A program made the translations under genes and the position numbers. The notes beneath the pieces are model-generated. The model saw nothing but the letters and a program-made list of their open reading frames with translations. It was not told the DNA's origin and ran no database searches. From Candidatus Sericytochromatia bacterium (GTDB lineage Bacteria; Cyanobacteriota; Sericytochromatia; S15B-MN24; JAQBPE01): a stretch of DNA of 37,009 nucleotides. How positions within the stretch are numbered: position 1 is the stretch's first letter; the number at the start of each line of letters is the position of its first letter. Location of the stretch: positions 1 through 37,009 of the forward strand of contig JAYKJB010000115.1 in the NCBI GenBank assembly GCA_035285325.1, given 5' to 3'. This document shows positions 1 to 37,009 of the stretch, piece by piece.

Positions 1-1573
1 CAACCCGCTGGTCAACGTGGACCGTCCTGATGTGCCCAAACCGCCCGTGACCATCAGCGGGACGGATGGCTGCGAACGCTTCGGGCCCGATAGCCCGTCG
101 TTCGTGATTCCGGCCGGCAGCGATCGCGTGTGTCCGATGATCTATCCGCCGCCGCCCGGCTGCGACGCGGCCTCGCTCAACCTTTACGGCGAGTTCGCGG
201 GGCTGCGTGCGCCGGCGGAATTCCGCAGCCTGCCCGATGGCGCCGCCGTGCGGGGGCGCCTGCGCGAGATTTACACGCAATCAGGCGGAGTGCCGATGGT
301 TGGGACGGCGGGGGGGGCCATGGGAGCGCCTGGTTCAACGAGCGCCAGTGAAGGAACCTATCGCTTGAAGCTGACGCCGCCGCTGGCCAAGCGCCGGATG
401 ACGGCCTGGGAGTGCCTGCAAACCGGCTACCCGGAACTGGCGCAGGCCTTCCTGGACGGTGAAGGCCCGGTCTCCCCCCCGCCGCCGCCGGAACCCCCGA
501 TCGCGGTGGAGCCGCAACCGGATTGGCCGCCCGTGAGCGAGCCCTGGTTCCCCGTGCCTTGCGTGCCCGGGCCTAGCCAGACGGTCGTGTTGAGCGGGCA
601 CGTGTTTGACGAGCAGGGCGTGCCTTTCCGGGACGAGGTCGAGGTGCGCGTGGCCTCGCGGGACTTCGGCTTCCTGCGCGACGTGACCGTGGTCGATGGG
701 CGCTTCGAGGTGCCGGACGCGCCGGCCGGCGTGCGCCTGGAAGTAACGGTGCGACACGTCCCTTCGGGCGAGTCGCGGCGTCGCTTCGTGACCCCGCTGG
801 CCACCTTCCAGGATTGCGGGCAGCCCGGCTTTGCGACGCTCAACTTCGGTGGCACGCGTACCGACACCGACCCGCTCGGCCACCGCTATCCGCTGGCGGC
901 CAAGGCGCCGGTGCTGAAGCAGGAGCCCGCCCGCCTGAAGGGGGAGATCTACGACCTCACCGGCAAGCTGGTGCCGGACGCCGCGGTGACGCTCCTGAGC
1001 CTGGGGGCCCAGGCGGTCAAGCTCCAGACGCGGACCTCCGCCGAGCGAGGGGCCTACTCCTTCGAGGCCGTCCCGGCCGATGAGGCCGTCGAATTGACCG
1101 TCTCTCACCCGGACTATCTCCCGGTGGTGCGCACGCTTCCGCCGGTGGCAGCTGGGGATGGGGGTTATGCGCACTTCGGTGGCAAGGCCACCCGCGAAGA
1201 CCCGCTTGCGCCTCAGTTTGCGCTGGTCAAGCGCTTGCAGGAAGCCCCGGCAGCCGTCTTTGTCAGCGTGGGCGGCAAGGTGCGCGCCCCGCAGGCCAAG
1301 GTGCAGCTCCCGCCCGCCGGCGTGGTGCGGCTGGAGGGGGAATCGGACCAGGGCCCCTTCAAGCAGGAGGCCAAGCTCGACAGCTCCAGCAACTACACCT
1401 TCGACAAGGTGCCGGCTCGCCTGCGCGGCACCCTCACGGTCGAGGCGCCGGGCTACGAGAAGGTCATGCGCCTGGTGCGGGTGGGCCGTCAGGCTGCGAC
1501 CTTCCACTTCGGGGCGTCGGACCGGAGTGATCCGCAAGGCGATGCCTATGGCCTGGTGGAGAAGCTCGACTGA
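1..1573 (+). CDS. Surface protein with three carboxypeptidase-regulatory-like modules (5' partial)
   Basis: The reading frame is open to the left edge of the window (codons begin at base 2), so the true start is missing; a GTG at 17 is only the first internal start-like codon. About 523 codons are visible. Counting from 17, a Cys/Pro-containing region is followed by a proline-rich hinge (residues 150-187) and three beta-sandwich modules of roughly 100 residues (about 189-293, 305-404, 414-515). The modules resemble the carboxypeptidase regulatory-like/transthyretin-like fold, with the usual G-x-V-x-D-x-x-G start and a G-x-Y/F-x-F-x-x-V-P motif in the middle. Each ends in the same 16-17 residue signature, FGG(x)4-6DP(x)4-5L. 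Such modules are common in secreted or outer-membrane proteins as structural spacers. No enzyme domain is visible. A cell-surface or adhesive role is inference; the missing N-terminus could hold a signal peptide or another domain. Confidence 0.8.
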   Translation, partial: NPLVNVDRPDVPKPPVTISGTDGCERFGPDSPSFVIPAGSDRVCPMIYPPPPGCDAASLNLYGEFAGLRAPAEFRSLPDGAAVRGRLREIYTQSGGVPMVGTAGGAMGAPGSTSASEGTYRLKLTPPLAKRRMTAWECLQTGYPELAQAFLDGEGPVSPPPPPEPPIAVEPQPDWPPVSEPWFPVPCVPGPSQTVVLSGHVFDEQGVPFRDEVEVRVASRDFGFLRDVTVVDGRFEVPDAPAGVRLEVTVRHVPSGESRRRFVTPLATFQDCGQPGFATLNFGGTRTDTDPLGHRYPLAAKAPVLKQEPARLKGEIYDLTGKLVPDAAVTLLSLGAQAVKLQTRTSAERGAYSFEAVPADEAVELTVSHPDYLPVVRTLPPVAAGDGGYAHFGGKATREDPLAPQFALVKRLQEAPAAVFVSVGGKVRAPQAKVQLPPAGVVRLEGESDQGPFKQEAKLDSSSNYTFDKVPARLRGTLTVEAPGYEKVMRLVRVGRQAATFHFGASDRSDPQGDAYGLVEKLD

Positions 1574-1618
1574 CGCCTGAGGGGCCGGCCAGGCCGGCTT
1601 TCGCGACCCACTGAGCTG

Positions 1619-1654
1619 GGGTCCCGCGCTGCACGCTGCGGGACCCTTTTCTTT
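1619..1654 (+). terminator. Rho-independent terminator after the surface-protein gene
   Basis: A 9-bp perfect GC-rich stem (GGGTCCCGC at 1619-1627 with GCGGGACCC at 1638-1646) and a 10-base loop are followed directly by TTTTCTTT (1647-1654). It lies 45 bases after the stop codon at 1573. Confidence 0.85.
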
Positions 1655-1682
1655 CGTCGACAAATCCCGGAAGCCCTTGTGC

Positions 1683-1688
1683 TACAAT
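1683..1688 (+). promoter_or_regulatory. Predicted -10 box (TACAAT) and hairpin-rich leader of the coiled-coil gene
   Basis: TACAAT is the same -10 variant seen at 3982 and at 27191 (minus). No convincing -35 lies 16-18 bases upstream. A start near 1695 would give a leader of about 110 bases. That leader holds two small hairpins, CACGA/TCGTG around 1730-1740 and CGCCGC-TTT-GCGGCG at 1752-1766, just before the gene start. Whether the leader is regulatory is unknown. Confidence 0.5.
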
Positions 1689-1803
1689 AACCCCCGGCAA
1701 GCCACCTTTGCTGTCGGTGGTGGGCGTCACGATTTCGTGAAACCCTCGTTACGCCGCTTTGCGGCGCTGCCGACGGCCAACCCCGGGAGCCCTCGTCCGC
1801 CTC

Positions 1804-2940
1804 ATGTCCAGCGCCTACGATCAGCAACTTCGCAAGCTGATCGACCACATCCAGACGCTGAACCGCGCGCTGCACGAACGAGACGCGCATCTGGTGCAGT
1901 GGCAGCAGATCTCGCGCGCGGTCCAGGACGAGCGTGGGCAGCTGGCGCAGTCGCTCTTCGATGTCCTCAAGCAGACGCTCAACCAGTTCGCCGGCAAGTT
2001 TCAGGGGCTCAAGGCCGAGAACGCCAAGCTGCGTGGCTACATCGACCATCAGAAACAGCTGCACGAGATTCTGGCGCGCGACATGCAGGGCCAGCTGCAG
2101 TATGCCCTCAACCGCATCGACGACCTGTCGGCCGAGCGCCTGGCCTGGCGGCAGGAGCTCAATACCCATCGCCTGACGGCCATCAAGTCGCAGCAGCAGC
2201 TCCAGGAGCAGCGCGGCGTGGTCGATTCCCAGCAGGCGGCGCTGACGGAACTCAAGCGCCAGCTGGAAGCGGCCATGGTGCTGGCGCAGCGCGAAGAGAC
2301 GCATCAGGCCGAGATGAAACACCTGCGCCAGGAGCTTGCCAGCGTGAAAACCCGGCTGGCCACCCAGGACCAGCATCTGGCCGCGCGGGACCACGAGTTG
2401 CAGCAGCTGGCCGAGGCGCGTGAACAGGAAACGCAGCGCCTCATGAGCCTGCGCGAGCAGGACCAGCAGCGCGCCCTCGCGGCTTACGAAACCTTGAAGC
2501 AGCGCGCTTCACAGGAACTTTACAGTCTGCAAGCGGAACTGGCGCAGGCGCGTCAGATGAATCAGGGGGTGGATGAGCGGGTCGCTGAGATGACGGCGTT
2601 GCTGGCCAACTCCGAGCGCGAGGTGGCGCGGCTGTTCAAGGAGCTGGGCGAGGAGCGGGCCCTGCGCAAGGAGGCCGAGATTCGCCTGGCGACGACCGGC
2701 AAGGATCTGCGCAAGGCCAAGACCGCCGTCACCAAGCTCGAAAAGGCCGAAAAGGCGGCCAAGGGCGAACAGATGACCGATCTGCAGAAGCGCCTGGACG
2801 AGATGACGCGCGATTACAAGCAGTTGCAAGACGAACTGGCCAGCGCCGTGCGCGACAAGACGGCTTACATGCAGGCGCTCGAAGGCAACAAGGGCAAGGT
2901 GCGGCCCTTGCCCCCGCCTGCCGATGGCGGCACTACCTGA
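1804..2940 (+). CDS. Long coiled-coil protein of unknown function
   Basis: 378 residues. I chose the ATG at 1804, which has a GGGAG-type ribosome site about 14 bases upstream; an in-frame TTG at 1759 would add 15 arginine/proline-rich residues that look non-coding. Almost the whole chain is predicted alpha-helical coiled coil, rich in Gln, Glu, Ala, Leu, Arg and Lys with heptad-like spacing. It begins with an amphipathic helix (SSAYDQQLRKLIDHIQTLN) and ends in a short proline-rich tail (PLPPPADGGTT). There is no signal peptide, membrane segment or enzymatic motif, so it is probably a cytoplasmic scaffold or filament-like protein. It resembles SMC/KfrA-like coiled coils only in composition, so I make no family assignment. 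It has its own promoter and converges on the rfbD gene 24 bases downstream without an obvious terminator. Confidence 0.85.
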   Translation: MSSAYDQQLRKLIDHIQTLNRALHERDAHLVQWQQISRAVQDERGQLAQSLFDVLKQTLNQFAGKFQGLKAENAKLRGYIDHQKQLHEILARDMQGQLQYALNRIDDLSAERLAWRQELNTHRLTAIKSQQQLQEQRGVVDSQQAALTELKRQLEAAMVLAQREETHQAEMKHLRQELASVKTRLATQDQHLAARDHELQQLAEAREQETQRLMSLREQDQQRALAAYETLKQRASQELYSLQAELAQARQMNQGVDERVAEMTALLANSEREVARLFKELGEERALRKEAEIRLATTGKDLRKAKTAVTKLEKAEKAAKGEQMTDLQKRLDEMTRDYKQLQDELASAVRDKTAYMQALEGNKGKVRPLPPPADGGTT

Positions 2941-2964
2941 CAGGCCGGGGCCTCGCTGTCGCGA

Positions 2965-3828
2965 TCAGGCTCCGCCGAAGGGTTGGGTGGCCAGGTAGCG
3001 GGCCAGGCTCTCCTCCCAGGGGGGGAGTGCGGCCACGCCGGCCAGGGCCAGCGAGCTGGGATCCAGCACCGAGTAGCGCGGTCGGGGCGCCGGACGCGCC
3101 ATGCGGGCCGTGTCGATCGCTTCGAGCGGGGCCGGCAGGTGTTCCAGCTGGAACACCCGCTGGGCCAGCGTGAACCAGGAGCAGGTGCCCGTCCCGGTGG
3201 CGTGGTAGGTGCCGTGGCGTCCGCTCTTCAGCAGCGCGGCCAGGGCGATCGCCAGGTCGTGGCTCCACGTCGGGCTGCCGAACTGGTCATCGACCACCCG
3301 CACCACCTCTCGTCCCCGTCCCAGCCGCCGCATCGTGTCGACGAAGTTGCCGCCGCCCGCGCCGTACAGCCAGGCGGTGCGGATGATGAAATGCGCCTCC
3401 AGGCTTTGCCGGACGGCTTCCTCGCCGCCCAGCTTGCTGCGCCCGTAAGCACTCAGGGGGCCGGTGGGCGCATCGATGGGGTAGGGCTGCGAGGCTTCGC
3501 CATCAAAGACGTAATCGGTGCTGAGATAGGCCAGGGTCGCCCCCTGTTCCCGACAGGCCCGGGCCAGCGTGCGGGTGGCCTCGGCATTGATGCGCCAGGC
3601 TTCCTCCGGGGCTCGCTCCGCGGCGTCCACCTGCGTGTAAGCGGCACAGTGAACCACGATGGGAGGCTGCTCCGTGGCGAGCTTCGCCTGAACGGCGTGC
3701 GGATCGGTCACGTCGAGGTCGGCCCGGGTACAGGCCAGCACCGGGTGACCGGCGGCCCGCAGCACGGGAATGAGGTCAGCGGCCAGCAAGCCCCCGGCGC
3801 CCGTGACCAGAATTTTGGCGGCAGTCAT
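2965..3828 (-). CDS. rfbD: dTDP-4-dehydrorhamnose reductase (RmlD/RfbD)
   Basis: 287 residues, normal length for RmlD, an extended short-chain dehydrogenase. It catalyses the last step of dTDP-L-rhamnose synthesis, the NAD(P)H-dependent reduction of dTDP-4-dehydro-6-deoxy-L-mannose. Visible motifs are the Rossmann TGAGGLL loop at residues 9-15, STDYVFDG at 103-110, the catalytic pair Y128xxxK132 in YGRSK, RTAWLYG at 150-156 and DQFGSPT at 181-187, all typical of the family. The product would supply rhamnose for LPS O-antigen or other surface glycans. No rmlA, rmlB or rmlC lies nearby, so the pathway is split. The start has no Shine-Dalgarno sequence; a TATGAT -10 box ends 8 bases before the ATG, suggesting a leaderless mRNA. 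Confidence 0.93.
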   Translation of the reverse strand: MTAAKILVTGAGGLLAADLIPVLRAAGHPVLACTRADLDVTDPHAVQAKLATEQPPIVVHCAAYTQVDAAERAPEEAWRINAEATRTLARACREQGATLAYLSTDYVFDGEASQPYPIDAPTGPLSAYGRSKLGGEEAVRQSLEAHFIIRTAWLYGAGGGNFVDTMRRLGRGREVVRVVDDQFGSPTWSHDLAIALAALLKSGRHGTYHATGTGTCSWFTLAQRVFQLEHLPAPLEAIDTARMARPAPRPRYSVLDPSSLALAGVAALPPWEESLARYLATQPFGGA

Positions 3829-3836
3829 CGCGGGTG

Positions 3837-3842
3837 ATCATA
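3837..3842 (-). promoter_or_regulatory. Predicted -10 box (TATGAT) of rfbD, probably leaderless
   Basis: On the minus strand TATGAT is followed by eight bases and then the rfbD ATG at 3828. A start site 6-8 bases after the -10 would fall at or next to the A of the start codon. No ribosome-binding site exists in this gap. Confidence 0.55.
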
Positions 3843-3981
3843 ACACGGAGCAGCCCGCTGGCTTGTAGCCGTTTGCACAAGGCCTTGTGGGCCTTTGGGG
3901 CAGGCGTCTGTGGGCGAAGTGAGCGAGGGCAGATCTGCCGTGAGGGGTGCTCCAGCCACCTGCCACCCGTCAAAAACCGGG

Positions 3982-4014
3982 TACAATGACAACAGTCCAT
4001 CCGCTTCGGATGGA
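3982..4014 (+). promoter_or_regulatory. -10 box and 5'-end hairpin of the BAX-inhibitor-1-like gene
   Basis: TACAAT at 3982-3987 is followed almost at once by a perfect 8-bp hairpin (TCCATCCG at 3996-4003, loop CTT, CGGATGGA at 4007-4014). If transcription starts near 3994, the hairpin forms the extreme 5' end of the mRNA, where it could protect against decay. The rest of 3829-4049 shows no gene. Confidence 0.5.
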
Positions 4015-4049
4015 AGGAAATGCGTCGTATTGAAAGGAGCACACGCCCC

Positions 4050-4757
4050 ATGTCGTTCGAGATGGATCGCGCGCGTCATATCGGCACCCTGCCGGCTTCC
4101 AGCTGGGGGGCCATGAGCAAGCAGACCTTCACCACCAAGGTCATGCCCGCCTTCGGAATGGGCCTGCTGGTGGCCGCTGCCGGCGTTTACGGTGGTTTCA
4201 CCGTGCTCAAAACGGCTCCCGCCATTGCCATGCCTTTGCTGATCGCAGCGGTGGTGGCCGAGCTGGCCCTGGTCTTCACCTCCGGGATGTGGCAACGCAA
4301 GGAAGGCCTCAACCGGGTGCTCTTTTTCCTTTACGCGGCCCTGTCCGGTGCGACCTTGGTGCCTCTGCTGGCCTGGGCCGGCCTGCGCGGCGGTCTGCCG
4401 GTGATTGCGCAGGCCCTTACCGTGACGGCCGTGACCTTTGGCGGATTGTCCCTCTACGGGGCCACCACCAAGCGCGACTTCGCCAACATGGGCGGCTTCC
4501 TGTTCATCGCCGTGCTGGCCCTGTTCGTGGCGGGCCTGTTCAACATCTTCTTTCACTCCAGCGTGCTGTCGCTGATTCTCGCGCTGGGCGGCGTCGGTAT
4601 TTTCTCTGCCTTCACCGTGTATCAGATGAACGTCATCCGCAACTACTATGACGATGCGGACTGGATGGGCGCTGCGCTGGGCATGTTCATCAACTTCATC
4701 GGGCTGTTCCAGTCGATCCTGCAGCTGTTCGGCCTGATGTCGGGCCGGGACGACTGA
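4050..4757 (+). CDS. BAX inhibitor-1/YccA family integral membrane protein
   Basis: 235 residues from the ATG at 4050, which has AAAGGAG ten bases upstream; an in-frame ATG at 4020 lies before that ribosome site and is less likely. After a short polar N-terminus there are about seven hydrophobic segments. The C-terminal signature includes FTVYQMNVIRNYYDDADWMG followed by a hydrophobic helix (GMFINFIGLFQSILQLFGL). This length, topology and acidic DD pair are characteristic of the BI-1 (TMBIM/YccA/YbhL) family. Known members are pH-sensitive calcium-leak channels (BsYetJ) or modulators of the FtsH protease (E. coli YccA); which applies here cannot be read from sequence. It has its own promoter with a structured 5' end. 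The next gene begins 57 bases later. Confidence 0.92.
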   Translation: MSFEMDRARHIGTLPASSWGAMSKQTFTTKVMPAFGMGLLVAAAGVYGGFTVLKTAPAIAMPLLIAAVVAELALVFTSGMWQRKEGLNRVLFFLYAALSGATLVPLLAWAGLRGGLPVIAQALTVTAVTFGGLSLYGATTKRDFANMGGFLFIAVLALFVAGLFNIFFHSSVLSLILALGGVGIFSAFTVYQMNVIRNYYDDADWMGAALGMFINFIGLFQSILQLFGLMSGRDD

Positions 4758-4814
4758 TTCCTCCGCATCGGAAAGCCTCCCGGATTGACGGGCGGGCATT
4801 CGCTTGGACCAGGC

Positions 4815-6152
4815 ATGACCGACCGGCCCTCTCCTGATTCCAACGCCCGGGACCACGCCCCCTCAGCACCCTCACCGGCGCTGGGGGGCGATCGCCGTTC
4901 GGGTGGCCTGGACAACATCGCTCCCTCGGTCGTGGCGGCTTTTTTCAAGGAGCGCCCCGTCGTGCCGACGCCTCCGCCGCTGGCCGAGTTGCCCCCGGCG
5001 GTCGAGGCCCCGACGCCGCGCAAGCCGGACTCGCTGGGCGACCTCAAGTCGCTGGATGGCGAGGCCCTGCGCGCCCGTCAGTTGAAGATTGCCCATCTGG
5101 CCCAGATGTTTGCCGGTCGGGAGGCCCTCGCCCGCGAGGCCGCTCCACCGGCTGCTGCGCCGGAGGCGTCGCCCCTGTCGCCTCCCCTGTCGCCTCCCCG
5201 GGAAGGGACCAAACGGCTCGCCTCGCCGGCGAAACCAGCCAACCCCCGCGCCGCGACGGGCCCCCTGGGGCGGGTCAGCACCGGGGGCCTCAAACCCAAA
5301 CCGGATGTGCGCGCCCGCCATCTGGAACTGCGGCGAAACGCGGCCGGAGCGGGAGCGGGGGCGCCGCCCGCCACCGGCGAGAAGCTGGATCGCCTGGTGG
5401 CCAACGCGCTGGGGCAGGAGGGGGTGGTCGCTTTGCGTCAGGCGATCGCCGTGATCGAGGACGCGGCCCTGCCGGCCCGGCTGCAAGCCCTGACGGCCCG
5501 CGTGACGGACATGGTGCCGGGGGCGGACGGGGTCGTGCGGCTGGGCGCCGACGTCGGGAAGCGCGTGCTGGTCAGCAACCTCGACCCCATCACGGCCCTT
5601 TCGCTGGCGGCCAAGGAGTCCGCTGCCAACCTCGAACGCTTGAAGCAGTGGTCCGACCTCAGCCACAAGGAGCGGATGCTGGCCACCACCTCGCTGACGG
5701 CCAATCTGGCCGAACTCGTCGGAGCGGTCACGCCGCCGCCGGTGAATTTCGGGGCGCAGCTGGCTTCCGCGGGGCTGCAACTCGTCAACCTGGCCGTCGA
5801 ACACACGGACTCGCTGGAGACGGTGACGGCAGGGGCCGTGCAGGGCGAGGCCACGCGCCGCGTGCTGGGGGAGGTCGGCGATCGCAGTGCCGTCCTGGCT
5901 CACCGGGTCAAGGAGGCCTGGGGCGATCTCGCCACACGGCTGGACACCCTGAAAACCACCCGGCCGCGAGCGCCCGTGGCCCTGCAGCGTGTGTTTGATT
6001 CCCAGTCGTATGACCAGTTTCGGCAACATCCGGCCACCAAGGGGCTCGCGACCGGCCTGGAGAACCTGGTCTACAACCTCACGCGGCGCGCGCAGAATGG
6101 GCGTGATCAGCTTCAGCACTGGATCGCCCGCCAGCGGCGCAAGCCGCGCTGA
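4815..6152 (+). CDS. Hypothetical protein, disordered N-terminus and helical C-terminus
   Basis: 445 residues from the ATG at 4815; a TTG at 4785 would add ten residues but offers no better ribosome site. The first 190 or so residues are rich in Pro, Ala, Ser and Arg and look disordered, including a short repeat (PLSPPLSPP). The rest appears mainly alpha-helical, with amphipathic segments rich in Ala, Leu and Val (for example VALRQAIAVIEDAALPARLQ) and a basic tail (QRRKPR). There is no signal peptide, transmembrane helix, cysteine cluster or recognisable catalytic motif. I do not recognise the family. It follows the BI-1 gene on the same strand by 57 bases, so cotranscription is possible, and it converges on the zinc-ribbon gene. 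Codon use matches its neighbours, so I take it as a genuine lineage-specific gene. Confidence 0.8.
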   Translation: MTDRPSPDSNARDHAPSAPSPALGGDRRSGGLDNIAPSVVAAFFKERPVVPTPPPLAELPPAVEAPTPRKPDSLGDLKSLDGEALRARQLKIAHLAQMFAGREALAREAAPPAAAPEASPLSPPLSPPREGTKRLASPAKPANPRAATGPLGRVSTGGLKPKPDVRARHLELRRNAAGAGAGAPPATGEKLDRLVANALGQEGVVALRQAIAVIEDAALPARLQALTARVTDMVPGADGVVRLGADVGKRVLVSNLDPITALSLAAKESAANLERLKQWSDLSHKERMLATTSLTANLAELVGAVTPPPVNFGAQLASAGLQLVNLAVEHTDSLETVTAGAVQGEATRRVLGEVGDRSAVLAHRVKEAWGDLATRLDTLKTTRPRAPVALQRVFDSQSYDQFRQHPATKGLATGLENLVYNLTRRAQNGRDQLQHWIARQRRKPR

Positions 6153-6228
6153 GCTTCGGGCGGCCGCGCTGGCCGGACACTGCTGGGCCGATTGCTCAGG
6201 GCGAGGGTGCCGGTGCGGGCCCTGCCCG

Positions 6229-6603
6229 TCAGCGATACTTGAGAATGTTGTAAATGGTGCGCACTTCTCCGCCGTCGAACCAGCGCCCTTTGCAGCGCTT
6301 GCAGGTGTCGATCATGATGCCCTGGTTGTTCCAGTTGAAGCGCTCCAACGGGACCTTGCAGGCCGGGCAGGTCGCGGGTCCCTCGGTGCTGCCTGGGGGC
6401 AGGCTTTGCTTGGGCGTGTTGAGCTGGACGACCTCCAGGTCGAGCAGGATGTTGGCCCGGCGGTCAGCCTCGAAGTCGTGCGCTTCCAGCCAGACCCCGC
6501 CGCAGCGGTTGCTGCAGACATCCACCTCGACTTGCCATTTTTCGACGTCCGTGGTGATGGTGTGGGTTTTCAGGGGAATGCGGCAACGCGGGCAGAGCGC
6601 CAT
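6229..6603 (-). CDS. Double zf-TFIIB-type zinc-ribbon protein
   Basis: 124 residues with GGAGG seven bases before the ATG. Two copies of the zf-TFIIB (transcription-factor zinc-finger, PF13453-like) ribbon are visible: C4xxC7 with C30SNRC34 and the signature GGVWLE, then C79xxC82 with C101KRC104 and KGRWFDGGE. The W-L/F-D/E-x-G-E motif after the second cysteine pair is diagnostic of this family, which is widespread in bacteria and mostly uncharacterised; members are presumed small zinc-binding regulators or adaptors. Here two ribbons are fused by a 40-residue linker, whereas many members have one. No DNA-binding helix is evident. It lies alone between convergent and divergent neighbours, with a possible TATATG -10 at 6642-6647. 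Confidence 0.9.
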   Translation of the reverse strand: MALCPRCRIPLKTHTITTDVEKWQVEVDVCSNRCGGVWLEAHDFEADRRANILLDLEVVQLNTPKQSLPPGSTEGPATCPACKVPLERFNWNNQGIMIDTCKRCKGRWFDGGEVRTIYNILKYR

Positions 6604-6641
6604 GGAAACCTCCGTCAGGTCGATACGGTCACGCCGAGCCC

Positions 6642-6647
6642 CATATA
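6642..6647 (-). promoter_or_regulatory. Possible -10 box (TATATG) of the zinc-ribbon gene
   Basis: On the minus strand GGGTATATGG resembles the GGGTACAATG and CGGTATAGTG boxes of nearby genes and lies 38 bases before the start codon, with GGAGG in between. No -35 is visible, so the call is tentative. Confidence 0.35.
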
Positions 6648-6743
6648 CCCAGGTGAGGCCGGACGCCTCGCGCCCGCGTTGTGAGCTCTTTCCAAGGCGT
6701 GTCGGGGGGCGTCATCGGCCAGGCAAGTTCAGCGGGGATCCGG

Positions 6744-6749
6744 TATAGT
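6744..6749 (+). promoter_or_regulatory. Predicted -10 box (TATAGT) of the P-loop gene
   Basis: TATAGT lies 37 bases before the ATG at 6787. A small GCGGT-ACA-CCGC hairpin in the leader precedes the ribosome site GAGGAGAGG (6776-6784). No good -35 is present. Confidence 0.5.
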
Positions 6750-6786
6750 GGGGAGGCGGTACACCGCTGTTTGCTGAGGAGAGGGC

Positions 6787-7386
6787 ATGAGCTTGGTCAA
6801 GGTGGTATTCGACGGCGCGCCCGGCACGGGCAAATCGAAGACGCTCGAAGCGATTCGTCAGTTTTTTGCGATGAGCAACAACCTGCGCCAGATGTTCAAC
6901 TTGCCCACCTTCAAGGTCGGTTTCGTCAAGGAAGCGGCCTGGGACCTGTTCGAGGCGCATCCCGACATCAACCGCGGTGCCCTGGCGACCCAGCGCACGA
7001 TCCTCGACATGATGACCGAGCGAGAGGCCGAGCATCGTCATTGCGACATCGTCTTCATCGACCGCGGGGCTTATTCGATCAACGTCTATGAGAAGCTCTT
7101 CGGGATGGAGTCGATGGCCAGCCTGCAAGCCGACATCGATCGGCTCACGAGCGGCTATGACATGGTGTACCTCTTCCACCCGGACAACGTGATCCTGCGC
7201 AACAACGGGGTGCGCATCGAGGATGAGGAGACTCGCATGGGCCTCCATAACGCCTTCCTGGACCACCTGCAGACGCTGCGCTTGCCGCATCGCGTGTTGT
7301 TTGCCGAGAACACGGAACGTGCCGGCACGGTGATCGGGGACATTCTGGCCCTGCTTCAGAAGAAGGGCATTCCGATGCTGGTCTGA
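6787..7386 (+). CDS. P-loop NTPase of the NadR/AAA_28-like type
   Basis: 199 residues with a strong GAGGAGAGG ribosome site. Walker A is GAPGTGKS at residues 10-17, directly after the first beta-strand (VKVVFD). A hydrophobic strand with an Asp-Arg pair follows (IVFIDRG, about 88-94), as in nucleoside- and nucleotide-kinase-like P-loop proteins. A charged segment (RIEDEETR, 143-150) sits where such kinases have their lid. This pattern fits the AAA_28/NadR-C-like group of small ATPases that phosphorylate small molecules or act as switches. The substrate cannot be told from sequence. A GTPase is less likely because no NKxD motif is seen. It is monocistronic, ending in a strong hairpin at 7385-7417. 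Confidence 0.85.
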   Translation: MSLVKVVFDGAPGTGKSKTLEAIRQFFAMSNNLRQMFNLPTFKVGFVKEAAWDLFEAHPDINRGALATQRTILDMMTEREAEHRHCDIVFIDRGAYSINVYEKLFGMESMASLQADIDRLTSGYDMVYLFHPDNVILRNNGVRIEDEETRMGLHNAFLDHLQTLRLPHRVLFAENTERAGTVIGDILALLQKKGIPMLV

Positions 7387-7417
7387 GCCTTCTCCGGTCG
7401 TTTCGACCGGTGGGCTC
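7385..7417. terminator. Two-step hairpin between convergent genes, no U-tract
   Basis: An inner 7-bp stem (CCGGTCG at 7394-7400, loop TTT, CGACCGG at 7404-7410) sits inside an outer stem GAGCC (7385-7389)/GGCTC (7413-7417) that overlaps the stop codon of the P-loop gene. Neither strand has a T-run after it, so termination may be Rho-assisted or the hairpin may act as a 3' stabiliser. Confidence 0.5.
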
Positions 7418-7482
7418 AACCCGGCTGGCAACTCGTTCGACGCCAGGCCGTTGCGTTCACGCGCGGATCCCCCTCAGGACGT

Positions 7483-8025
7483 TCAGCGCCGCGCGTACCA
7501 CTTGGCGTAGAGCGTCTTGCGGTGAGGGCCATAGAGGCCTTGAAGCTGGCGCTCCAGACGATAGTAATGGGCCGGGTCGGCCGGGCGGCCTTTGAACGGA
7601 CTGATGACCACCACACCGTGGGCGCCCGCCTCGTGCATGCGCCACCACATCGTGGCCTGCTCTTGAGGGGTGGCCAGATGGAGGGCATAGGAGGCCACGA
7701 TCCAATCGGCGGCCGGCAGCGGCTCCCCGAAGCAGCCTACACTCGCCGAACAGCCGGTTTCTCGGACGTAGCGAGCCACCATCTCGGCCGACCGGTCCAC
7801 GCCCACGCAGCGGAGTTCCGGCTGGTGGGCCAGTAACTTGGTGACGAGCCCATCGCCGCAGCCGAGGTCCAGCACGCACCCGCTCAGCGGCGGGGCCAGT
7901 TCCTTCAGGATCCGGGCGATGCCGTCGGCATGCGGGTTGTCGTAGGCGTCCGCGCAGGCGCGATAATAGGCTTCCGGCGCGAGGTCGGTGCCGAGATAGG
8001 GATGCGGGCGCCCGTCGTCGGCCAC
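7483..8025 (-). CDS. Class I SAM-dependent methyltransferase
   Basis: 180 residues starting with GTG at 8025; no in-frame ATG exists before the motif-I region. Motif I is VLDLGCGDG at residues 51-59, followed at the expected distance by the acidic end of strand 2 (CVGVDRSAEM, 73-82). The post-I and motif-II regions are also recognisable (ADWIVASYALHLATPQEQ). This is the small methyltransferase-11/12/25-type Rossmann fold without an added substrate domain. The substrate is unknown; such proteins modify metabolites, lipids, proteins or RNA. It is the last gene of the minus-strand cluster and starts 9 bases after the stop of the 92-residue gene. It may work with the SNF2 helicase genes or simply share their transcript. 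Confidence 0.85.
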   Translation of the reverse strand: MADDGRPHPYLGTDLAPEAYYRACADAYDNPHADGIARILKELAPPLSGCVLDLGCGDGLVTKLLAHQPELRCVGVDRSAEMVARYVRETGCSASVGCFGEPLPAADWIVASYALHLATPQEQATMWWRMHEAGAHGVVVISPFKGRPADPAHYYRLERQLQGLYGPHRKTLYAKWYARR

Positions 8026-8034
8026 GTGCTCGCG

Positions 8035-8313
8035 TCAGCGGGTGGTGAGCAGCATGCCGAGCGTGGCGATCGCAGTGGCCAGGCTGGCCCAGGCGGGCCT
8101 GGCGGCGCCGGCCGTCCAGACCGGCCTGGGGCGCCAGCGGAACTCGTCTTCCAGAAACGGCAGGGCCTTGCGCAGCATCTCCAGCGGAATCAGAGCCTGG
8201 CGACGCTGGTGGTAGGCCATCCAGGATTCCAGAAAGGCCACCTCGAGAAAGATGCTCTTGGGGTTGGCTTCGGCCAGCAGGCCCAGCAGGCGTTCAGTCT
8301 CGTTCGATTTCAT
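8035..8313 (-). CDS. Small protein with hydrophobic C-terminal tail, SNF2 operon
   Basis: 92 residues, not recognised. Its ATG overlaps the stop codon of the 774-residue gene (ATGA), so translation is probably coupled. The N-terminal two thirds are helical and polar (MKSNETERLLGLLAEANPKS; QRRQALIPLEMLRKALPFLE). The last 20 residues or so (AWASLATAIATLGMLLTTR) form one hydrophobic stretch of transmembrane length, suggesting a tail-anchored protein with a cytoplasmic head. There is no signal peptide or cysteine motif. Coupling to a zinc-finger protein and a SNF2 helicase suggests it could tether that complex to the membrane, which is inference. The stretch is fairly rich in Ala and Thr, so membrane insertion is not certain. 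Confidence 0.75.
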   Translation of the reverse strand: MKSNETERLLGLLAEANPKSIFLEVAFLESWMAYHQRRQALIPLEMLRKALPFLEDEFRWRPRPVWTAGAARPAWASLATAIATLGMLLTTR

Positions 8314-10634
8314 GCGTGCTTCCTCTTCAACGGCAGCATCTGCCGCAGCGAGTCCAGGTGGCCGCAGCGGAAAGCCGCGACGATCTCGGCCGGCTCAGCG
8401 GCGTGTGCCTGGCGGTAGGTGACCATTCCCCAGGTGCCCCACTTCGACCAGTGGGCGACCACGAAGGCGCCGGTCACGGAGACCTCCCAGGTGCGATTGC
8501 CGCGGCGCAGTTCCGGGAAGCGGGCCAGGATCGGCTGCAGGCGTGGGTCGGAGGCCACCGTCGGCGCCAGGCTCTCGCAGGCCGGGCAAGGGGCCAGCGG
8601 GCCGTGGATGCAGCGCTGACAGGTGGGCACCCCACACGTGCCACAGGGCGTCAGATCGTGCCCCGCGCTCGGGTGTTCACAGCTGGGGCAGGCGTGCAGC
8701 GTGCCGAGATCCACCCCTGTCGGGCGGGACGCTTCGGCGGGGGCCGCCGCGACAGGCGTCACCGCGCCCACCACCGTCTTGAACAGGGCCGCCAGCGTCT
8801 GATCCTCCCGGGCTTCGTCGCTGACGCGGCTCGGGCTGAAGGCAATCGTCTGGCGCAAGGCCGCCGGCGCAGGCGCATCGAAGCGCGGGTCGGGCGTCTC
8901 GTCGATGTGGGGAGGCGCTTCGAGGGTCCCGGTCGACTTGACCTCGCCAGCAGGCAGCGACACGATCGCCGGTTCGGCGCCGACAGGCTGCGGGAGCGCC
9001 TGGGCGATCGCCGGTTCGGCGCCGACAGGCTGCGGGAGCACCTGGGCGATCGCCGGTTCGACGCCGACAGGCTGCGGGAGCGCCCGGGCGATCGCCGGTT
9101 CGGCGCCGGTGGGCTGCGGGAGCGCCTGGGCGATCGCCGGTTCGGCGCCGGCAGGCTGCGGGAGCGCCTGGGCGATCGCCGGTTCGACGCCGGTGGGCTG
9201 CGGGAGCGCCTGGGCGATCGCCGGTTCGGCCATCGGGGGCGCGGCGACTTCCGCGGCGGCGGGGGGGACGGAGAGCGGCACAGGATGCCCCGCGCAGCTC
9301 GTCTCGCCGCAGTCCGTGCAGATGCTGATGCAGCGGGGACACACGGCCCGCTCGTAGGGACCGCTCGGCCTGGCCAGTTCGAGGCTGACCGTGGCATCGC
9401 AAGCGGCACAATGGGTCAGGCATCCGCTGCAGCGTGTCACCCCGCTGGCCGCGCAGGTTCCCCAGCTTCCTTCCGCGTGGACGACCTCCTCGCAGCCGGG
9501 ACAGGCCTGCAGGCAGGTCTGGCAGATCCAACCGCCCTCGGGCGTGGTACGCCCGCCTTGCAGGGGTTCGTTGCAGCGGGAGCAGGGCGGCAGGTGCAGT
9601 TGCTTGCTGACCGGCCAGTATTGCAGCTGCAGCGTGACGGACTCCCCCTCGGCCGTGAGGACATCTGCGTCGTAGGTCAGCACGTCATACGAGGCGTGAC
9701 AGATCGACACCAGGTCGGTCACCGCCGTCAGTTCGTGGCGCTCCCGTTCGTGGGCGAGCTTCTGCTCACAGGCCTGGCTGATGGCCTGCAAGGCGCCGTC
9801 ACGCTGCTCCCGGGCGTGTGCCAGTTGCGCCTGCTGGCTGTTCAGGTCTTGCTGGCAGCGCGCCAGCACGTCAGGGGTGCGGGCTTCGGCCAGTTTTCGG
9901 CGGGTCTGTTCGCAACGCTCCTGCAGACTCGTTTCGCGTTGCAGCACCTGGCCCATCTGCTGTTCGTAGTACTGGTTGGTGCGGCTTTCCGTCTCCGCGA
10001 GCATGGCCCCCAGTTCGCCTTCCAGTTCCGCGCCGCGGTGGTCGGTGTCCAGGTCGATCTGGTTCAGGGAGCGTCCGAGCAGGGCCCGCACCGTGGCTTC
10101 CGTCGGGAAGACCTCCGGCCGGATCATCAGCGTGGGCGTCTCGTAAAGGAACGGCTCCAGCGCGGTGACGCGCTCGTTGAGCGCGATGTCCCACAGGTGA
10201 TGATGCATCACTTCCCGACGCGCGCTGAGGGCTGGCGCATCGAAGGTGACGCGATGGCTCAAGCCAAGGGCCGTGCGGTTCTCCACCCGGAGCAAACGCG
10301 CCTTGGTGACCTGCCAGCCGGATGGCATCGCCTGGGTCAGCGTCCGGGCGGGATGGGCGATCGGCTGGCTGACCAGGTAGCGGTAGCTCACGGCCACCTC
10401 GGCTGTGAGGTCGTCCAGGATGGCGCGCCACGAGGGGCTGGTGGTCGTCAGCGCTACCGGCGCCTGCTCGCGATCCCCGGCCGGCAGCTCGTCGGCGAAG
10501 GTGACCCGCAGGGACGCCCCCTCTTTCGGAGTGATCCGATACGAGTCGGCAGGGCCCTGCTCCAGCGGGGCGACGGTGGCGCCACGCTTGCGGTAGTAAT
10601 CCAGGGCGAAGGTGCGGATGGACGAGTCGGTCAT
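8310..10634 (-). CDS. Zinc-finger, coiled-coil, tandem-repeat partner of the SNF2 helicase
   Basis: 774 residues with GAGGAA just upstream of the ATG. Apparent order: an N-terminal alpha/beta domain (about 1-200); a coiled coil (about 205-300); a short beta region; a zinc array with seven CxxC pairs (351/354, 371/374, 378/381, 402/405, 409/412, 432/435, 439/442); a linker of near-identical 14-residue repeats (unit EPAIAQALPQPxGA); a disordered stretch; a second zinc cluster (start HACPSCEHPSAGHDLTPCG) near 645-690; and a C-terminal tryptophan-bearing domain (HWSKWGTWGMV). I know no protein of this architecture. The cysteine clusters resemble zinc ribbons or treble clefs of nucleic-acid or protein-binding adaptors. 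Position and coupled translation suggest it acts with the helicase. The pairing recalls the adjacent SNF2-helicase genes yqhH and yqhG of Bacillus, though homology to YqhG is unproven. Confidence 0.85.
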   Translation of the reverse strand: MTDSSIRTFALDYYRKRGATVAPLEQGPADSYRITPKEGASLRVTFADELPAGDREQAPVALTTTSPSWRAILDDLTAEVAVSYRYLVSQPIAHPARTLTQAMPSGWQVTKARLLRVENRTALGLSHRVTFDAPALSARREVMHHHLWDIALNERVTALEPFLYETPTLMIRPEVFPTEATVRALLGRSLNQIDLDTDHRGAELEGELGAMLAETESRTNQYYEQQMGQVLQRETSLQERCEQTRRKLAEARTPDVLARCQQDLNSQQAQLAHAREQRDGALQAISQACEQKLAHERERHELTAVTDLVSICHASYDVLTYDADVLTAEGESVTLQLQYWPVSKQLHLPPCSRCNEPLQGGRTTPEGGWICQTCLQACPGCEEVVHAEGSWGTCAASGVTRCSGCLTHCAACDATVSLELARPSGPYERAVCPRCISICTDCGETSCAGHPVPLSVPPAAAEVAAPPMAEPAIAQALPQPTGVEPAIAQALPQPAGAEPAIAQALPQPTGAEPAIARALPQPVGVEPAIAQVLPQPVGAEPAIAQALPQPVGAEPAIVSLPAGEVKSTGTLEAPPHIDETPDPRFDAPAPAALRQTIAFSPSRVSDEAREDQTLAALFKTVVGAVTPVAAAPAEASRPTGVDLGTLHACPSCEHPSAGHDLTPCGTCGVPTCQRCIHGPLAPCPACESLAPTVASDPRLQPILARFPELRRGNRTWEVSVTGAFVVAHWSKWGTWGMVTYRQAHAAEPAEIVAAFRCGHLDSLRQMLPLKRKHA
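8964..9232 (-). repeat. 42-bp in-frame minisatellite (six full units plus a partial seventh)
   Basis: The unit beginning GATCGCCGGTTCGGCGCCGA repeats at 8964, 9006, 9048, 9090, 9132 and 9174, with a partial copy at 9216. Copies differ at only a few positions (GACAG/GGTGG/GGCAG, TCGGC/TCGAC, GCGCC/GCACC). The period is exactly 14 codons, so the frame is kept and copy-number change would only lengthen or shorten the linker. Every junction after the first unit carries a GCGATCGC octamer. Confidence 0.97.
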
Positions 10635-10662
10635 GGACGTTCCTCAGGGCAGGGAGTGGCGC

Positions 10663-10788
10663 TCACGCGGGGCGGACCGGCACGCTCGGACGCGGCGGCG
10701 CGGGAACAAAGAACCAGATGCCGTCGCGGTAGACGTAGGTGCCGGATGGCGTGGAGGCGGGAGTCGACACGGAAGGTCCTGCTTTCAT
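10663..10788 (-). CDS. 41-residue micro-ORF translationally coupled to the SNF2 helicase
   Basis: The ATG (10788-10786) overlaps the helicase stop codon (TGA, 10787-10785) as ATGA, the same coupling used two genes later. The frame encodes 41 residues and stops at 10663, 28 bases before the 774-residue gene. The product has a Ser/Thr/Pro-rich start, an aromatic core (GTYVYRDGIWFFVPAPP) and a proline-rich end. The YxYRDGxWxF pattern looks like a small beta-hairpin, as in WG- or SH3-like repeats, but I cannot assign a family. If it were not coding, the helicase and the zinc-finger gene would be separated by an unexplained 150-base gap. The exact stop/start overlap and the spacing support a real gene. 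Confidence 0.65.
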   Translation of the reverse strand: MKAGPSVSTPASTPSGTYVYRDGIWFFVPAPPRPSVPVRPA

Positions 10789-12557
10789 GACGCGCGCGCG
10801 GCCTCTTCGATGGCGGAGAGGTCGAGCAGGGAGAGGGTCTGGGCGTCGAAGGCTTTGATCTGGTCGGCGGCCTGTTTGGCAAGCGCCATTTGCTCGCCGA
10901 GGGCCTCGAACTGGTAGCGCAGGTCCCGCGGTTCCCGCGCCTTGGCGATCACCTCGATCACGGCCCGTTCGAAGGTTTCCACCCCGCGCAACTGGCTGAG
11001 GATCAGGTCGGTTTCGCCGACGGCGTGCGTGAAGAGCTGAATTTTCTGACTCAGCAGCTCGAGAATGTACTCTTCCACGGTGTCGCGCACGGCCATGTTC
11101 ACGACCACCACATCGCGTTTCTGGCCAATGCGGTGCACCCGGCCGATGCGCTGCTCCACGCGCATCGGGTTCCACGGCAGGTCGTAGTTCACCAGCGCGT
11201 GACAGAATTGCAGGTTGACGCCTTCAGAGCCGGCATCCGTGCAGACCAGGATGCGACGGCCTGGGGCGCGGAAGGCCTCCACAGCGGCATCCTTCTCGCT
11301 TTGCCCCATCAGGCCCGAGAACAGCACCACCTCGTGGCCGGCCGCCACCAGCTGGGCTTGCAGGAAGCGTTGGGTCTCGTAGAAGCTGGCGAAGACGATC
11401 GCCTTGTCGTCGATCTCCCGCAGCACCCGCAGCAGGGCCTGGCATTTGGCCGGCGTGCGCACGCTCTGCGCCAGCTGGCCGATGTTCAGCAGCGCCACCC
11501 CATCGGCGGCATCGGCACATTCAGCCAGCATGCCACGCACGGCCTGAGCCAGGGCGGCCGGACTGCTCGCCATCATGCGCGACAAGCGGATGTAGGTCAG
11601 GGTTTTGAGGCCGCGCTCATCGGCATTCGTGCGACTGTGCGCGCCTCGGACGAAGTCCACGACGGCCTGATGCAGGGCCAGCTCATCGGGGCTGCCGTCG
11701 AGCAGGACCGTCTCGACCCGCCGGTTGGCAAAGGTGATGCCCACGTCCGCGCGCCGATGGCGCACCATGATCCGCCCGAGCAGATCGCCCAGCTTGCCGG
11801 CGTTCTTCAACACACGGCCCTGGCGATCCTCCACGAAGGTGCTGCGGAAGTGGGCCGGAGTGCCCAGCAGGCCGCCCTGGACCAGGTCCGCCAGATTGTA
11901 GAGCTCGAACAGGCTGTTCTGCACCGGCGTGGCCGTCAGCAACAGCATGTACCGGCTGTGCAGGGCCTTCACGAACTTGTAGCTCTGCGTGGCGGCGTTC
12001 TTGAGGCGATGGGCCTCGTCCACCACGACCAGATCCCAGTGTCTGCCCAGCACCAGTTCGGCGTTGGCCGGATGTTTGGCCGTGTCGAGACTGGCAATCA
12101 GCAAGTCATGCTGGTCGAAGCCCCGAAAGCCGTCCTCGTCCTGCGCGGAGCGGGTATCGGCCACCGTGAATTCCTCGCCGAACTTGTAGCGCATCTCGCC
12201 CCGCCACTGCGTGGTGAGTGGCGCCGGCGTGAGGATCAGCACGCGTCGCACCAGGCCGCGGGCCAGGTATTCCTTCAGGATCAATCCGGCTTCGATGGTC
12301 TTGCCCAGACCCACCTCGTCCGCCAGGATCGCCCGCGTGTGCATCTTGTTGATGGCCGTCATGACCGCATTGACCTGATGGGGCAGGATCTGGATCTGCT
12401 GGCGGTCGAGCTGGCCGACGGCCAGCAAGGCGTCGATCTGGCCCTGCAAGCTCATGCGGTGCGCTTTCACCGTCAGACGTTGCCAGTCTGGATGGCAGAA
12501 GTCCTCGGCCAAGAGCCGAGTCACCCCTTCTCCGACGTTGCGGTAGACCTTTTTCAT
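10785..12557 (-). CDS. SNF2-family DEAH ATPase/helicase
   Basis: 590 residues from the ATG at 12557, with AAAGG six bases upstream; a GTG at 12608 would add 17 residues of poor quality. Superfamily-2 motifs in order: DEVGLGKTIEAG (motif I, 80-91), LILTPAPLTTQW (Ia), DEAH (II, 180-183), LTATPVQN (III, 207-214), IVFASFYETQ (IV region), GSEGVNLQ (V, 443-450) and QRIGRVHRIGQ (VI, 469-479). Motif VI with HRIGQ is diagnostic of SNF2 rather than RNA helicases. Beyond the two RecA-like lobes there is only a short helical tail and no RapA tudor-like domain or chromodomain, so partner proteins probably supply targeting. Bacterial stand-alone SNF2 ATPases remodel RNA polymerase (RapA) or serve in defence systems such as DISARM (DrmD). 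It heads a five-gene coupled operon. Confidence 0.93.
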   Translation of the reverse strand: MKKVYRNVGEGVTRLLAEDFCHPDWQRLTVKAHRMSLQGQIDALLAVGQLDRQQIQILPHQVNAVMTAINKMHTRAILADEVGLGKTIEAGLILKEYLARGLVRRVLILTPAPLTTQWRGEMRYKFGEEFTVADTRSAQDEDGFRGFDQHDLLIASLDTAKHPANAELVLGRHWDLVVVDEAHRLKNAATQSYKFVKALHSRYMLLLTATPVQNSLFELYNLADLVQGGLLGTPAHFRSTFVEDRQGRVLKNAGKLGDLLGRIMVRHRRADVGITFANRRVETVLLDGSPDELALHQAVVDFVRGAHSRTNADERGLKTLTYIRLSRMMASSPAALAQAVRGMLAECADAADGVALLNIGQLAQSVRTPAKCQALLRVLREIDDKAIVFASFYETQRFLQAQLVAAGHEVVLFSGLMGQSEKDAAVEAFRAPGRRILVCTDAGSEGVNLQFCHALVNYDLPWNPMRVEQRIGRVHRIGQKRDVVVVNMAVRDTVEEYILELLSQKIQLFTHAVGETDLILSQLRGVETFERAVIEVIAKAREPRDLRYQFEALGEQMALAKQAADQIKAFDAQTLSLLDLSAIEEAARAS

Positions 12558-12591
12558 GCGAGCCTTTGGTGGATGGTGAAACCGGAGGCCA

Positions 12592-12686
12592 TCGTAGCTC
12601 AGGAGCACCCGAACTGTTCGTGACCCTGGTTACAAGCCAGAAATGGAGCCGTTTTTCGGGGTTTTTACTTGTGTGATTCGACACAA
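12592..12686 (-). promoter_or_regulatory. Possible promoter and palindromic operator upstream of the SNF2 operon
   Basis: On the minus strand a TACGAT (12597-12592) could be a -10 box 35 bases before the helicase start. Further upstream is an 18-bp inverted repeat TTGTGT-N6-ACACAA (12669-12686), with arms and spacing suited to a dimeric regulator. The rest of 12558-12813 holds a CGGGCGGCCCGCCCG palindrome (near 12688), the terminator of the neighbouring gene and a TG-rich run at 12771-12790. No gene is visible there. Confidence 0.35.
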
Positions 12687-12723
12687 CCGGGCGGCCCGCC
12701 CGAGGGACCCTCAAGGCGACCGC

Positions 12724-12773
12724 AAAAAACCTGAAAGACCCGCGTCACCAGGGTGGCGCAGGTCTTTCAGGTT
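12724..12773 (-). terminator. Strong rho-independent terminator of the Pro/Gly-rich protein gene
   Basis: A 13-bp perfect outer stem (AACCTGAAAGACC at 12728-12740 with GGTCTTTCAGGTT at 12761-12773) continues, after one mismatch, into an 8-bp inner stem around loop AGG. On the minus strand it is followed by six T (the A-run 12724-12729). It lies 41 bases after the stop of the gene at 12814. Confidence 0.9.
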
Positions 12774-12813
12774 GTGTGTGCGTGTGTGTGAGGATGGAGG
12801 ATAAAAAAGGGTG

Positions 12814-13662
12814 TCAGCCCAGGCCCACGCGGGCCCCACCGAAGAGGGCGGAGAACAGCCCCCCGATGGCGTTGCCGATTCCGCTGAAGACCGAACCGAT
12901 GCCGCGCACCACGGCACCCGCGGCACTCAGCAAACCACTGCCGATCGCCCCGATGCCGCGCCCCAGGAAGCCGAACACGTTGACGGCTCCCTGAGCCAGG
13001 GCGCTGAGGCCTTGACCGAGCCAGCGGAAGGGCGTGGCGAGGACCTCAAAGACACCGGACAATCCGCCCCGAAAGCCGACGCCGGCACCGCCGCCGCCCA
13101 CCCCGCCGACCAGGGCGCGGCCCGCGAGCAGGGCGCCCACGATCAGGGTGCCGTTGACCAGCCAGCGGCCGACCACTTCCCCGCTGCGGCGTGGCGCATA
13201 GGGATTGGGCCGCCAGTAGGGCCGGCGCAGCGTCGGGTCGAGGGGGTGACGCAGGAACTGCCCCACCTCGAAGCTCCGTTCCTTGATGCCGAACCAGAGG
13301 TCCTGAAAGAATTGGCCACCGCCGGGTTGCGGGCCCGGGTAGGGGTAGCCGGGCTGACTGGGATAGGTCGGATGGGTGGGCCGGCTGGGGTAGCTCGGCA
13401 GGGTCGGGTAGGCGGGGGCTCCCGAAAAGGGCGGGCGGGTCGGAAAGGTCGGCTGCGGGGGTGCTGAAACGGGCGGGAAATTCGGGTAGACCCCGCTCGG
13501 CGGCATGGGCGTGACCGGATTCGGCCAGGCCGGCGGCGGAGGCGTGCCAGGCCAAGACGGCGCTGGGGCCACGCTCGCGGGCGGTTGCTGGGGGTCGAGG
13601 ATCCGGCGAACGCCAGCATAGGGGCCCACACGATGGACGCCGCTGATGTTCATCTCACTCAT
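12814..13662 (-). CDS. Proline-rich protein with hydrophobic glycine-rich C-terminus
   Basis: 282 residues with an excellent AGGAGGA site 8 bases before the ATG. Residues 20-125 or so are a low-complexity Pro/Tyr/Ser/Thr region of short repeats (YPTLPSYPSRPTHPTYPS), surely disordered. A short charged domain follows (FFQDLWFGIKERSFEVGQFL; RHPLDPTLRRPYWRPNPYAP). The last 120 residues alternate Gly/Ala with Leu/Val/Ile/Phe in glycine-zipper style (GRGIGAIGSGLLSAAGAVVR; GSVFSGIGNAIGGLF), able to form membrane-embedded or pore-like helices. There is no N-terminal signal peptide, so export would need another route. I do not recognise the family. It is a single-gene unit with strong translation and termination signals, which suggests high expression. 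A membrane-active or surface-structural role is inference. Confidence 0.8.
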   Translation of the reverse strand: MSEMNISGVHRVGPYAGVRRILDPQQPPASVAPAPSWPGTPPPPAWPNPVTPMPPSGVYPNFPPVSAPPQPTFPTRPPFSGAPAYPTLPSYPSRPTHPTYPSQPGYPYPGPQPGGGQFFQDLWFGIKERSFEVGQFLRHPLDPTLRRPYWRPNPYAPRRSGEVVGRWLVNGTLIVGALLAGRALVGGVGGGGAGVGFRGGLSGVFEVLATPFRWLGQGLSALAQGAVNVFGFLGRGIGAIGSGLLSAAGAVVRGIGSVFSGIGNAIGGLFSALFGGARVGLG

Positions 13663-13703
13663 CCGTTGGATCCTCCTGCTCGGGGGCGCCTCGAGGTGAT
13701 GCC

Positions 13704-13754
13704 CTTAAGGCTTGTTTATGCTCTTCTATGGATATCGCTTAAGGCGGCTTAAAC
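13704..13754. promoter_or_regulatory. AT-richer divergent intergenic region with CTTAAGGC repeats
   Basis: Between the Pro/Gly-rich gene (minus) and the MFS gene (plus), base composition drops. The octamer CTTAAGGC occurs at 13704-13711 and 13738-13745, 34 bases apart, with a related CTTAAAC at 13748. They could be regulator half-sites or promoter parts. I could not assign -10/-35 pairs. Confidence 0.3.
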
Positions 13755-13870
13755 TTGCTAGCCGGCCGCCGGAAATTTTTTCGCCTGATCACCGCGCCAG
13801 GTTGGCTGTCCGGACCTGGGACGGGTAAGGGGGAAACGAACGCCTGTCCGTCGGAGGAACCCAGCCCGCC

Positions 13871-15181
13871 ATGTCGACCCCTCAGCCTCGCTGGCCCATC
13901 CACGCCTGGGCGCTCTACGATTTCGCCAGCACGGCGTTCTACATGAATTTCATCTCCACCTATTTCGCCCTGTGGGTGGTCAAGGACCACGGGGCCTCCG
14001 ACCTGGTCTATGGGCTCGCCAAATCCGGTTCGATGCTGGTGGTGGCCTTACTCTCGCCGACGCTGGGCGGTTGGTCCGACCGGATCGGTCGCCGCAAGCC
14101 GTTCCTGATCACCTGTACGGCCGTGTATGTGGCTGGCGGCTTTGCGCTGGGCCTGGTCGACACGCTGTGGGTGGGCTTGCTGCTGTTCGGGGTGGCCAAC
14201 CTCGGCCTGCAACTGTCGGCGGTCTTCTACAACGCGCTGCTGCCCACCATCGCGCCGCCGGAGCGGGTCGGTCGGATCAGCGGTTATGGGCGGGCGATCG
14301 GCCTGACCGGATCGATGGTGGCCGTGACCATCGGGATGGCCTTTGCCACCGGCCAGCTCTTCGGCAAGCCCGTGAGCGGTTTGGTGGCAGGCGGCAGCCA
14401 GGCCGTGTTCTGGCCCACGGCGGCGCTGGCCCTGCTGGCGTCGTTGCCCCTGCTCCTGACCCCGGAGCCGCAGGCTGCGCGGGGGGCGCCTGCACCCTCG
14501 GCGGACCATCACGTGTCGTGGCGCAAGCTCTTGGGCGAACTGCGGCGGGACCCGACCCTGTACGGGGCCGGCATGCTACTGGTGGCCAGCTTTCTTTTCT
14601 TCGACACGATCAACACGGTGCGCGACTTCATGAGCATCTACCTGGTCAAGGTGATCGGTCTATCCGAGACGACGGGTTCGCTTCAGCGCTTCTTGCTGAC
14701 CACCGTCGCCACCTCCCTGATCGGCGCGCTGGGCTGGGGCTGGCTGGCCGACCGCTACACCCCCAAGCGGGCCTTGTTGGGGGTCTTGTCGCTTCTCTTC
14801 TTAGGCTTTGCGAGCCTGGTGCTGGTGCAGAACCCACCCATTGTGCTGACGCTGCTCGGACCGGCGCTGGGGCTGGCCTTCGGCGGCGTGCTGGTCACCG
14901 TTCGTCCCTTGCTGGCCGAACTGGTGCCGGCTGAGCGGCGCGGCGAGTTTTTCGGCCTGTTCGTGCTCTGCAACGACTTTGCGGCGATCCTGGGGCCCCT
15001 GACGTGGGGGGTGCTGGTGGCGGCCCTGGCCAGCCACGGCAAGCTGGCTTACCAGGTGGCGCTGGCCGCCCAGCTGGTGTTTCTGGCCGGTGGCATCTAC
15101 TTCCTGACGCGCGTGCCTGATCCCCGAAGCACGCGGGGGAGTGCGGCTTCGTCGATGCCGGCGTCGCAGGAAAACGCCTGA
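13871..15181 (+). CDS. MFS transporter of the UMF1/Atg22-like family
   Basis: 436 residues; GGAGG lies 13 bases before the ATG. About twelve hydrophobic segments occur in two halves separated by a polar loop near residues 200-225. The N-terminal motif WALYDFASTAFY (13-24) is the hallmark of the UMF1/Atg22-like branch of the major facilitator superfamily. The MFS loop 2-3 motif appears as GGWSDRIGRRKP (about 66-77), with a second-half counterpart GWLADRYTPKRA. Yeast Atg22 exports vacuolar amino acids; bacterial members are mostly uncharacterised, so the substrate is unknown. It converges on a MarR regulator 35 bases downstream, and MarR proteins often control neighbouring efflux genes, so regulation of this transporter by that protein is plausible but unproven. 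Confidence 0.9.
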   Translation: MSTPQPRWPIHAWALYDFASTAFYMNFISTYFALWVVKDHGASDLVYGLAKSGSMLVVALLSPTLGGWSDRIGRRKPFLITCTAVYVAGGFALGLVDTLWVGLLLFGVANLGLQLSAVFYNALLPTIAPPERVGRISGYGRAIGLTGSMVAVTIGMAFATGQLFGKPVSGLVAGGSQAVFWPTAALALLASLPLLLTPEPQAARGAPAPSADHHVSWRKLLGELRRDPTLYGAGMLLVASFLFFDTINTVRDFMSIYLVKVIGLSETTGSLQRFLLTTVATSLIGALGWGWLADRYTPKRALLGVLSLLFLGFASLVLVQNPPIVLTLLGPALGLAFGGVLVTVRPLLAELVPAERRGEFFGLFVLCNDFAAILGPLTWGVLVAALASHGKLAYQVALAAQLVFLAGGIYFLTRVPDPRSTRGSAASSMPASQENA

Positions 15182-15216
15182 CGGCGGGTCTGGCCGAACG
15201 AGGGGGCTCCGGTGGT

Positions 15217-15723
15217 TCAGCTCGACAGGCAGCCCGGCCCGTCCGGTGCTGCCGTGCTGCCCTCCGGCGTGCCTTCGGTCACGCGTTCCCAGGCATCCGC
15301 CAGCAGGCCAAGGCCTTGCATCAGGGTGGTCCGTTCGGTCGGGGAAAGCGCCTGAAATACCTGCCGAACCAGGCCGCGTCTGGCCTCGCAGGCCGCGCCG
15401 AGCACATCGCGTCCACTGGCGCTCAGGCTGACGTAGACCGCCCGTCGGTCGACCGGGTCCGCATCGCGGGCCACCAGGCCGCGGGTGACCAGCCGGTCGA
15501 TCAGGGTCGAGGCGGCCCCCATCGACAGGTTCAGTTCCTCGGCCAGCGGCGACATCTTGGTTCGCTGGAGCCGCTGGATGGTTTCCAGGGCGCACAGCTG
15601 CGGCGGCGTGAGCTTGACCGTGCGACAGACGCGCGTGATGCGGCCGCGGTAGGCGCCGACCAGGCGTGACATCACGTGTTCGTAAGCTTCCACTTCAGCT
15701 TGGTGTTCGGCGTCACGGGACAA
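15217..15723 (-). CDS. MarR-family transcriptional regulator
   Basis: 168 residues, starting at TTG 15723 with GAAGGAAG 8 bases upstream; no in-frame ATG precedes the conserved part. The winged-helix core is clear: LTPPQLCALETIQ (38-50), a helix-turn-helix with recognition helix SMGAASTLIDRLVTRGLV (67-84), and the wing DPVDRRAVYVSLSASG (89-104), whose D-x-R-R pattern is diagnostic of MarR proteins. A dimerisation helix follows and the last 25 residues or so are disordered. MarR proteins are usually dimeric repressors relieved by small aromatic or oxidising ligands. The AAAATATTTT palindrome over its own -35 region suggests autoregulation. The same intergenic region drives the divergent lipoprotein-barrel-TolC operon, so that operon is the most likely target. 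Confidence 0.92.
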   Translation of the reverse strand: MSRDAEHQAEVEAYEHVMSRLVGAYRGRITRVCRTVKLTPPQLCALETIQRLQRTKMSPLAEELNLSMGAASTLIDRLVTRGLVARDADPVDRRAVYVSLSASGRDVLGAACEARRGLVRQVFQALSPTERTTLMQGLGLLADAWERVTEGTPEGSTAAPDGPGCLSS

Positions 15724-15770
15724 CGGACGGCTTCCTTCACGAGAGGCATCGGGGCCAGGCTCCCTTCCTC

Positions 15771-15807
15771 AGTGTAAGGGAAAAAAAGTTTGCATGTAAA
15801 ATATTTT
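15771..15807 (-). promoter_or_regulatory. Promoter of the MarR gene with AAAATATTTT palindrome
   Basis: On the minus strand TTTACA (15800-15795) and TACACT (15776-15771) are separated by 18 bases, a good sigma-70-like pair. AAAATATTTT (15798-15807), a perfect 10-bp palindrome, overlaps the -35 and is a candidate MarR operator. Confidence 0.6.
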
Positions 15808-15850
15808 GCTGCGATCGACGGTGACATGCCGGCGCTTCGCCGGATGGCGC

Positions 15851-15879
15851 TTGCCACCTTATATTCATGCTGCTAAATT
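15851..15879 (+). promoter_or_regulatory. Sigma-70-like promoter of the lipoprotein-barrel-TolC operon
   Basis: TTGCCA (15851-15856), a 17-base spacer and TAAATT (15874-15879) make the best -35/-10 pair in the window. The start site would be near 15886, with GAGG (15901-15904) as ribosome site before the ATG at 15912. Confidence 0.65.
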
Positions 15880-15911
15880 GTTTCGCTGTGAAAACTTTTT
15901 GAGGTTCGCCC

Positions 15912-17567
15912 ATGCTGGCCCTGTCGCCCCGTCGTTCCGTGGTACCGAAAGCCTCCTTGGCTGGATGGCTGATTCCCTGCTTGCTGGTGGCCTCGCTGGC
16001 CGGCTGCGAGTCCGAAATCAACACCCTGGCGACGCCCGCTCGGCCCGTGGTCGGCCCGGAAGCCGGGGTGCGGGCGATCCTGACACCAGGGGCCGGCGGC
16101 ACCGTGGTCACGATCGACTCGCCGGAGGGTCTGCCGGCCCTGGTGCGGCAGGCCCGTGACCTGAAGGTGGCGGTGGGGGGCCAAAGCGTGGTCGTCAGCC
16201 GTCCCTCGGGCGGTCACTATACCTTCACCGTCCCGTCCGGCGCGCGTCTCGAGCCCGATGTGGCCGGCAACTGGGAGGCCGTTTTCATCGCGGATGAGCG
16301 CGAAAGCCAGATTGTCACCCTGCAAAGTGGCTCGCCCCTGCCGTTTGGCGATCCGGCCGTGCTGGTCGAGCCCTCTCCGGCTTTCCTGGTGCGCGGGATG
16401 CCGGTGAAACTGCGGGCCAACACGACGGCCACGCCGGAGCAGTACCAGTTCACCTGGTCCTATTCGACGACAGGCACGGCGCCCTGGCTGCCCATCCCCT
16501 CTCGTGAGAAGGAGGCCGAATGGACCCCGGCGCAGGGGGGCAACTATTTCGTCCGCATCGACGCGGTCGACCGCAAGACCCAGCGGGCCTACACCACGGT
16601 GACGGGCGCGCCGATCGTGTTCGTGACCGAGAGCAAGGGCGTCATCACCACCACGCCGCCCCGCGGTGGCGTGACGCGGGGACAGTCCGTGCGGCTCACC
16701 TTCACGCCGCCGGCCGGACTGGCGATCGAGAATCCTCGTGTGTCGTGGAGCTATGCCGCGTCGCCTCAGGGACCGTGGTCGGCGATCGCCGGGGCCGGCA
16801 CCACGCTCGACTGGCTGCCTGCCGCGATCGGGTCCTGGTATCTCAAGGCCGATGTCCTCTCCCCCACCACAGGCGCGGTGGCCAGCTTCATCTCACCGGA
16901 AGCCGCCGTGGTCGTTTCTGAGGCCACGGGGCTCATCAGTGCGACGCCGGGGGCGGTGGAACGCGGCGATCGCGTGGCGCTGCAGCTGAACATGGAGCTG
17001 CCGGGGGCCAAGCAGGTGACCTGGTACTACGCCCGCACCGGCGCCTCGGCCGCCGGGCTCGTCTGGGTGCCGATGCTCGGAACGGGTCGCACCAATGACC
17101 TGGTCGTCAACGAGGCCGGCACCTACAGCTTCCGGGCGGATGTGCCGGAGCCCAACGGCAGCGTGCGGACCTTCACCACGACCGATCCGGTCGTGTCCGT
17201 GACCGAGGGCGCGAGCCCGCTGATCACGACCGATCCCCCGCAGGCGGTGGTGCCTCGCGGGGCCAACGTGACGCTCAAGCTGAACGCACGCGGCGTCGAC
17301 GAGGATCGCTTCACCTACCTCTGGTACACCAGCACCAACCCGCTGGCCGGCTGGACCGCCATCCAGATGACGGATGCCGACGATGCGAAACGCAAGTCCT
17401 TCACCTGGGAAACCCAGCAAACCATCTCGGTGCTCGGGACGACCTCGGTGGTGTTGCAGCCCCCTGGAGCCTATTTCATCCGGGTCGATGCCTTCGAGAA
17501 GGTGTCGCCCAATCGGGTCTACACCTTTACCTCGTCGACCCCGCTCGTCACGATCGAGAACCGGTAG
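15912..17567 (+). CDS. Lipoprotein with four Ig-like repeats
   Basis: 551 residues. A basic N-terminus and hydrophobic stretch end in a lipobox LAGC (residues 29-32), so Cys32 should be lipidated. Residues 50-150 form a beta-rich lead domain. Four related repeats of about 90-115 residues follow (about 152-240, 241-337, 338-431, 432-548). Each opens with P-x-x-x-x-RG-x-x-V-x-L, has a central W-x-Y pattern (FTWSYS, VSWSYA, VTWYYA, YLWYTS), then G-x-Y-x-x-R/K-x-D and a closing V(S/T)E. That is the pattern of Ig-like beta-sandwiches used as spacers or binding modules on the cell surface. No enzyme motif is seen. It is the first gene of an operon, 15 bases before the barrel gene. A role as an outer-membrane-anchored adhesin or assembly partner of the barrel and TolC proteins is inference. 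Confidence 0.85.
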   Translation: MLALSPRRSVVPKASLAGWLIPCLLVASLAGCESEINTLATPARPVVGPEAGVRAILTPGAGGTVVTIDSPEGLPALVRQARDLKVAVGGQSVVVSRPSGGHYTFTVPSGARLEPDVAGNWEAVFIADERESQIVTLQSGSPLPFGDPAVLVEPSPAFLVRGMPVKLRANTTATPEQYQFTWSYSTTGTAPWLPIPSREKEAEWTPAQGGNYFVRIDAVDRKTQRAYTTVTGAPIVFVTESKGVITTTPPRGGVTRGQSVRLTFTPPAGLAIENPRVSWSYAASPQGPWSAIAGAGTTLDWLPAAIGSWYLKADVLSPTTGAVASFISPEAAVVVSEATGLISATPGAVERGDRVALQLNMELPGAKQVTWYYARTGASAAGLVWVPMLGTGRTNDLVVNEAGTYSFRADVPEPNGSVRTFTTTDPVVSVTEGASPLITTDPPQAVVPRGANVTLKLNARGVDEDRFTYLWYTSTNPLAGWTAIQMTDADDAKRKSFTWETQQTISVLGTTSVVLQPPGAYFIRVDAFEKVSPNRVYTFTSSTPLVTIENR

Positions 17568-17582
17568 CCCGTGGAGAACCTC

Positions 17583-18680
17583 ATGAAACGCTGCCTGACC
17601 CCTCTTTACGCGCTGCTGTCGTTGGGCCTGGCCCCGCTGGCCGCCTTCGCCGAGGCCCCTCCAAAACCGTCTCCCGCGCGCCCCGCTGCAGGCCTGCCGG
17701 CCACGGTGCAAGGGACGGTGGTGGATGCGGCCAGTGGGGCCCCGTTGGCCAGCGTGCTGGTGCAGCAGGAGGGGGCGGTGAGTTCCACCTTCACCCAGGC
17801 GGATGGCCAGTTTCGTTTGTTGCTGGAGCGCGCGGCCGGGGCCACCCTGACCGTCTCGGCCGTGGGGTACGAGCCCTTGAGCGTGCCTGTCACGGCCGGC
17901 GCCACCGCTCCGCTGCGGCTCACGATGACGGCGGTGTCAGGCTTCATCCCCGCCTCCCCGATGCTGGCCGCTGATCAGCTGGGCCAGGGCCCGGCGGACC
18001 TGGCGCCCCTCAACACGGGCATGATCTTCGCTTATCGGCTGCGGCAGCAGCTGCTGCAGGCCGGGGGCGCGCGGGCCGAGGGCTGGGCCAACAATGACTA
18101 CCGGGTCGGCCTGCGGTTTCGACTGCGGCCGCTGCTGATCGAAGCCGAGGGGTCCCACCATGAAACCCCGGTGGACGTGAGCGGGCTTGACCGGGTCGCC
18201 AATCCGGCCTTCCGCCCCAGCACCTGGCAAGGGGCCCTGCGCTTGGGCCTGTTGACGCCGCTGGCCACGCCCGATCTGGAAGTGGCTGCGCTGGCCGGTT
18301 ATCGCTGGTCGAACACGGTCCCCAACAACAATGACATCCCTTACACCGGCAGCGACCTCGACTGGGAGCAGACGCGCCAGGCCTTCGGGCCGGTCGCTCT
18401 GCTGGCCTGGCGTCCGGGGCGTGGACGCTTTCACCTGGAAACCAGCTATGGTTGGTATCCCGCCGTGTGGGCGGCCGCCAAAGCGCCGGGGCGTCCTTTT
18501 GGCAGCGCTTGGCTGACGGATCTGCGCGCGGTCGTTGGCTATGAGGTCGTGCCGGGGATGCGGCTGGGCCTGGGCTACCAGGGCGACCAGTGGGGTGGGG
18601 GCGGGGAAGACTCGGCTCGCCTGTTTTCGCTCCAGATGCACTACACGCCGGGTGGTGCCCCGAAGGGGTTCGAACCGTGA
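17583..18680 (+). CDS. Carboxypeptidase-regulatory-domain protein with predicted outer-membrane barrel
   Basis: 365 residues from the ATG at 17583 (GGAG 7-8 bases upstream). A typical signal peptide (MKRCLTPLYALLSLGLAPLA, cleavage after AFA) precedes a Pro/Ala linker. A carboxypeptidase-regulatory-like sandwich spans about 40-120, with GTVVDAASGAPLASVLVQ, ADGQFRLLL and SAVGYEPLSV, the arrangement found at the N-terminus of TonB-dependent transporters. The remainder shows alternating hydrophobic/polar strands with aromatic girdles (RVGLRFRLRPLLIEAEGSHH, FHLETSYGWYPAVW, MRLGLGYQGDQW, ARLFSLQMHYTP), suggesting an 8- to 12-strand outer-membrane barrel. It is too short for a TonB-dependent receptor and has no plug. 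The last strand ends in Tyr plus a short tail rather than a terminal Phe. Its stop overlaps the TolC start by one base. Confidence 0.8.
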   Translation: MKRCLTPLYALLSLGLAPLAAFAEAPPKPSPARPAAGLPATVQGTVVDAASGAPLASVLVQQEGAVSSTFTQADGQFRLLLERAAGATLTVSAVGYEPLSVPVTAGATAPLRLTMTAVSGFIPASPMLAADQLGQGPADLAPLNTGMIFAYRLRQQLLQAGGARAEGWANNDYRVGLRFRLRPLLIEAEGSHHETPVDVSGLDRVANPAFRPSTWQGALRLGLLTPLATPDLEVAALAGYRWSNTVPNNNDIPYTGSDLDWEQTRQAFGPVALLAWRPGRGRFHLETSYGWYPAVWAAAKAPGRPFGSAWLTDLRAVVGYEVVPGMRLGLGYQGDQWGGGGEDSARLFSLQMHYTPGGAPKGFEP

Positions 18681-20026
18681 TGCGAGCGCCTGTTTTGGCG
18701 CTGGCGTGCGCCTGGGGCCTGCTGGGAGCCGCGGCCGTCGCGGCTGAGACGCTGGCTGCCTTGAGCCTGACCGAGGCCTTGCAACTGGCGCGTGCCAACA
18801 GCCTGGCGGTGCTGCAAAGCCGGCAAACCCTCGAGGTGACGGAGGCGGAGAAGGCCTCGACCCTCTCCAACGCCTTGCCGTCGGTGTCCGTCTCTTCGAG
18901 CGCCAATTACCAGGAACTGCCAGGTTCCTCGGCGCGCGCCTTTTCCGGCGGCGGGTTCGGCAACATCGTCGGCTTCCCGGCCACCGGGGCCTACGTGGAC
19001 ACCACCGTCAGCGCCAATCAGGTGATCTTCGATGCGTTCGCCACGCGCGACCAGGTCGCCATCCTCGACCTCAACCTGCGCATCGGCAAGCTGGCTGCCA
19101 CCCAGGCGGAGCAGGATGCCATGCTGCAGGCGGCCGTCGCCTACTTTGACGTGCTGCGCAGCGAGGGCCTGGCGCGGGTGGCGCAGCAGACCCTGCAGCA
19201 GGCGCAGGAGCATCTGCGCCTCGGCGAACTGCGCTTCAAGGCCGGCACCGGGACCCGCTCCGAGGTTCTGCAGCAGCGGGCCCAGCTGGCCAACGCCATG
19301 GGGCAACTGACGCAGGCGCGCAATGCCGTCAACGTGGCGCGCCTGAATCTCAGCAACGTGCTCAATGCCCCGCTCGGCGATCGCCCCCTGGTGTCCCAGG
19401 TCGCCTTGCCCTCGCTGCCGGTTCGCCTCGACCGCGACCTGACGGCGGCGCTGACCCGGCGCCCGGAGGTGTTGCAGCTCGAGGCCCGGCAGTCCGCCGA
19501 CGAGACGCGCGTGCAACTGGAAAGCCGGGCGCTCTGGCCAACCTTGCAGGCCGGGAGTCGCTATGCTCAGCGAAACCTGAGCGAGGGACAGTTCCAGGCT
19601 GGCGTGACGGTCAACTGGGCCTTGTTCGACAGCTTTCGGGCCCGCAATCGCATGGCCGCGGCCTTCGAGCAGGCGCGCGTGACACGTCTTCAACTGGAAC
19701 AGGGACGCCAGCGCGTGGCGCTCGAGATCCGGCAGCAGTTTCAGAGTCGTCAGGAAGCGCAACAACGTGTGGTGGCCTCGCGCGAAGGGCTCGCCGCGGC
19801 CCAGGAGGCGTATCGGCTGGCGCTGCGCCGCTATCAGGCCGGGGTGGCCACGCCCTTTGAAGTCACCGACGTTCAGAACACCCTACTCCAGGCCCAGAAC
19901 AACTATCTGCAAGCCGTGAACGACCTTCACGTGGCCGAGGTTCGGCTGGTGCGGGCCCTCGGCTATGATCTGGCCTCGCTGGCGGCGCGTCAGGGGGGAC
20001 GTCCGCTCGACTCCAAGCTTCCCTGA
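18680..20026 (+). CDS. TolC-family outer-membrane efflux/secretion channel
   Basis: 448 residues from the ATG at 18680, which shares its A with the stop codon of the barrel gene (TGATG), so translation is coupled. The signal peptide (MRAPVLALACAWGLLGAAAV) is cleaved near AVAAE. Two outer-membrane-efflux-protein repeats follow, each with long amphipathic helices rich in Ala, Gln, Leu and Arg. Typical elements are LSLTEALQLARANSLAVLQS at the start, LGELRFKAGTGTRSEVLQQR in the first repeat and LALRRYQAGVATPFEVTDVQ in the second; the G-x-x-T/S-x-x-E/D-V signature recurs as in TolC, OprM and CyaE. The protein would form a trimeric channel across the outer membrane and periplasm. No inner-membrane pump, ABC transporter or adaptor is adjacent, so the partner machinery is elsewhere or the operon works differently. 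Confidence 0.93.
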   Translation: MRAPVLALACAWGLLGAAAVAAETLAALSLTEALQLARANSLAVLQSRQTLEVTEAEKASTLSNALPSVSVSSSANYQELPGSSARAFSGGGFGNIVGFPATGAYVDTTVSANQVIFDAFATRDQVAILDLNLRIGKLAATQAEQDAMLQAAVAYFDVLRSEGLARVAQQTLQQAQEHLRLGELRFKAGTGTRSEVLQQRAQLANAMGQLTQARNAVNVARLNLSNVLNAPLGDRPLVSQVALPSLPVRLDRDLTAALTRRPEVLQLEARQSADETRVQLESRALWPTLQAGSRYAQRNLSEGQFQAGVTVNWALFDSFRARNRMAAAFEQARVTRLQLEQGRQRVALEIRQQFQSRQEAQQRVVASREGLAAAQEAYRLALRRYQAGVATPFEVTDVQNTLLQAQNNYLQAVNDLHVAEVRLVRALGYDLASLAARQGGRPLDSKLP

Positions 20027-20060
20027 CGCTTGCTCCAGACGCGGAGAGCGGACTCGACCC

Positions 20061-20082
20061 AGCCGGCCCGCCGCGCCCGGCT
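20061..20082. terminator. Weak hairpin between convergent genes
   Basis: AGCCGG (20061-20066) pairs with CCGGCT (20077-20082) around a 10-base GC loop, between the TolC stop and the stop of the convergent NHL lipoprotein. No T-run follows on either strand, so termination here is uncertain. Confidence 0.3.
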
Positions 20083-20087
20083 CGGCG

Positions 20088-22475
20088 CTATTCGTCGTCC
20101 TCGGCCGCTGAGTTGTCGGGCGGGGGCGTCACCGCCTGGAACGCGACGCTGAAGACGAGCTTGCGGATGCGGTGGTTGTCGCGGTCCGCCACGAAGATCT
20201 GCCCGTTGCGGTCGAGGAAGATTCCGGCAGGACCGTTGAAGCCCGCCACGTCGCCAGGACCGTCCTGGAAGCGCGCCCGGTTCTTGTGGCCTGCCAGGGT
20301 GTAGGTGCGTGCCGTTCCCAGCGCGATCTTGCGAATGGCGCAGCCCGTTTCTTCAGACACGTACAGGTCGCCGTCCTGGTTCATGACAATGCCCATCGGG
20401 CGAGTGAACATCGCCACCTGATTCGCGGGACCCGAGGCGGGACCATCCTGGGAGCCTGGCTGCCCCGTGGTCCCGGAGAGGGTCGACACCGTGCCGTCCG
20501 GGGTGATGCGCCGAATGGCGTGGTTGCTGCTGTCCGCCACGTACAGAATGCCACTGCCGTCGAGAAAGAGGCCGTGCGGGTGATGGAAGCGGGCCTCGCC
20601 TCCCTTGCCGTCTTTCAGGCCTGACCCCCCGCCCCCGGCATAGGTCGTGACGGTTTTTTCGGGGGTGTCCAGCGCGATCTTGCAGATGCGATGATTGACC
20701 GCATCGGAGACGAACAGGGTCTTGCCGTCCTGGCTCAGGGCGATGCCGCGGGGGTAACCGAAGCGGGCCTGGTCGCCCGGTCCATCGGCCATTCCGGCCA
20801 CGAGACTTCCGGCGATGCGCAACGGCGGCCGTCCATTGCGCACGCTGTACACGCTGTTGTCGGCCAGCACGAACAGGTTGTTCGGGCCGGCTGCGGTCAG
20901 GCCCGAGATGCCCGGCAGCGCCATGACGGCATCAAACGAGTCGGTGAAACTGGTGACCTTGCCCTCCCCGTCAATGCGCCGGATGCGGCCATTGCCGTTG
21001 TCTGAGATGTACAGCGTGCCCTCGGCATCGGCGGCCATGCCCCAAGGCATGTTGAAGCGAGCCTCCGAGGGGTTGCCATCCTCGTCGCCGCGCGAGCTTC
21101 CCAGATGCGTGGAGACGACCACGGCCGGGATGCCCGGGGGCGGATAGACAATGCCCTCGCGCTGACCCTCGCCTGCCTCGAAGGATTTGCCGTTGAGCCG
21201 CATCACGATGCCGGAGGTGGGCGTGAAGGCCAGCACCCCGTTTTCAAAAGCCTGCTGACGGTGGGGACCTTTGTGGGGGGTACCGGCCACCATCAGGTCG
21301 CCCGGGAGTTCCTCTTCGTCGCCCGTCGGGGCGCCAAGCGTCCAGTACTGGGCGGCTGAAATGTAGCGATCGTAAAACTCGTTGCGGATCAGTTTCGGGC
21401 CCTTGGGACCGTACAGCACCACCGCGTGCCCGCGCGTATCAGCCCCCCCGGTGAACCACTGCGCCGGCAGCCCATTCCAGAGCGCCACCTGGCTGCCCTG
21501 ACCGATGTCCCGCGGGATGCCGATCTGACGCGTCTTCACATAAGCGGCGAACGCATTGGCCAGCGGAGCGAGGTCGAGGCTGGCCACGCTCGCCACGGGC
21601 GGGATGACCTCCTCTTCGGTCAGCTCGACGTCCAGTTTTCCGGCGCTCTGGGCCGTCTTGAATTCCGTGCGGGTGGCGGACACCAGCGCGGAGCTGGTTT
21701 TGGCCAGGGCGGGCACCTTGGCCGCCATCTGCTCGAAGGTCTGGGCGGCCTTGATGGTGTTCGACAGGTCGATGCGGACATCGCCTTTGGCCACCTCCTG
21801 CGCCACCTCGCCGGTCAGTTTGGTGTAGTCGGCCACCGACAGGATGCGCAGGGCGGCCGGCTGGTCCCGCAACTGATGTCGCAGGTGTTCCGTGACGATG
21901 GTGGTGATGGGATTGACCTCCAGGTTCGGGCTGTCGACCCGTCCCAGGGCCGAGAGCGCGAAGCTGTCGAGTTGCACCTCGACGATCCAGTTGTTGCCGG
22001 GTGGTACGTCCGTGAAGGTGAAGCGTCCCTGGGCATCGGTTTCAACTGGGTTCACGCCGCGCACGCGGCGCCGGGAGGCATCGAGCAAGTGGGCCTTGCG
22101 CTTGGCGATCGGACGCATCTCCTCGGCGAGCAAGCGGAACACCGGCGGGAGCTGTTGCAGGAGCAAGTAGCCAGCCGTGTTGCTCGACAGGATGCCGCCC
22201 GCGTTGTTGGAGACCAGCCCTCCGGCATTGTTGGCCAGGATGCCGGCCGTGTTGGAGCTGATGATGCCCCCGCCGTTGGTGCTGAGCAGCGAGGCCGGGC
22301 TTCTGGCGACGCCTGTCAGCACGGGCCCCGTCGCCACCGCCGGCGCCTTGGGTTTGGCGCTGGCGGCTGCCTTGGCGCTTTTCGGGCGCACCGGCATATC
22401 GGACGGACCACAGGCAGCTGCCAGCAGGGCCAGCACGCAGGTGGCAGTGGTCAGAACGACGGGGTGCTTGCGCAT
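20088..22475 (-). CDS. NHL-repeat lipoprotein with octapeptide repeats (paralogue 1)
   Basis: 795 residues from the ATG at 22475 (CAGGAGAAG upstream). Lipobox AAAC puts the lipidated Cys at residue 22. An Ala/Lys/Pro linker is followed by five tandem octapeptides (residues 63-102; LLSTNGGG, IISSNTAG, ILANNAGG, LVSNNAGG, ILSSNTAG). A small regulatory-like sandwich (TDAQGRFTFTDVPPG) and a helical region lead to a C-terminal beta-propeller of NHL repeats. Clear blades read ARFNMPWGMAADAEGTLYIS, ARFGYPRGIALSQDGKTLFV, ARFHHPHGLFLDGSGILYVA, FTRPMGIVMNQDGDLYVS and FNGPAGIFLDRNGQIFVADR, each followed by N/G-x-x-I-R/C-K/R-I. NHL propellers bind proteins or ligands. It ends in a Pro/Asp/Glu tail. An outer-membrane, surface-exposed location is inferred. 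The divergent neighbour is hrpB. Confidence 0.9.
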   Translation of the reverse strand: MRKHPVVLTTATCVLALLAAACGPSDMPVRPKSAKAAASAKPKAPAVATGPVLTGVARSPASLLSTNGGGIISSNTAGILANNAGGLVSNNAGGILSSNTAGYLLLQQLPPVFRLLAEEMRPIAKRKAHLLDASRRRVRGVNPVETDAQGRFTFTDVPPGNNWIVEVQLDSFALSALGRVDSPNLEVNPITTIVTEHLRHQLRDQPAALRILSVADYTKLTGEVAQEVAKGDVRIDLSNTIKAAQTFEQMAAKVPALAKTSSALVSATRTEFKTAQSAGKLDVELTEEEVIPPVASVASLDLAPLANAFAAYVKTRQIGIPRDIGQGSQVALWNGLPAQWFTGGADTRGHAVVLYGPKGPKLIRNEFYDRYISAAQYWTLGAPTGDEEELPGDLMVAGTPHKGPHRQQAFENGVLAFTPTSGIVMRLNGKSFEAGEGQREGIVYPPPGIPAVVVSTHLGSSRGDEDGNPSEARFNMPWGMAADAEGTLYISDNGNGRIRRIDGEGKVTSFTDSFDAVMALPGISGLTAAGPNNLFVLADNSVYSVRNGRPPLRIAGSLVAGMADGPGDQARFGYPRGIALSQDGKTLFVSDAVNHRICKIALDTPEKTVTTYAGGGGSGLKDGKGGEARFHHPHGLFLDGSGILYVADSSNHAIRRITPDGTVSTLSGTTGQPGSQDGPASGPANQVAMFTRPMGIVMNQDGDLYVSEETGCAIRKIALGTARTYTLAGHKNRARFQDGPGDVAGFNGPAGIFLDRNGQIFVADRDNHRIRKLVFSVAFQAVTPPPDNSAAEDDE
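22170..22289 (-). repeat. Five octapeptide repeats in the first NHL lipoprotein
   Basis: Residues 63-102 are five gapless octads with consensus [LI][LIV][SA]x N x [GA]G. The Asn at position 5 and Gly at position 8 are invariant and positions 1-2 are always aliphatic. The DNA copies have diverged (TTGTTGGCC, TTGTTGGAG and similar), so this is an old protein-level repeat rather than a recent DNA slippage product. Confidence 0.9.
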
Positions 22476-22543
22476 GGCCTTCTCCTGAGGGTCGGTTCGC
22501 TGTGTTCTTCTCATACCCGACTTTGTTCCCTCGCGCGGTGGTC

Positions 22544-22549
22544 TATCAT
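22544..22549 (+). promoter_or_regulatory. Possible -10 box (TATCAT) giving a leaderless hrpB mRNA
   Basis: TATCAT ends 6 bases before the proposed GTG start at 22556. The only purine-rich stretch, GGGGAGG, abuts the GTG and is too close for a normal ribosome site. A start at about 22556 would make the mRNA leaderless. Confidence 0.4.
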
Positions 22550-22555
22550 GGGGAG

Positions 22556-24985
22556 GTGTCCGACCCTGCCTGCTATCCCATCGACGCGCACCTGCCGGCC
22601 ATCCGCGCCGCCCTGCAGGCCCACGGGCGCCTGGTGCTGCAGGCGCCGCCCGGCACCGGCAAGTCGACGCGCGTGCCCTGGGCGCTCACCGGCGAGGCGG
22701 GCGAGGTGGTGGTGCTTCAGCCGCGTCGGGTGGCGGCACGGGCGCTGGCGCAGCGGGTGGCGCAGTTGCTGGGTGAACCGCTCGGGCAACGCATCGGCTA
22801 TCGGGTCCGCTTCGACCGGGCTGGCGGCCCGCAGACGCGCCTGTGGTTCCAGACCTATGGCGTGTTCTGGCAGCGCGTGCGGGAACGGCCGGACCTGGCC
22901 GGGGTGGCCTGCGTGGTGCTGGACGAGTTCCACGAACGCAGTCTGGAAGCTGACGCGGTGCTGGCCTGGCTGACCCGCTTGCGCGAGAGCAAGCGCCCTG
23001 ACCTGCAACTCGTCGTCATGTCGGCCACGCTCGACGGGGAAAGCTGGCAGGGCGCCTGGGCCCAGGCGCCGTGTCTGTCGGTGGCCTCGGAAGCCCATCC
23101 GGTGGCCTTGGAATACTTACCGCCGCGTGCCGGAGAGGCCCTTCCGGCTCACGTCTTACGGGCCTTGCGCCACCTGGACGCCACCGCCCAGCAGGGCTCC
23201 GTGCTGGTGTTCCTGCCGGGCGTGGCCGAGATTCAGCGGACGGCCGACCTGCTCCAGCGCGAGTGGCCGGAGCGGGAGGTGCTGGCCCTGCACGGCGCCC
23301 AGTCCCCCGAGGCCCAGCAGCGCGCCTTGTCGCGCCCGGCCGAACGTGATTGCGTGGTGCTGGCCACCAACGTGGCCGAGACCAGCCTGACGATCGCGGG
23401 GGTGACGGCAGTGATCGACAGTGGCCAGGCGCGGATCGCGGATTACGACCCGGAGAGCGAGTTCGATCGCCTGCGGTTGGGGTGGGTGGCGCGCGCCAAC
23501 ATGATCCAGCGGATGGGGCGCGCGGGACGGACCGGTCCCGGACGTTGCCTCCGGCTCTGGGCCTCGTCGCTGGAAAGCAGCTTGCCCGAGGCGTTGCCCC
23601 CGGAACTCGCCCGGCGGGACCTGGCCCGGCTGGCCCTGGAGGTGGCGAGCCTGCCGGCGGCCCCGCTCTGGTTGCTCGCACCGCCCGAAGGGCCGTGGTT
23701 GCGCGCGCACGAGCGCCTGCGGCAGCTGGGTGCCCTGGACTCAGGCGGTGCTCTGACGCCGCTGGGGGAGCAGTTGTTGCGCTACCCGGTGGCCCCGGCC
23801 CACGCCAGGGTGCTGGTGGCGGCCGCTCTGGCGGGATGTTTCGAACTGGCGGCCGCGATGGTCGCGATTCTCGAGGTGGCCGATCGCCGCCGGATCGCCG
23901 ATGAGCCCGACCTGCTCTGGTTGGCGGTCGACATGTTACAGGCGTCAGGCCCGCGGCGGGCCGGTCACGCCTGGGAGCGGGACGTGCTGGAGACCTGGCG
24001 ACAGCTCTGTCGCGCGGCCCAGCCGCCGTTGCCGGCCCCATCGGCCCCGCGCGTCTGGGATGGCGAGACGTTGGCGGCGCAGCGGGAGGCGATCACCCGT
24101 TGCTGGCTGTTGGCCCTGCCGGAACGCGTGGCGGCACGAGGTGAGAAAGCCTACGTGTTGCGCGATGGCCGGCGTGGCCTGGTGCCCCAGGGGGATCCCC
24201 CCGAACTGATCCTGGTGCTGCAGTTACACGCCGTGGAGGCGGCCAGCGGTCGACACGCCACGATTCCCCTCTACTTGCCGCTGGAGGCCGCCTGGCTTGA
24301 GGCGGCCGAGACGTCTCGCTGCGTGGTGAGCTGGGATGCGGCGCGGGCGCGTGTGGTGCAGGAGCGCCACTGGGTGTCCGCCGGGGTGGTCACGCGACGG
24401 GAGACTCTGCCGCCGGAGGAATGGGACTGGCGGGCTGCGGAAAGCTTGATGGTCGAGAAATGGCTGGCCGGTGACCTCAGCTTGCCCGCCTGGGATGAGG
24501 AGGTAGCCAGCTGGGTCGCGCGGGTGCGCAAGGCGGCCGAGGTCTGGCCGGAGATGGGCATTCCGCGCCTCGAGCGGGATGACTGGGAAGTGCTGTATCA
24601 CGAAGTCGTTCAGGGCAAGACGGGGCTTGGGGGCATCACGCCACGCGAGCTGATTGCGGCATTGCACGATTACGTGGGCTGGGAGGCGATCGCCCGCATC
24701 GAGCGCGCTGCCCCGCTCAGCTGGAAATTGCCGTCGGGGCGCAGCGCCCGGATTCGCTATCCGGAAGAGGGCCCGCCGGAACTGTCGGCTCGCCTCGGTG
24801 ACATGATCGGCCTGGGGGGCACCCTATCGCTCTTCGAGGGGCGCGTGCCCGTGCTGTTCGACATTCTGGCCCCGAATTACCGCACGGTTCAGAAAACCTT
24901 CGACATGGACGGGTTCTGGGCCCGCACCTATCCCGAGGTCAAGAAGGAGTTGCGTCGCCGCTACCCCAAGCATCCCTGGCCGTAG
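22556..24985 (+). CDS. hrpB: ATP-dependent helicase HrpB
   Basis: 809 residues if started at GTG 22556, matching E. coli HrpB in length; a GTG at 22502 would add 18 residues with no ribosome site. DEAH-type RNA-helicase motifs: PPGTGKST (motif I, about 31-38), LQPRRVAARALAQR (Ia), DEFHER (II, 123-128; Phe replaces the usual Ala, as is common in HrpB), SATLD (III, 156-160), TNVAETSLTIAGV (V) and QRMGRAGRTGPG (VI). The HrpB-specific C-terminal domain ends in the family signature LFDILAPNYRTVQKTF and RYPKHPWP. The biochemical role of HrpB is poorly defined; it is presumed an RNA helicase, and links to mRNA or cell-envelope functions have been proposed. It is monocistronic and converges on the rseB-like gene 55 bases downstream. 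Confidence 0.95.
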   Translation: MSDPACYPIDAHLPAIRAALQAHGRLVLQAPPGTGKSTRVPWALTGEAGEVVVLQPRRVAARALAQRVAQLLGEPLGQRIGYRVRFDRAGGPQTRLWFQTYGVFWQRVRERPDLAGVACVVLDEFHERSLEADAVLAWLTRLRESKRPDLQLVVMSATLDGESWQGAWAQAPCLSVASEAHPVALEYLPPRAGEALPAHVLRALRHLDATAQQGSVLVFLPGVAEIQRTADLLQREWPEREVLALHGAQSPEAQQRALSRPAERDCVVLATNVAETSLTIAGVTAVIDSGQARIADYDPESEFDRLRLGWVARANMIQRMGRAGRTGPGRCLRLWASSLESSLPEALPPELARRDLARLALEVASLPAAPLWLLAPPEGPWLRAHERLRQLGALDSGGALTPLGEQLLRYPVAPAHARVLVAAALAGCFELAAAMVAILEVADRRRIADEPDLLWLAVDMLQASGPRRAGHAWERDVLETWRQLCRAAQPPLPAPSAPRVWDGETLAAQREAITRCWLLALPERVAARGEKAYVLRDGRRGLVPQGDPPELILVLQLHAVEAASGRHATIPLYLPLEAAWLEAAETSRCVVSWDAARARVVQERHWVSAGVVTRRETLPPEEWDWRAAESLMVEKWLAGDLSLPAWDEEVASWVARVRKAAEVWPEMGIPRLERDDWEVLYHEVVQGKTGLGGITPRELIAALHDYVGWEAIARIERAAPLSWKLPSGRSARIRYPEEGPPELSARLGDMIGLGGTLSLFEGRVPVLFDILAPNYRTVQKTFDMDGFWARTYPEVKKELRRRYPKHPWP

Positions 24986-25040
24986 TGCCGGATCGCGTAG
25001 CCAATCCATTCTCTGCTGACCGCCGCGATGGGCGTCGCCA

Positions 25041-26054
25041 TCAGGGCGTGTTCTCGGCCACCTGGTTCAACCAGGCTTCCGGACACTCCCCCACCAGGGT
25101 GTAGGCCGTTGGGCCCTGTTGCCAGCTCAGCAGTCGCTTGTGGCCGTGCTGAAGCGCAAATCCGGGGTGGCCACCGATCCGGATTGGTTGTCCCTCTGCG
25201 GGCCGACGGGCCTGGCTGCGGGCGTCGGTCGCAAAGCAGGACAGCAAGGCCAGTCCATCGTGAAAGCGCCAGGCAAAGGTGGGCACCTGACGATGGTCCA
25301 GGAAGTATTGCCATTGAATCAGGGCGTAGCCGGCGGGCAGCTGGCGGGGGGGCGGCGGTCGCCATGTCAGGCCGACCGGCAAGGGGGTCGCGGCATCTCC
25401 CCGCGCCAGCATCGTATTCTGGGACTGAACCTTGACGGCGGCGGGCAATTGAAAGGTCAGGGCCCTGGCCGCCTCCACGGGGTTCAGGCGCAGGCTGAGA
25501 AATTCCGAGCGGTCGACCAGCCGCCCTTGCTCATCGCGGCGTTCCACCACGAGCGGCAGCCGCGTCAGCTGGTCGACCCACAGGCGATGGGTCAGGTTGC
25601 CGTGCTGGCGCGGTCGGAACTGCGCCAGCAGGGTCAGGCGCTGGAGGTGTCGCAACTGCCCGAGCACGCGGAAGTCGTAATTGCGTTTCACCAGGGCCAG
25701 GCGTTGCGAGAGGCTGCCCTCCGACTCCGTGGCCGACACGGTGACCTTGCCCTGGCGGGGCGCGTAGTGCCAGCGCACGCCGCCGTTCACGGTGACCAGA
25801 TCGCTCAGGTGACCCTGGGCGTCCAGGAACTCCTGGCGCGTCCCGCGTGAGCCCACCTGCGTGACGCGCAGGCGGCGGACCTTTTCACCACGTTCGCTGA
25901 AGGTGGTGACCTTGATCAGCCCGCTGTAGTGCAGGGTTTCCCGGGCCCTCAGGATCGCGTCCGGCGTCAGCGGGGCCGCCTCGACCTGGCCGGGGCCAGC
26001 CAGGCCCGAAAGCCCGAAGAACCAGAGCAGGCCGAGTGAGCGACGCCACCTCAC
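25041..26054 (-). CDS. RseB/MucB-like periplasmic sigma-regulatory protein
   Basis: 337 residues. The start is the GTG at 26054, which overlaps the anti-sigma stop as GTGA; a longer open frame reaching 26267 lies entirely on the anti-sigma gene and is spurious. The N-terminus (RSLGLLWFFGLSGLAG, cleavage near VEA) is a signal peptide. The N-terminal domain is LolA-like, as in RseB: ILRARETLHYSGLIKVTTFS, then VTQVGSRGTRQEFLDAQG and WHYAPRQGKVTVSATESEG. The C-terminal MucB/RseB domain contains LPAGYALIQWQYFLDHRQVP and HDGLALLSCFATDA. In E. coli RseB binds the periplasmic part of the anti-sigma factor RseA and shields it from DegS until lipopolysaccharide or misfolded envelope proteins release it. 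The same logic is likely here, with the preceding zinc anti-sigma factor as partner. Confidence 0.88.
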   Translation of the reverse strand: MRWRRSLGLLWFFGLSGLAGPGQVEAAPLTPDAILRARETLHYSGLIKVTTFSERGEKVRRLRVTQVGSRGTRQEFLDAQGHLSDLVTVNGGVRWHYAPRQGKVTVSATESEGSLSQRLALVKRNYDFRVLGQLRHLQRLTLLAQFRPRQHGNLTHRLWVDQLTRLPLVVERRDEQGRLVDRSEFLSLRLNPVEAARALTFQLPAAVKVQSQNTMLARGDAATPLPVGLTWRPPPPRQLPAGYALIQWQYFLDHRQVPTFAWRFHDGLALLSCFATDARSQARRPAEGQPIRIGGHPGFALQHGHKRLLSWQQGPTAYTLVGECPEAWLNQVAENTP

Positions 26055-26542
26055 GGGTCGAGTCCGTAGCTGGCCTCGACGGTGTCGACCGCCGGGCCGA
26101 AGCGGCTCGTCAGACTCTCCTCCAGGTCGAACGCGTCGTGCTGATGCCAGTACGTGTCGAGATCGGCCACCGGTACAGGCGGGCCCCAGACCCCGTCCGA
26201 GAGCCAGGCCAGCCCTCCACTCCAGAGCAGGATCAACACGCTCGCGGCCACCGCCACGCCCGGCCAATGGCGCGACAGCTGCTCAGGCAGGCGCAGGCGA
26301 CGTGGTGCGGGCGGTTCGTGCCGGAGTTCCTCGGCGATCGCCTGCCACAGGTCCCGCTGAGGCGTCGGTTCAGGCAGGGCCCGCAGCGCCTGGATCATCG
26401 GCACCCAGTCGATCAGCATGTCGGCACAGGCCCCGCAGTGGTGCAGGTGCGCCTGCACGGCCCGCTCCTCCTCGCTGGTCAGGCTGCCGTCGAGGTAAGC
26501 CGAGATGGCCTCGAGCCAGGCCTCACAGGCGGCTGGTTTCAT
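26051..26542 (-). CDS. Membrane-bound zinc anti-sigma factor (zf-HC2)
   Basis: 163 residues from the ATG at 26542 (GGGAG 8 bases upstream; an adjacent GTG would add one residue). It overlaps the 3' end of the sigma gene by 20 bases. The cytoplasmic N-terminus has the ZAS fold: a helix with ISAYLDGSLTSEEERAVQAH followed by the zinc motif H32-x3-C36-x2-C39 (HLHHCGAC). After a basic linker, one transmembrane helix is visible (WPGVAVAASVLILLWSGGLA, about 92-111), and then a 50-residue periplasmic tail rich in Asp and Glu. It should sequester the sigma factor encoded just upstream and release it on signal. The periplasmic tail is the natural binding site for the RseB-like protein encoded next. This is a ZAS-type factor, not a classical RseA. 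Confidence 0.92.
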   Translation of the reverse strand: MKPAACEAWLEAISAYLDGSLTSEEERAVQAHLHHCGACADMLIDWVPMIQALRALPEPTPQRDLWQAIAEELRHEPPAPRRLRLPEQLSRHWPGVAVAASVLILLWSGGLAWLSDGVWGPPVPVADLDTYWHQHDAFDLEESLTSRFGPAVDTVEASYGLDP

Positions 26543-27152
26543 CACGCAGATCTCCCAACCAGGCTTGCACCTGCTTGCGCGCGCGCGCGAGGCGCGACTT
26601 CACGGTGCCGAGCTGGAGCCCCAGGGTCTCGGCGATCTCCTCATAAGACAGGTCCTGGATGTCCCGCAAGACCAGCACGGCGCGGTAATCGGGGGCCAGC
26701 TGGGCGATCGCCGCTTCGATGCGGCTGCGCAGTTCCGCCTGGGCCACCGCTTCCTCGGGCCCCGGGCTGGAGGCGGGCAAACGCTCGCCCAGCGGCGTGG
26801 CGCTGGGGTCTTCCGCGGGCGTTTCGAGCGATTCGTGAACAAAACGTCGTTCAGCCCGGGCCAGATGGTTCAGGCAATGGTGGGTGGCGATCTGGTACAG
26901 CCAGGTCTTGAAGCTGCTCTGGCCTTTGAAGTCAGGCAGGCCCCGAAAGGCTTTCAGAAACACGTCCTGCACCAGGTCTTCGGTTTCGGGCGCCCCATGC
27001 AGCATGCGATACACGAGCTGATGGATGGCGGCTTGATGGCGACGGAAAAGGGCTTCCATCGCCTTGCCGTCGCCTGCCCGCGCGCGCGGCAGCAGGGTGC
27101 TTTCCGGTAGGTCGATGACTTCTCGGGCCACAGGGGAATGGTCCGTCTTCAC
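26523..27152 (-). CDS. ECF sigma factor (RpoE-like, sigma-70 family)
   Basis: 209 residues from GTG 27152; a longer frame to 27239 would read through the promoter and is unlikely. Region 2 is clear (about 32-100): ALFRRHQAAIHQLVYRML, ETEDLVQDVFLKAFRGL and FKGQSSFKTWLYQIATHHCL. Region 4 lies at about 144-196 (LAPDYRAVLVLRDIQDLSYE, EIAETLGLQLGTVKSRLARA). There is no region 3, so this is a group-4 (ECF) sigma directing RNA polymerase to envelope-stress promoters. The operon order sigma, ZAS anti-sigma, RseB-like protein, all overlapping, makes an envelope-stress module. Its start codon forms a GTGA overlap with an 11-codon upstream frame, and a palindrome lies just upstream. Confidence 0.95.
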   Translation of the reverse strand: MKTDHSPVAREVIDLPESTLLPRARAGDGKAMEALFRRHQAAIHQLVYRMLHGAPETEDLVQDVFLKAFRGLPDFKGQSSFKTWLYQIATHHCLNHLARAERRFVHESLETPAEDPSATPLGERLPASSPGPEEAVAQAELRSRIEAAIAQLAPDYRAVLVLRDIQDLSYEEIAETLGLQLGTVKSRLARARKQVQAWLGDLRDETSRL

Positions 27153-27184
27153 GGTCCCGTACGGGACGTGGCGTGGGGCGTCAT
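27149..27184 (-). CDS. Putative 11-codon leader minigene overlapping the sigma start
   Basis: ATG at 27184 opens a frame MTPHATSRTGP whose TGA (27151-27149) overlaps the GTG start of the sigma gene (27152-27150) as GTGA. The ATG lies where transcription should begin (6 bases after the TACAAT box), so the minigene would be translated leaderless and feed ribosomes to the sigma start. This rests only on geometry and the frame is very short. Confidence 0.4.
   Translation of the reverse strand: MTPHATSRTGP
27154..27167. promoter_or_regulatory. Perfect 14-bp palindrome (GTCCCGTACGGGAC) in the sigma leader
   Basis: The palindrome lies between the predicted transcription start and the sigma GTG. 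With no loop bases it is better suited to a dimeric DNA-binding protein than to an RNA hairpin, and would act as a roadblock operator. It also contributes the only GGGA that could serve as ribosome site for the sigma gene. Confidence 0.45.
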
Positions 27185-27190
27185 GGCGCC

Positions 27191-27196
27191 ATTGTA
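27191..27196 (-). promoter_or_regulatory. Predicted -10 box (TACAAT) of the sigma operon
   Basis: TACAAT on the minus strand, with TGGCAC 18 bases upstream as a poor -35. ECF operons are often autoregulated, but no typical ECF -35 (GGAAC-like) is visible here. Confidence 0.5.
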
Positions 27197-27278
27197 ATGC
27201 CGGCAGCGGGATTCGTGCCACGGGAAGTGCGGAGGGCATATCCGCTCTGACCGGCGGGGCGCGATTTGGTTCCCGAAG

Positions 27279-28550
27279 CTAGACCGTGCCTTGCTGACTG
27301 GCTTCCAGGGCCTGCGCCAGGTCGGCCATCAGGTCTTCAGGCGCTTCGAGCCCGACGGACATGCGCACCAGGCCAGGCTGAATGCCGAAGCGCCGTTGCA
27401 CGTCGGGCGCGATGTCGGCGTGGGTCATGGTTGCAGGATGCTCCACCAGGGTTTCCGTGCCGCCGAGACTCACCGCCAGCTTGGCCAGGCGCACGGCATT
27501 CAGGAAACGGAAGGCGGCGGGCTTGCCGCCTTTCACCTCGAACGAGACGATCGAGCCGGCGCCGCTGCATTGCCGCTCGAAGATCGCGCGCTGCGAGGTG
27601 CCCTGGGGCAACAGCGAGGGGTAGAGCACGCGGTCGACGGCGGGATGCGCGGCCAGGGCCGTGGCCAGTTGCCGGGCCGTCGCCGCTTGCGCTTCCATGC
27701 GCACCTTGAGCGTTTCGAGCGAGCGCAGCAGCAGCCAGCAATTGAACGGGTCAGGCACCGAGCCCATGATGGTCCGGTATTCCGTGATGGGCCCCAGCAC
27801 CTCGCGCGACCCGGCCACCGCACCTGCCACCACATCGCTGTGGCCGCCGATGAACTTGGTGGCGGAGTACAGCACCAGGTCCGCCCCGTGGCGCAGGGGA
27901 TGCTGGAACAGGGGCCCCATGAAGGTGTTGTCGACGAAGGTCAGCACGCGCCGGGCAGGCGTCGAGCAACGCGCCGCCAGGGCCACGATCGGGGCCAGAT
28001 CGATCATCAGGTTGGTCGGATTGGCCGGGCTCTCGAGCAGGAACAGCGCCAGGCGATCGCCCGCCGCCTGGGCCAGCGCCTCCAGCTCGTCGATGCCAGC
28101 ATCGGCCGGGAAGGCCTGCACCGTGACGCCGAACTTGGGCAGGATCTTTTCGAGCAGGTACTCCGTGCCGCCGTAGATTGGCATGCTGTAGAGCACCACA
28201 TCGCCCGGTTTCACGTGCGCCAGGATCGCCGTGGTGATGGCGGCCATGCCGCTTGCGAAGGTGAGCGCGCCTTCGGCACCGTCCCATAGCGCCAGGCGCT
28301 CTTCCAGGATCTGCAAGCCCGGGTTGTTCAGGCGCGAGTAGATCAGCCCCATGGTTTCGTGGGGCTGGCGCTCTTCCAGGCCATAGGCCCACTTGAAGTA
28401 CTGCTCGCCGTCTTCCGCCCGGCGGAAGACGAAGGTCGAGGTCATGAAGATGGGGGGCTTGGCGGCGCCTTCCGACAGGAACGGGTCGTATCCGTGGCTC
28501 ATCATCAGGCTTTCGGGCCTGAACTGGCGCGGGTCGAAGGGCGCGGGCAT
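27279..28550 (-). CDS. Cys/Met-metabolism PLP enzyme (trans-sulfuration family)
   Basis: 423 residues from the ATG at 28550 (GGAG 9 bases upstream). Fold-type-I Cys/Met metabolism family: Y71SR73 (phosphate-binding YxR), ASGMAA (99-104), ESPANPTN (173-180), VDNTF (206-210) and the PLP-binding lysine K232 in YSATKFIGGHSD. It ends with SLGGTETLVEHPATMTHADI and a region with RMSVGLEAPEDLMADL. The family includes cystathionine gamma-synthase, cystathionine gamma-lyase, methionine gamma-lyase and O-acetyl/succinylhomoserine sulfhydrylase. The N-terminal segment EDGEQYFKWAYGLEERQPHE, longer than in MetB, is typical of the methionine gamma-lyase-like/sulfhydrylase branch. The exact reaction cannot be fixed by sequence. 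No sulfur-metabolism gene is adjacent, and I see no SAM or cobalamin riboswitch upstream. Confidence 0.9.
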   Translation of the reverse strand: MPAPFDPRQFRPESLMMSHGYDPFLSEGAAKPPIFMTSTFVFRRAEDGEQYFKWAYGLEERQPHETMGLIYSRLNNPGLQILEERLALWDGAEGALTFASGMAAITTAILAHVKPGDVVLYSMPIYGGTEYLLEKILPKFGVTVQAFPADAGIDELEALAQAAGDRLALFLLESPANPTNLMIDLAPIVALAARCSTPARRVLTFVDNTFMGPLFQHPLRHGADLVLYSATKFIGGHSDVVAGAVAGSREVLGPITEYRTIMGSVPDPFNCWLLLRSLETLKVRMEAQAATARQLATALAAHPAVDRVLYPSLLPQGTSQRAIFERQCSGAGSIVSFEVKGGKPAAFRFLNAVRLAKLAVSLGGTETLVEHPATMTHADIAPDVQRRFGIQPGLVRMSVGLEAPEDLMADLAQALEASQQGTV

Positions 28551-28619
28551 GGCAATCGGCTCCATCACGTCGTCGGGAAGGGCAGCCTCATGAAAGCAGG
28601 TCGAGCGCCCCAACGCAAA

Positions 28620-28643
28620 GCCCCGGCCCAAGCGGGCCGGGGC
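28620..28643 (-). terminator. Hairpin terminator after the Bor-like lipoprotein pair
   Basis: A perfect 10-bp stem (GCCCCGGCCC at 28620-28629 with GGGCCGGGGC at 28634-28643, loop AAGC) lies 19 bases after the stop at 28663. On the minus strand only TTT follows, so the U-tract is short. It also insulates the trans-sulfuration gene from upstream transcription. Confidence 0.75.
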
Positions 28644-28662
28644 ACAGGGTTGCAGGCCGGGT

Positions 28663-29016
28663 TCAGCGGACGATGTCGCCCTCGATCACGAGCGACCAGG
28701 GCGAATAGAGGCCGAACGTGAGGGAGGTGATCAGACCGTCGACCAGGTCGATTTCGCGGGTCAGGCGCACGTGCTGCGCACGCTTGCCGCCTGCCTGCTT
28801 GACTTCCCGCGCAATCGCTTCCCGGACGAGCTTTTCGTTGGGGTTGACCAGCCCCAGCAACAGGTGGGTCGATTTCAGCTCCGTCCGGAAGGTTCGGACG
28901 GCCTCTCCCGGTTGCATCGCGCTCATCCCATCCAGGTCGTAGGAGACGCGGAAGCAGCCCGTCAGCGCGGTGGCGAGCAGGCCCGCGGTCAGGAGTTTGA
29001 GGAATTTCGTTTGCAT
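28663..29016 (-). CDS. Bor/Iss-like small lipoprotein, copy 2
   Basis: 117 residues from the ATG at 29016 (AAGGAG about 9 bases upstream); two earlier in-frame ATGs lie too close to or before that site. Lipobox LTGC gives lipidated Cys21. The mature part contains FRTELKSTHLLLGLVNPNEK, then a helix (AIAREVKQAGG), then LVDGLITSLTFGLYSPWSLV. That H-x-L-x-x-G-L plus [LV]xGL[IL]xxxTxGxYxP pattern matches the Bor/Iss family of lambda and E. coli, outer-membrane lipoproteins linked to serum resistance. Helix and ends are clearly homologous to the preceding gene (AVAREVKRAGG; VEGDVVR versus IEGDIVR), so the two arose by tandem duplication. The start lies 14 bases after the stop of copy 1, so they share a transcript. 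Function here is unknown. Confidence 0.82.
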   Translation of the reverse strand: MQTKFLKLLTAGLLATALTGCFRVSYDLDGMSAMQPGEAVRTFRTELKSTHLLLGLVNPNEKLVREAIAREVKQAGGKRAQHVRLTREIDLVDGLITSLTFGLYSPWSLVIEGDIVR

Positions 29017-29030
29017 GAACATCTTCTCCT

Positions 29031-29402
29031 TCAACGCACCACGTCGCCTTCGACGGTGGAGGTGGTGGGCACGTACAGCGTACCGCCGGTCAGGCTCCCA
29101 ATCAGGCCGTCGAGCAGGGTTTCCTGATGCGTGATGCGCACGTTGGCCGCGGCCCGGCCGCCGGCTCGCTTGACTTCACGGGCCACCGCCTCCGCGATCT
29201 CCGCGGAGTTGCTGATGGTCAGCAGGCCCGAGAACAGGTGGTGGTGCTTGACCTCGAGCTTGAAGCTGCGAATGGTCTGGGGTTTCGGCTGCGCGGAGCC
29301 GTAGATGTCATCGACGTTGAAGCTCAGCGTGTAGCAGCCGGTCAAGGCGGTGGCACAGGCCACAGCAGCGAGGCCGCGCAGCACGCGGGTTGGCAAGCCC
29401 AT
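29031..29402 (-). CDS. Bor/Iss-like small lipoprotein, copy 1
   Basis: 123 residues from the ATG at 29402 (AAGGAAC upstream). The signal sequence ends in lipobox LTGC (Cys23). The mature part reads YTLSFNVDDIYG, then FKLEVKHHHLFSGLLTISNS, a helix (IAEAVAREVKRAGG), VRITHQETLLDGLIGSLTGG and a terminal VEGDVVR. The HHHLFSGL segment is close to the HHFFVSG of Bor, and TLLDGLIGSLTGGTLYVPTT aligns with the Bor C-terminal motif. The protein is paralogous to the next gene but diverged in its N-terminal third. It is the first gene of a two-gene operon ending in the hairpin at 28620-28643. In enterobacteria Bor/Iss proteins sit in the outer membrane; a role in surface protection here is inference. Confidence 0.82.
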   Translation of the reverse strand: MGLPTRVLRGLAAVACATALTGCYTLSFNVDDIYGSAQPKPQTIRSFKLEVKHHHLFSGLLTISNSAEIAEAVAREVKRAGGRAAANVRITHQETLLDGLIGSLTGGTLYVPTTSTVEGDVVR

Positions 29403-29488
29403 GAATGAGTTCCTTTCAGACGAGGGGAGGACGGCGCGCCAGCCTAGCATGCGCGCTGCCTGTCTGCAAGGAACTCTCCCGTGAGGGC

Positions 29489-30103
29489 TCAGCGACCCTT
29501 GTTCGAGAGTTCAGGGTTGTTGACCTCGCGCGCCAGGATGATCGCGTCGGCGATCTCGCGCAACGGCTTGCGGCTGTTCATCGACAGCTTCTGGATGCGG
29601 CGGAAGGCTTCCGCTTCCGTGATGCCGTAGGTGTCGATCAGGATGCCCTTGGCCTTCTCGACCAGCTTGCGCGTTTCCAGCACGTCCTTGAGGTTCGCGA
29701 TCTCGTCGCTGAGCGCCTGCATCTCTTCCGCCCGGCTCATGGCCACCTCGATCGTGGGCATGATGTCCGCCTCCTTGATCGGCTTGACCAGGTAGGCGAA
29801 CACGCCCAGTTCCACGGCCTGCTCGACCAGCTCGGGCGCGGAGTAAGCCGTCACCATGATCACCGGGATGCGGCGCTTGCCCGGCTCGTTGATGGCCTTG
29901 ACGGCCTCCAGCCCGTCCATGTGGGGCATCTTCACGTCCATGACGATCAGGTCCGGCTCCAGCTTGGCCGCCAGTTCCACCGCCACGCGGCCATCCACGG
30001 CCTCGCCCACCACCTCGTGACCGCGCTCTTCCAGCATTTCTTTCATGTCCAGCCGGATGATCGACTCGTCATCGGCGATCAGGATGCGCAGGCGTTTGCT
30101 CAT
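29489..30103 (-). CDS. ANTAR-domain response regulator (PdtaR/AmiR-NasR type)
   Basis: 204 residues with AAGGAG upstream of the ATG at 30103. The receiver domain covers about 1-122: acidic pocket DDE (11-13), phospho-acceptor Asp56 in IVMDVKMP, switch Thr in VTAY and conserved Lys in YLVKP. A coiled segment leads to an ANTAR domain (about 135-195): LKDVLETRKLVEKAKGILID, EAEAFRRIQKLSMNSRKPLR and EIADAII, with the aromatic/alanine pattern of the family. ANTAR proteins bind paired hexaloop hairpins in nascent RNA and prevent termination after phosphorylation-driven dimerisation. The gene immediately upstream encodes a HisKA_2 kinase, matching the PdtaS-PdtaR and EutW-EutV pairs. It has its own -10 box inside the end of the kinase gene. 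I found no hexaloop pair nearby, so targets are presumably elsewhere. Confidence 0.94.
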   Translation of the reverse strand: MSKRLRILIADDESIIRLDMKEMLEERGHEVVGEAVDGRVAVELAAKLEPDLIVMDVKMPHMDGLEAVKAINEPGKRRIPVIMVTAYSAPELVEQAVELGVFAYLVKPIKEADIMPTIEVAMSRAEEMQALSDEIANLKDVLETRKLVEKAKGILIDTYGITEAEAFRRIQKLSMNSRKPLREIADAIILAREVNNPELSNKGR

Positions 30104-30130
30104 GGGGCGGTCTCCTTCAACGGGCTCTTC

Positions 30131-30161
30131 ATTATAGGCTGCTTCATGTTTCCCGGATCAA
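30131..30161 (-). promoter_or_regulatory. Internal promoter of the ANTAR regulator gene
   Basis: On the minus strand TTGATC (30161-30156), a 19-base spacer and a perfect TATAAT (30136-30131) lead into the regulator 28 bases later. The -35 and part of the spacer lie in the last codons of the kinase gene, so the regulator can be made independently of the kinase. Confidence 0.65.
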
Positions 30162-31607
30162 GGAGCCGGGGGCGGGATGCGGCACCAGCAGGCTGATGCG
30201 CGTCCCGGCCGGGTGTTCGATCGTGAGCTGGCCTTGCAGGTCGTCCCGCACCAGGGTCTTGATGATCTGCCAGCCCAGGTTGCCGTCCCGTTCGGGCGTG
30301 AAGTCGGCCGGCATGCCGACGCCATCGTCCTCGATCGTGAACAGCACACCCTCGTCCAGTTCCTGCAGGCCCACCCGCACGTGGCCCTGCGGGCGCCCGC
30401 TGAATGCGTGCTTGATGGTGTTTTGCAGCAGTTCGTTGACCACCAGGGCGGTGGAGGTGGCCTGGGCCGAGGGCAGGGTGACCGGGGCCGGGCAGTCCAG
30501 ACTGGTCGTGATGCGCTGCGAAGGGTCCACGAGTCCCTGCAGGGTCGAGGAAATCAGGTTCTGTACCAGGTCCTTGACGTCGACCACGCCCACGTCGTCG
30601 TGGCTCAGGTACTCGTGCACCAGGGCGATGCTGGCGATGCGGGCGATGCTTTCCTGCAGGATCGCCTTGACCTCTTCGTTGCGGCTGCGACGGGACTGCA
30701 GGCGCAGCAGACCCGCCACGGTCTGAAGGTTGTTCTTCACGCGGTGGTGGACCTCCTTGACCAGCGTGCTCTTCACCACGATCTCGCGGTCCTTCTGCTT
30801 GAGTTCGGTGACGTCGTGCAGCACCTTGACGTGGTCCACGAAGCCGTCCGATGGTTGCACCGGAATGGTGCGCACGGCCATGGTGAGGTTCTGGGTCACC
30901 AGTTCGTTCTCGCTGAAGACCGGGTTGGTGTGGACCGGCCGGTACTCGTGCTGGGTGACGAAGGTCTGGTGCCAGTCGAGCCCTTCGAGCTGTTCCGGCA
31001 CGCCGAGGCGCCGGGCCAGGTTCAGGGCCACGGCGCTGGCGTGCATGATCGTGCCGGCGTCGTTGAGCAGCAGCAGCGCGTCACCAGGCTGGATGGGCGG
31101 CAGCGCGAGCGAGCTCACGCGCGCCTTTTCGATCAGGGTTCGGACCAGGCGGGTGATCGCCGTGCGGTAGAGCTGGCGCTTGCTTTCCGCGTGCTTGAGT
31201 TCCTCGTACAGGTTGCGCTCGACCACGATCAGGGCGGCCACGCCGTCGACGCCGACCAGGGGGTAGGCCACCTGGTTCATGGGTTGCCCGTTCACCACCT
31301 TGCCGATCGCCCCATCGGCGAGTTCCCCGGAGTGGAAGGCCTGCCAGATGGCGGACGAATGCTCCGGGGTGAAGATGTGACCAACCTGCGGGCGGCGGTA
31401 GAAGCTCTGGCGGACGGTCGGCTTGGCTTCGGCAATGGTGACGAAGCGTCCGCCCTCCAGCGGCGCGTGGATCAGCAGGTCGGCGGGAATGAAGTCCGCC
31501 AGGAACGGCAGTTGCCGGGCAATGTTCTGGATCCAGAACCGGTCGGGTTCCTGGGGAATGTGTTCCTGAAAGGGCAGGGACCAGGCCATCCCGTTGGTCT
31601 GGATCAT
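30144..31607 (-). CDS. PdtaS-like soluble sensor histidine kinase (HisKA_2)
   Basis: 487 residues from the ATG at 31607; the frame continues upstream but only across the end of tyrS, where it has no support. The N-terminal region (about 15-165) matches the GAF-like sensor of PdtaS-type kinases (FTPEHSSAIWQAFHSGELAD, VAYPLVGVDGVAALIVVERN). A PAS domain follows (about 172-270: ALLLLNDAGTIMHASAVALN ... VKVLHDVTELKQKDREI). The phospho-acceptor segment is VKEVHHRVKNNLQTVAGLLR, with His287 as likely phosphate site and the HHRVKNNLQ signature of HisKA_2. The ATPase domain shows VVNELLQNTIKHAF (N box) and EDDGVGMP (G1). There is no transmembrane helix, so it senses a cytoplasmic signal. It lies between tyrS and its cognate ANTAR regulator on the same strand. 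Confidence 0.93.
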   Translation of the reverse strand: MIQTNGMAWSLPFQEHIPQEPDRFWIQNIARQLPFLADFIPADLLIHAPLEGGRFVTIAEAKPTVRQSFYRRPQVGHIFTPEHSSAIWQAFHSGELADGAIGKVVNGQPMNQVAYPLVGVDGVAALIVVERNLYEELKHAESKRQLYRTAITRLVRTLIEKARVSSLALPPIQPGDALLLLNDAGTIMHASAVALNLARRLGVPEQLEGLDWHQTFVTQHEYRPVHTNPVFSENELVTQNLTMAVRTIPVQPSDGFVDHVKVLHDVTELKQKDREIVVKSTLVKEVHHRVKNNLQTVAGLLRLQSRRSRNEEVKAILQESIARIASIALVHEYLSHDDVGVVDVKDLVQNLISSTLQGLVDPSQRITTSLDCPAPVTLPSAQATSTALVVNELLQNTIKHAFSGRPQGHVRVGLQELDEGVLFTIEDDGVGMPADFTPERDGNLGWQIIKTLVRDDLQGQLTIEHPAGTRISLLVPHPAPGSLIRET

Positions 31608-31680
31608 CGGTCGTCGGCCTCGTCGGGAGTGGGGCCGTTCAGCCTGGCTTGCTGGGCCAGCCAGCGGCCGGACGCCCCCT

Positions 31681-32907
31681 TCACGGGGTGGTGCCGTCCG
31701 GTTTGGCGTGGGCCATGCGCTTGCCGACCTGCACGACCTGCCCGTCCGGCCCCAGGGCGATCGCCTCGTTGGGGTCTGACAGCACCCGTTCGACCGCATA
31801 ATGGTCGCCTTCGGCCCGCAGCAGTTTCACGGCCCCCTCTTTCAGGCGCTCACGCGCCTGGCTGGTGGAGTTGGCCATTTTCAAGGCCACCAGCAAGCGG
31901 GCCACCGGCGTGCCGTCCGGCACCGCGAAGGCGGGCATATCGGCCGTATCGAGCGAGCCACTGGCCAGTTTCTCGGCCACGGCCGGCCCATGATACAGGC
32001 TGACGATCGCCCGCGCCAGCCGCACCTTGGCGTCGCGTGGGGGCAGTTGACCTGCCGCCAGGTCCGCCAGCAGGCGCCGGATTTCAGGAGCCGGCAAGCC
32101 GGAGGCCAGGGTGAAGTAATCCGGCATCTGGCGGTCCGCGATGCACATGACCTTGTCCCACATCGCCTTGGGCGCATCCGTCAGGCCGATCGTGTTGCCG
32201 AGCGACTTGGACATCTTCTCGGTGGTGCCGATGCCTTCGAGAATCGGGTAGAGCATGACCACCTGGGGCGCCTGGTGCGCCTGTTCTTGCAGGTGCCGCC
32301 CCATCAGGTTGTTGAACTTCTGGTCGGTGCCGCCCAGTTCCACATCGGCGTGGATCACCACCGAATCCTGCCCTTGCAGCAGCGGATACAGAAACTCGTG
32401 CAGCCCGATCGCATCGCCCCGCTCGTGCCGCAGGGCAAAGTTTTCCCGCTGCAGCATCTGGGCCACGGTCGACTGCCCCAGCAGGCGAATCACCGATTCC
32501 ATGGCCATGGGTTCCAGCCACTCGCCGTTGCGGCGAATCTCGGCCCGACTCAGATCGATGATGCGCCCGAGCTGATCGAGGTAGGTCTGGGCATTGGCCT
32601 CGACCTCGTCCTTGGTGAGCGGGGGACGGGCCTCTTGCTTGCCGGTGGGGTCACCGATGCGCGCAGTGAAGTCGCCGATGATCAGCACCACCTGGTGTCC
32701 CGCATCCTGAAAGCGTCGCAGCGCCCATAGCACCACGGCATGACCGATGTGCAGGTCGGGTTTGGTCGGGTCGAAGCCCAGCTTGACGCGCAGGGGTCTC
32801 CCCTCGGCGGCCGCGGCTTTCAACCTGGCCTCGAGCCCTCCGGCGGGCAACACCTCGGCGGCGCCCAGGGTCAGGGTGTCCACAAGCTCGGGTGAGAAGG
32901 CGGTCAA
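31681..32907 (-). CDS. tyrS: Tyrosyl-tRNA synthetase (TyrZ-like)
   Basis: 408 residues, starting at TTG 32907 with AGGAG 8 bases upstream and a perfect TATAAT -10 about 35 bases upstream. No better start exists, because longer in-frame extensions cross that promoter. It charges tRNA-Tyr with tyrosine (class Ic). Motifs: KLGFDPTKPDLHIGH with the HIGH box at 53-56, LIIGDFTARIGDPTGK, QGQDSVVIHADVELGGTDQK (tyrosine-binding Gly-Gly-Thr-Asp-Gln) and KMSKS at 231-235. A C-terminal S4 RNA-binding domain spans about 340-405 (VARLLVALKMANSTSQARER). The DLHIGH form and length match the TyrZ/type-2 branch. No T-box leader is present in the 27-base leader. It is followed after 73 bases by the histidine kinase gene, so the two may be cotranscribed. 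Confidence 0.96.
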   Translation of the reverse strand: MTAFSPELVDTLTLGAAEVLPAGGLEARLKAAAAEGRPLRVKLGFDPTKPDLHIGHAVVLWALRRFQDAGHQVVLIIGDFTARIGDPTGKQEARPPLTKDEVEANAQTYLDQLGRIIDLSRAEIRRNGEWLEPMAMESVIRLLGQSTVAQMLQRENFALRHERGDAIGLHEFLYPLLQGQDSVVIHADVELGGTDQKFNNLMGRHLQEQAHQAPQVVMLYPILEGIGTTEKMSKSLGNTIGLTDAPKAMWDKVMCIADRQMPDYFTLASGLPAPEIRRLLADLAAGQLPPRDAKVRLARAIVSLYHGPAVAEKLASGSLDTADMPAFAVPDGTPVARLLVALKMANSTSQARERLKEGAVKLLRAEGDHYAVERVLSDPNEAIALGPDGQVVQVGKRMAHAKPDGTTP

Positions 32908-32940
32908 GGGCGTCGCTCCTGGAATCGCGCGGGAGGCGCC

Positions 32941-32946
32941 ATTATA
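32941..32946 (-). promoter_or_regulatory. -10 box (TATAAT) of tyrS
   Basis: On the minus strand GTGCTATAATGG matches the consensus -10 exactly, with a TG two bases before it as in extended -10 promoters. A start near 32934 gives a 27-base leader containing AGGAG. No -35 is evident. Confidence 0.7.
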
Positions 32947-33037
32947 GCACGCGGCCTGGGCTGACGCGGGAGACGGGACCGGGCCAGGGGCCTGCGCTCG
33001 CAGCCGTCGGGGCGGTGCGCGTCGCAGACGCGGGGGG

Positions 33038-35908
33038 CTAGAACGAGCCGGCCGGCAAGACGCGCACCAGGTTGGCCCCCACGTCGGCGATGACCAGGCG
33101 GCCCTGCGCATCGATCAGCAGGTGGGTCGGCAAGACCAGCGCGTCGCCGGCGTTGGCATCGGCGAAGAAGCGTCCTCCGGGGCCTGCCAGCACGCTGGTG
33201 GCCCCGTTGGGCGCAATTTTCAGGATTCGCGCCGGCACCTTGGGCAACTCGCTCAGCGGCAATTCTCCGACACCCTTGGCCAACCCTGCCAGCAGCGTCA
33301 GATTGGCCGTGCCGAGCTCGCCGACATAGAGGTTCCCGCGGGCATCGAAACAGAGGGGCCCCGGCACCATCAAGGGGGTGGCCGAGGCCACCAGGTCACC
33401 TCCCGAGAAGTCTCGACTCTCGATGCGCAGCACCGTTTGGATGCGATTGAGGCCCGCGAAATTTTCCAGCGTTCTGGCGCTGTCGGCGCCCCCACGGATT
33501 CGTCGAATGCGCAGATTGCCGCTATCCGAGATGTACAGGTCGCCGTCGGGGGAGAAGGCCAGCCCGAAGGGCGAGTTGAGCCGGGCTTCCACCGGGGCCA
33601 CGCCCTCACCTGAATCACCGCCCTTGCCACCCAGGCCCGCCACCAGCGAGATGGGGCCATTCGGGGGCAGTCGCAGCACCTGGTTGTCCTTCACCGAGGC
33701 CCAGTAGAGCGCCTTGTCGGGACCGCGCGTCAGGGCGATGCAGGAACTCATGTCGTAGCTGTTGGTGGCCACCGGATCGCCCGCCACCACGGGGCCCTGG
33801 GAGATCCCCTTGACGACCGTGCGGCTGGGCCGATTTTCACTGACCTCGACCAGGCGTCCGTTGCCTTCATCGATGATGAACAGCGAGCGGTCTCGCCAGG
33901 CCAGGCTGATCGGGGTGTTCAGCCTGGTCTGGGTGGCGGGTTGACCATCCTCGCCGGAGCCGTCGAGCGAGCCGGCAAAGGTTTGCAGGCTGCTGCCGTC
34001 CCAGCGCTTGATCAGCCCGCCGGCGGCCTCGGCAATGTACACGTTGCTGGCCGCATCGAGCGCCAGCGCCACGGGCGAGTTGACGGACACGCCGTCTTGC
34101 GCCGAGATGCTGTCTTTCTTGCCCGCCACCGCCACCACCTCGCCGCTGGCCAGGGTCAGCTCGAAAATCCGATTGTCGGCTCTGGAGACCACGCGCAACT
34201 TGCCATTCGCCAGCAGTTGCAGGTCCGTCGGTTGTTTCAGTTCGGAGTCGGCCGTGGCTTCGTAAACGGTTTCCCGGGCGCCTTCGGGTTTCCAGCGCCA
34301 GATCCGATTTTCGTCAGGCTCACTGCCATACAGGGTGCCGTCCTCCGTGACGACCAGATCGCCATACCGACTCACGCCCCCCTTGCCACTCAGCACCGGG
34401 GTCCATTCCGACCCGCCCGGGGCCAGCCTGGCGACCTCGTACTCCTGCTTCGCGGACGTGTTGCCCGGCACGAACAGGGCATACACGCTGCCGTGCGCGG
34501 CGGCCCCCAGCCCGGTCACCGAGCCGCCTGTCCAGCGGGCTGGCACCGGTGCCGGCTCCGACAGGGAGTTGTCCGCGCCGAGCTTGAGGATGCGCGGGGG
34601 AGTGGCCAGATCGCCGCCTTGGCTCGTCTCGCCAATCCACAAGACGTTCTCGCGGTCCACCCAGAGGGTCCAGGGCAGGATCGCCGTCTGGTCGGCCGGG
34701 GTGGTGAGGGGGCCACGCCCGATGCGCGTGGCGCCCGCCACCCGGCGCACGCTGCCGTCGGGGCCGATGCGCTGGACGCCCTGGCCGTCGTGCGAGGAAA
34801 TGACGTAGACCGCCCCATCGGAGCCCCGCGCGAGGTCGAAGGCCGAGTAAAAATTGACCTTGATCGCGCCCTGAAGCTGGTCTGCCCAGGTTGTCAGCAG
34901 TCCGTTGGCACTGACCTGGCGGATCCGGCCCAGCGCCCCCTCGGTGATGAAAAATCCGCCGGCCCCGTCATCGGCGATCGCCTTGGGACCAGACAGCGGC
35001 ACCGCCAAGGCCGACAGGCCATTGCCCAGGTTCGCCTGGCCAAGCAGCAGCGCTTCGATCGCCTCCAGGCTGGTCTGGACCGGCTTGGCCTGGCCACGCA
35101 GGGTGGCGGTCAACTTGGCCAGTTCCTCCACCTTGTAGACCGGCGCTTGGGCGAGCAGGCCGCGAGCGGCCTCCAGGCTCTCACGCAGGCGGACGGCCTC
35201 GACGGCTGGCAACTTGTCGAGCGTCTTGGTGCTGCCCTGGACCAGCCGTTCGAGCACGTAGGCGGCGCCCAGCGAGGAGGCCGTGTCGATCGGGGTTTCG
35301 GCTTCCTGGGCCGCGTCACGTGGGGCGATCGCCAGCAGCACGCCCTGGTTCCAGAGCGGCACGCGCAGCACCAGGTTTTCGGTCGGCAAGGTGGCCTGGA
35401 TGCGGTACTGGCCTTGCGGGTCCGAGACGGCTCCCAGGGGCTGCAGGCGTTCGTTCACCAGGATCCGTCCGGCGCCATCGACCACGTACACGTCGGCCTC
35501 GGCCAGGCTGGCTTCGGTCGGTGCCGGGCGGGGCCCGGCCTGCAGCAATTTGGCCTGCCCCGCGAGGCTGCCCCCGTTGTTGGCCACCAGGTTGCCGCCC
35601 TGATTGCTGATGACGGTGCCCCCCTGATCGCTCAGCAGGGTGCCCGAGCGGTTGCTGATGACGCCGCCACCCTGGTCCGAGAGCAGCTTGACCTTGCCCG
35701 TCAGCAGGCTGGTTTGGGCGGTCTGGGGCACCACGCGGGTGCGGGCGCCCTCCGGCAGTTTGAGCGCCGGGGCGCTCAGCACCGAGGAGGCTGGGCGGGT
35801 TGGCGCTCGCTTGGGGCTGGTGGGACTGTCTTCCGCGGCCGGCGGCTTGGGGCCGCAACTCGCCAGCACCGTGATCAGGACCAGGGCAGCGCAGCGCAAG
35901 CGTCTCAT
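33038..35908 (-). CDS. NHL-repeat lipoprotein with octapeptide repeats (paralogue 2)
   Basis: 956 residues from the ATG at 35908 (GGGGAGAG just upstream). Lipobox LASC puts the lipidated Cys at residue 18. The order of parts equals that of the 795-residue protein at 20088: a Pro/Ala/Ser linker, five octapeptides (75-114; LLSDQGGG, VISNRSGT, LLSDQGGT, VISNQGGN, LVANNGGS), a small regulatory-like sandwich (SDPQGQYRIQATLPTENLVL), a helical region, and a long beta-propeller region. Blades include GSDGAVYVISSHDGQGVQRI, NSPVALALDAASNVYIAEAA, NTPISLAWRDRSLFIIDEGN, NSPFGLAFSPDGDLYISDSG and a final THLLIDAQGRLVIADVGANL. Blade number may exceed one propeller. It is presumably outer-membrane-anchored with the propeller exposed. 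Partner and ligand are unknown. It ends 130 bases upstream of the tyrS start on the same strand, and that gap has no gene. Confidence 0.9.
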   Translation of the reverse strand: MRRLRCAALVLITVLASCGPKPPAAEDSPTSPKRAPTRPASSVLSAPALKLPEGARTRVVPQTAQTSLLTGKVKLLSDQGGGVISNRSGTLLSDQGGTVISNQGGNLVANNGGSLAGQAKLLQAGPRPAPTEASLAEADVYVVDGAGRILVNERLQPLGAVSDPQGQYRIQATLPTENLVLRVPLWNQGVLLAIAPRDAAQEAETPIDTASSLGAAYVLERLVQGSTKTLDKLPAVEAVRLRESLEAARGLLAQAPVYKVEELAKLTATLRGQAKPVQTSLEAIEALLLGQANLGNGLSALAVPLSGPKAIADDGAGGFFITEGALGRIRQVSANGLLTTWADQLQGAIKVNFYSAFDLARGSDGAVYVISSHDGQGVQRIGPDGSVRRVAGATRIGRGPLTTPADQTAILPWTLWVDRENVLWIGETSQGGDLATPPRILKLGADNSLSEPAPVPARWTGGSVTGLGAAAHGSVYALFVPGNTSAKQEYEVARLAPGGSEWTPVLSGKGGVSRYGDLVVTEDGTLYGSEPDENRIWRWKPEGARETVYEATADSELKQPTDLQLLANGKLRVVSRADNRIFELTLASGEVVAVAGKKDSISAQDGVSVNSPVALALDAASNVYIAEAAGGLIKRWDGSSLQTFAGSLDGSGEDGQPATQTRLNTPISLAWRDRSLFIIDEGNGRLVEVSENRPSRTVVKGISQGPVVAGDPVATNSYDMSSCIALTRGPDKALYWASVKDNQVLRLPPNGPISLVAGLGGKGGDSGEGVAPVEARLNSPFGLAFSPDGDLYISDSGNLRIRRIRGGADSARTLENFAGLNRIQTVLRIESRDFSGGDLVASATPLMVPGPLCFDARGNLYVGELGTANLTLLAGLAKGVGELPLSELPKVPARILKIAPNGATSVLAGPGGRFFADANAGDALVLPTHLLIDAQGRLVIADVGANLVRVLPAGSF
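35567..35686 (-). repeat. Five octapeptide repeats in the second NHL lipoprotein
   Basis: Residues 75-114 are five gapless octads with consensus [LV][LIV][SA][DN][QNR]x G x, the same periodicity and copy number as in the first NHL lipoprotein. Asp-Gln-Gly-Gly and Asn-Gln-Gly-Gly variants alternate (octads 1 and 3 almost identical, 2 and 4 similar), hinting at duplication of a 16-residue pair. Confidence 0.9.
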
Positions 35909-36085
35909 GCTCTCCCCATACCACGGGCCGGGTGGCGGCAAACCGACGGAACTCCGTCCCTGTGACACGGGGCCGTCGGATCACGCGTGGACGGCCCTGC
36001 TCGCTGCGCCGCCCCGCGTCTCGGGGCTCTCATCGCGATGCTCCCTTCCAAAGAAGAAAATTTCGTCGCGTGTGTGCGAGGTCTT

Positions 36086-36113
36086 TTGTTTTGCGCCGAA
36101 TTTCCGTTATGTT
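36086..36113 (+). promoter_or_regulatory. Possible promoter of the 3'-terminal lipoprotein gene
   Basis: TTGTTT (36086-36091), a 16-base spacer and TATGTT (36108-36113) occur in a distinctly AT-richer stretch (36045-36115) between divergent genes. The ATG follows at 36151 with GAGG at 36141. The rest of 35909-36085 shows no gene. Confidence 0.5.
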
Positions 36114-36150
36114 GTTGGGGGCGCTTGCTCAGGCGCGCTTGAGGTGGGGC

Positions 36151-37009
36151 ATGGTCCGGGAACCACAGCTGAGGAATCAGACGTCGGTCTGGCGCTTTTG
36201 GGTCACCTTGTGTCTGGTGACTGCGAACCTGGTGCTGGCTGGTTGCGCCGGCTGGATGCCGGCATCGGTGGGGTTTCCCACGGGCGATGGTCTCGCCAAT
36301 CTGGCTGAACCGCGTGGGATCGACTGGAGCACCCACCGCATCGGCATGCGCGGTCTGGGCGATCGCCAGCAGGCCTTTGTGGAGGCCCAGGCGGCGCGCT
36401 TGGCGTTGAACCCGCCGCCCCCCGCTCCGGTCGCGGCGCCGAATTCGCTCTACGAACTGCAAGCCAACTGGCCGGCCAGCACGACGGATTGGGATTACGC
36501 GGGCGCCAAGGGCATTCCGGTGGCCTCACTGGCGGTTGGCGCCGACGATGTGCCAAACGGCCTGGCCACCGCGATCGCGGCGGATTCGGGCAAGCGTATT
36601 TATGCGCTTTCACGCAATGGAAACTTCATCAAAACCAATGTGACCACTCCCAAAGTGAGCAATGATTCAATCCCGCTCAACGACACCTTCACCAATTCCG
36701 CGATCACCCTGAGCCCGGCAGGCAAGCGCGCCTATGTGGTCTCGGACAGCGGCACGCTCTATGTGATTCAGACGGACAATTTCGGAGCCACCGTCCAGTC
36801 GATGAATCTTCCCGATAGCGCCACGGCCAAGGGCCTTGCGCCCATCCTCGATCCGGGCTCGAGCAGCCACGACGACATGTTTGACACCCTGTTCGTGCCG
36901 GCCAACAATGGCAAGGTCTACCGGTATGAGTATTCCGGCTCCAGCCTGACCTACAAGCAAACCTACGACCTCGCCTCCTCGGCGACGCCCCTGACGGGCT
37001 GCACCGGCT
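36151..37009 (+). CDS. Lipoprotein with beta-propeller-like repeats (3' partial)
   Basis: The frame from ATG 36151 (GAGG six bases upstream) stays open to the window edge, giving 286 codons. After a polar start (MVREPQLRNQ) a hydrophobic segment ends in lipobox LAGC with Cys32. A short Pro/Ala-rich region (ARLALNPPPPAPVAAPNS) leads into repeated strands typical of PQQ- or YVTN-type propellers: AADSGKRIYALSRNGNFIKT, SPAGKRAYVVSDSGTLYVIQ and FVPANNGKVYRYEYSGSSLT. Each has the G-K-x-x-Y/V pattern followed by a short hairpin. It is probably a surface or periplasmic lipoprotein like the two NHL lipoproteins, though with a different propeller type. Base composition falls around 36590-36680 (many AAT, AAA and ATT codons), unlike the rest of the window. 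The C-terminus and full domain count are outside the window. Confidence 0.8.
   Translation, partial: MVREPQLRNQTSVWRFWVTLCLVTANLVLAGCAGWMPASVGFPTGDGLANLAEPRGIDWSTHRIGMRGLGDRQQAFVEAQAARLALNPPPPAPVAAPNSLYELQANWPASTTDWDYAGAKGIPVASLAVGADDVPNGLATAIAADSGKRIYALSRNGNFIKTNVTTPKVSNDSIPLNDTFTNSAITLSPAGKRAYVVSDSGTLYVIQTDNFGATVQSMNLPDSATAKGLAPILDPGSSSHDDMFDTLFVPANNGKVYRYEYSGSSLTYKQTYDLASSATPLTGCTG

Follow-up and report, generated by a model that had tools for sequence, protein, structure and literature searches.

A YqhH-type SNF2 ATPase and its zinc-cluster partner in a Sericytochromatia genome: a conserved gene pair with a probable relation to RapA

In Escherichia coli, the SNF2 protein RapA (HepA) removes or backtracks RNA polymerase (PMC12448304), and residue D744 of its Spacer contacts the zinc-binding domain of the polymerase beta' subunit (PMC8501970). 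In Bacillus there is a YqhH/YqhG pair, formed by a SNF2 ATPase and a partner gene directly downstream that often overlaps it. Purified YqhH from Bacillus thuringiensis is a DNA-dependent ATPase, and loss of yqhH lowers survival after UV (PMC10054049). In B. subtilis, loss of hepA (yqhH) cuts the MMS survival of PcrA-depleted cells (PMC7385302). Papers on YqhH found in our literature search treat the ATPase alone, and no paper on the role of the YqhG partner was found. The Pfam family of YqhG, PF11079, is titled protein of unknown function.

A pair of this type was found in the window, the stretch of 37,009 nucleotides analysed here, which forms contig 115 in the 3.8-Mb draft genome (G000) of a Candidatus Sericytochromatia bacterium. 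It lies within five minus-strand genes, whose order, coordinates, overlaps and gaps in the initial annotation were all confirmed in the sequence. Genes overlap by ATGA at 10788 and at 8313, a 28-base gap precedes the gene of the 774-residue protein, and a gap of 9 bases lies at 8025. The features are as follows:

12724..12772, minus strand: inverted repeat ACCTGAAAGACC...GGTCTTTCAGGT, then T6 (direct reading of the sequence)
10785..12557, minus strand: SNF2 (YqhH-type) ATPase, 590 aa, with DEVGLGKT, DEAH and QRIGR motifs intact
10663..10788, minus strand: 41-aa peptide with a YRDGIWF motif, a family-level extra; 44-aa homologue in G001 only
8310..10634, minus strand: 774-aa partner, YqhG-like/RapA-C-like by profiles and predicted model, with zinc clusters
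8035..8313, minus strand: 92-aa protein, kept in the sister genus only (48%)
7483..8025, minus strand: class I SAM methyltransferase, 180 aa, adjoining the pair and not conserved with it

The inverted repeat and its T6 run are the likely terminator of the upstream 282-aa gene, so the transcription unit probably starts at the SNF2 gene. The repeat is not in the hairpin scan output, its loop being longer than 8 bases. The upstream gene (12814-13662) encodes a protein rich in proline and glycine that matches nothing in Pfam or NCBIfam. The ATG at 12557 (MKKVY...) was taken as the SNF2 start, because homologues share M[KR][KR]VY or a similar beginning. A longer GTG reading, to 12608, was rejected, as the extension is not conserved. 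The 41-residue gene is real, judging by a 44-residue version in the sister genus with YRDG[IV]W[FY] at the equivalent place, and this motif occurs once in the window genome. The membrane tail suggested for the 92-residue protein appears marginal, with a best 19-residue hydropathy of 1.27 (1.31 in its homologue). Both small proteins are family-level extras. Together with the methyltransferase gene, their genes lie outside the conserved unit, which consists of the SNF2 and 774-residue pair only. The view of the five genes as one set was therefore abandoned, since outside the family only this pair is conserved.

The window SNF2 has no Pfam domain besides SNF2/helicase, with ~79 residues ahead of motif I, and according to Pfam it lacks the RNA polymerase-binding domain that RapA has at its N-terminus. 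It scored 226.1 bits with the NCBIfam RapA equivalog PRK04914, whose cut-off is 576. Among the matches listed, its closest relatives are YqhH-type proteins, with 37-46% identity over about 500 aa. In a FastTree phylogeny the window SNF2 falls among partner-bearing SNF2s (a group of 87 rows, 74 with partner, some on long branches), separate from the other SNF2s of the phylum (support 93). An alignment of the SNF2 family was scanned against 84,980 species genomes and the best 80 loci, all from other named genomes, were examined. A homologous partner gene is next downstream in 74 of the 80. Partner profiles were seeded from 22 loci, and the remaining 52 partner loci are independent finds. Overlap between the two genes is usual, being of exactly 4 bases at 22 of the 80 loci; in the window family the 41-aa gene sits between them. 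Most of these loci are from Bacillota, and others are from Actinomycetota, Chloroflexota, Acidobacteriota, Pseudomonadota, Planctomycetota, cyanobacteria, Latescibacterota, Eisenbacteria, KSB3 and Riflebacteria. These results bear out the description of a SNF2 without accessory domains tightly coupled to a large protein, and also the comparison with yqhH/yqhG. The locus is not an undescribed system, however, as YqhH-type pairs are found in many phyla and are not confined to this lineage. The pair is real and conserved, and belongs to a kind that is known but has hardly been studied.

Homologues of the 774-residue protein itself occur in eight genomes related to this one at order level and in one further genome of the class; searches of other families gave none. 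Five of these genomes also carry a close SNF2 homologue (53-74%) upstream of the zinc protein gene, and in two of the five the two genes are separated by one or two small lipoprotein-like genes. The pair is kept across most of an order and is not patchy. The protein can be divided into the following parts:

10110..10634, minus strand: residues 1-175, conserved alpha/beta N-terminal domain that aligns with YqhG and the RapA Spacer/CTD
9738..10100, minus strand: residues 179-299, long helical hairpin (coiled coil) in the model, pLDDT mostly 93-98
9309..9584, minus strand: residues 351-442, first zinc cluster with seven CxxC (sequence, alignment)
8963..9230, minus strand: in-frame 42-bp minisatellite with a 14-aa unit, a lineage-specific linker (repeat analysis)
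8577..8690, minus strand: residues 649-686, second zinc cluster with four CxxC (sequence, alignment)

Thus the seven CxxC pairs, the second zinc cluster and the coiled coil of the initial annotation were all recovered, the last as a hairpin in the model. The second-cluster cysteines are invariant in 8 of 8 aligned homologues. The linker of variable length is the minisatellite, which has 6.4 copies of 42 bp (93% match); none of the aligned relatives has it, and it is apparently recent in the window genome. The 774-residue protein has no meaningful direct match in Pfam, NCBIfam or the PDB sequences; the PDB sequence matches were rejected as zinc-finger and coiled-coil look-alikes. An AlphaFold model of residues 1-450 has a pLDDT of 84.8, above 90 in the hairpin. 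A PDB structure search with it gave no match below E 0.1, probably because of the long coiled coil and the low-confidence zinc region.

Profile comparison connects this protein to YqhG. The partner in Bacilli is YqhG (PF11079, E 3.4e-127 for the Bacillus partner). The profile of the 774-aa family matches YqhG with an E-value of 1.2e-7, against 0.4 for a reversed YqhG decoy, and it also matches clostridial partners (2.3e-10), partners of proteobacterial type (2.7e-13) and those of Chloroflexota, KSB3 and Planctomycetota (1.5e-32). The AlphaFold model of YqhG (pLDDT 93.4) and the window model share the order of their secondary-structure elements: helix, strands, helix, long strand, strand, helix, helical hairpin and long strand. 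YqhG differs in its size of about 264 aa, its short hairpin and its lack of zinc clusters. By these profiles and predicted folds, the 774-residue protein reads as a remote homologue of YqhG whose coiled coil is longer and to which zinc clusters have been added. At the PF11079 gathering score neither this protein nor the window genome gave a match, and none above the cut-off of RapA_C (PF12137) was found in either. The protein is therefore not classed as RapA_C or as YqhG proper, and the evidence for its homology to YqhG and RapA comes from profile-profile and fold comparisons.

The relation to RapA is seen both in structure and in sequence. In a Foldseek search of the PDB with the YqhG model, E. 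coli RapA was the sole match under E 0.001, in four entries (E 6e-6 to 2e-5, probability 1.00). At 0.32 the TM-scores were low, and the Foldseek output does not include the aligned residues; such scores are consistent with domains that may be placed differently relative to each other. In sequence, a profile of 85 partners matched seven RapA C-terminal regions with an E-value of 6e-6 and a score of 49.9 (hhalign E-values given here are pairwise and not database-corrected). The aligned stretch covers partner columns 9-223 and RapA residues about 713-925 (E. coli numbering, counted from a fragment start at residue 590), and D744 falls inside it. Twenty column-shuffled controls scored at most 19.7, and among 57 unrelated proteins used as negative controls the top scores were 39.0 and 34.0, both from proteins rich in zinc ribbons and both below 49.9. 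The result depends on the profiles, as single RapA sequences score only 15-34, and the match is clear with seven RapA and 85 partners, but not with only four RapA.

Fused genes provide a further connection. SNF2s with a C-terminally fused YqhG/RapA-C-like domain occur in Chloroflexota and cyanobacteria; loci with such a fusion are L152:5196-8714, L153:3711-7190, L049, L053 and L038. These forms match the partners with E 1.2e-8 and RapA with E 9.8e-7, and addition of the fused forms to the partner profile gives E 5.3e-7 against the RapA C-terminal region. The fused gene of L153 overlaps a downstream gene that reads like a Hsp70/actin-fold ATPase. In Mycobacterium asiaticum, a 2028-aa protein (L150:6506-12589; matches at E 2.3e-10 and 7.6e-15) unites a SNF2 core, a YqhG-like domain and two zinc clusters. 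It was missed by the census at E<1e-3 and recognised by reading the frame. The order of its parts equals that of the window pair, from which it differs in being a single polypeptide with further C-terminal regions. The fold, profile and fusion evidence makes the pair resemble a RapA cut in two, or RapA a fused pair. Both have the SNF2 core and the homologous C-terminal region. E. coli RapA, however, is one chain instead of two genes and has the RapA N-terminal domain, and the window partner has zinc clusters and a long coiled coil in addition. True RapA, with PF12137 above cut-off, is present in three other genomes of the class (L155, L156 and L157). Two of these also carry the pair, so RapA and the split pair can coexist.

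The window genome harbors a second pair on contig 63 (L063:9418-12437). As in the window, the genes are coupled by overlap (TGATG) and the partner has the N-terminal domain, a coiled coil and a zinc cluster; it matches residues 1-444 of the 774-residue protein (hhalign E 1.1e-20). Unlike in the window, the partner has 419 aa, the SNF2 is about 40% identical to the window one and a gene for an AAA+ ATPase lies upstream. This AAA+ gene precedes the second pair in the window genome (L063:7796-12440) and in the sister genus (L064:5680-10184). A similar AAA+-like frame stands ahead of a SNF2 without partner in Litorilinea (L077:4429-8668).

A split RapA is the best reading of the pair, given the match of the YqhG model to RapA and the deep partner and RapA profiles. 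We consider it fairly probable that the core of the locus is a two-subunit RapA-like DNA motor, made of a SNF2 translocase and a detached RapA-C-like partner and directed to RNA polymerase or a roadblock. The SNF2 protein would be an ATP-driven double-stranded-DNA translocase, and the N-terminal domain and helical hairpin of the partner would be the counterpart of the RapA Spacer/CTD, present as a separate subunit. The two proteins would bind each other. The partner would bring the motor to its target. The likeliest target is a stalled RNA polymerase, or one retained on DNA, or else a comparable roadblock, and ATP-driven translocation would then backtrack or remove it. The function that we infer is the clearing of RNA polymerase or nucleoproteins; no direct evidence of RNA polymerase binding by any YqhG-like protein was found. 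In line with the targeting or regulatory role proposed for it, the large protein plausibly supplies the domains missing from the SNF2, and its zinc clusters probably add binding surfaces. The link between PF11079 and the RapA C-terminal region suggests a role for the family that can be tested, would account for the lack of accessory domains in YqhH, and brings RapA-like machinery into phyla without curated RapA.

The pair may instead be a DNA-repair or recombination motor for UV or alkylation damage, whose partner would target damaged DNA or repair proteins and whose likeness to RapA would be ancestry only. We judge this rather unlikely. It is favored by the UV phenotype of B. thuringiensis without yqhH (PMC10054049), by the worse MMS survival of PcrA-depleted B. 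subtilis without hepA (PMC7385302) and by the frequent nucleic acid binding of zinc clusters. However, these phenotypes are mild and also compatible with RNA polymerase clearance at lesions, and the neighbours of the pair in the window include no repair genes.

The association of helicase and zinc-array gene, by which the initial annotation was to be judged, holds in part. SNF2 genes without partner occur at a few related loci (L077 and L140), and the Bacilli partner is without zinc clusters. In addition, a sister family (G004, G005 and G007) keeps the zinc protein, and the SNF2 preceding it has lost GKT, DEAH and QRIGR. The genes are:

L059:859-2202, L060:280-1743 and L061:1-519: degenerate SNF2 genes upstream of the zinc protein

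The degenerate SNF2s have 447-487 residues; both complete ones begin with [MV]KRVY and the third ends at the contig edge. Their similarity to each other (27-48%) and their uninterrupted reading frames mark them as genes that the family shares and maintains, rather than assembly errors. A search of these genomes for a close active SNF2 gave none. The loss of the motifs shows that ATP hydrolysis is not always needed, a point against the RapA-like motor, and the pair could be a complex with a structural or regulatory role, where ATP hydrolysis comes second and the SNF2 fold is a scaffold for the zinc protein. The motif-less, yet recognisable and open SNF2s kept in place speak for it, but we find it improbable, as GKT, DEAH and QRIGR are intact in the window SNF2 and in all aligned homologues outside the sister family. 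The dead-motor family is nevertheless a natural experiment on the role of the partner without ATP. Returning to the RapA-like motor, a wider proposal, which we hold tentatively and with slightly less than even confidence, is that YqhG-like proteins are detached RapA C-terminal domains and that the pairs form an unrecognised two-subunit RNA polymerase remodeller in many phyla. In the window lineage the partner has zinc clusters, and in this proposal the dead motor with its persisting partner would point to an ATP-independent role. What is new here is the link to RapA, the spread of the pair over many phyla, the fusion and the family with a dead motor.

An anti-phage defence system of the DISARM or a similar kind is very improbable: the SNF2 matches the DrmD, BrxHI and HmaA profiles and a methyltransferase adjoins, but DrmD, although among the closest curated profiles to the SNF2 core, scored 298.7 against a curated cut-off of 950 bits, no DISARM partner genes adjoin, and PADLOC and neighbour scans revealed no further defence genes close by. 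The methyltransferase lacks conservation, and the retention of the pair across most of its order and its housekeeping surroundings (rmlD, a Bax1-I protein, a transporter, MarR, hrpB and similar) also speak against defence. Elsewhere in the window (29489-31607), an ANTAR response regulator adjoins a PdtaS-type histidine kinase (GAF_PdtaS, HisKA_2), forming a PdtaS/PdtaR-like pair.

Follow-up and report, generated by a model that had tools for sequence, protein, structure and literature searches.

A lineage-restricted octapeptide repeat of variable number in a large family of Sericytochromatia lipoproteins

Two genes on one contig of a Candidatus Sericytochromatia bacterium encode proteins with the same general plan: a signal peptide and lipobox, a linker, five gapless octapeptides (octads), a small sandwich and an NHL propeller. 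What kind of element is the octad tract, and does the equal number of repeats in the two proteins carry any meaning? The sequence analysed, referred to here as the window, is a stretch of 37,009 nucleotides (contig JAYKJB010000115.1, assembly GCA_035285325.1). Both genes, P0001 and P0002, are on the minus strand, and the plus-strand frames at both positions contain stops. Their parts, in window coordinates, are as follows.

20088–22475 (read 22475–20088), minus strand: P0001, octad-NHL lipoprotein of 795 amino acids; lipobox LAAAC, Cys at residue 22
22290–22322, minus strand: P0001 residues 52–62, entry segment VLTGVARSPAS, strand-A-like by sequence and by analogy with the P0002 model
22170–22289, minus strand: P0001 residues 63–102, octads 1–5, LLSTNGGG IISSNTAG ILANNAGG LVSNNAGG ILSSNTAG, from the sequence
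21930–22109, minus strand: P0001 residues 123–182, prealbumin/CarboxypepD_reg-like sandwich core, from the family HMM and a weak PF13620 match
21111–21578, minus strand: P0001 extra segment with a weak LGFP-like unit (E 0.14; 13 bits, cut-off 22)
20160–21059, minus strand: P0001 residues ~473–772, NHL β-propeller (PF01436 E 2.5e-33, 5 stretches; NHL matches at 20160–21056; TEN_NHL 56.9 bits)
33038–35908 (read 35908–33038), minus strand: P0002, octad-NHL lipoprotein of 956 amino acids; lipobox LASC, Cys at residue 18
35678–35710, minus strand: P0002 residues 67–77, predicted strand A, SLLTGKVKLLS, running into octad 1 (AF2 strand, fragment 13–23)
35567–35686, minus strand: P0002 residues 75–114, octads 1–5, LLSDQGGG VISNRSGT LLSDQGGT VISNQGGN LVANNGGS, from the sequence
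35297–35518, minus strand: P0002 residues 131–204, remainder of the predicted prealbumin/CnaB/CarboxypepD_reg-like sandwich (AF2 pLDDT 72–97; VIA-align Z 5–6)
35045–35284, minus strand: P0002 residues 209–288, predicted helical region (AF2 helices at fragment 155–169, 173–176, 181–197, 206–219 and 221–234)
33041–35005, minus strand: P0002 residues 302–956, NHL-type propeller region (TEN_NHL 59.7 bits, cut-off 27.1; NHL 33.8 bits)

The NHL repeats of P0001 scored 112.8 bits, and the NHL (PF01436) and TEN_NHL matches of both proteins exceeded their cut-offs of 20 and 27.1 bits. With a lipobox identified by eye in each, these matches bear out the initial annotation of the pair as NHL-propeller lipoproteins; a lipobox-like pattern is present in 63 of 75 family members. 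The sandwich is less conspicuous in sequence. CarboxypepD_reg (PF13620) matched P0001 with 16.9 bits (E 0.008), below its curated cut-off of 32.3 bits, and a Pfam search gave no match to this family in P0002 at E 1 or better. A profile built from 13 other rows, with P0001 left out, recognised the P0001 sandwich at residues 123–182 with a domain E of 4e-7, calculated for a single sequence. The common order of parts claimed for the two proteins holds in outline; the exceptions are a P0001-specific stretch of ~150 residues before the propeller, with no counterpart seen in P0002, and the helical region of P0001, which the profile from the other 13 rows did not recognise.

Other proteins of the window were noted in passing. 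Two more (17–1573 and 17571–18680, both plus strand) have CarboxypepD_reg above the cut-off and are without octads. At 8310–10634 (minus strand) lies a 774-residue Cys-rich protein with tandem repeats of type GAEPAIAQALPQPV and no Pfam family at E 0.001. An RseB-like protein (MucB_RseB; 25041–26267, minus strand) adjoins a protein that by eye resembles an ECF sigma factor (26523–27239, minus strand), an arrangement like that of an envelope-stress pair.

The octads are real and not a product of chance. Exactly five gapless octads had been reported at residues 63–102 of P0001 and 75–114 of P0002, and both tracts were confirmed by the sequence and by shuffling: a relaxed motif, [LIV][LIV][SA][NDST][NQR]x[GA], fits 10 of the 10 octads, and shuffling each protein 20,000 times never produced two or more such octads in register. 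The stricter motif given originally, [LIV][LIV]S[ND]NxGG, fits one of the ten letter for letter and was not retained. In the organism's own genome a two-octad DNA pattern gave 31 matches in 12 loci, and the reversed control gave none. No Pfam family above its cut-off covers the octads of P0001, P0002 or the relatives tested, in keeping with the earlier statement that the octad has no named domain, and we found no description of the repeat among the open-licence papers listed for octapeptide repeats, β-solenoids, or the NHL repeats and lipoproteins of Sericytochromatia.

Adjacent octads were then compared residue by residue, leaving tracts with fewer than three octads or a low total score out of the codon and lag counts. 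Among 1309 identical residues, 434 were encoded by different codons and 875 by identical codons, against 770 expected from codon usage. Since the residues are kept while the codons differ, the pattern is held by selection at the protein level, with some recent duplication. Identity was 0.613 at lag 1 and 0.606 at lag 2, giving no sign of the 16-residue alternation of a two-octad coil. Two variants of the spacing were seen among the relatives. In L037 (G000 contig C67, frame 3030–5012, minus strand; no Pfam family) VVSKTR units about 16 residues apart precede the octads, so that 16-residue and 8-residue repeats appear to adjoin; L038 (G000 contig C74), a protein without any Pfam match, has a nine-residue spacing (SLISNNSGG repeated).

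These counts bear on the main rival to a structured repeat. According to this rival the tract would be a low-complexity loop, flexible and for the most part disordered; its 24-bp in-frame tandem repeats would be tolerated, contribute little to function, and drift in number for want of constraint. Against such a loop, proteins throughout the order retain the hydrophobic-hydrophobic-S-N-N pattern despite changes of codon. The composition of the octads also speaks against it: judging from the residue table, they contain much I, V and L and few charged residues or prolines, which is not what disordered linkers usually look like.

The initial annotation took the equal repeat number of two paralogues as a sign of a functional unit. 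As judged from their sequences, P0001 and P0002 are remote paralogues and not a close pair. Over the module comprising octads, sandwich and helical region they are 17% identical, and the identity of P0002 to the 12 relatives in the same alignment is 34–49%. Pairwise BLAST aligned the octads and sandwich of the two proteins as one piece (30% over 217 columns), the other pieces being propeller against propeller, and the closeness of the pair was therefore judged by a tree of the module. Rows with fewer than 70 matched positions and duplicates were dropped from this tree, leaving 75 rows, and 17 of its 72 inner branches were starred. P0002 fell among the 26 members of a supported set; a supported split separates it from P0001, which grouped with two other proteins.

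The number of octads varies widely. Among 82 sampled modules the longest tract had four octads most often (26 modules), with none in 11, one in 1, two in 6, three in 16, five in 16, six in 3, seven in 2 and nine in 1; loci entered the sample either because they hold octads or because they ranked high in the module search, and the lengths are those of this sample and not a genome-wide distribution. Some of the 11 modules scored as lacking octads are affected by frames cut by the locus end (L035 frame 1, scored 0, is one such frame). Counted by tract, with a minimum of three octads, 80 tracts comprised 19 of three, 34 of four, 17 of five, 5 of six, 3 of seven and 2 of nine. At least 42 changes of octad number are required on the 75-row tree.

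Orthologues differ as well. A G005/G008 pair from one genus, 87% identical, has four octads against two, and a G003/G006 pair from one family, 68% identical, has 1+3 against 1+4; the differences of four against two and of three against four consist of whole octads. A second G005/G008 pair (85%) scanned as 2+1 against 3+1, with a degenerate first unit, and its true numbers may be equal. The annotation had proposed a search of other genomes for a fixed copy number; the sampled tracts range from 2 to 9 octads, and the number changes between orthologues. Free variation among orthologues is one half of what the annotation named as speaking against its view, disorder of the octads being the other. 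Fixed copy number as a sign of function is thus ruled out by the paralogue tracts, the orthologue pairs and the changes on the tree. Because the pair is distant in the tree and octad number varies among paralogues and orthologues, the count of five in both P0001 and P0002 is a coincidence and does not mark a functional unit. Drift of octad number even between congeneric orthologues is what a disordered, unconstrained loop would show, and the sampled modules in which the scan found no octads, some of them cut by the locus end, fit that reading too.

To place the tract in the protein, we used an AF2 model of the P0002 module. The mean pLDDT of the model was 80, with the sandwich and helices mostly at 90 or above and the last helical block at 69. 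Along the modelled fragment, strand A occupies residues 13–23 and the octad tract residues 21–60, and the next strand begins at 77. Transthyretin-like, carboxypeptidase-D and CnaB structures were aligned to this model by VIA-align with Z of ~5–6 over a span from 13 to 154–159, a level below that which is telling on its own; the top Z was 6.9. Foldseek gave no match under E 0.001 for the P0002 model, for which the best E was 5e-3, or for a model of the relative L082. The structural matches start at strand A and resume after the tract, which is thus modelled as an excursion of the A–B loop and not as a stalk. On the evidence of the model, the tract would be inserted in a prealbumin-like sandwich, between its strands A and B.

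Sequence comparisons locate the tract directly after an LTGKVK-type segment in P0001, P0002 and their closest kin. L117, L087 and L097 belong to another subfamily, in which the tract breaks the CarboxypepD_reg motif GxVxGLDGxPAxxVxVxGY one loop later. When the tract was removed from these three proteins the PF13620 match was raised or restored in all three (17.7 to 19.2 bits, none to 16.6 and none to 16.2), every score staying below the cut-off. In four proteins of the A–B-loop type, removing the tract never brought the first positions of the family into the PF13620 match (23.5 to 24.8, 39.1 to 38.8, 23.8 to 23.5 and 19.2 to 20.2 bits). In the L082 model strand A was not clearly placed in the sandwich, and the structural matches begin at ~147–160.

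The initial annotation had suggested a stalk lifting the propeller from the membrane. As an in-series element of a fixed number of units, such a stalk would draw on the position of the tract, which is N-terminal to the sandwich core and the propeller in sequence, and on the octads that some relatives (L082, L118) also carry before strand A. In the P0002 model, however, the sandwich includes strand A, which comes before the tract. With strand A and the following strand of the same sandwich on either side of it, the tract adds no length between the lipid and the propeller, and the stalk is therefore disfavoured. The variable number of octads, and the holding of the tract by an internal sandwich loop in L117, L087 and L097, likewise count against it, and we consider a stalk highly unlikely.

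The annotation had also raised the idea of a β-solenoid, and here the models differ from tract to tract. The nine-octad tract of L082, with near-identical octads, was modelled as regular β structure, with an EE--E--- pattern of eight residues and pLDDT of 69–78 in blocks 11–70. The octads of P0002 gave pLDDT of 72, 55, 41 and 36 in successive blocks of ten, and a second L082 tract, of six octads, gave ~42–55 in a model with a pTM of 0.37. The β-solenoid idea agrees with the L082 nine-octad tract, and the low values of the P0002 octads and of the six-octad tract would be seen with disorder too. Neither Foldseek nor VIA-align found a solved relative of the octad tract for the P0002 and L082 models, although such a relative may exist. 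The low pLDDT of P0002 speaks for a disordered loop, and the regular β structure of the nine-octad tract speaks against it. Weighing these points with the conserved pattern and composition, we judge a disordered loop rather unlikely, while regarding it as the main rival; a short β-stack is the preferred reading of the models, and a plausible one.

A different β structure would be an intertwined trimeric β-helix like the needle of T4 gp5, in which the octads would oligomerise three lipoproteins. The gp5/VgrG triple-stranded β-helix also has an eight-residue repeat with hydrophobic, Gly and Asn/Asp positions; in the excerpted text of PMC3004832 the gp5 octapeptides have Gly at position a, Asn/Asp at b and Val at g. 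A needle of this kind is compatible with any octad number, and in a phmmer search with the L082 tract VgrG and gp5-type spikes ranked first, at E values (0.1 and 0.57) that are not significant. The registers differ, however, since the Gly and hydrophobic positions of the octads, compared by eye, superpose poorly on that of gp5, and the PDB matches are of low complexity. A short loop insert that returns to its own sandwich also suits an intertwined needle badly, in contrast to the terminal needle of gp5. We think a trimeric needle very unlikely.

Other known proteins share parts of this plan. The sandwich core resembles the CarboxypepD_reg (PF13620)/transthyretin-like and CnaB/SdrD_B domains: the relative L103 reaches 39.1 bits, above the cut-off of 32.3, and the fold matches have Z of 5–6. 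The family described here differs from these domains in its tract of 2–9 octads in the A–B or a later loop. Bacterial teneurin-like proteins appear to have in common with it a TTR-like sandwich followed by an NHL propeller, in the domain order given by the excerpted text of PMC6425310; the TTR-like match is here a structural one, with Z of ~5–6, and teneurin TTR domains were among the VIA-align matches of the P0002 model. The present proteins differ in having a helical domain at the place of the FN-plug, in being lipoproteins, in their octads and in the absence of YD/RHS, no family of these repeats matching P0001 or P0002 in Pfam at E 1 or better. In teneurins, according to the same excerpt, adhesion specificity is set by the NHL propeller. 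The 16-residue repeats of the ice-nucleation protein, and other β-solenoids, resemble the octads in their short β segments, polar turns and octapeptide sub-units (excerpted text of PMC3918373); the octads are few, and are without the 16-residue alternation and without Thr-x-Thr.

How widely is the repeat distributed? A profile of the octad-sandwich-helix module (A1) was run on 18 genomes of the class. All 10 genomes of the order matched, and the other 8, from elsewhere in the class, did not. There were 37 matches in the organism's own genome, 160 in the 7-Mb genome of the relative G001 (150 of 407 candidates scored, at least one frame being matched twice) and 2 to 12 in the remaining genomes of the order. 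When the two-octad DNA pattern was searched in 59 genomes around the organism, counting its own, it matched 9 of the order's 10; the tenth, G004, has the module with weaker octads. Eight of the 49 genomes outside the order gave one or two matches each, which were not tract-like. NHL expansion was rejected as a mark of the order, as NHL was present in 18 of 18 genomes of the class, with 5 to 150 matches.

A three-octad DNA pattern was searched in 84,980 species genomes and gave 34 stretches, 32 of them in four MAGs of the lineage (27 in Cyanobacteria bacterium RYN_339, 2 in DBS2-1.bin124, 2 in NC_groundwater_1444 and 1 in Sericytochromatia bacterium S15B-MN24 CBMW_12) and 2 unrelated. Of these last two, LLGDNRAT, in an Eremiobacterota bin, is probably a chance frame, and the tandem LFGNDGGG octads in a Deltaproteobacteria bin (L091, near position 3500), with no sandwich seen, are probably unrelated; both were set aside after inspection. 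An origin in phages or viruses was discarded, the viral collection containing no three-octad stretch. As far as searched, the repeat looks confined to one order beside the photosynthetic cyanobacteria. The octad is a genuine repeat without a name, restricted to one lineage and carried by a large family of lipoproteins.

The best overall explanation, in our view, is that the tract is a portable, length-variable β-repeat inserted in a sandwich loop of surface NHL lipoproteins, to which we give a probability of about 0.5. The structural part of this explanation, taken by itself, we regard as fairly likely. The host protein consists of a lipid anchor, a linker rich in P, A and S, the sandwich and the NHL propeller, in most cases with a small helical domain between the last two. 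Each octad would supply a hydrophobic two-residue β segment (L/I/V at positions 1–2) and an Asn/Gly turn (N/D/Q at 4–5, G/A at 7), and neighbouring octads would probably stack as a short parallel β-solenoid or β-stack that leaves the sandwich and returns to it. With the tract as a loop excursion, whole octads could be gained or lost without disturbing the sandwich fold.

The functional part is more tentative. In a diderm lineage, a residue other than Asp at position +2 after the lipobox Cys points to the outer membrane. Neither lipobox has Asp at +2, and P0001 and P0002 are therefore likely to be located at the outer membrane or cell surface. The octads might there form a common self-association or edge-pairing surface that packs many paralogues side by side, and the divergent propellers may serve specific binding; the combination of varied propellers with one anchor and one repeat would fit binding heads mounted on a self-associating base. 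Self-association as such we hold to be possible and somewhat doubtful. Distinctly less probable is a shared assembly code, by which divergent lipoproteins would co-assemble edge to edge into a mixed coat, tract length tuning the pairing and the propellers providing a binding repertoire.

The cell surface is poorly known in this order, a sister lineage of the cyanobacteria that lacks photosynthesis and is represented almost entirely by metagenome bins. Should the tract prove to be a self-pairing β element, the family would offer a compact system for relating repeat number to surface assembly, in which natural orthologues already differ by whole octads. The octad and its host module, restricted to the order as far as searched and expanded to about 160 matches in one genome, would make up a large share of the surface proteome and would serve as a marker of the group.
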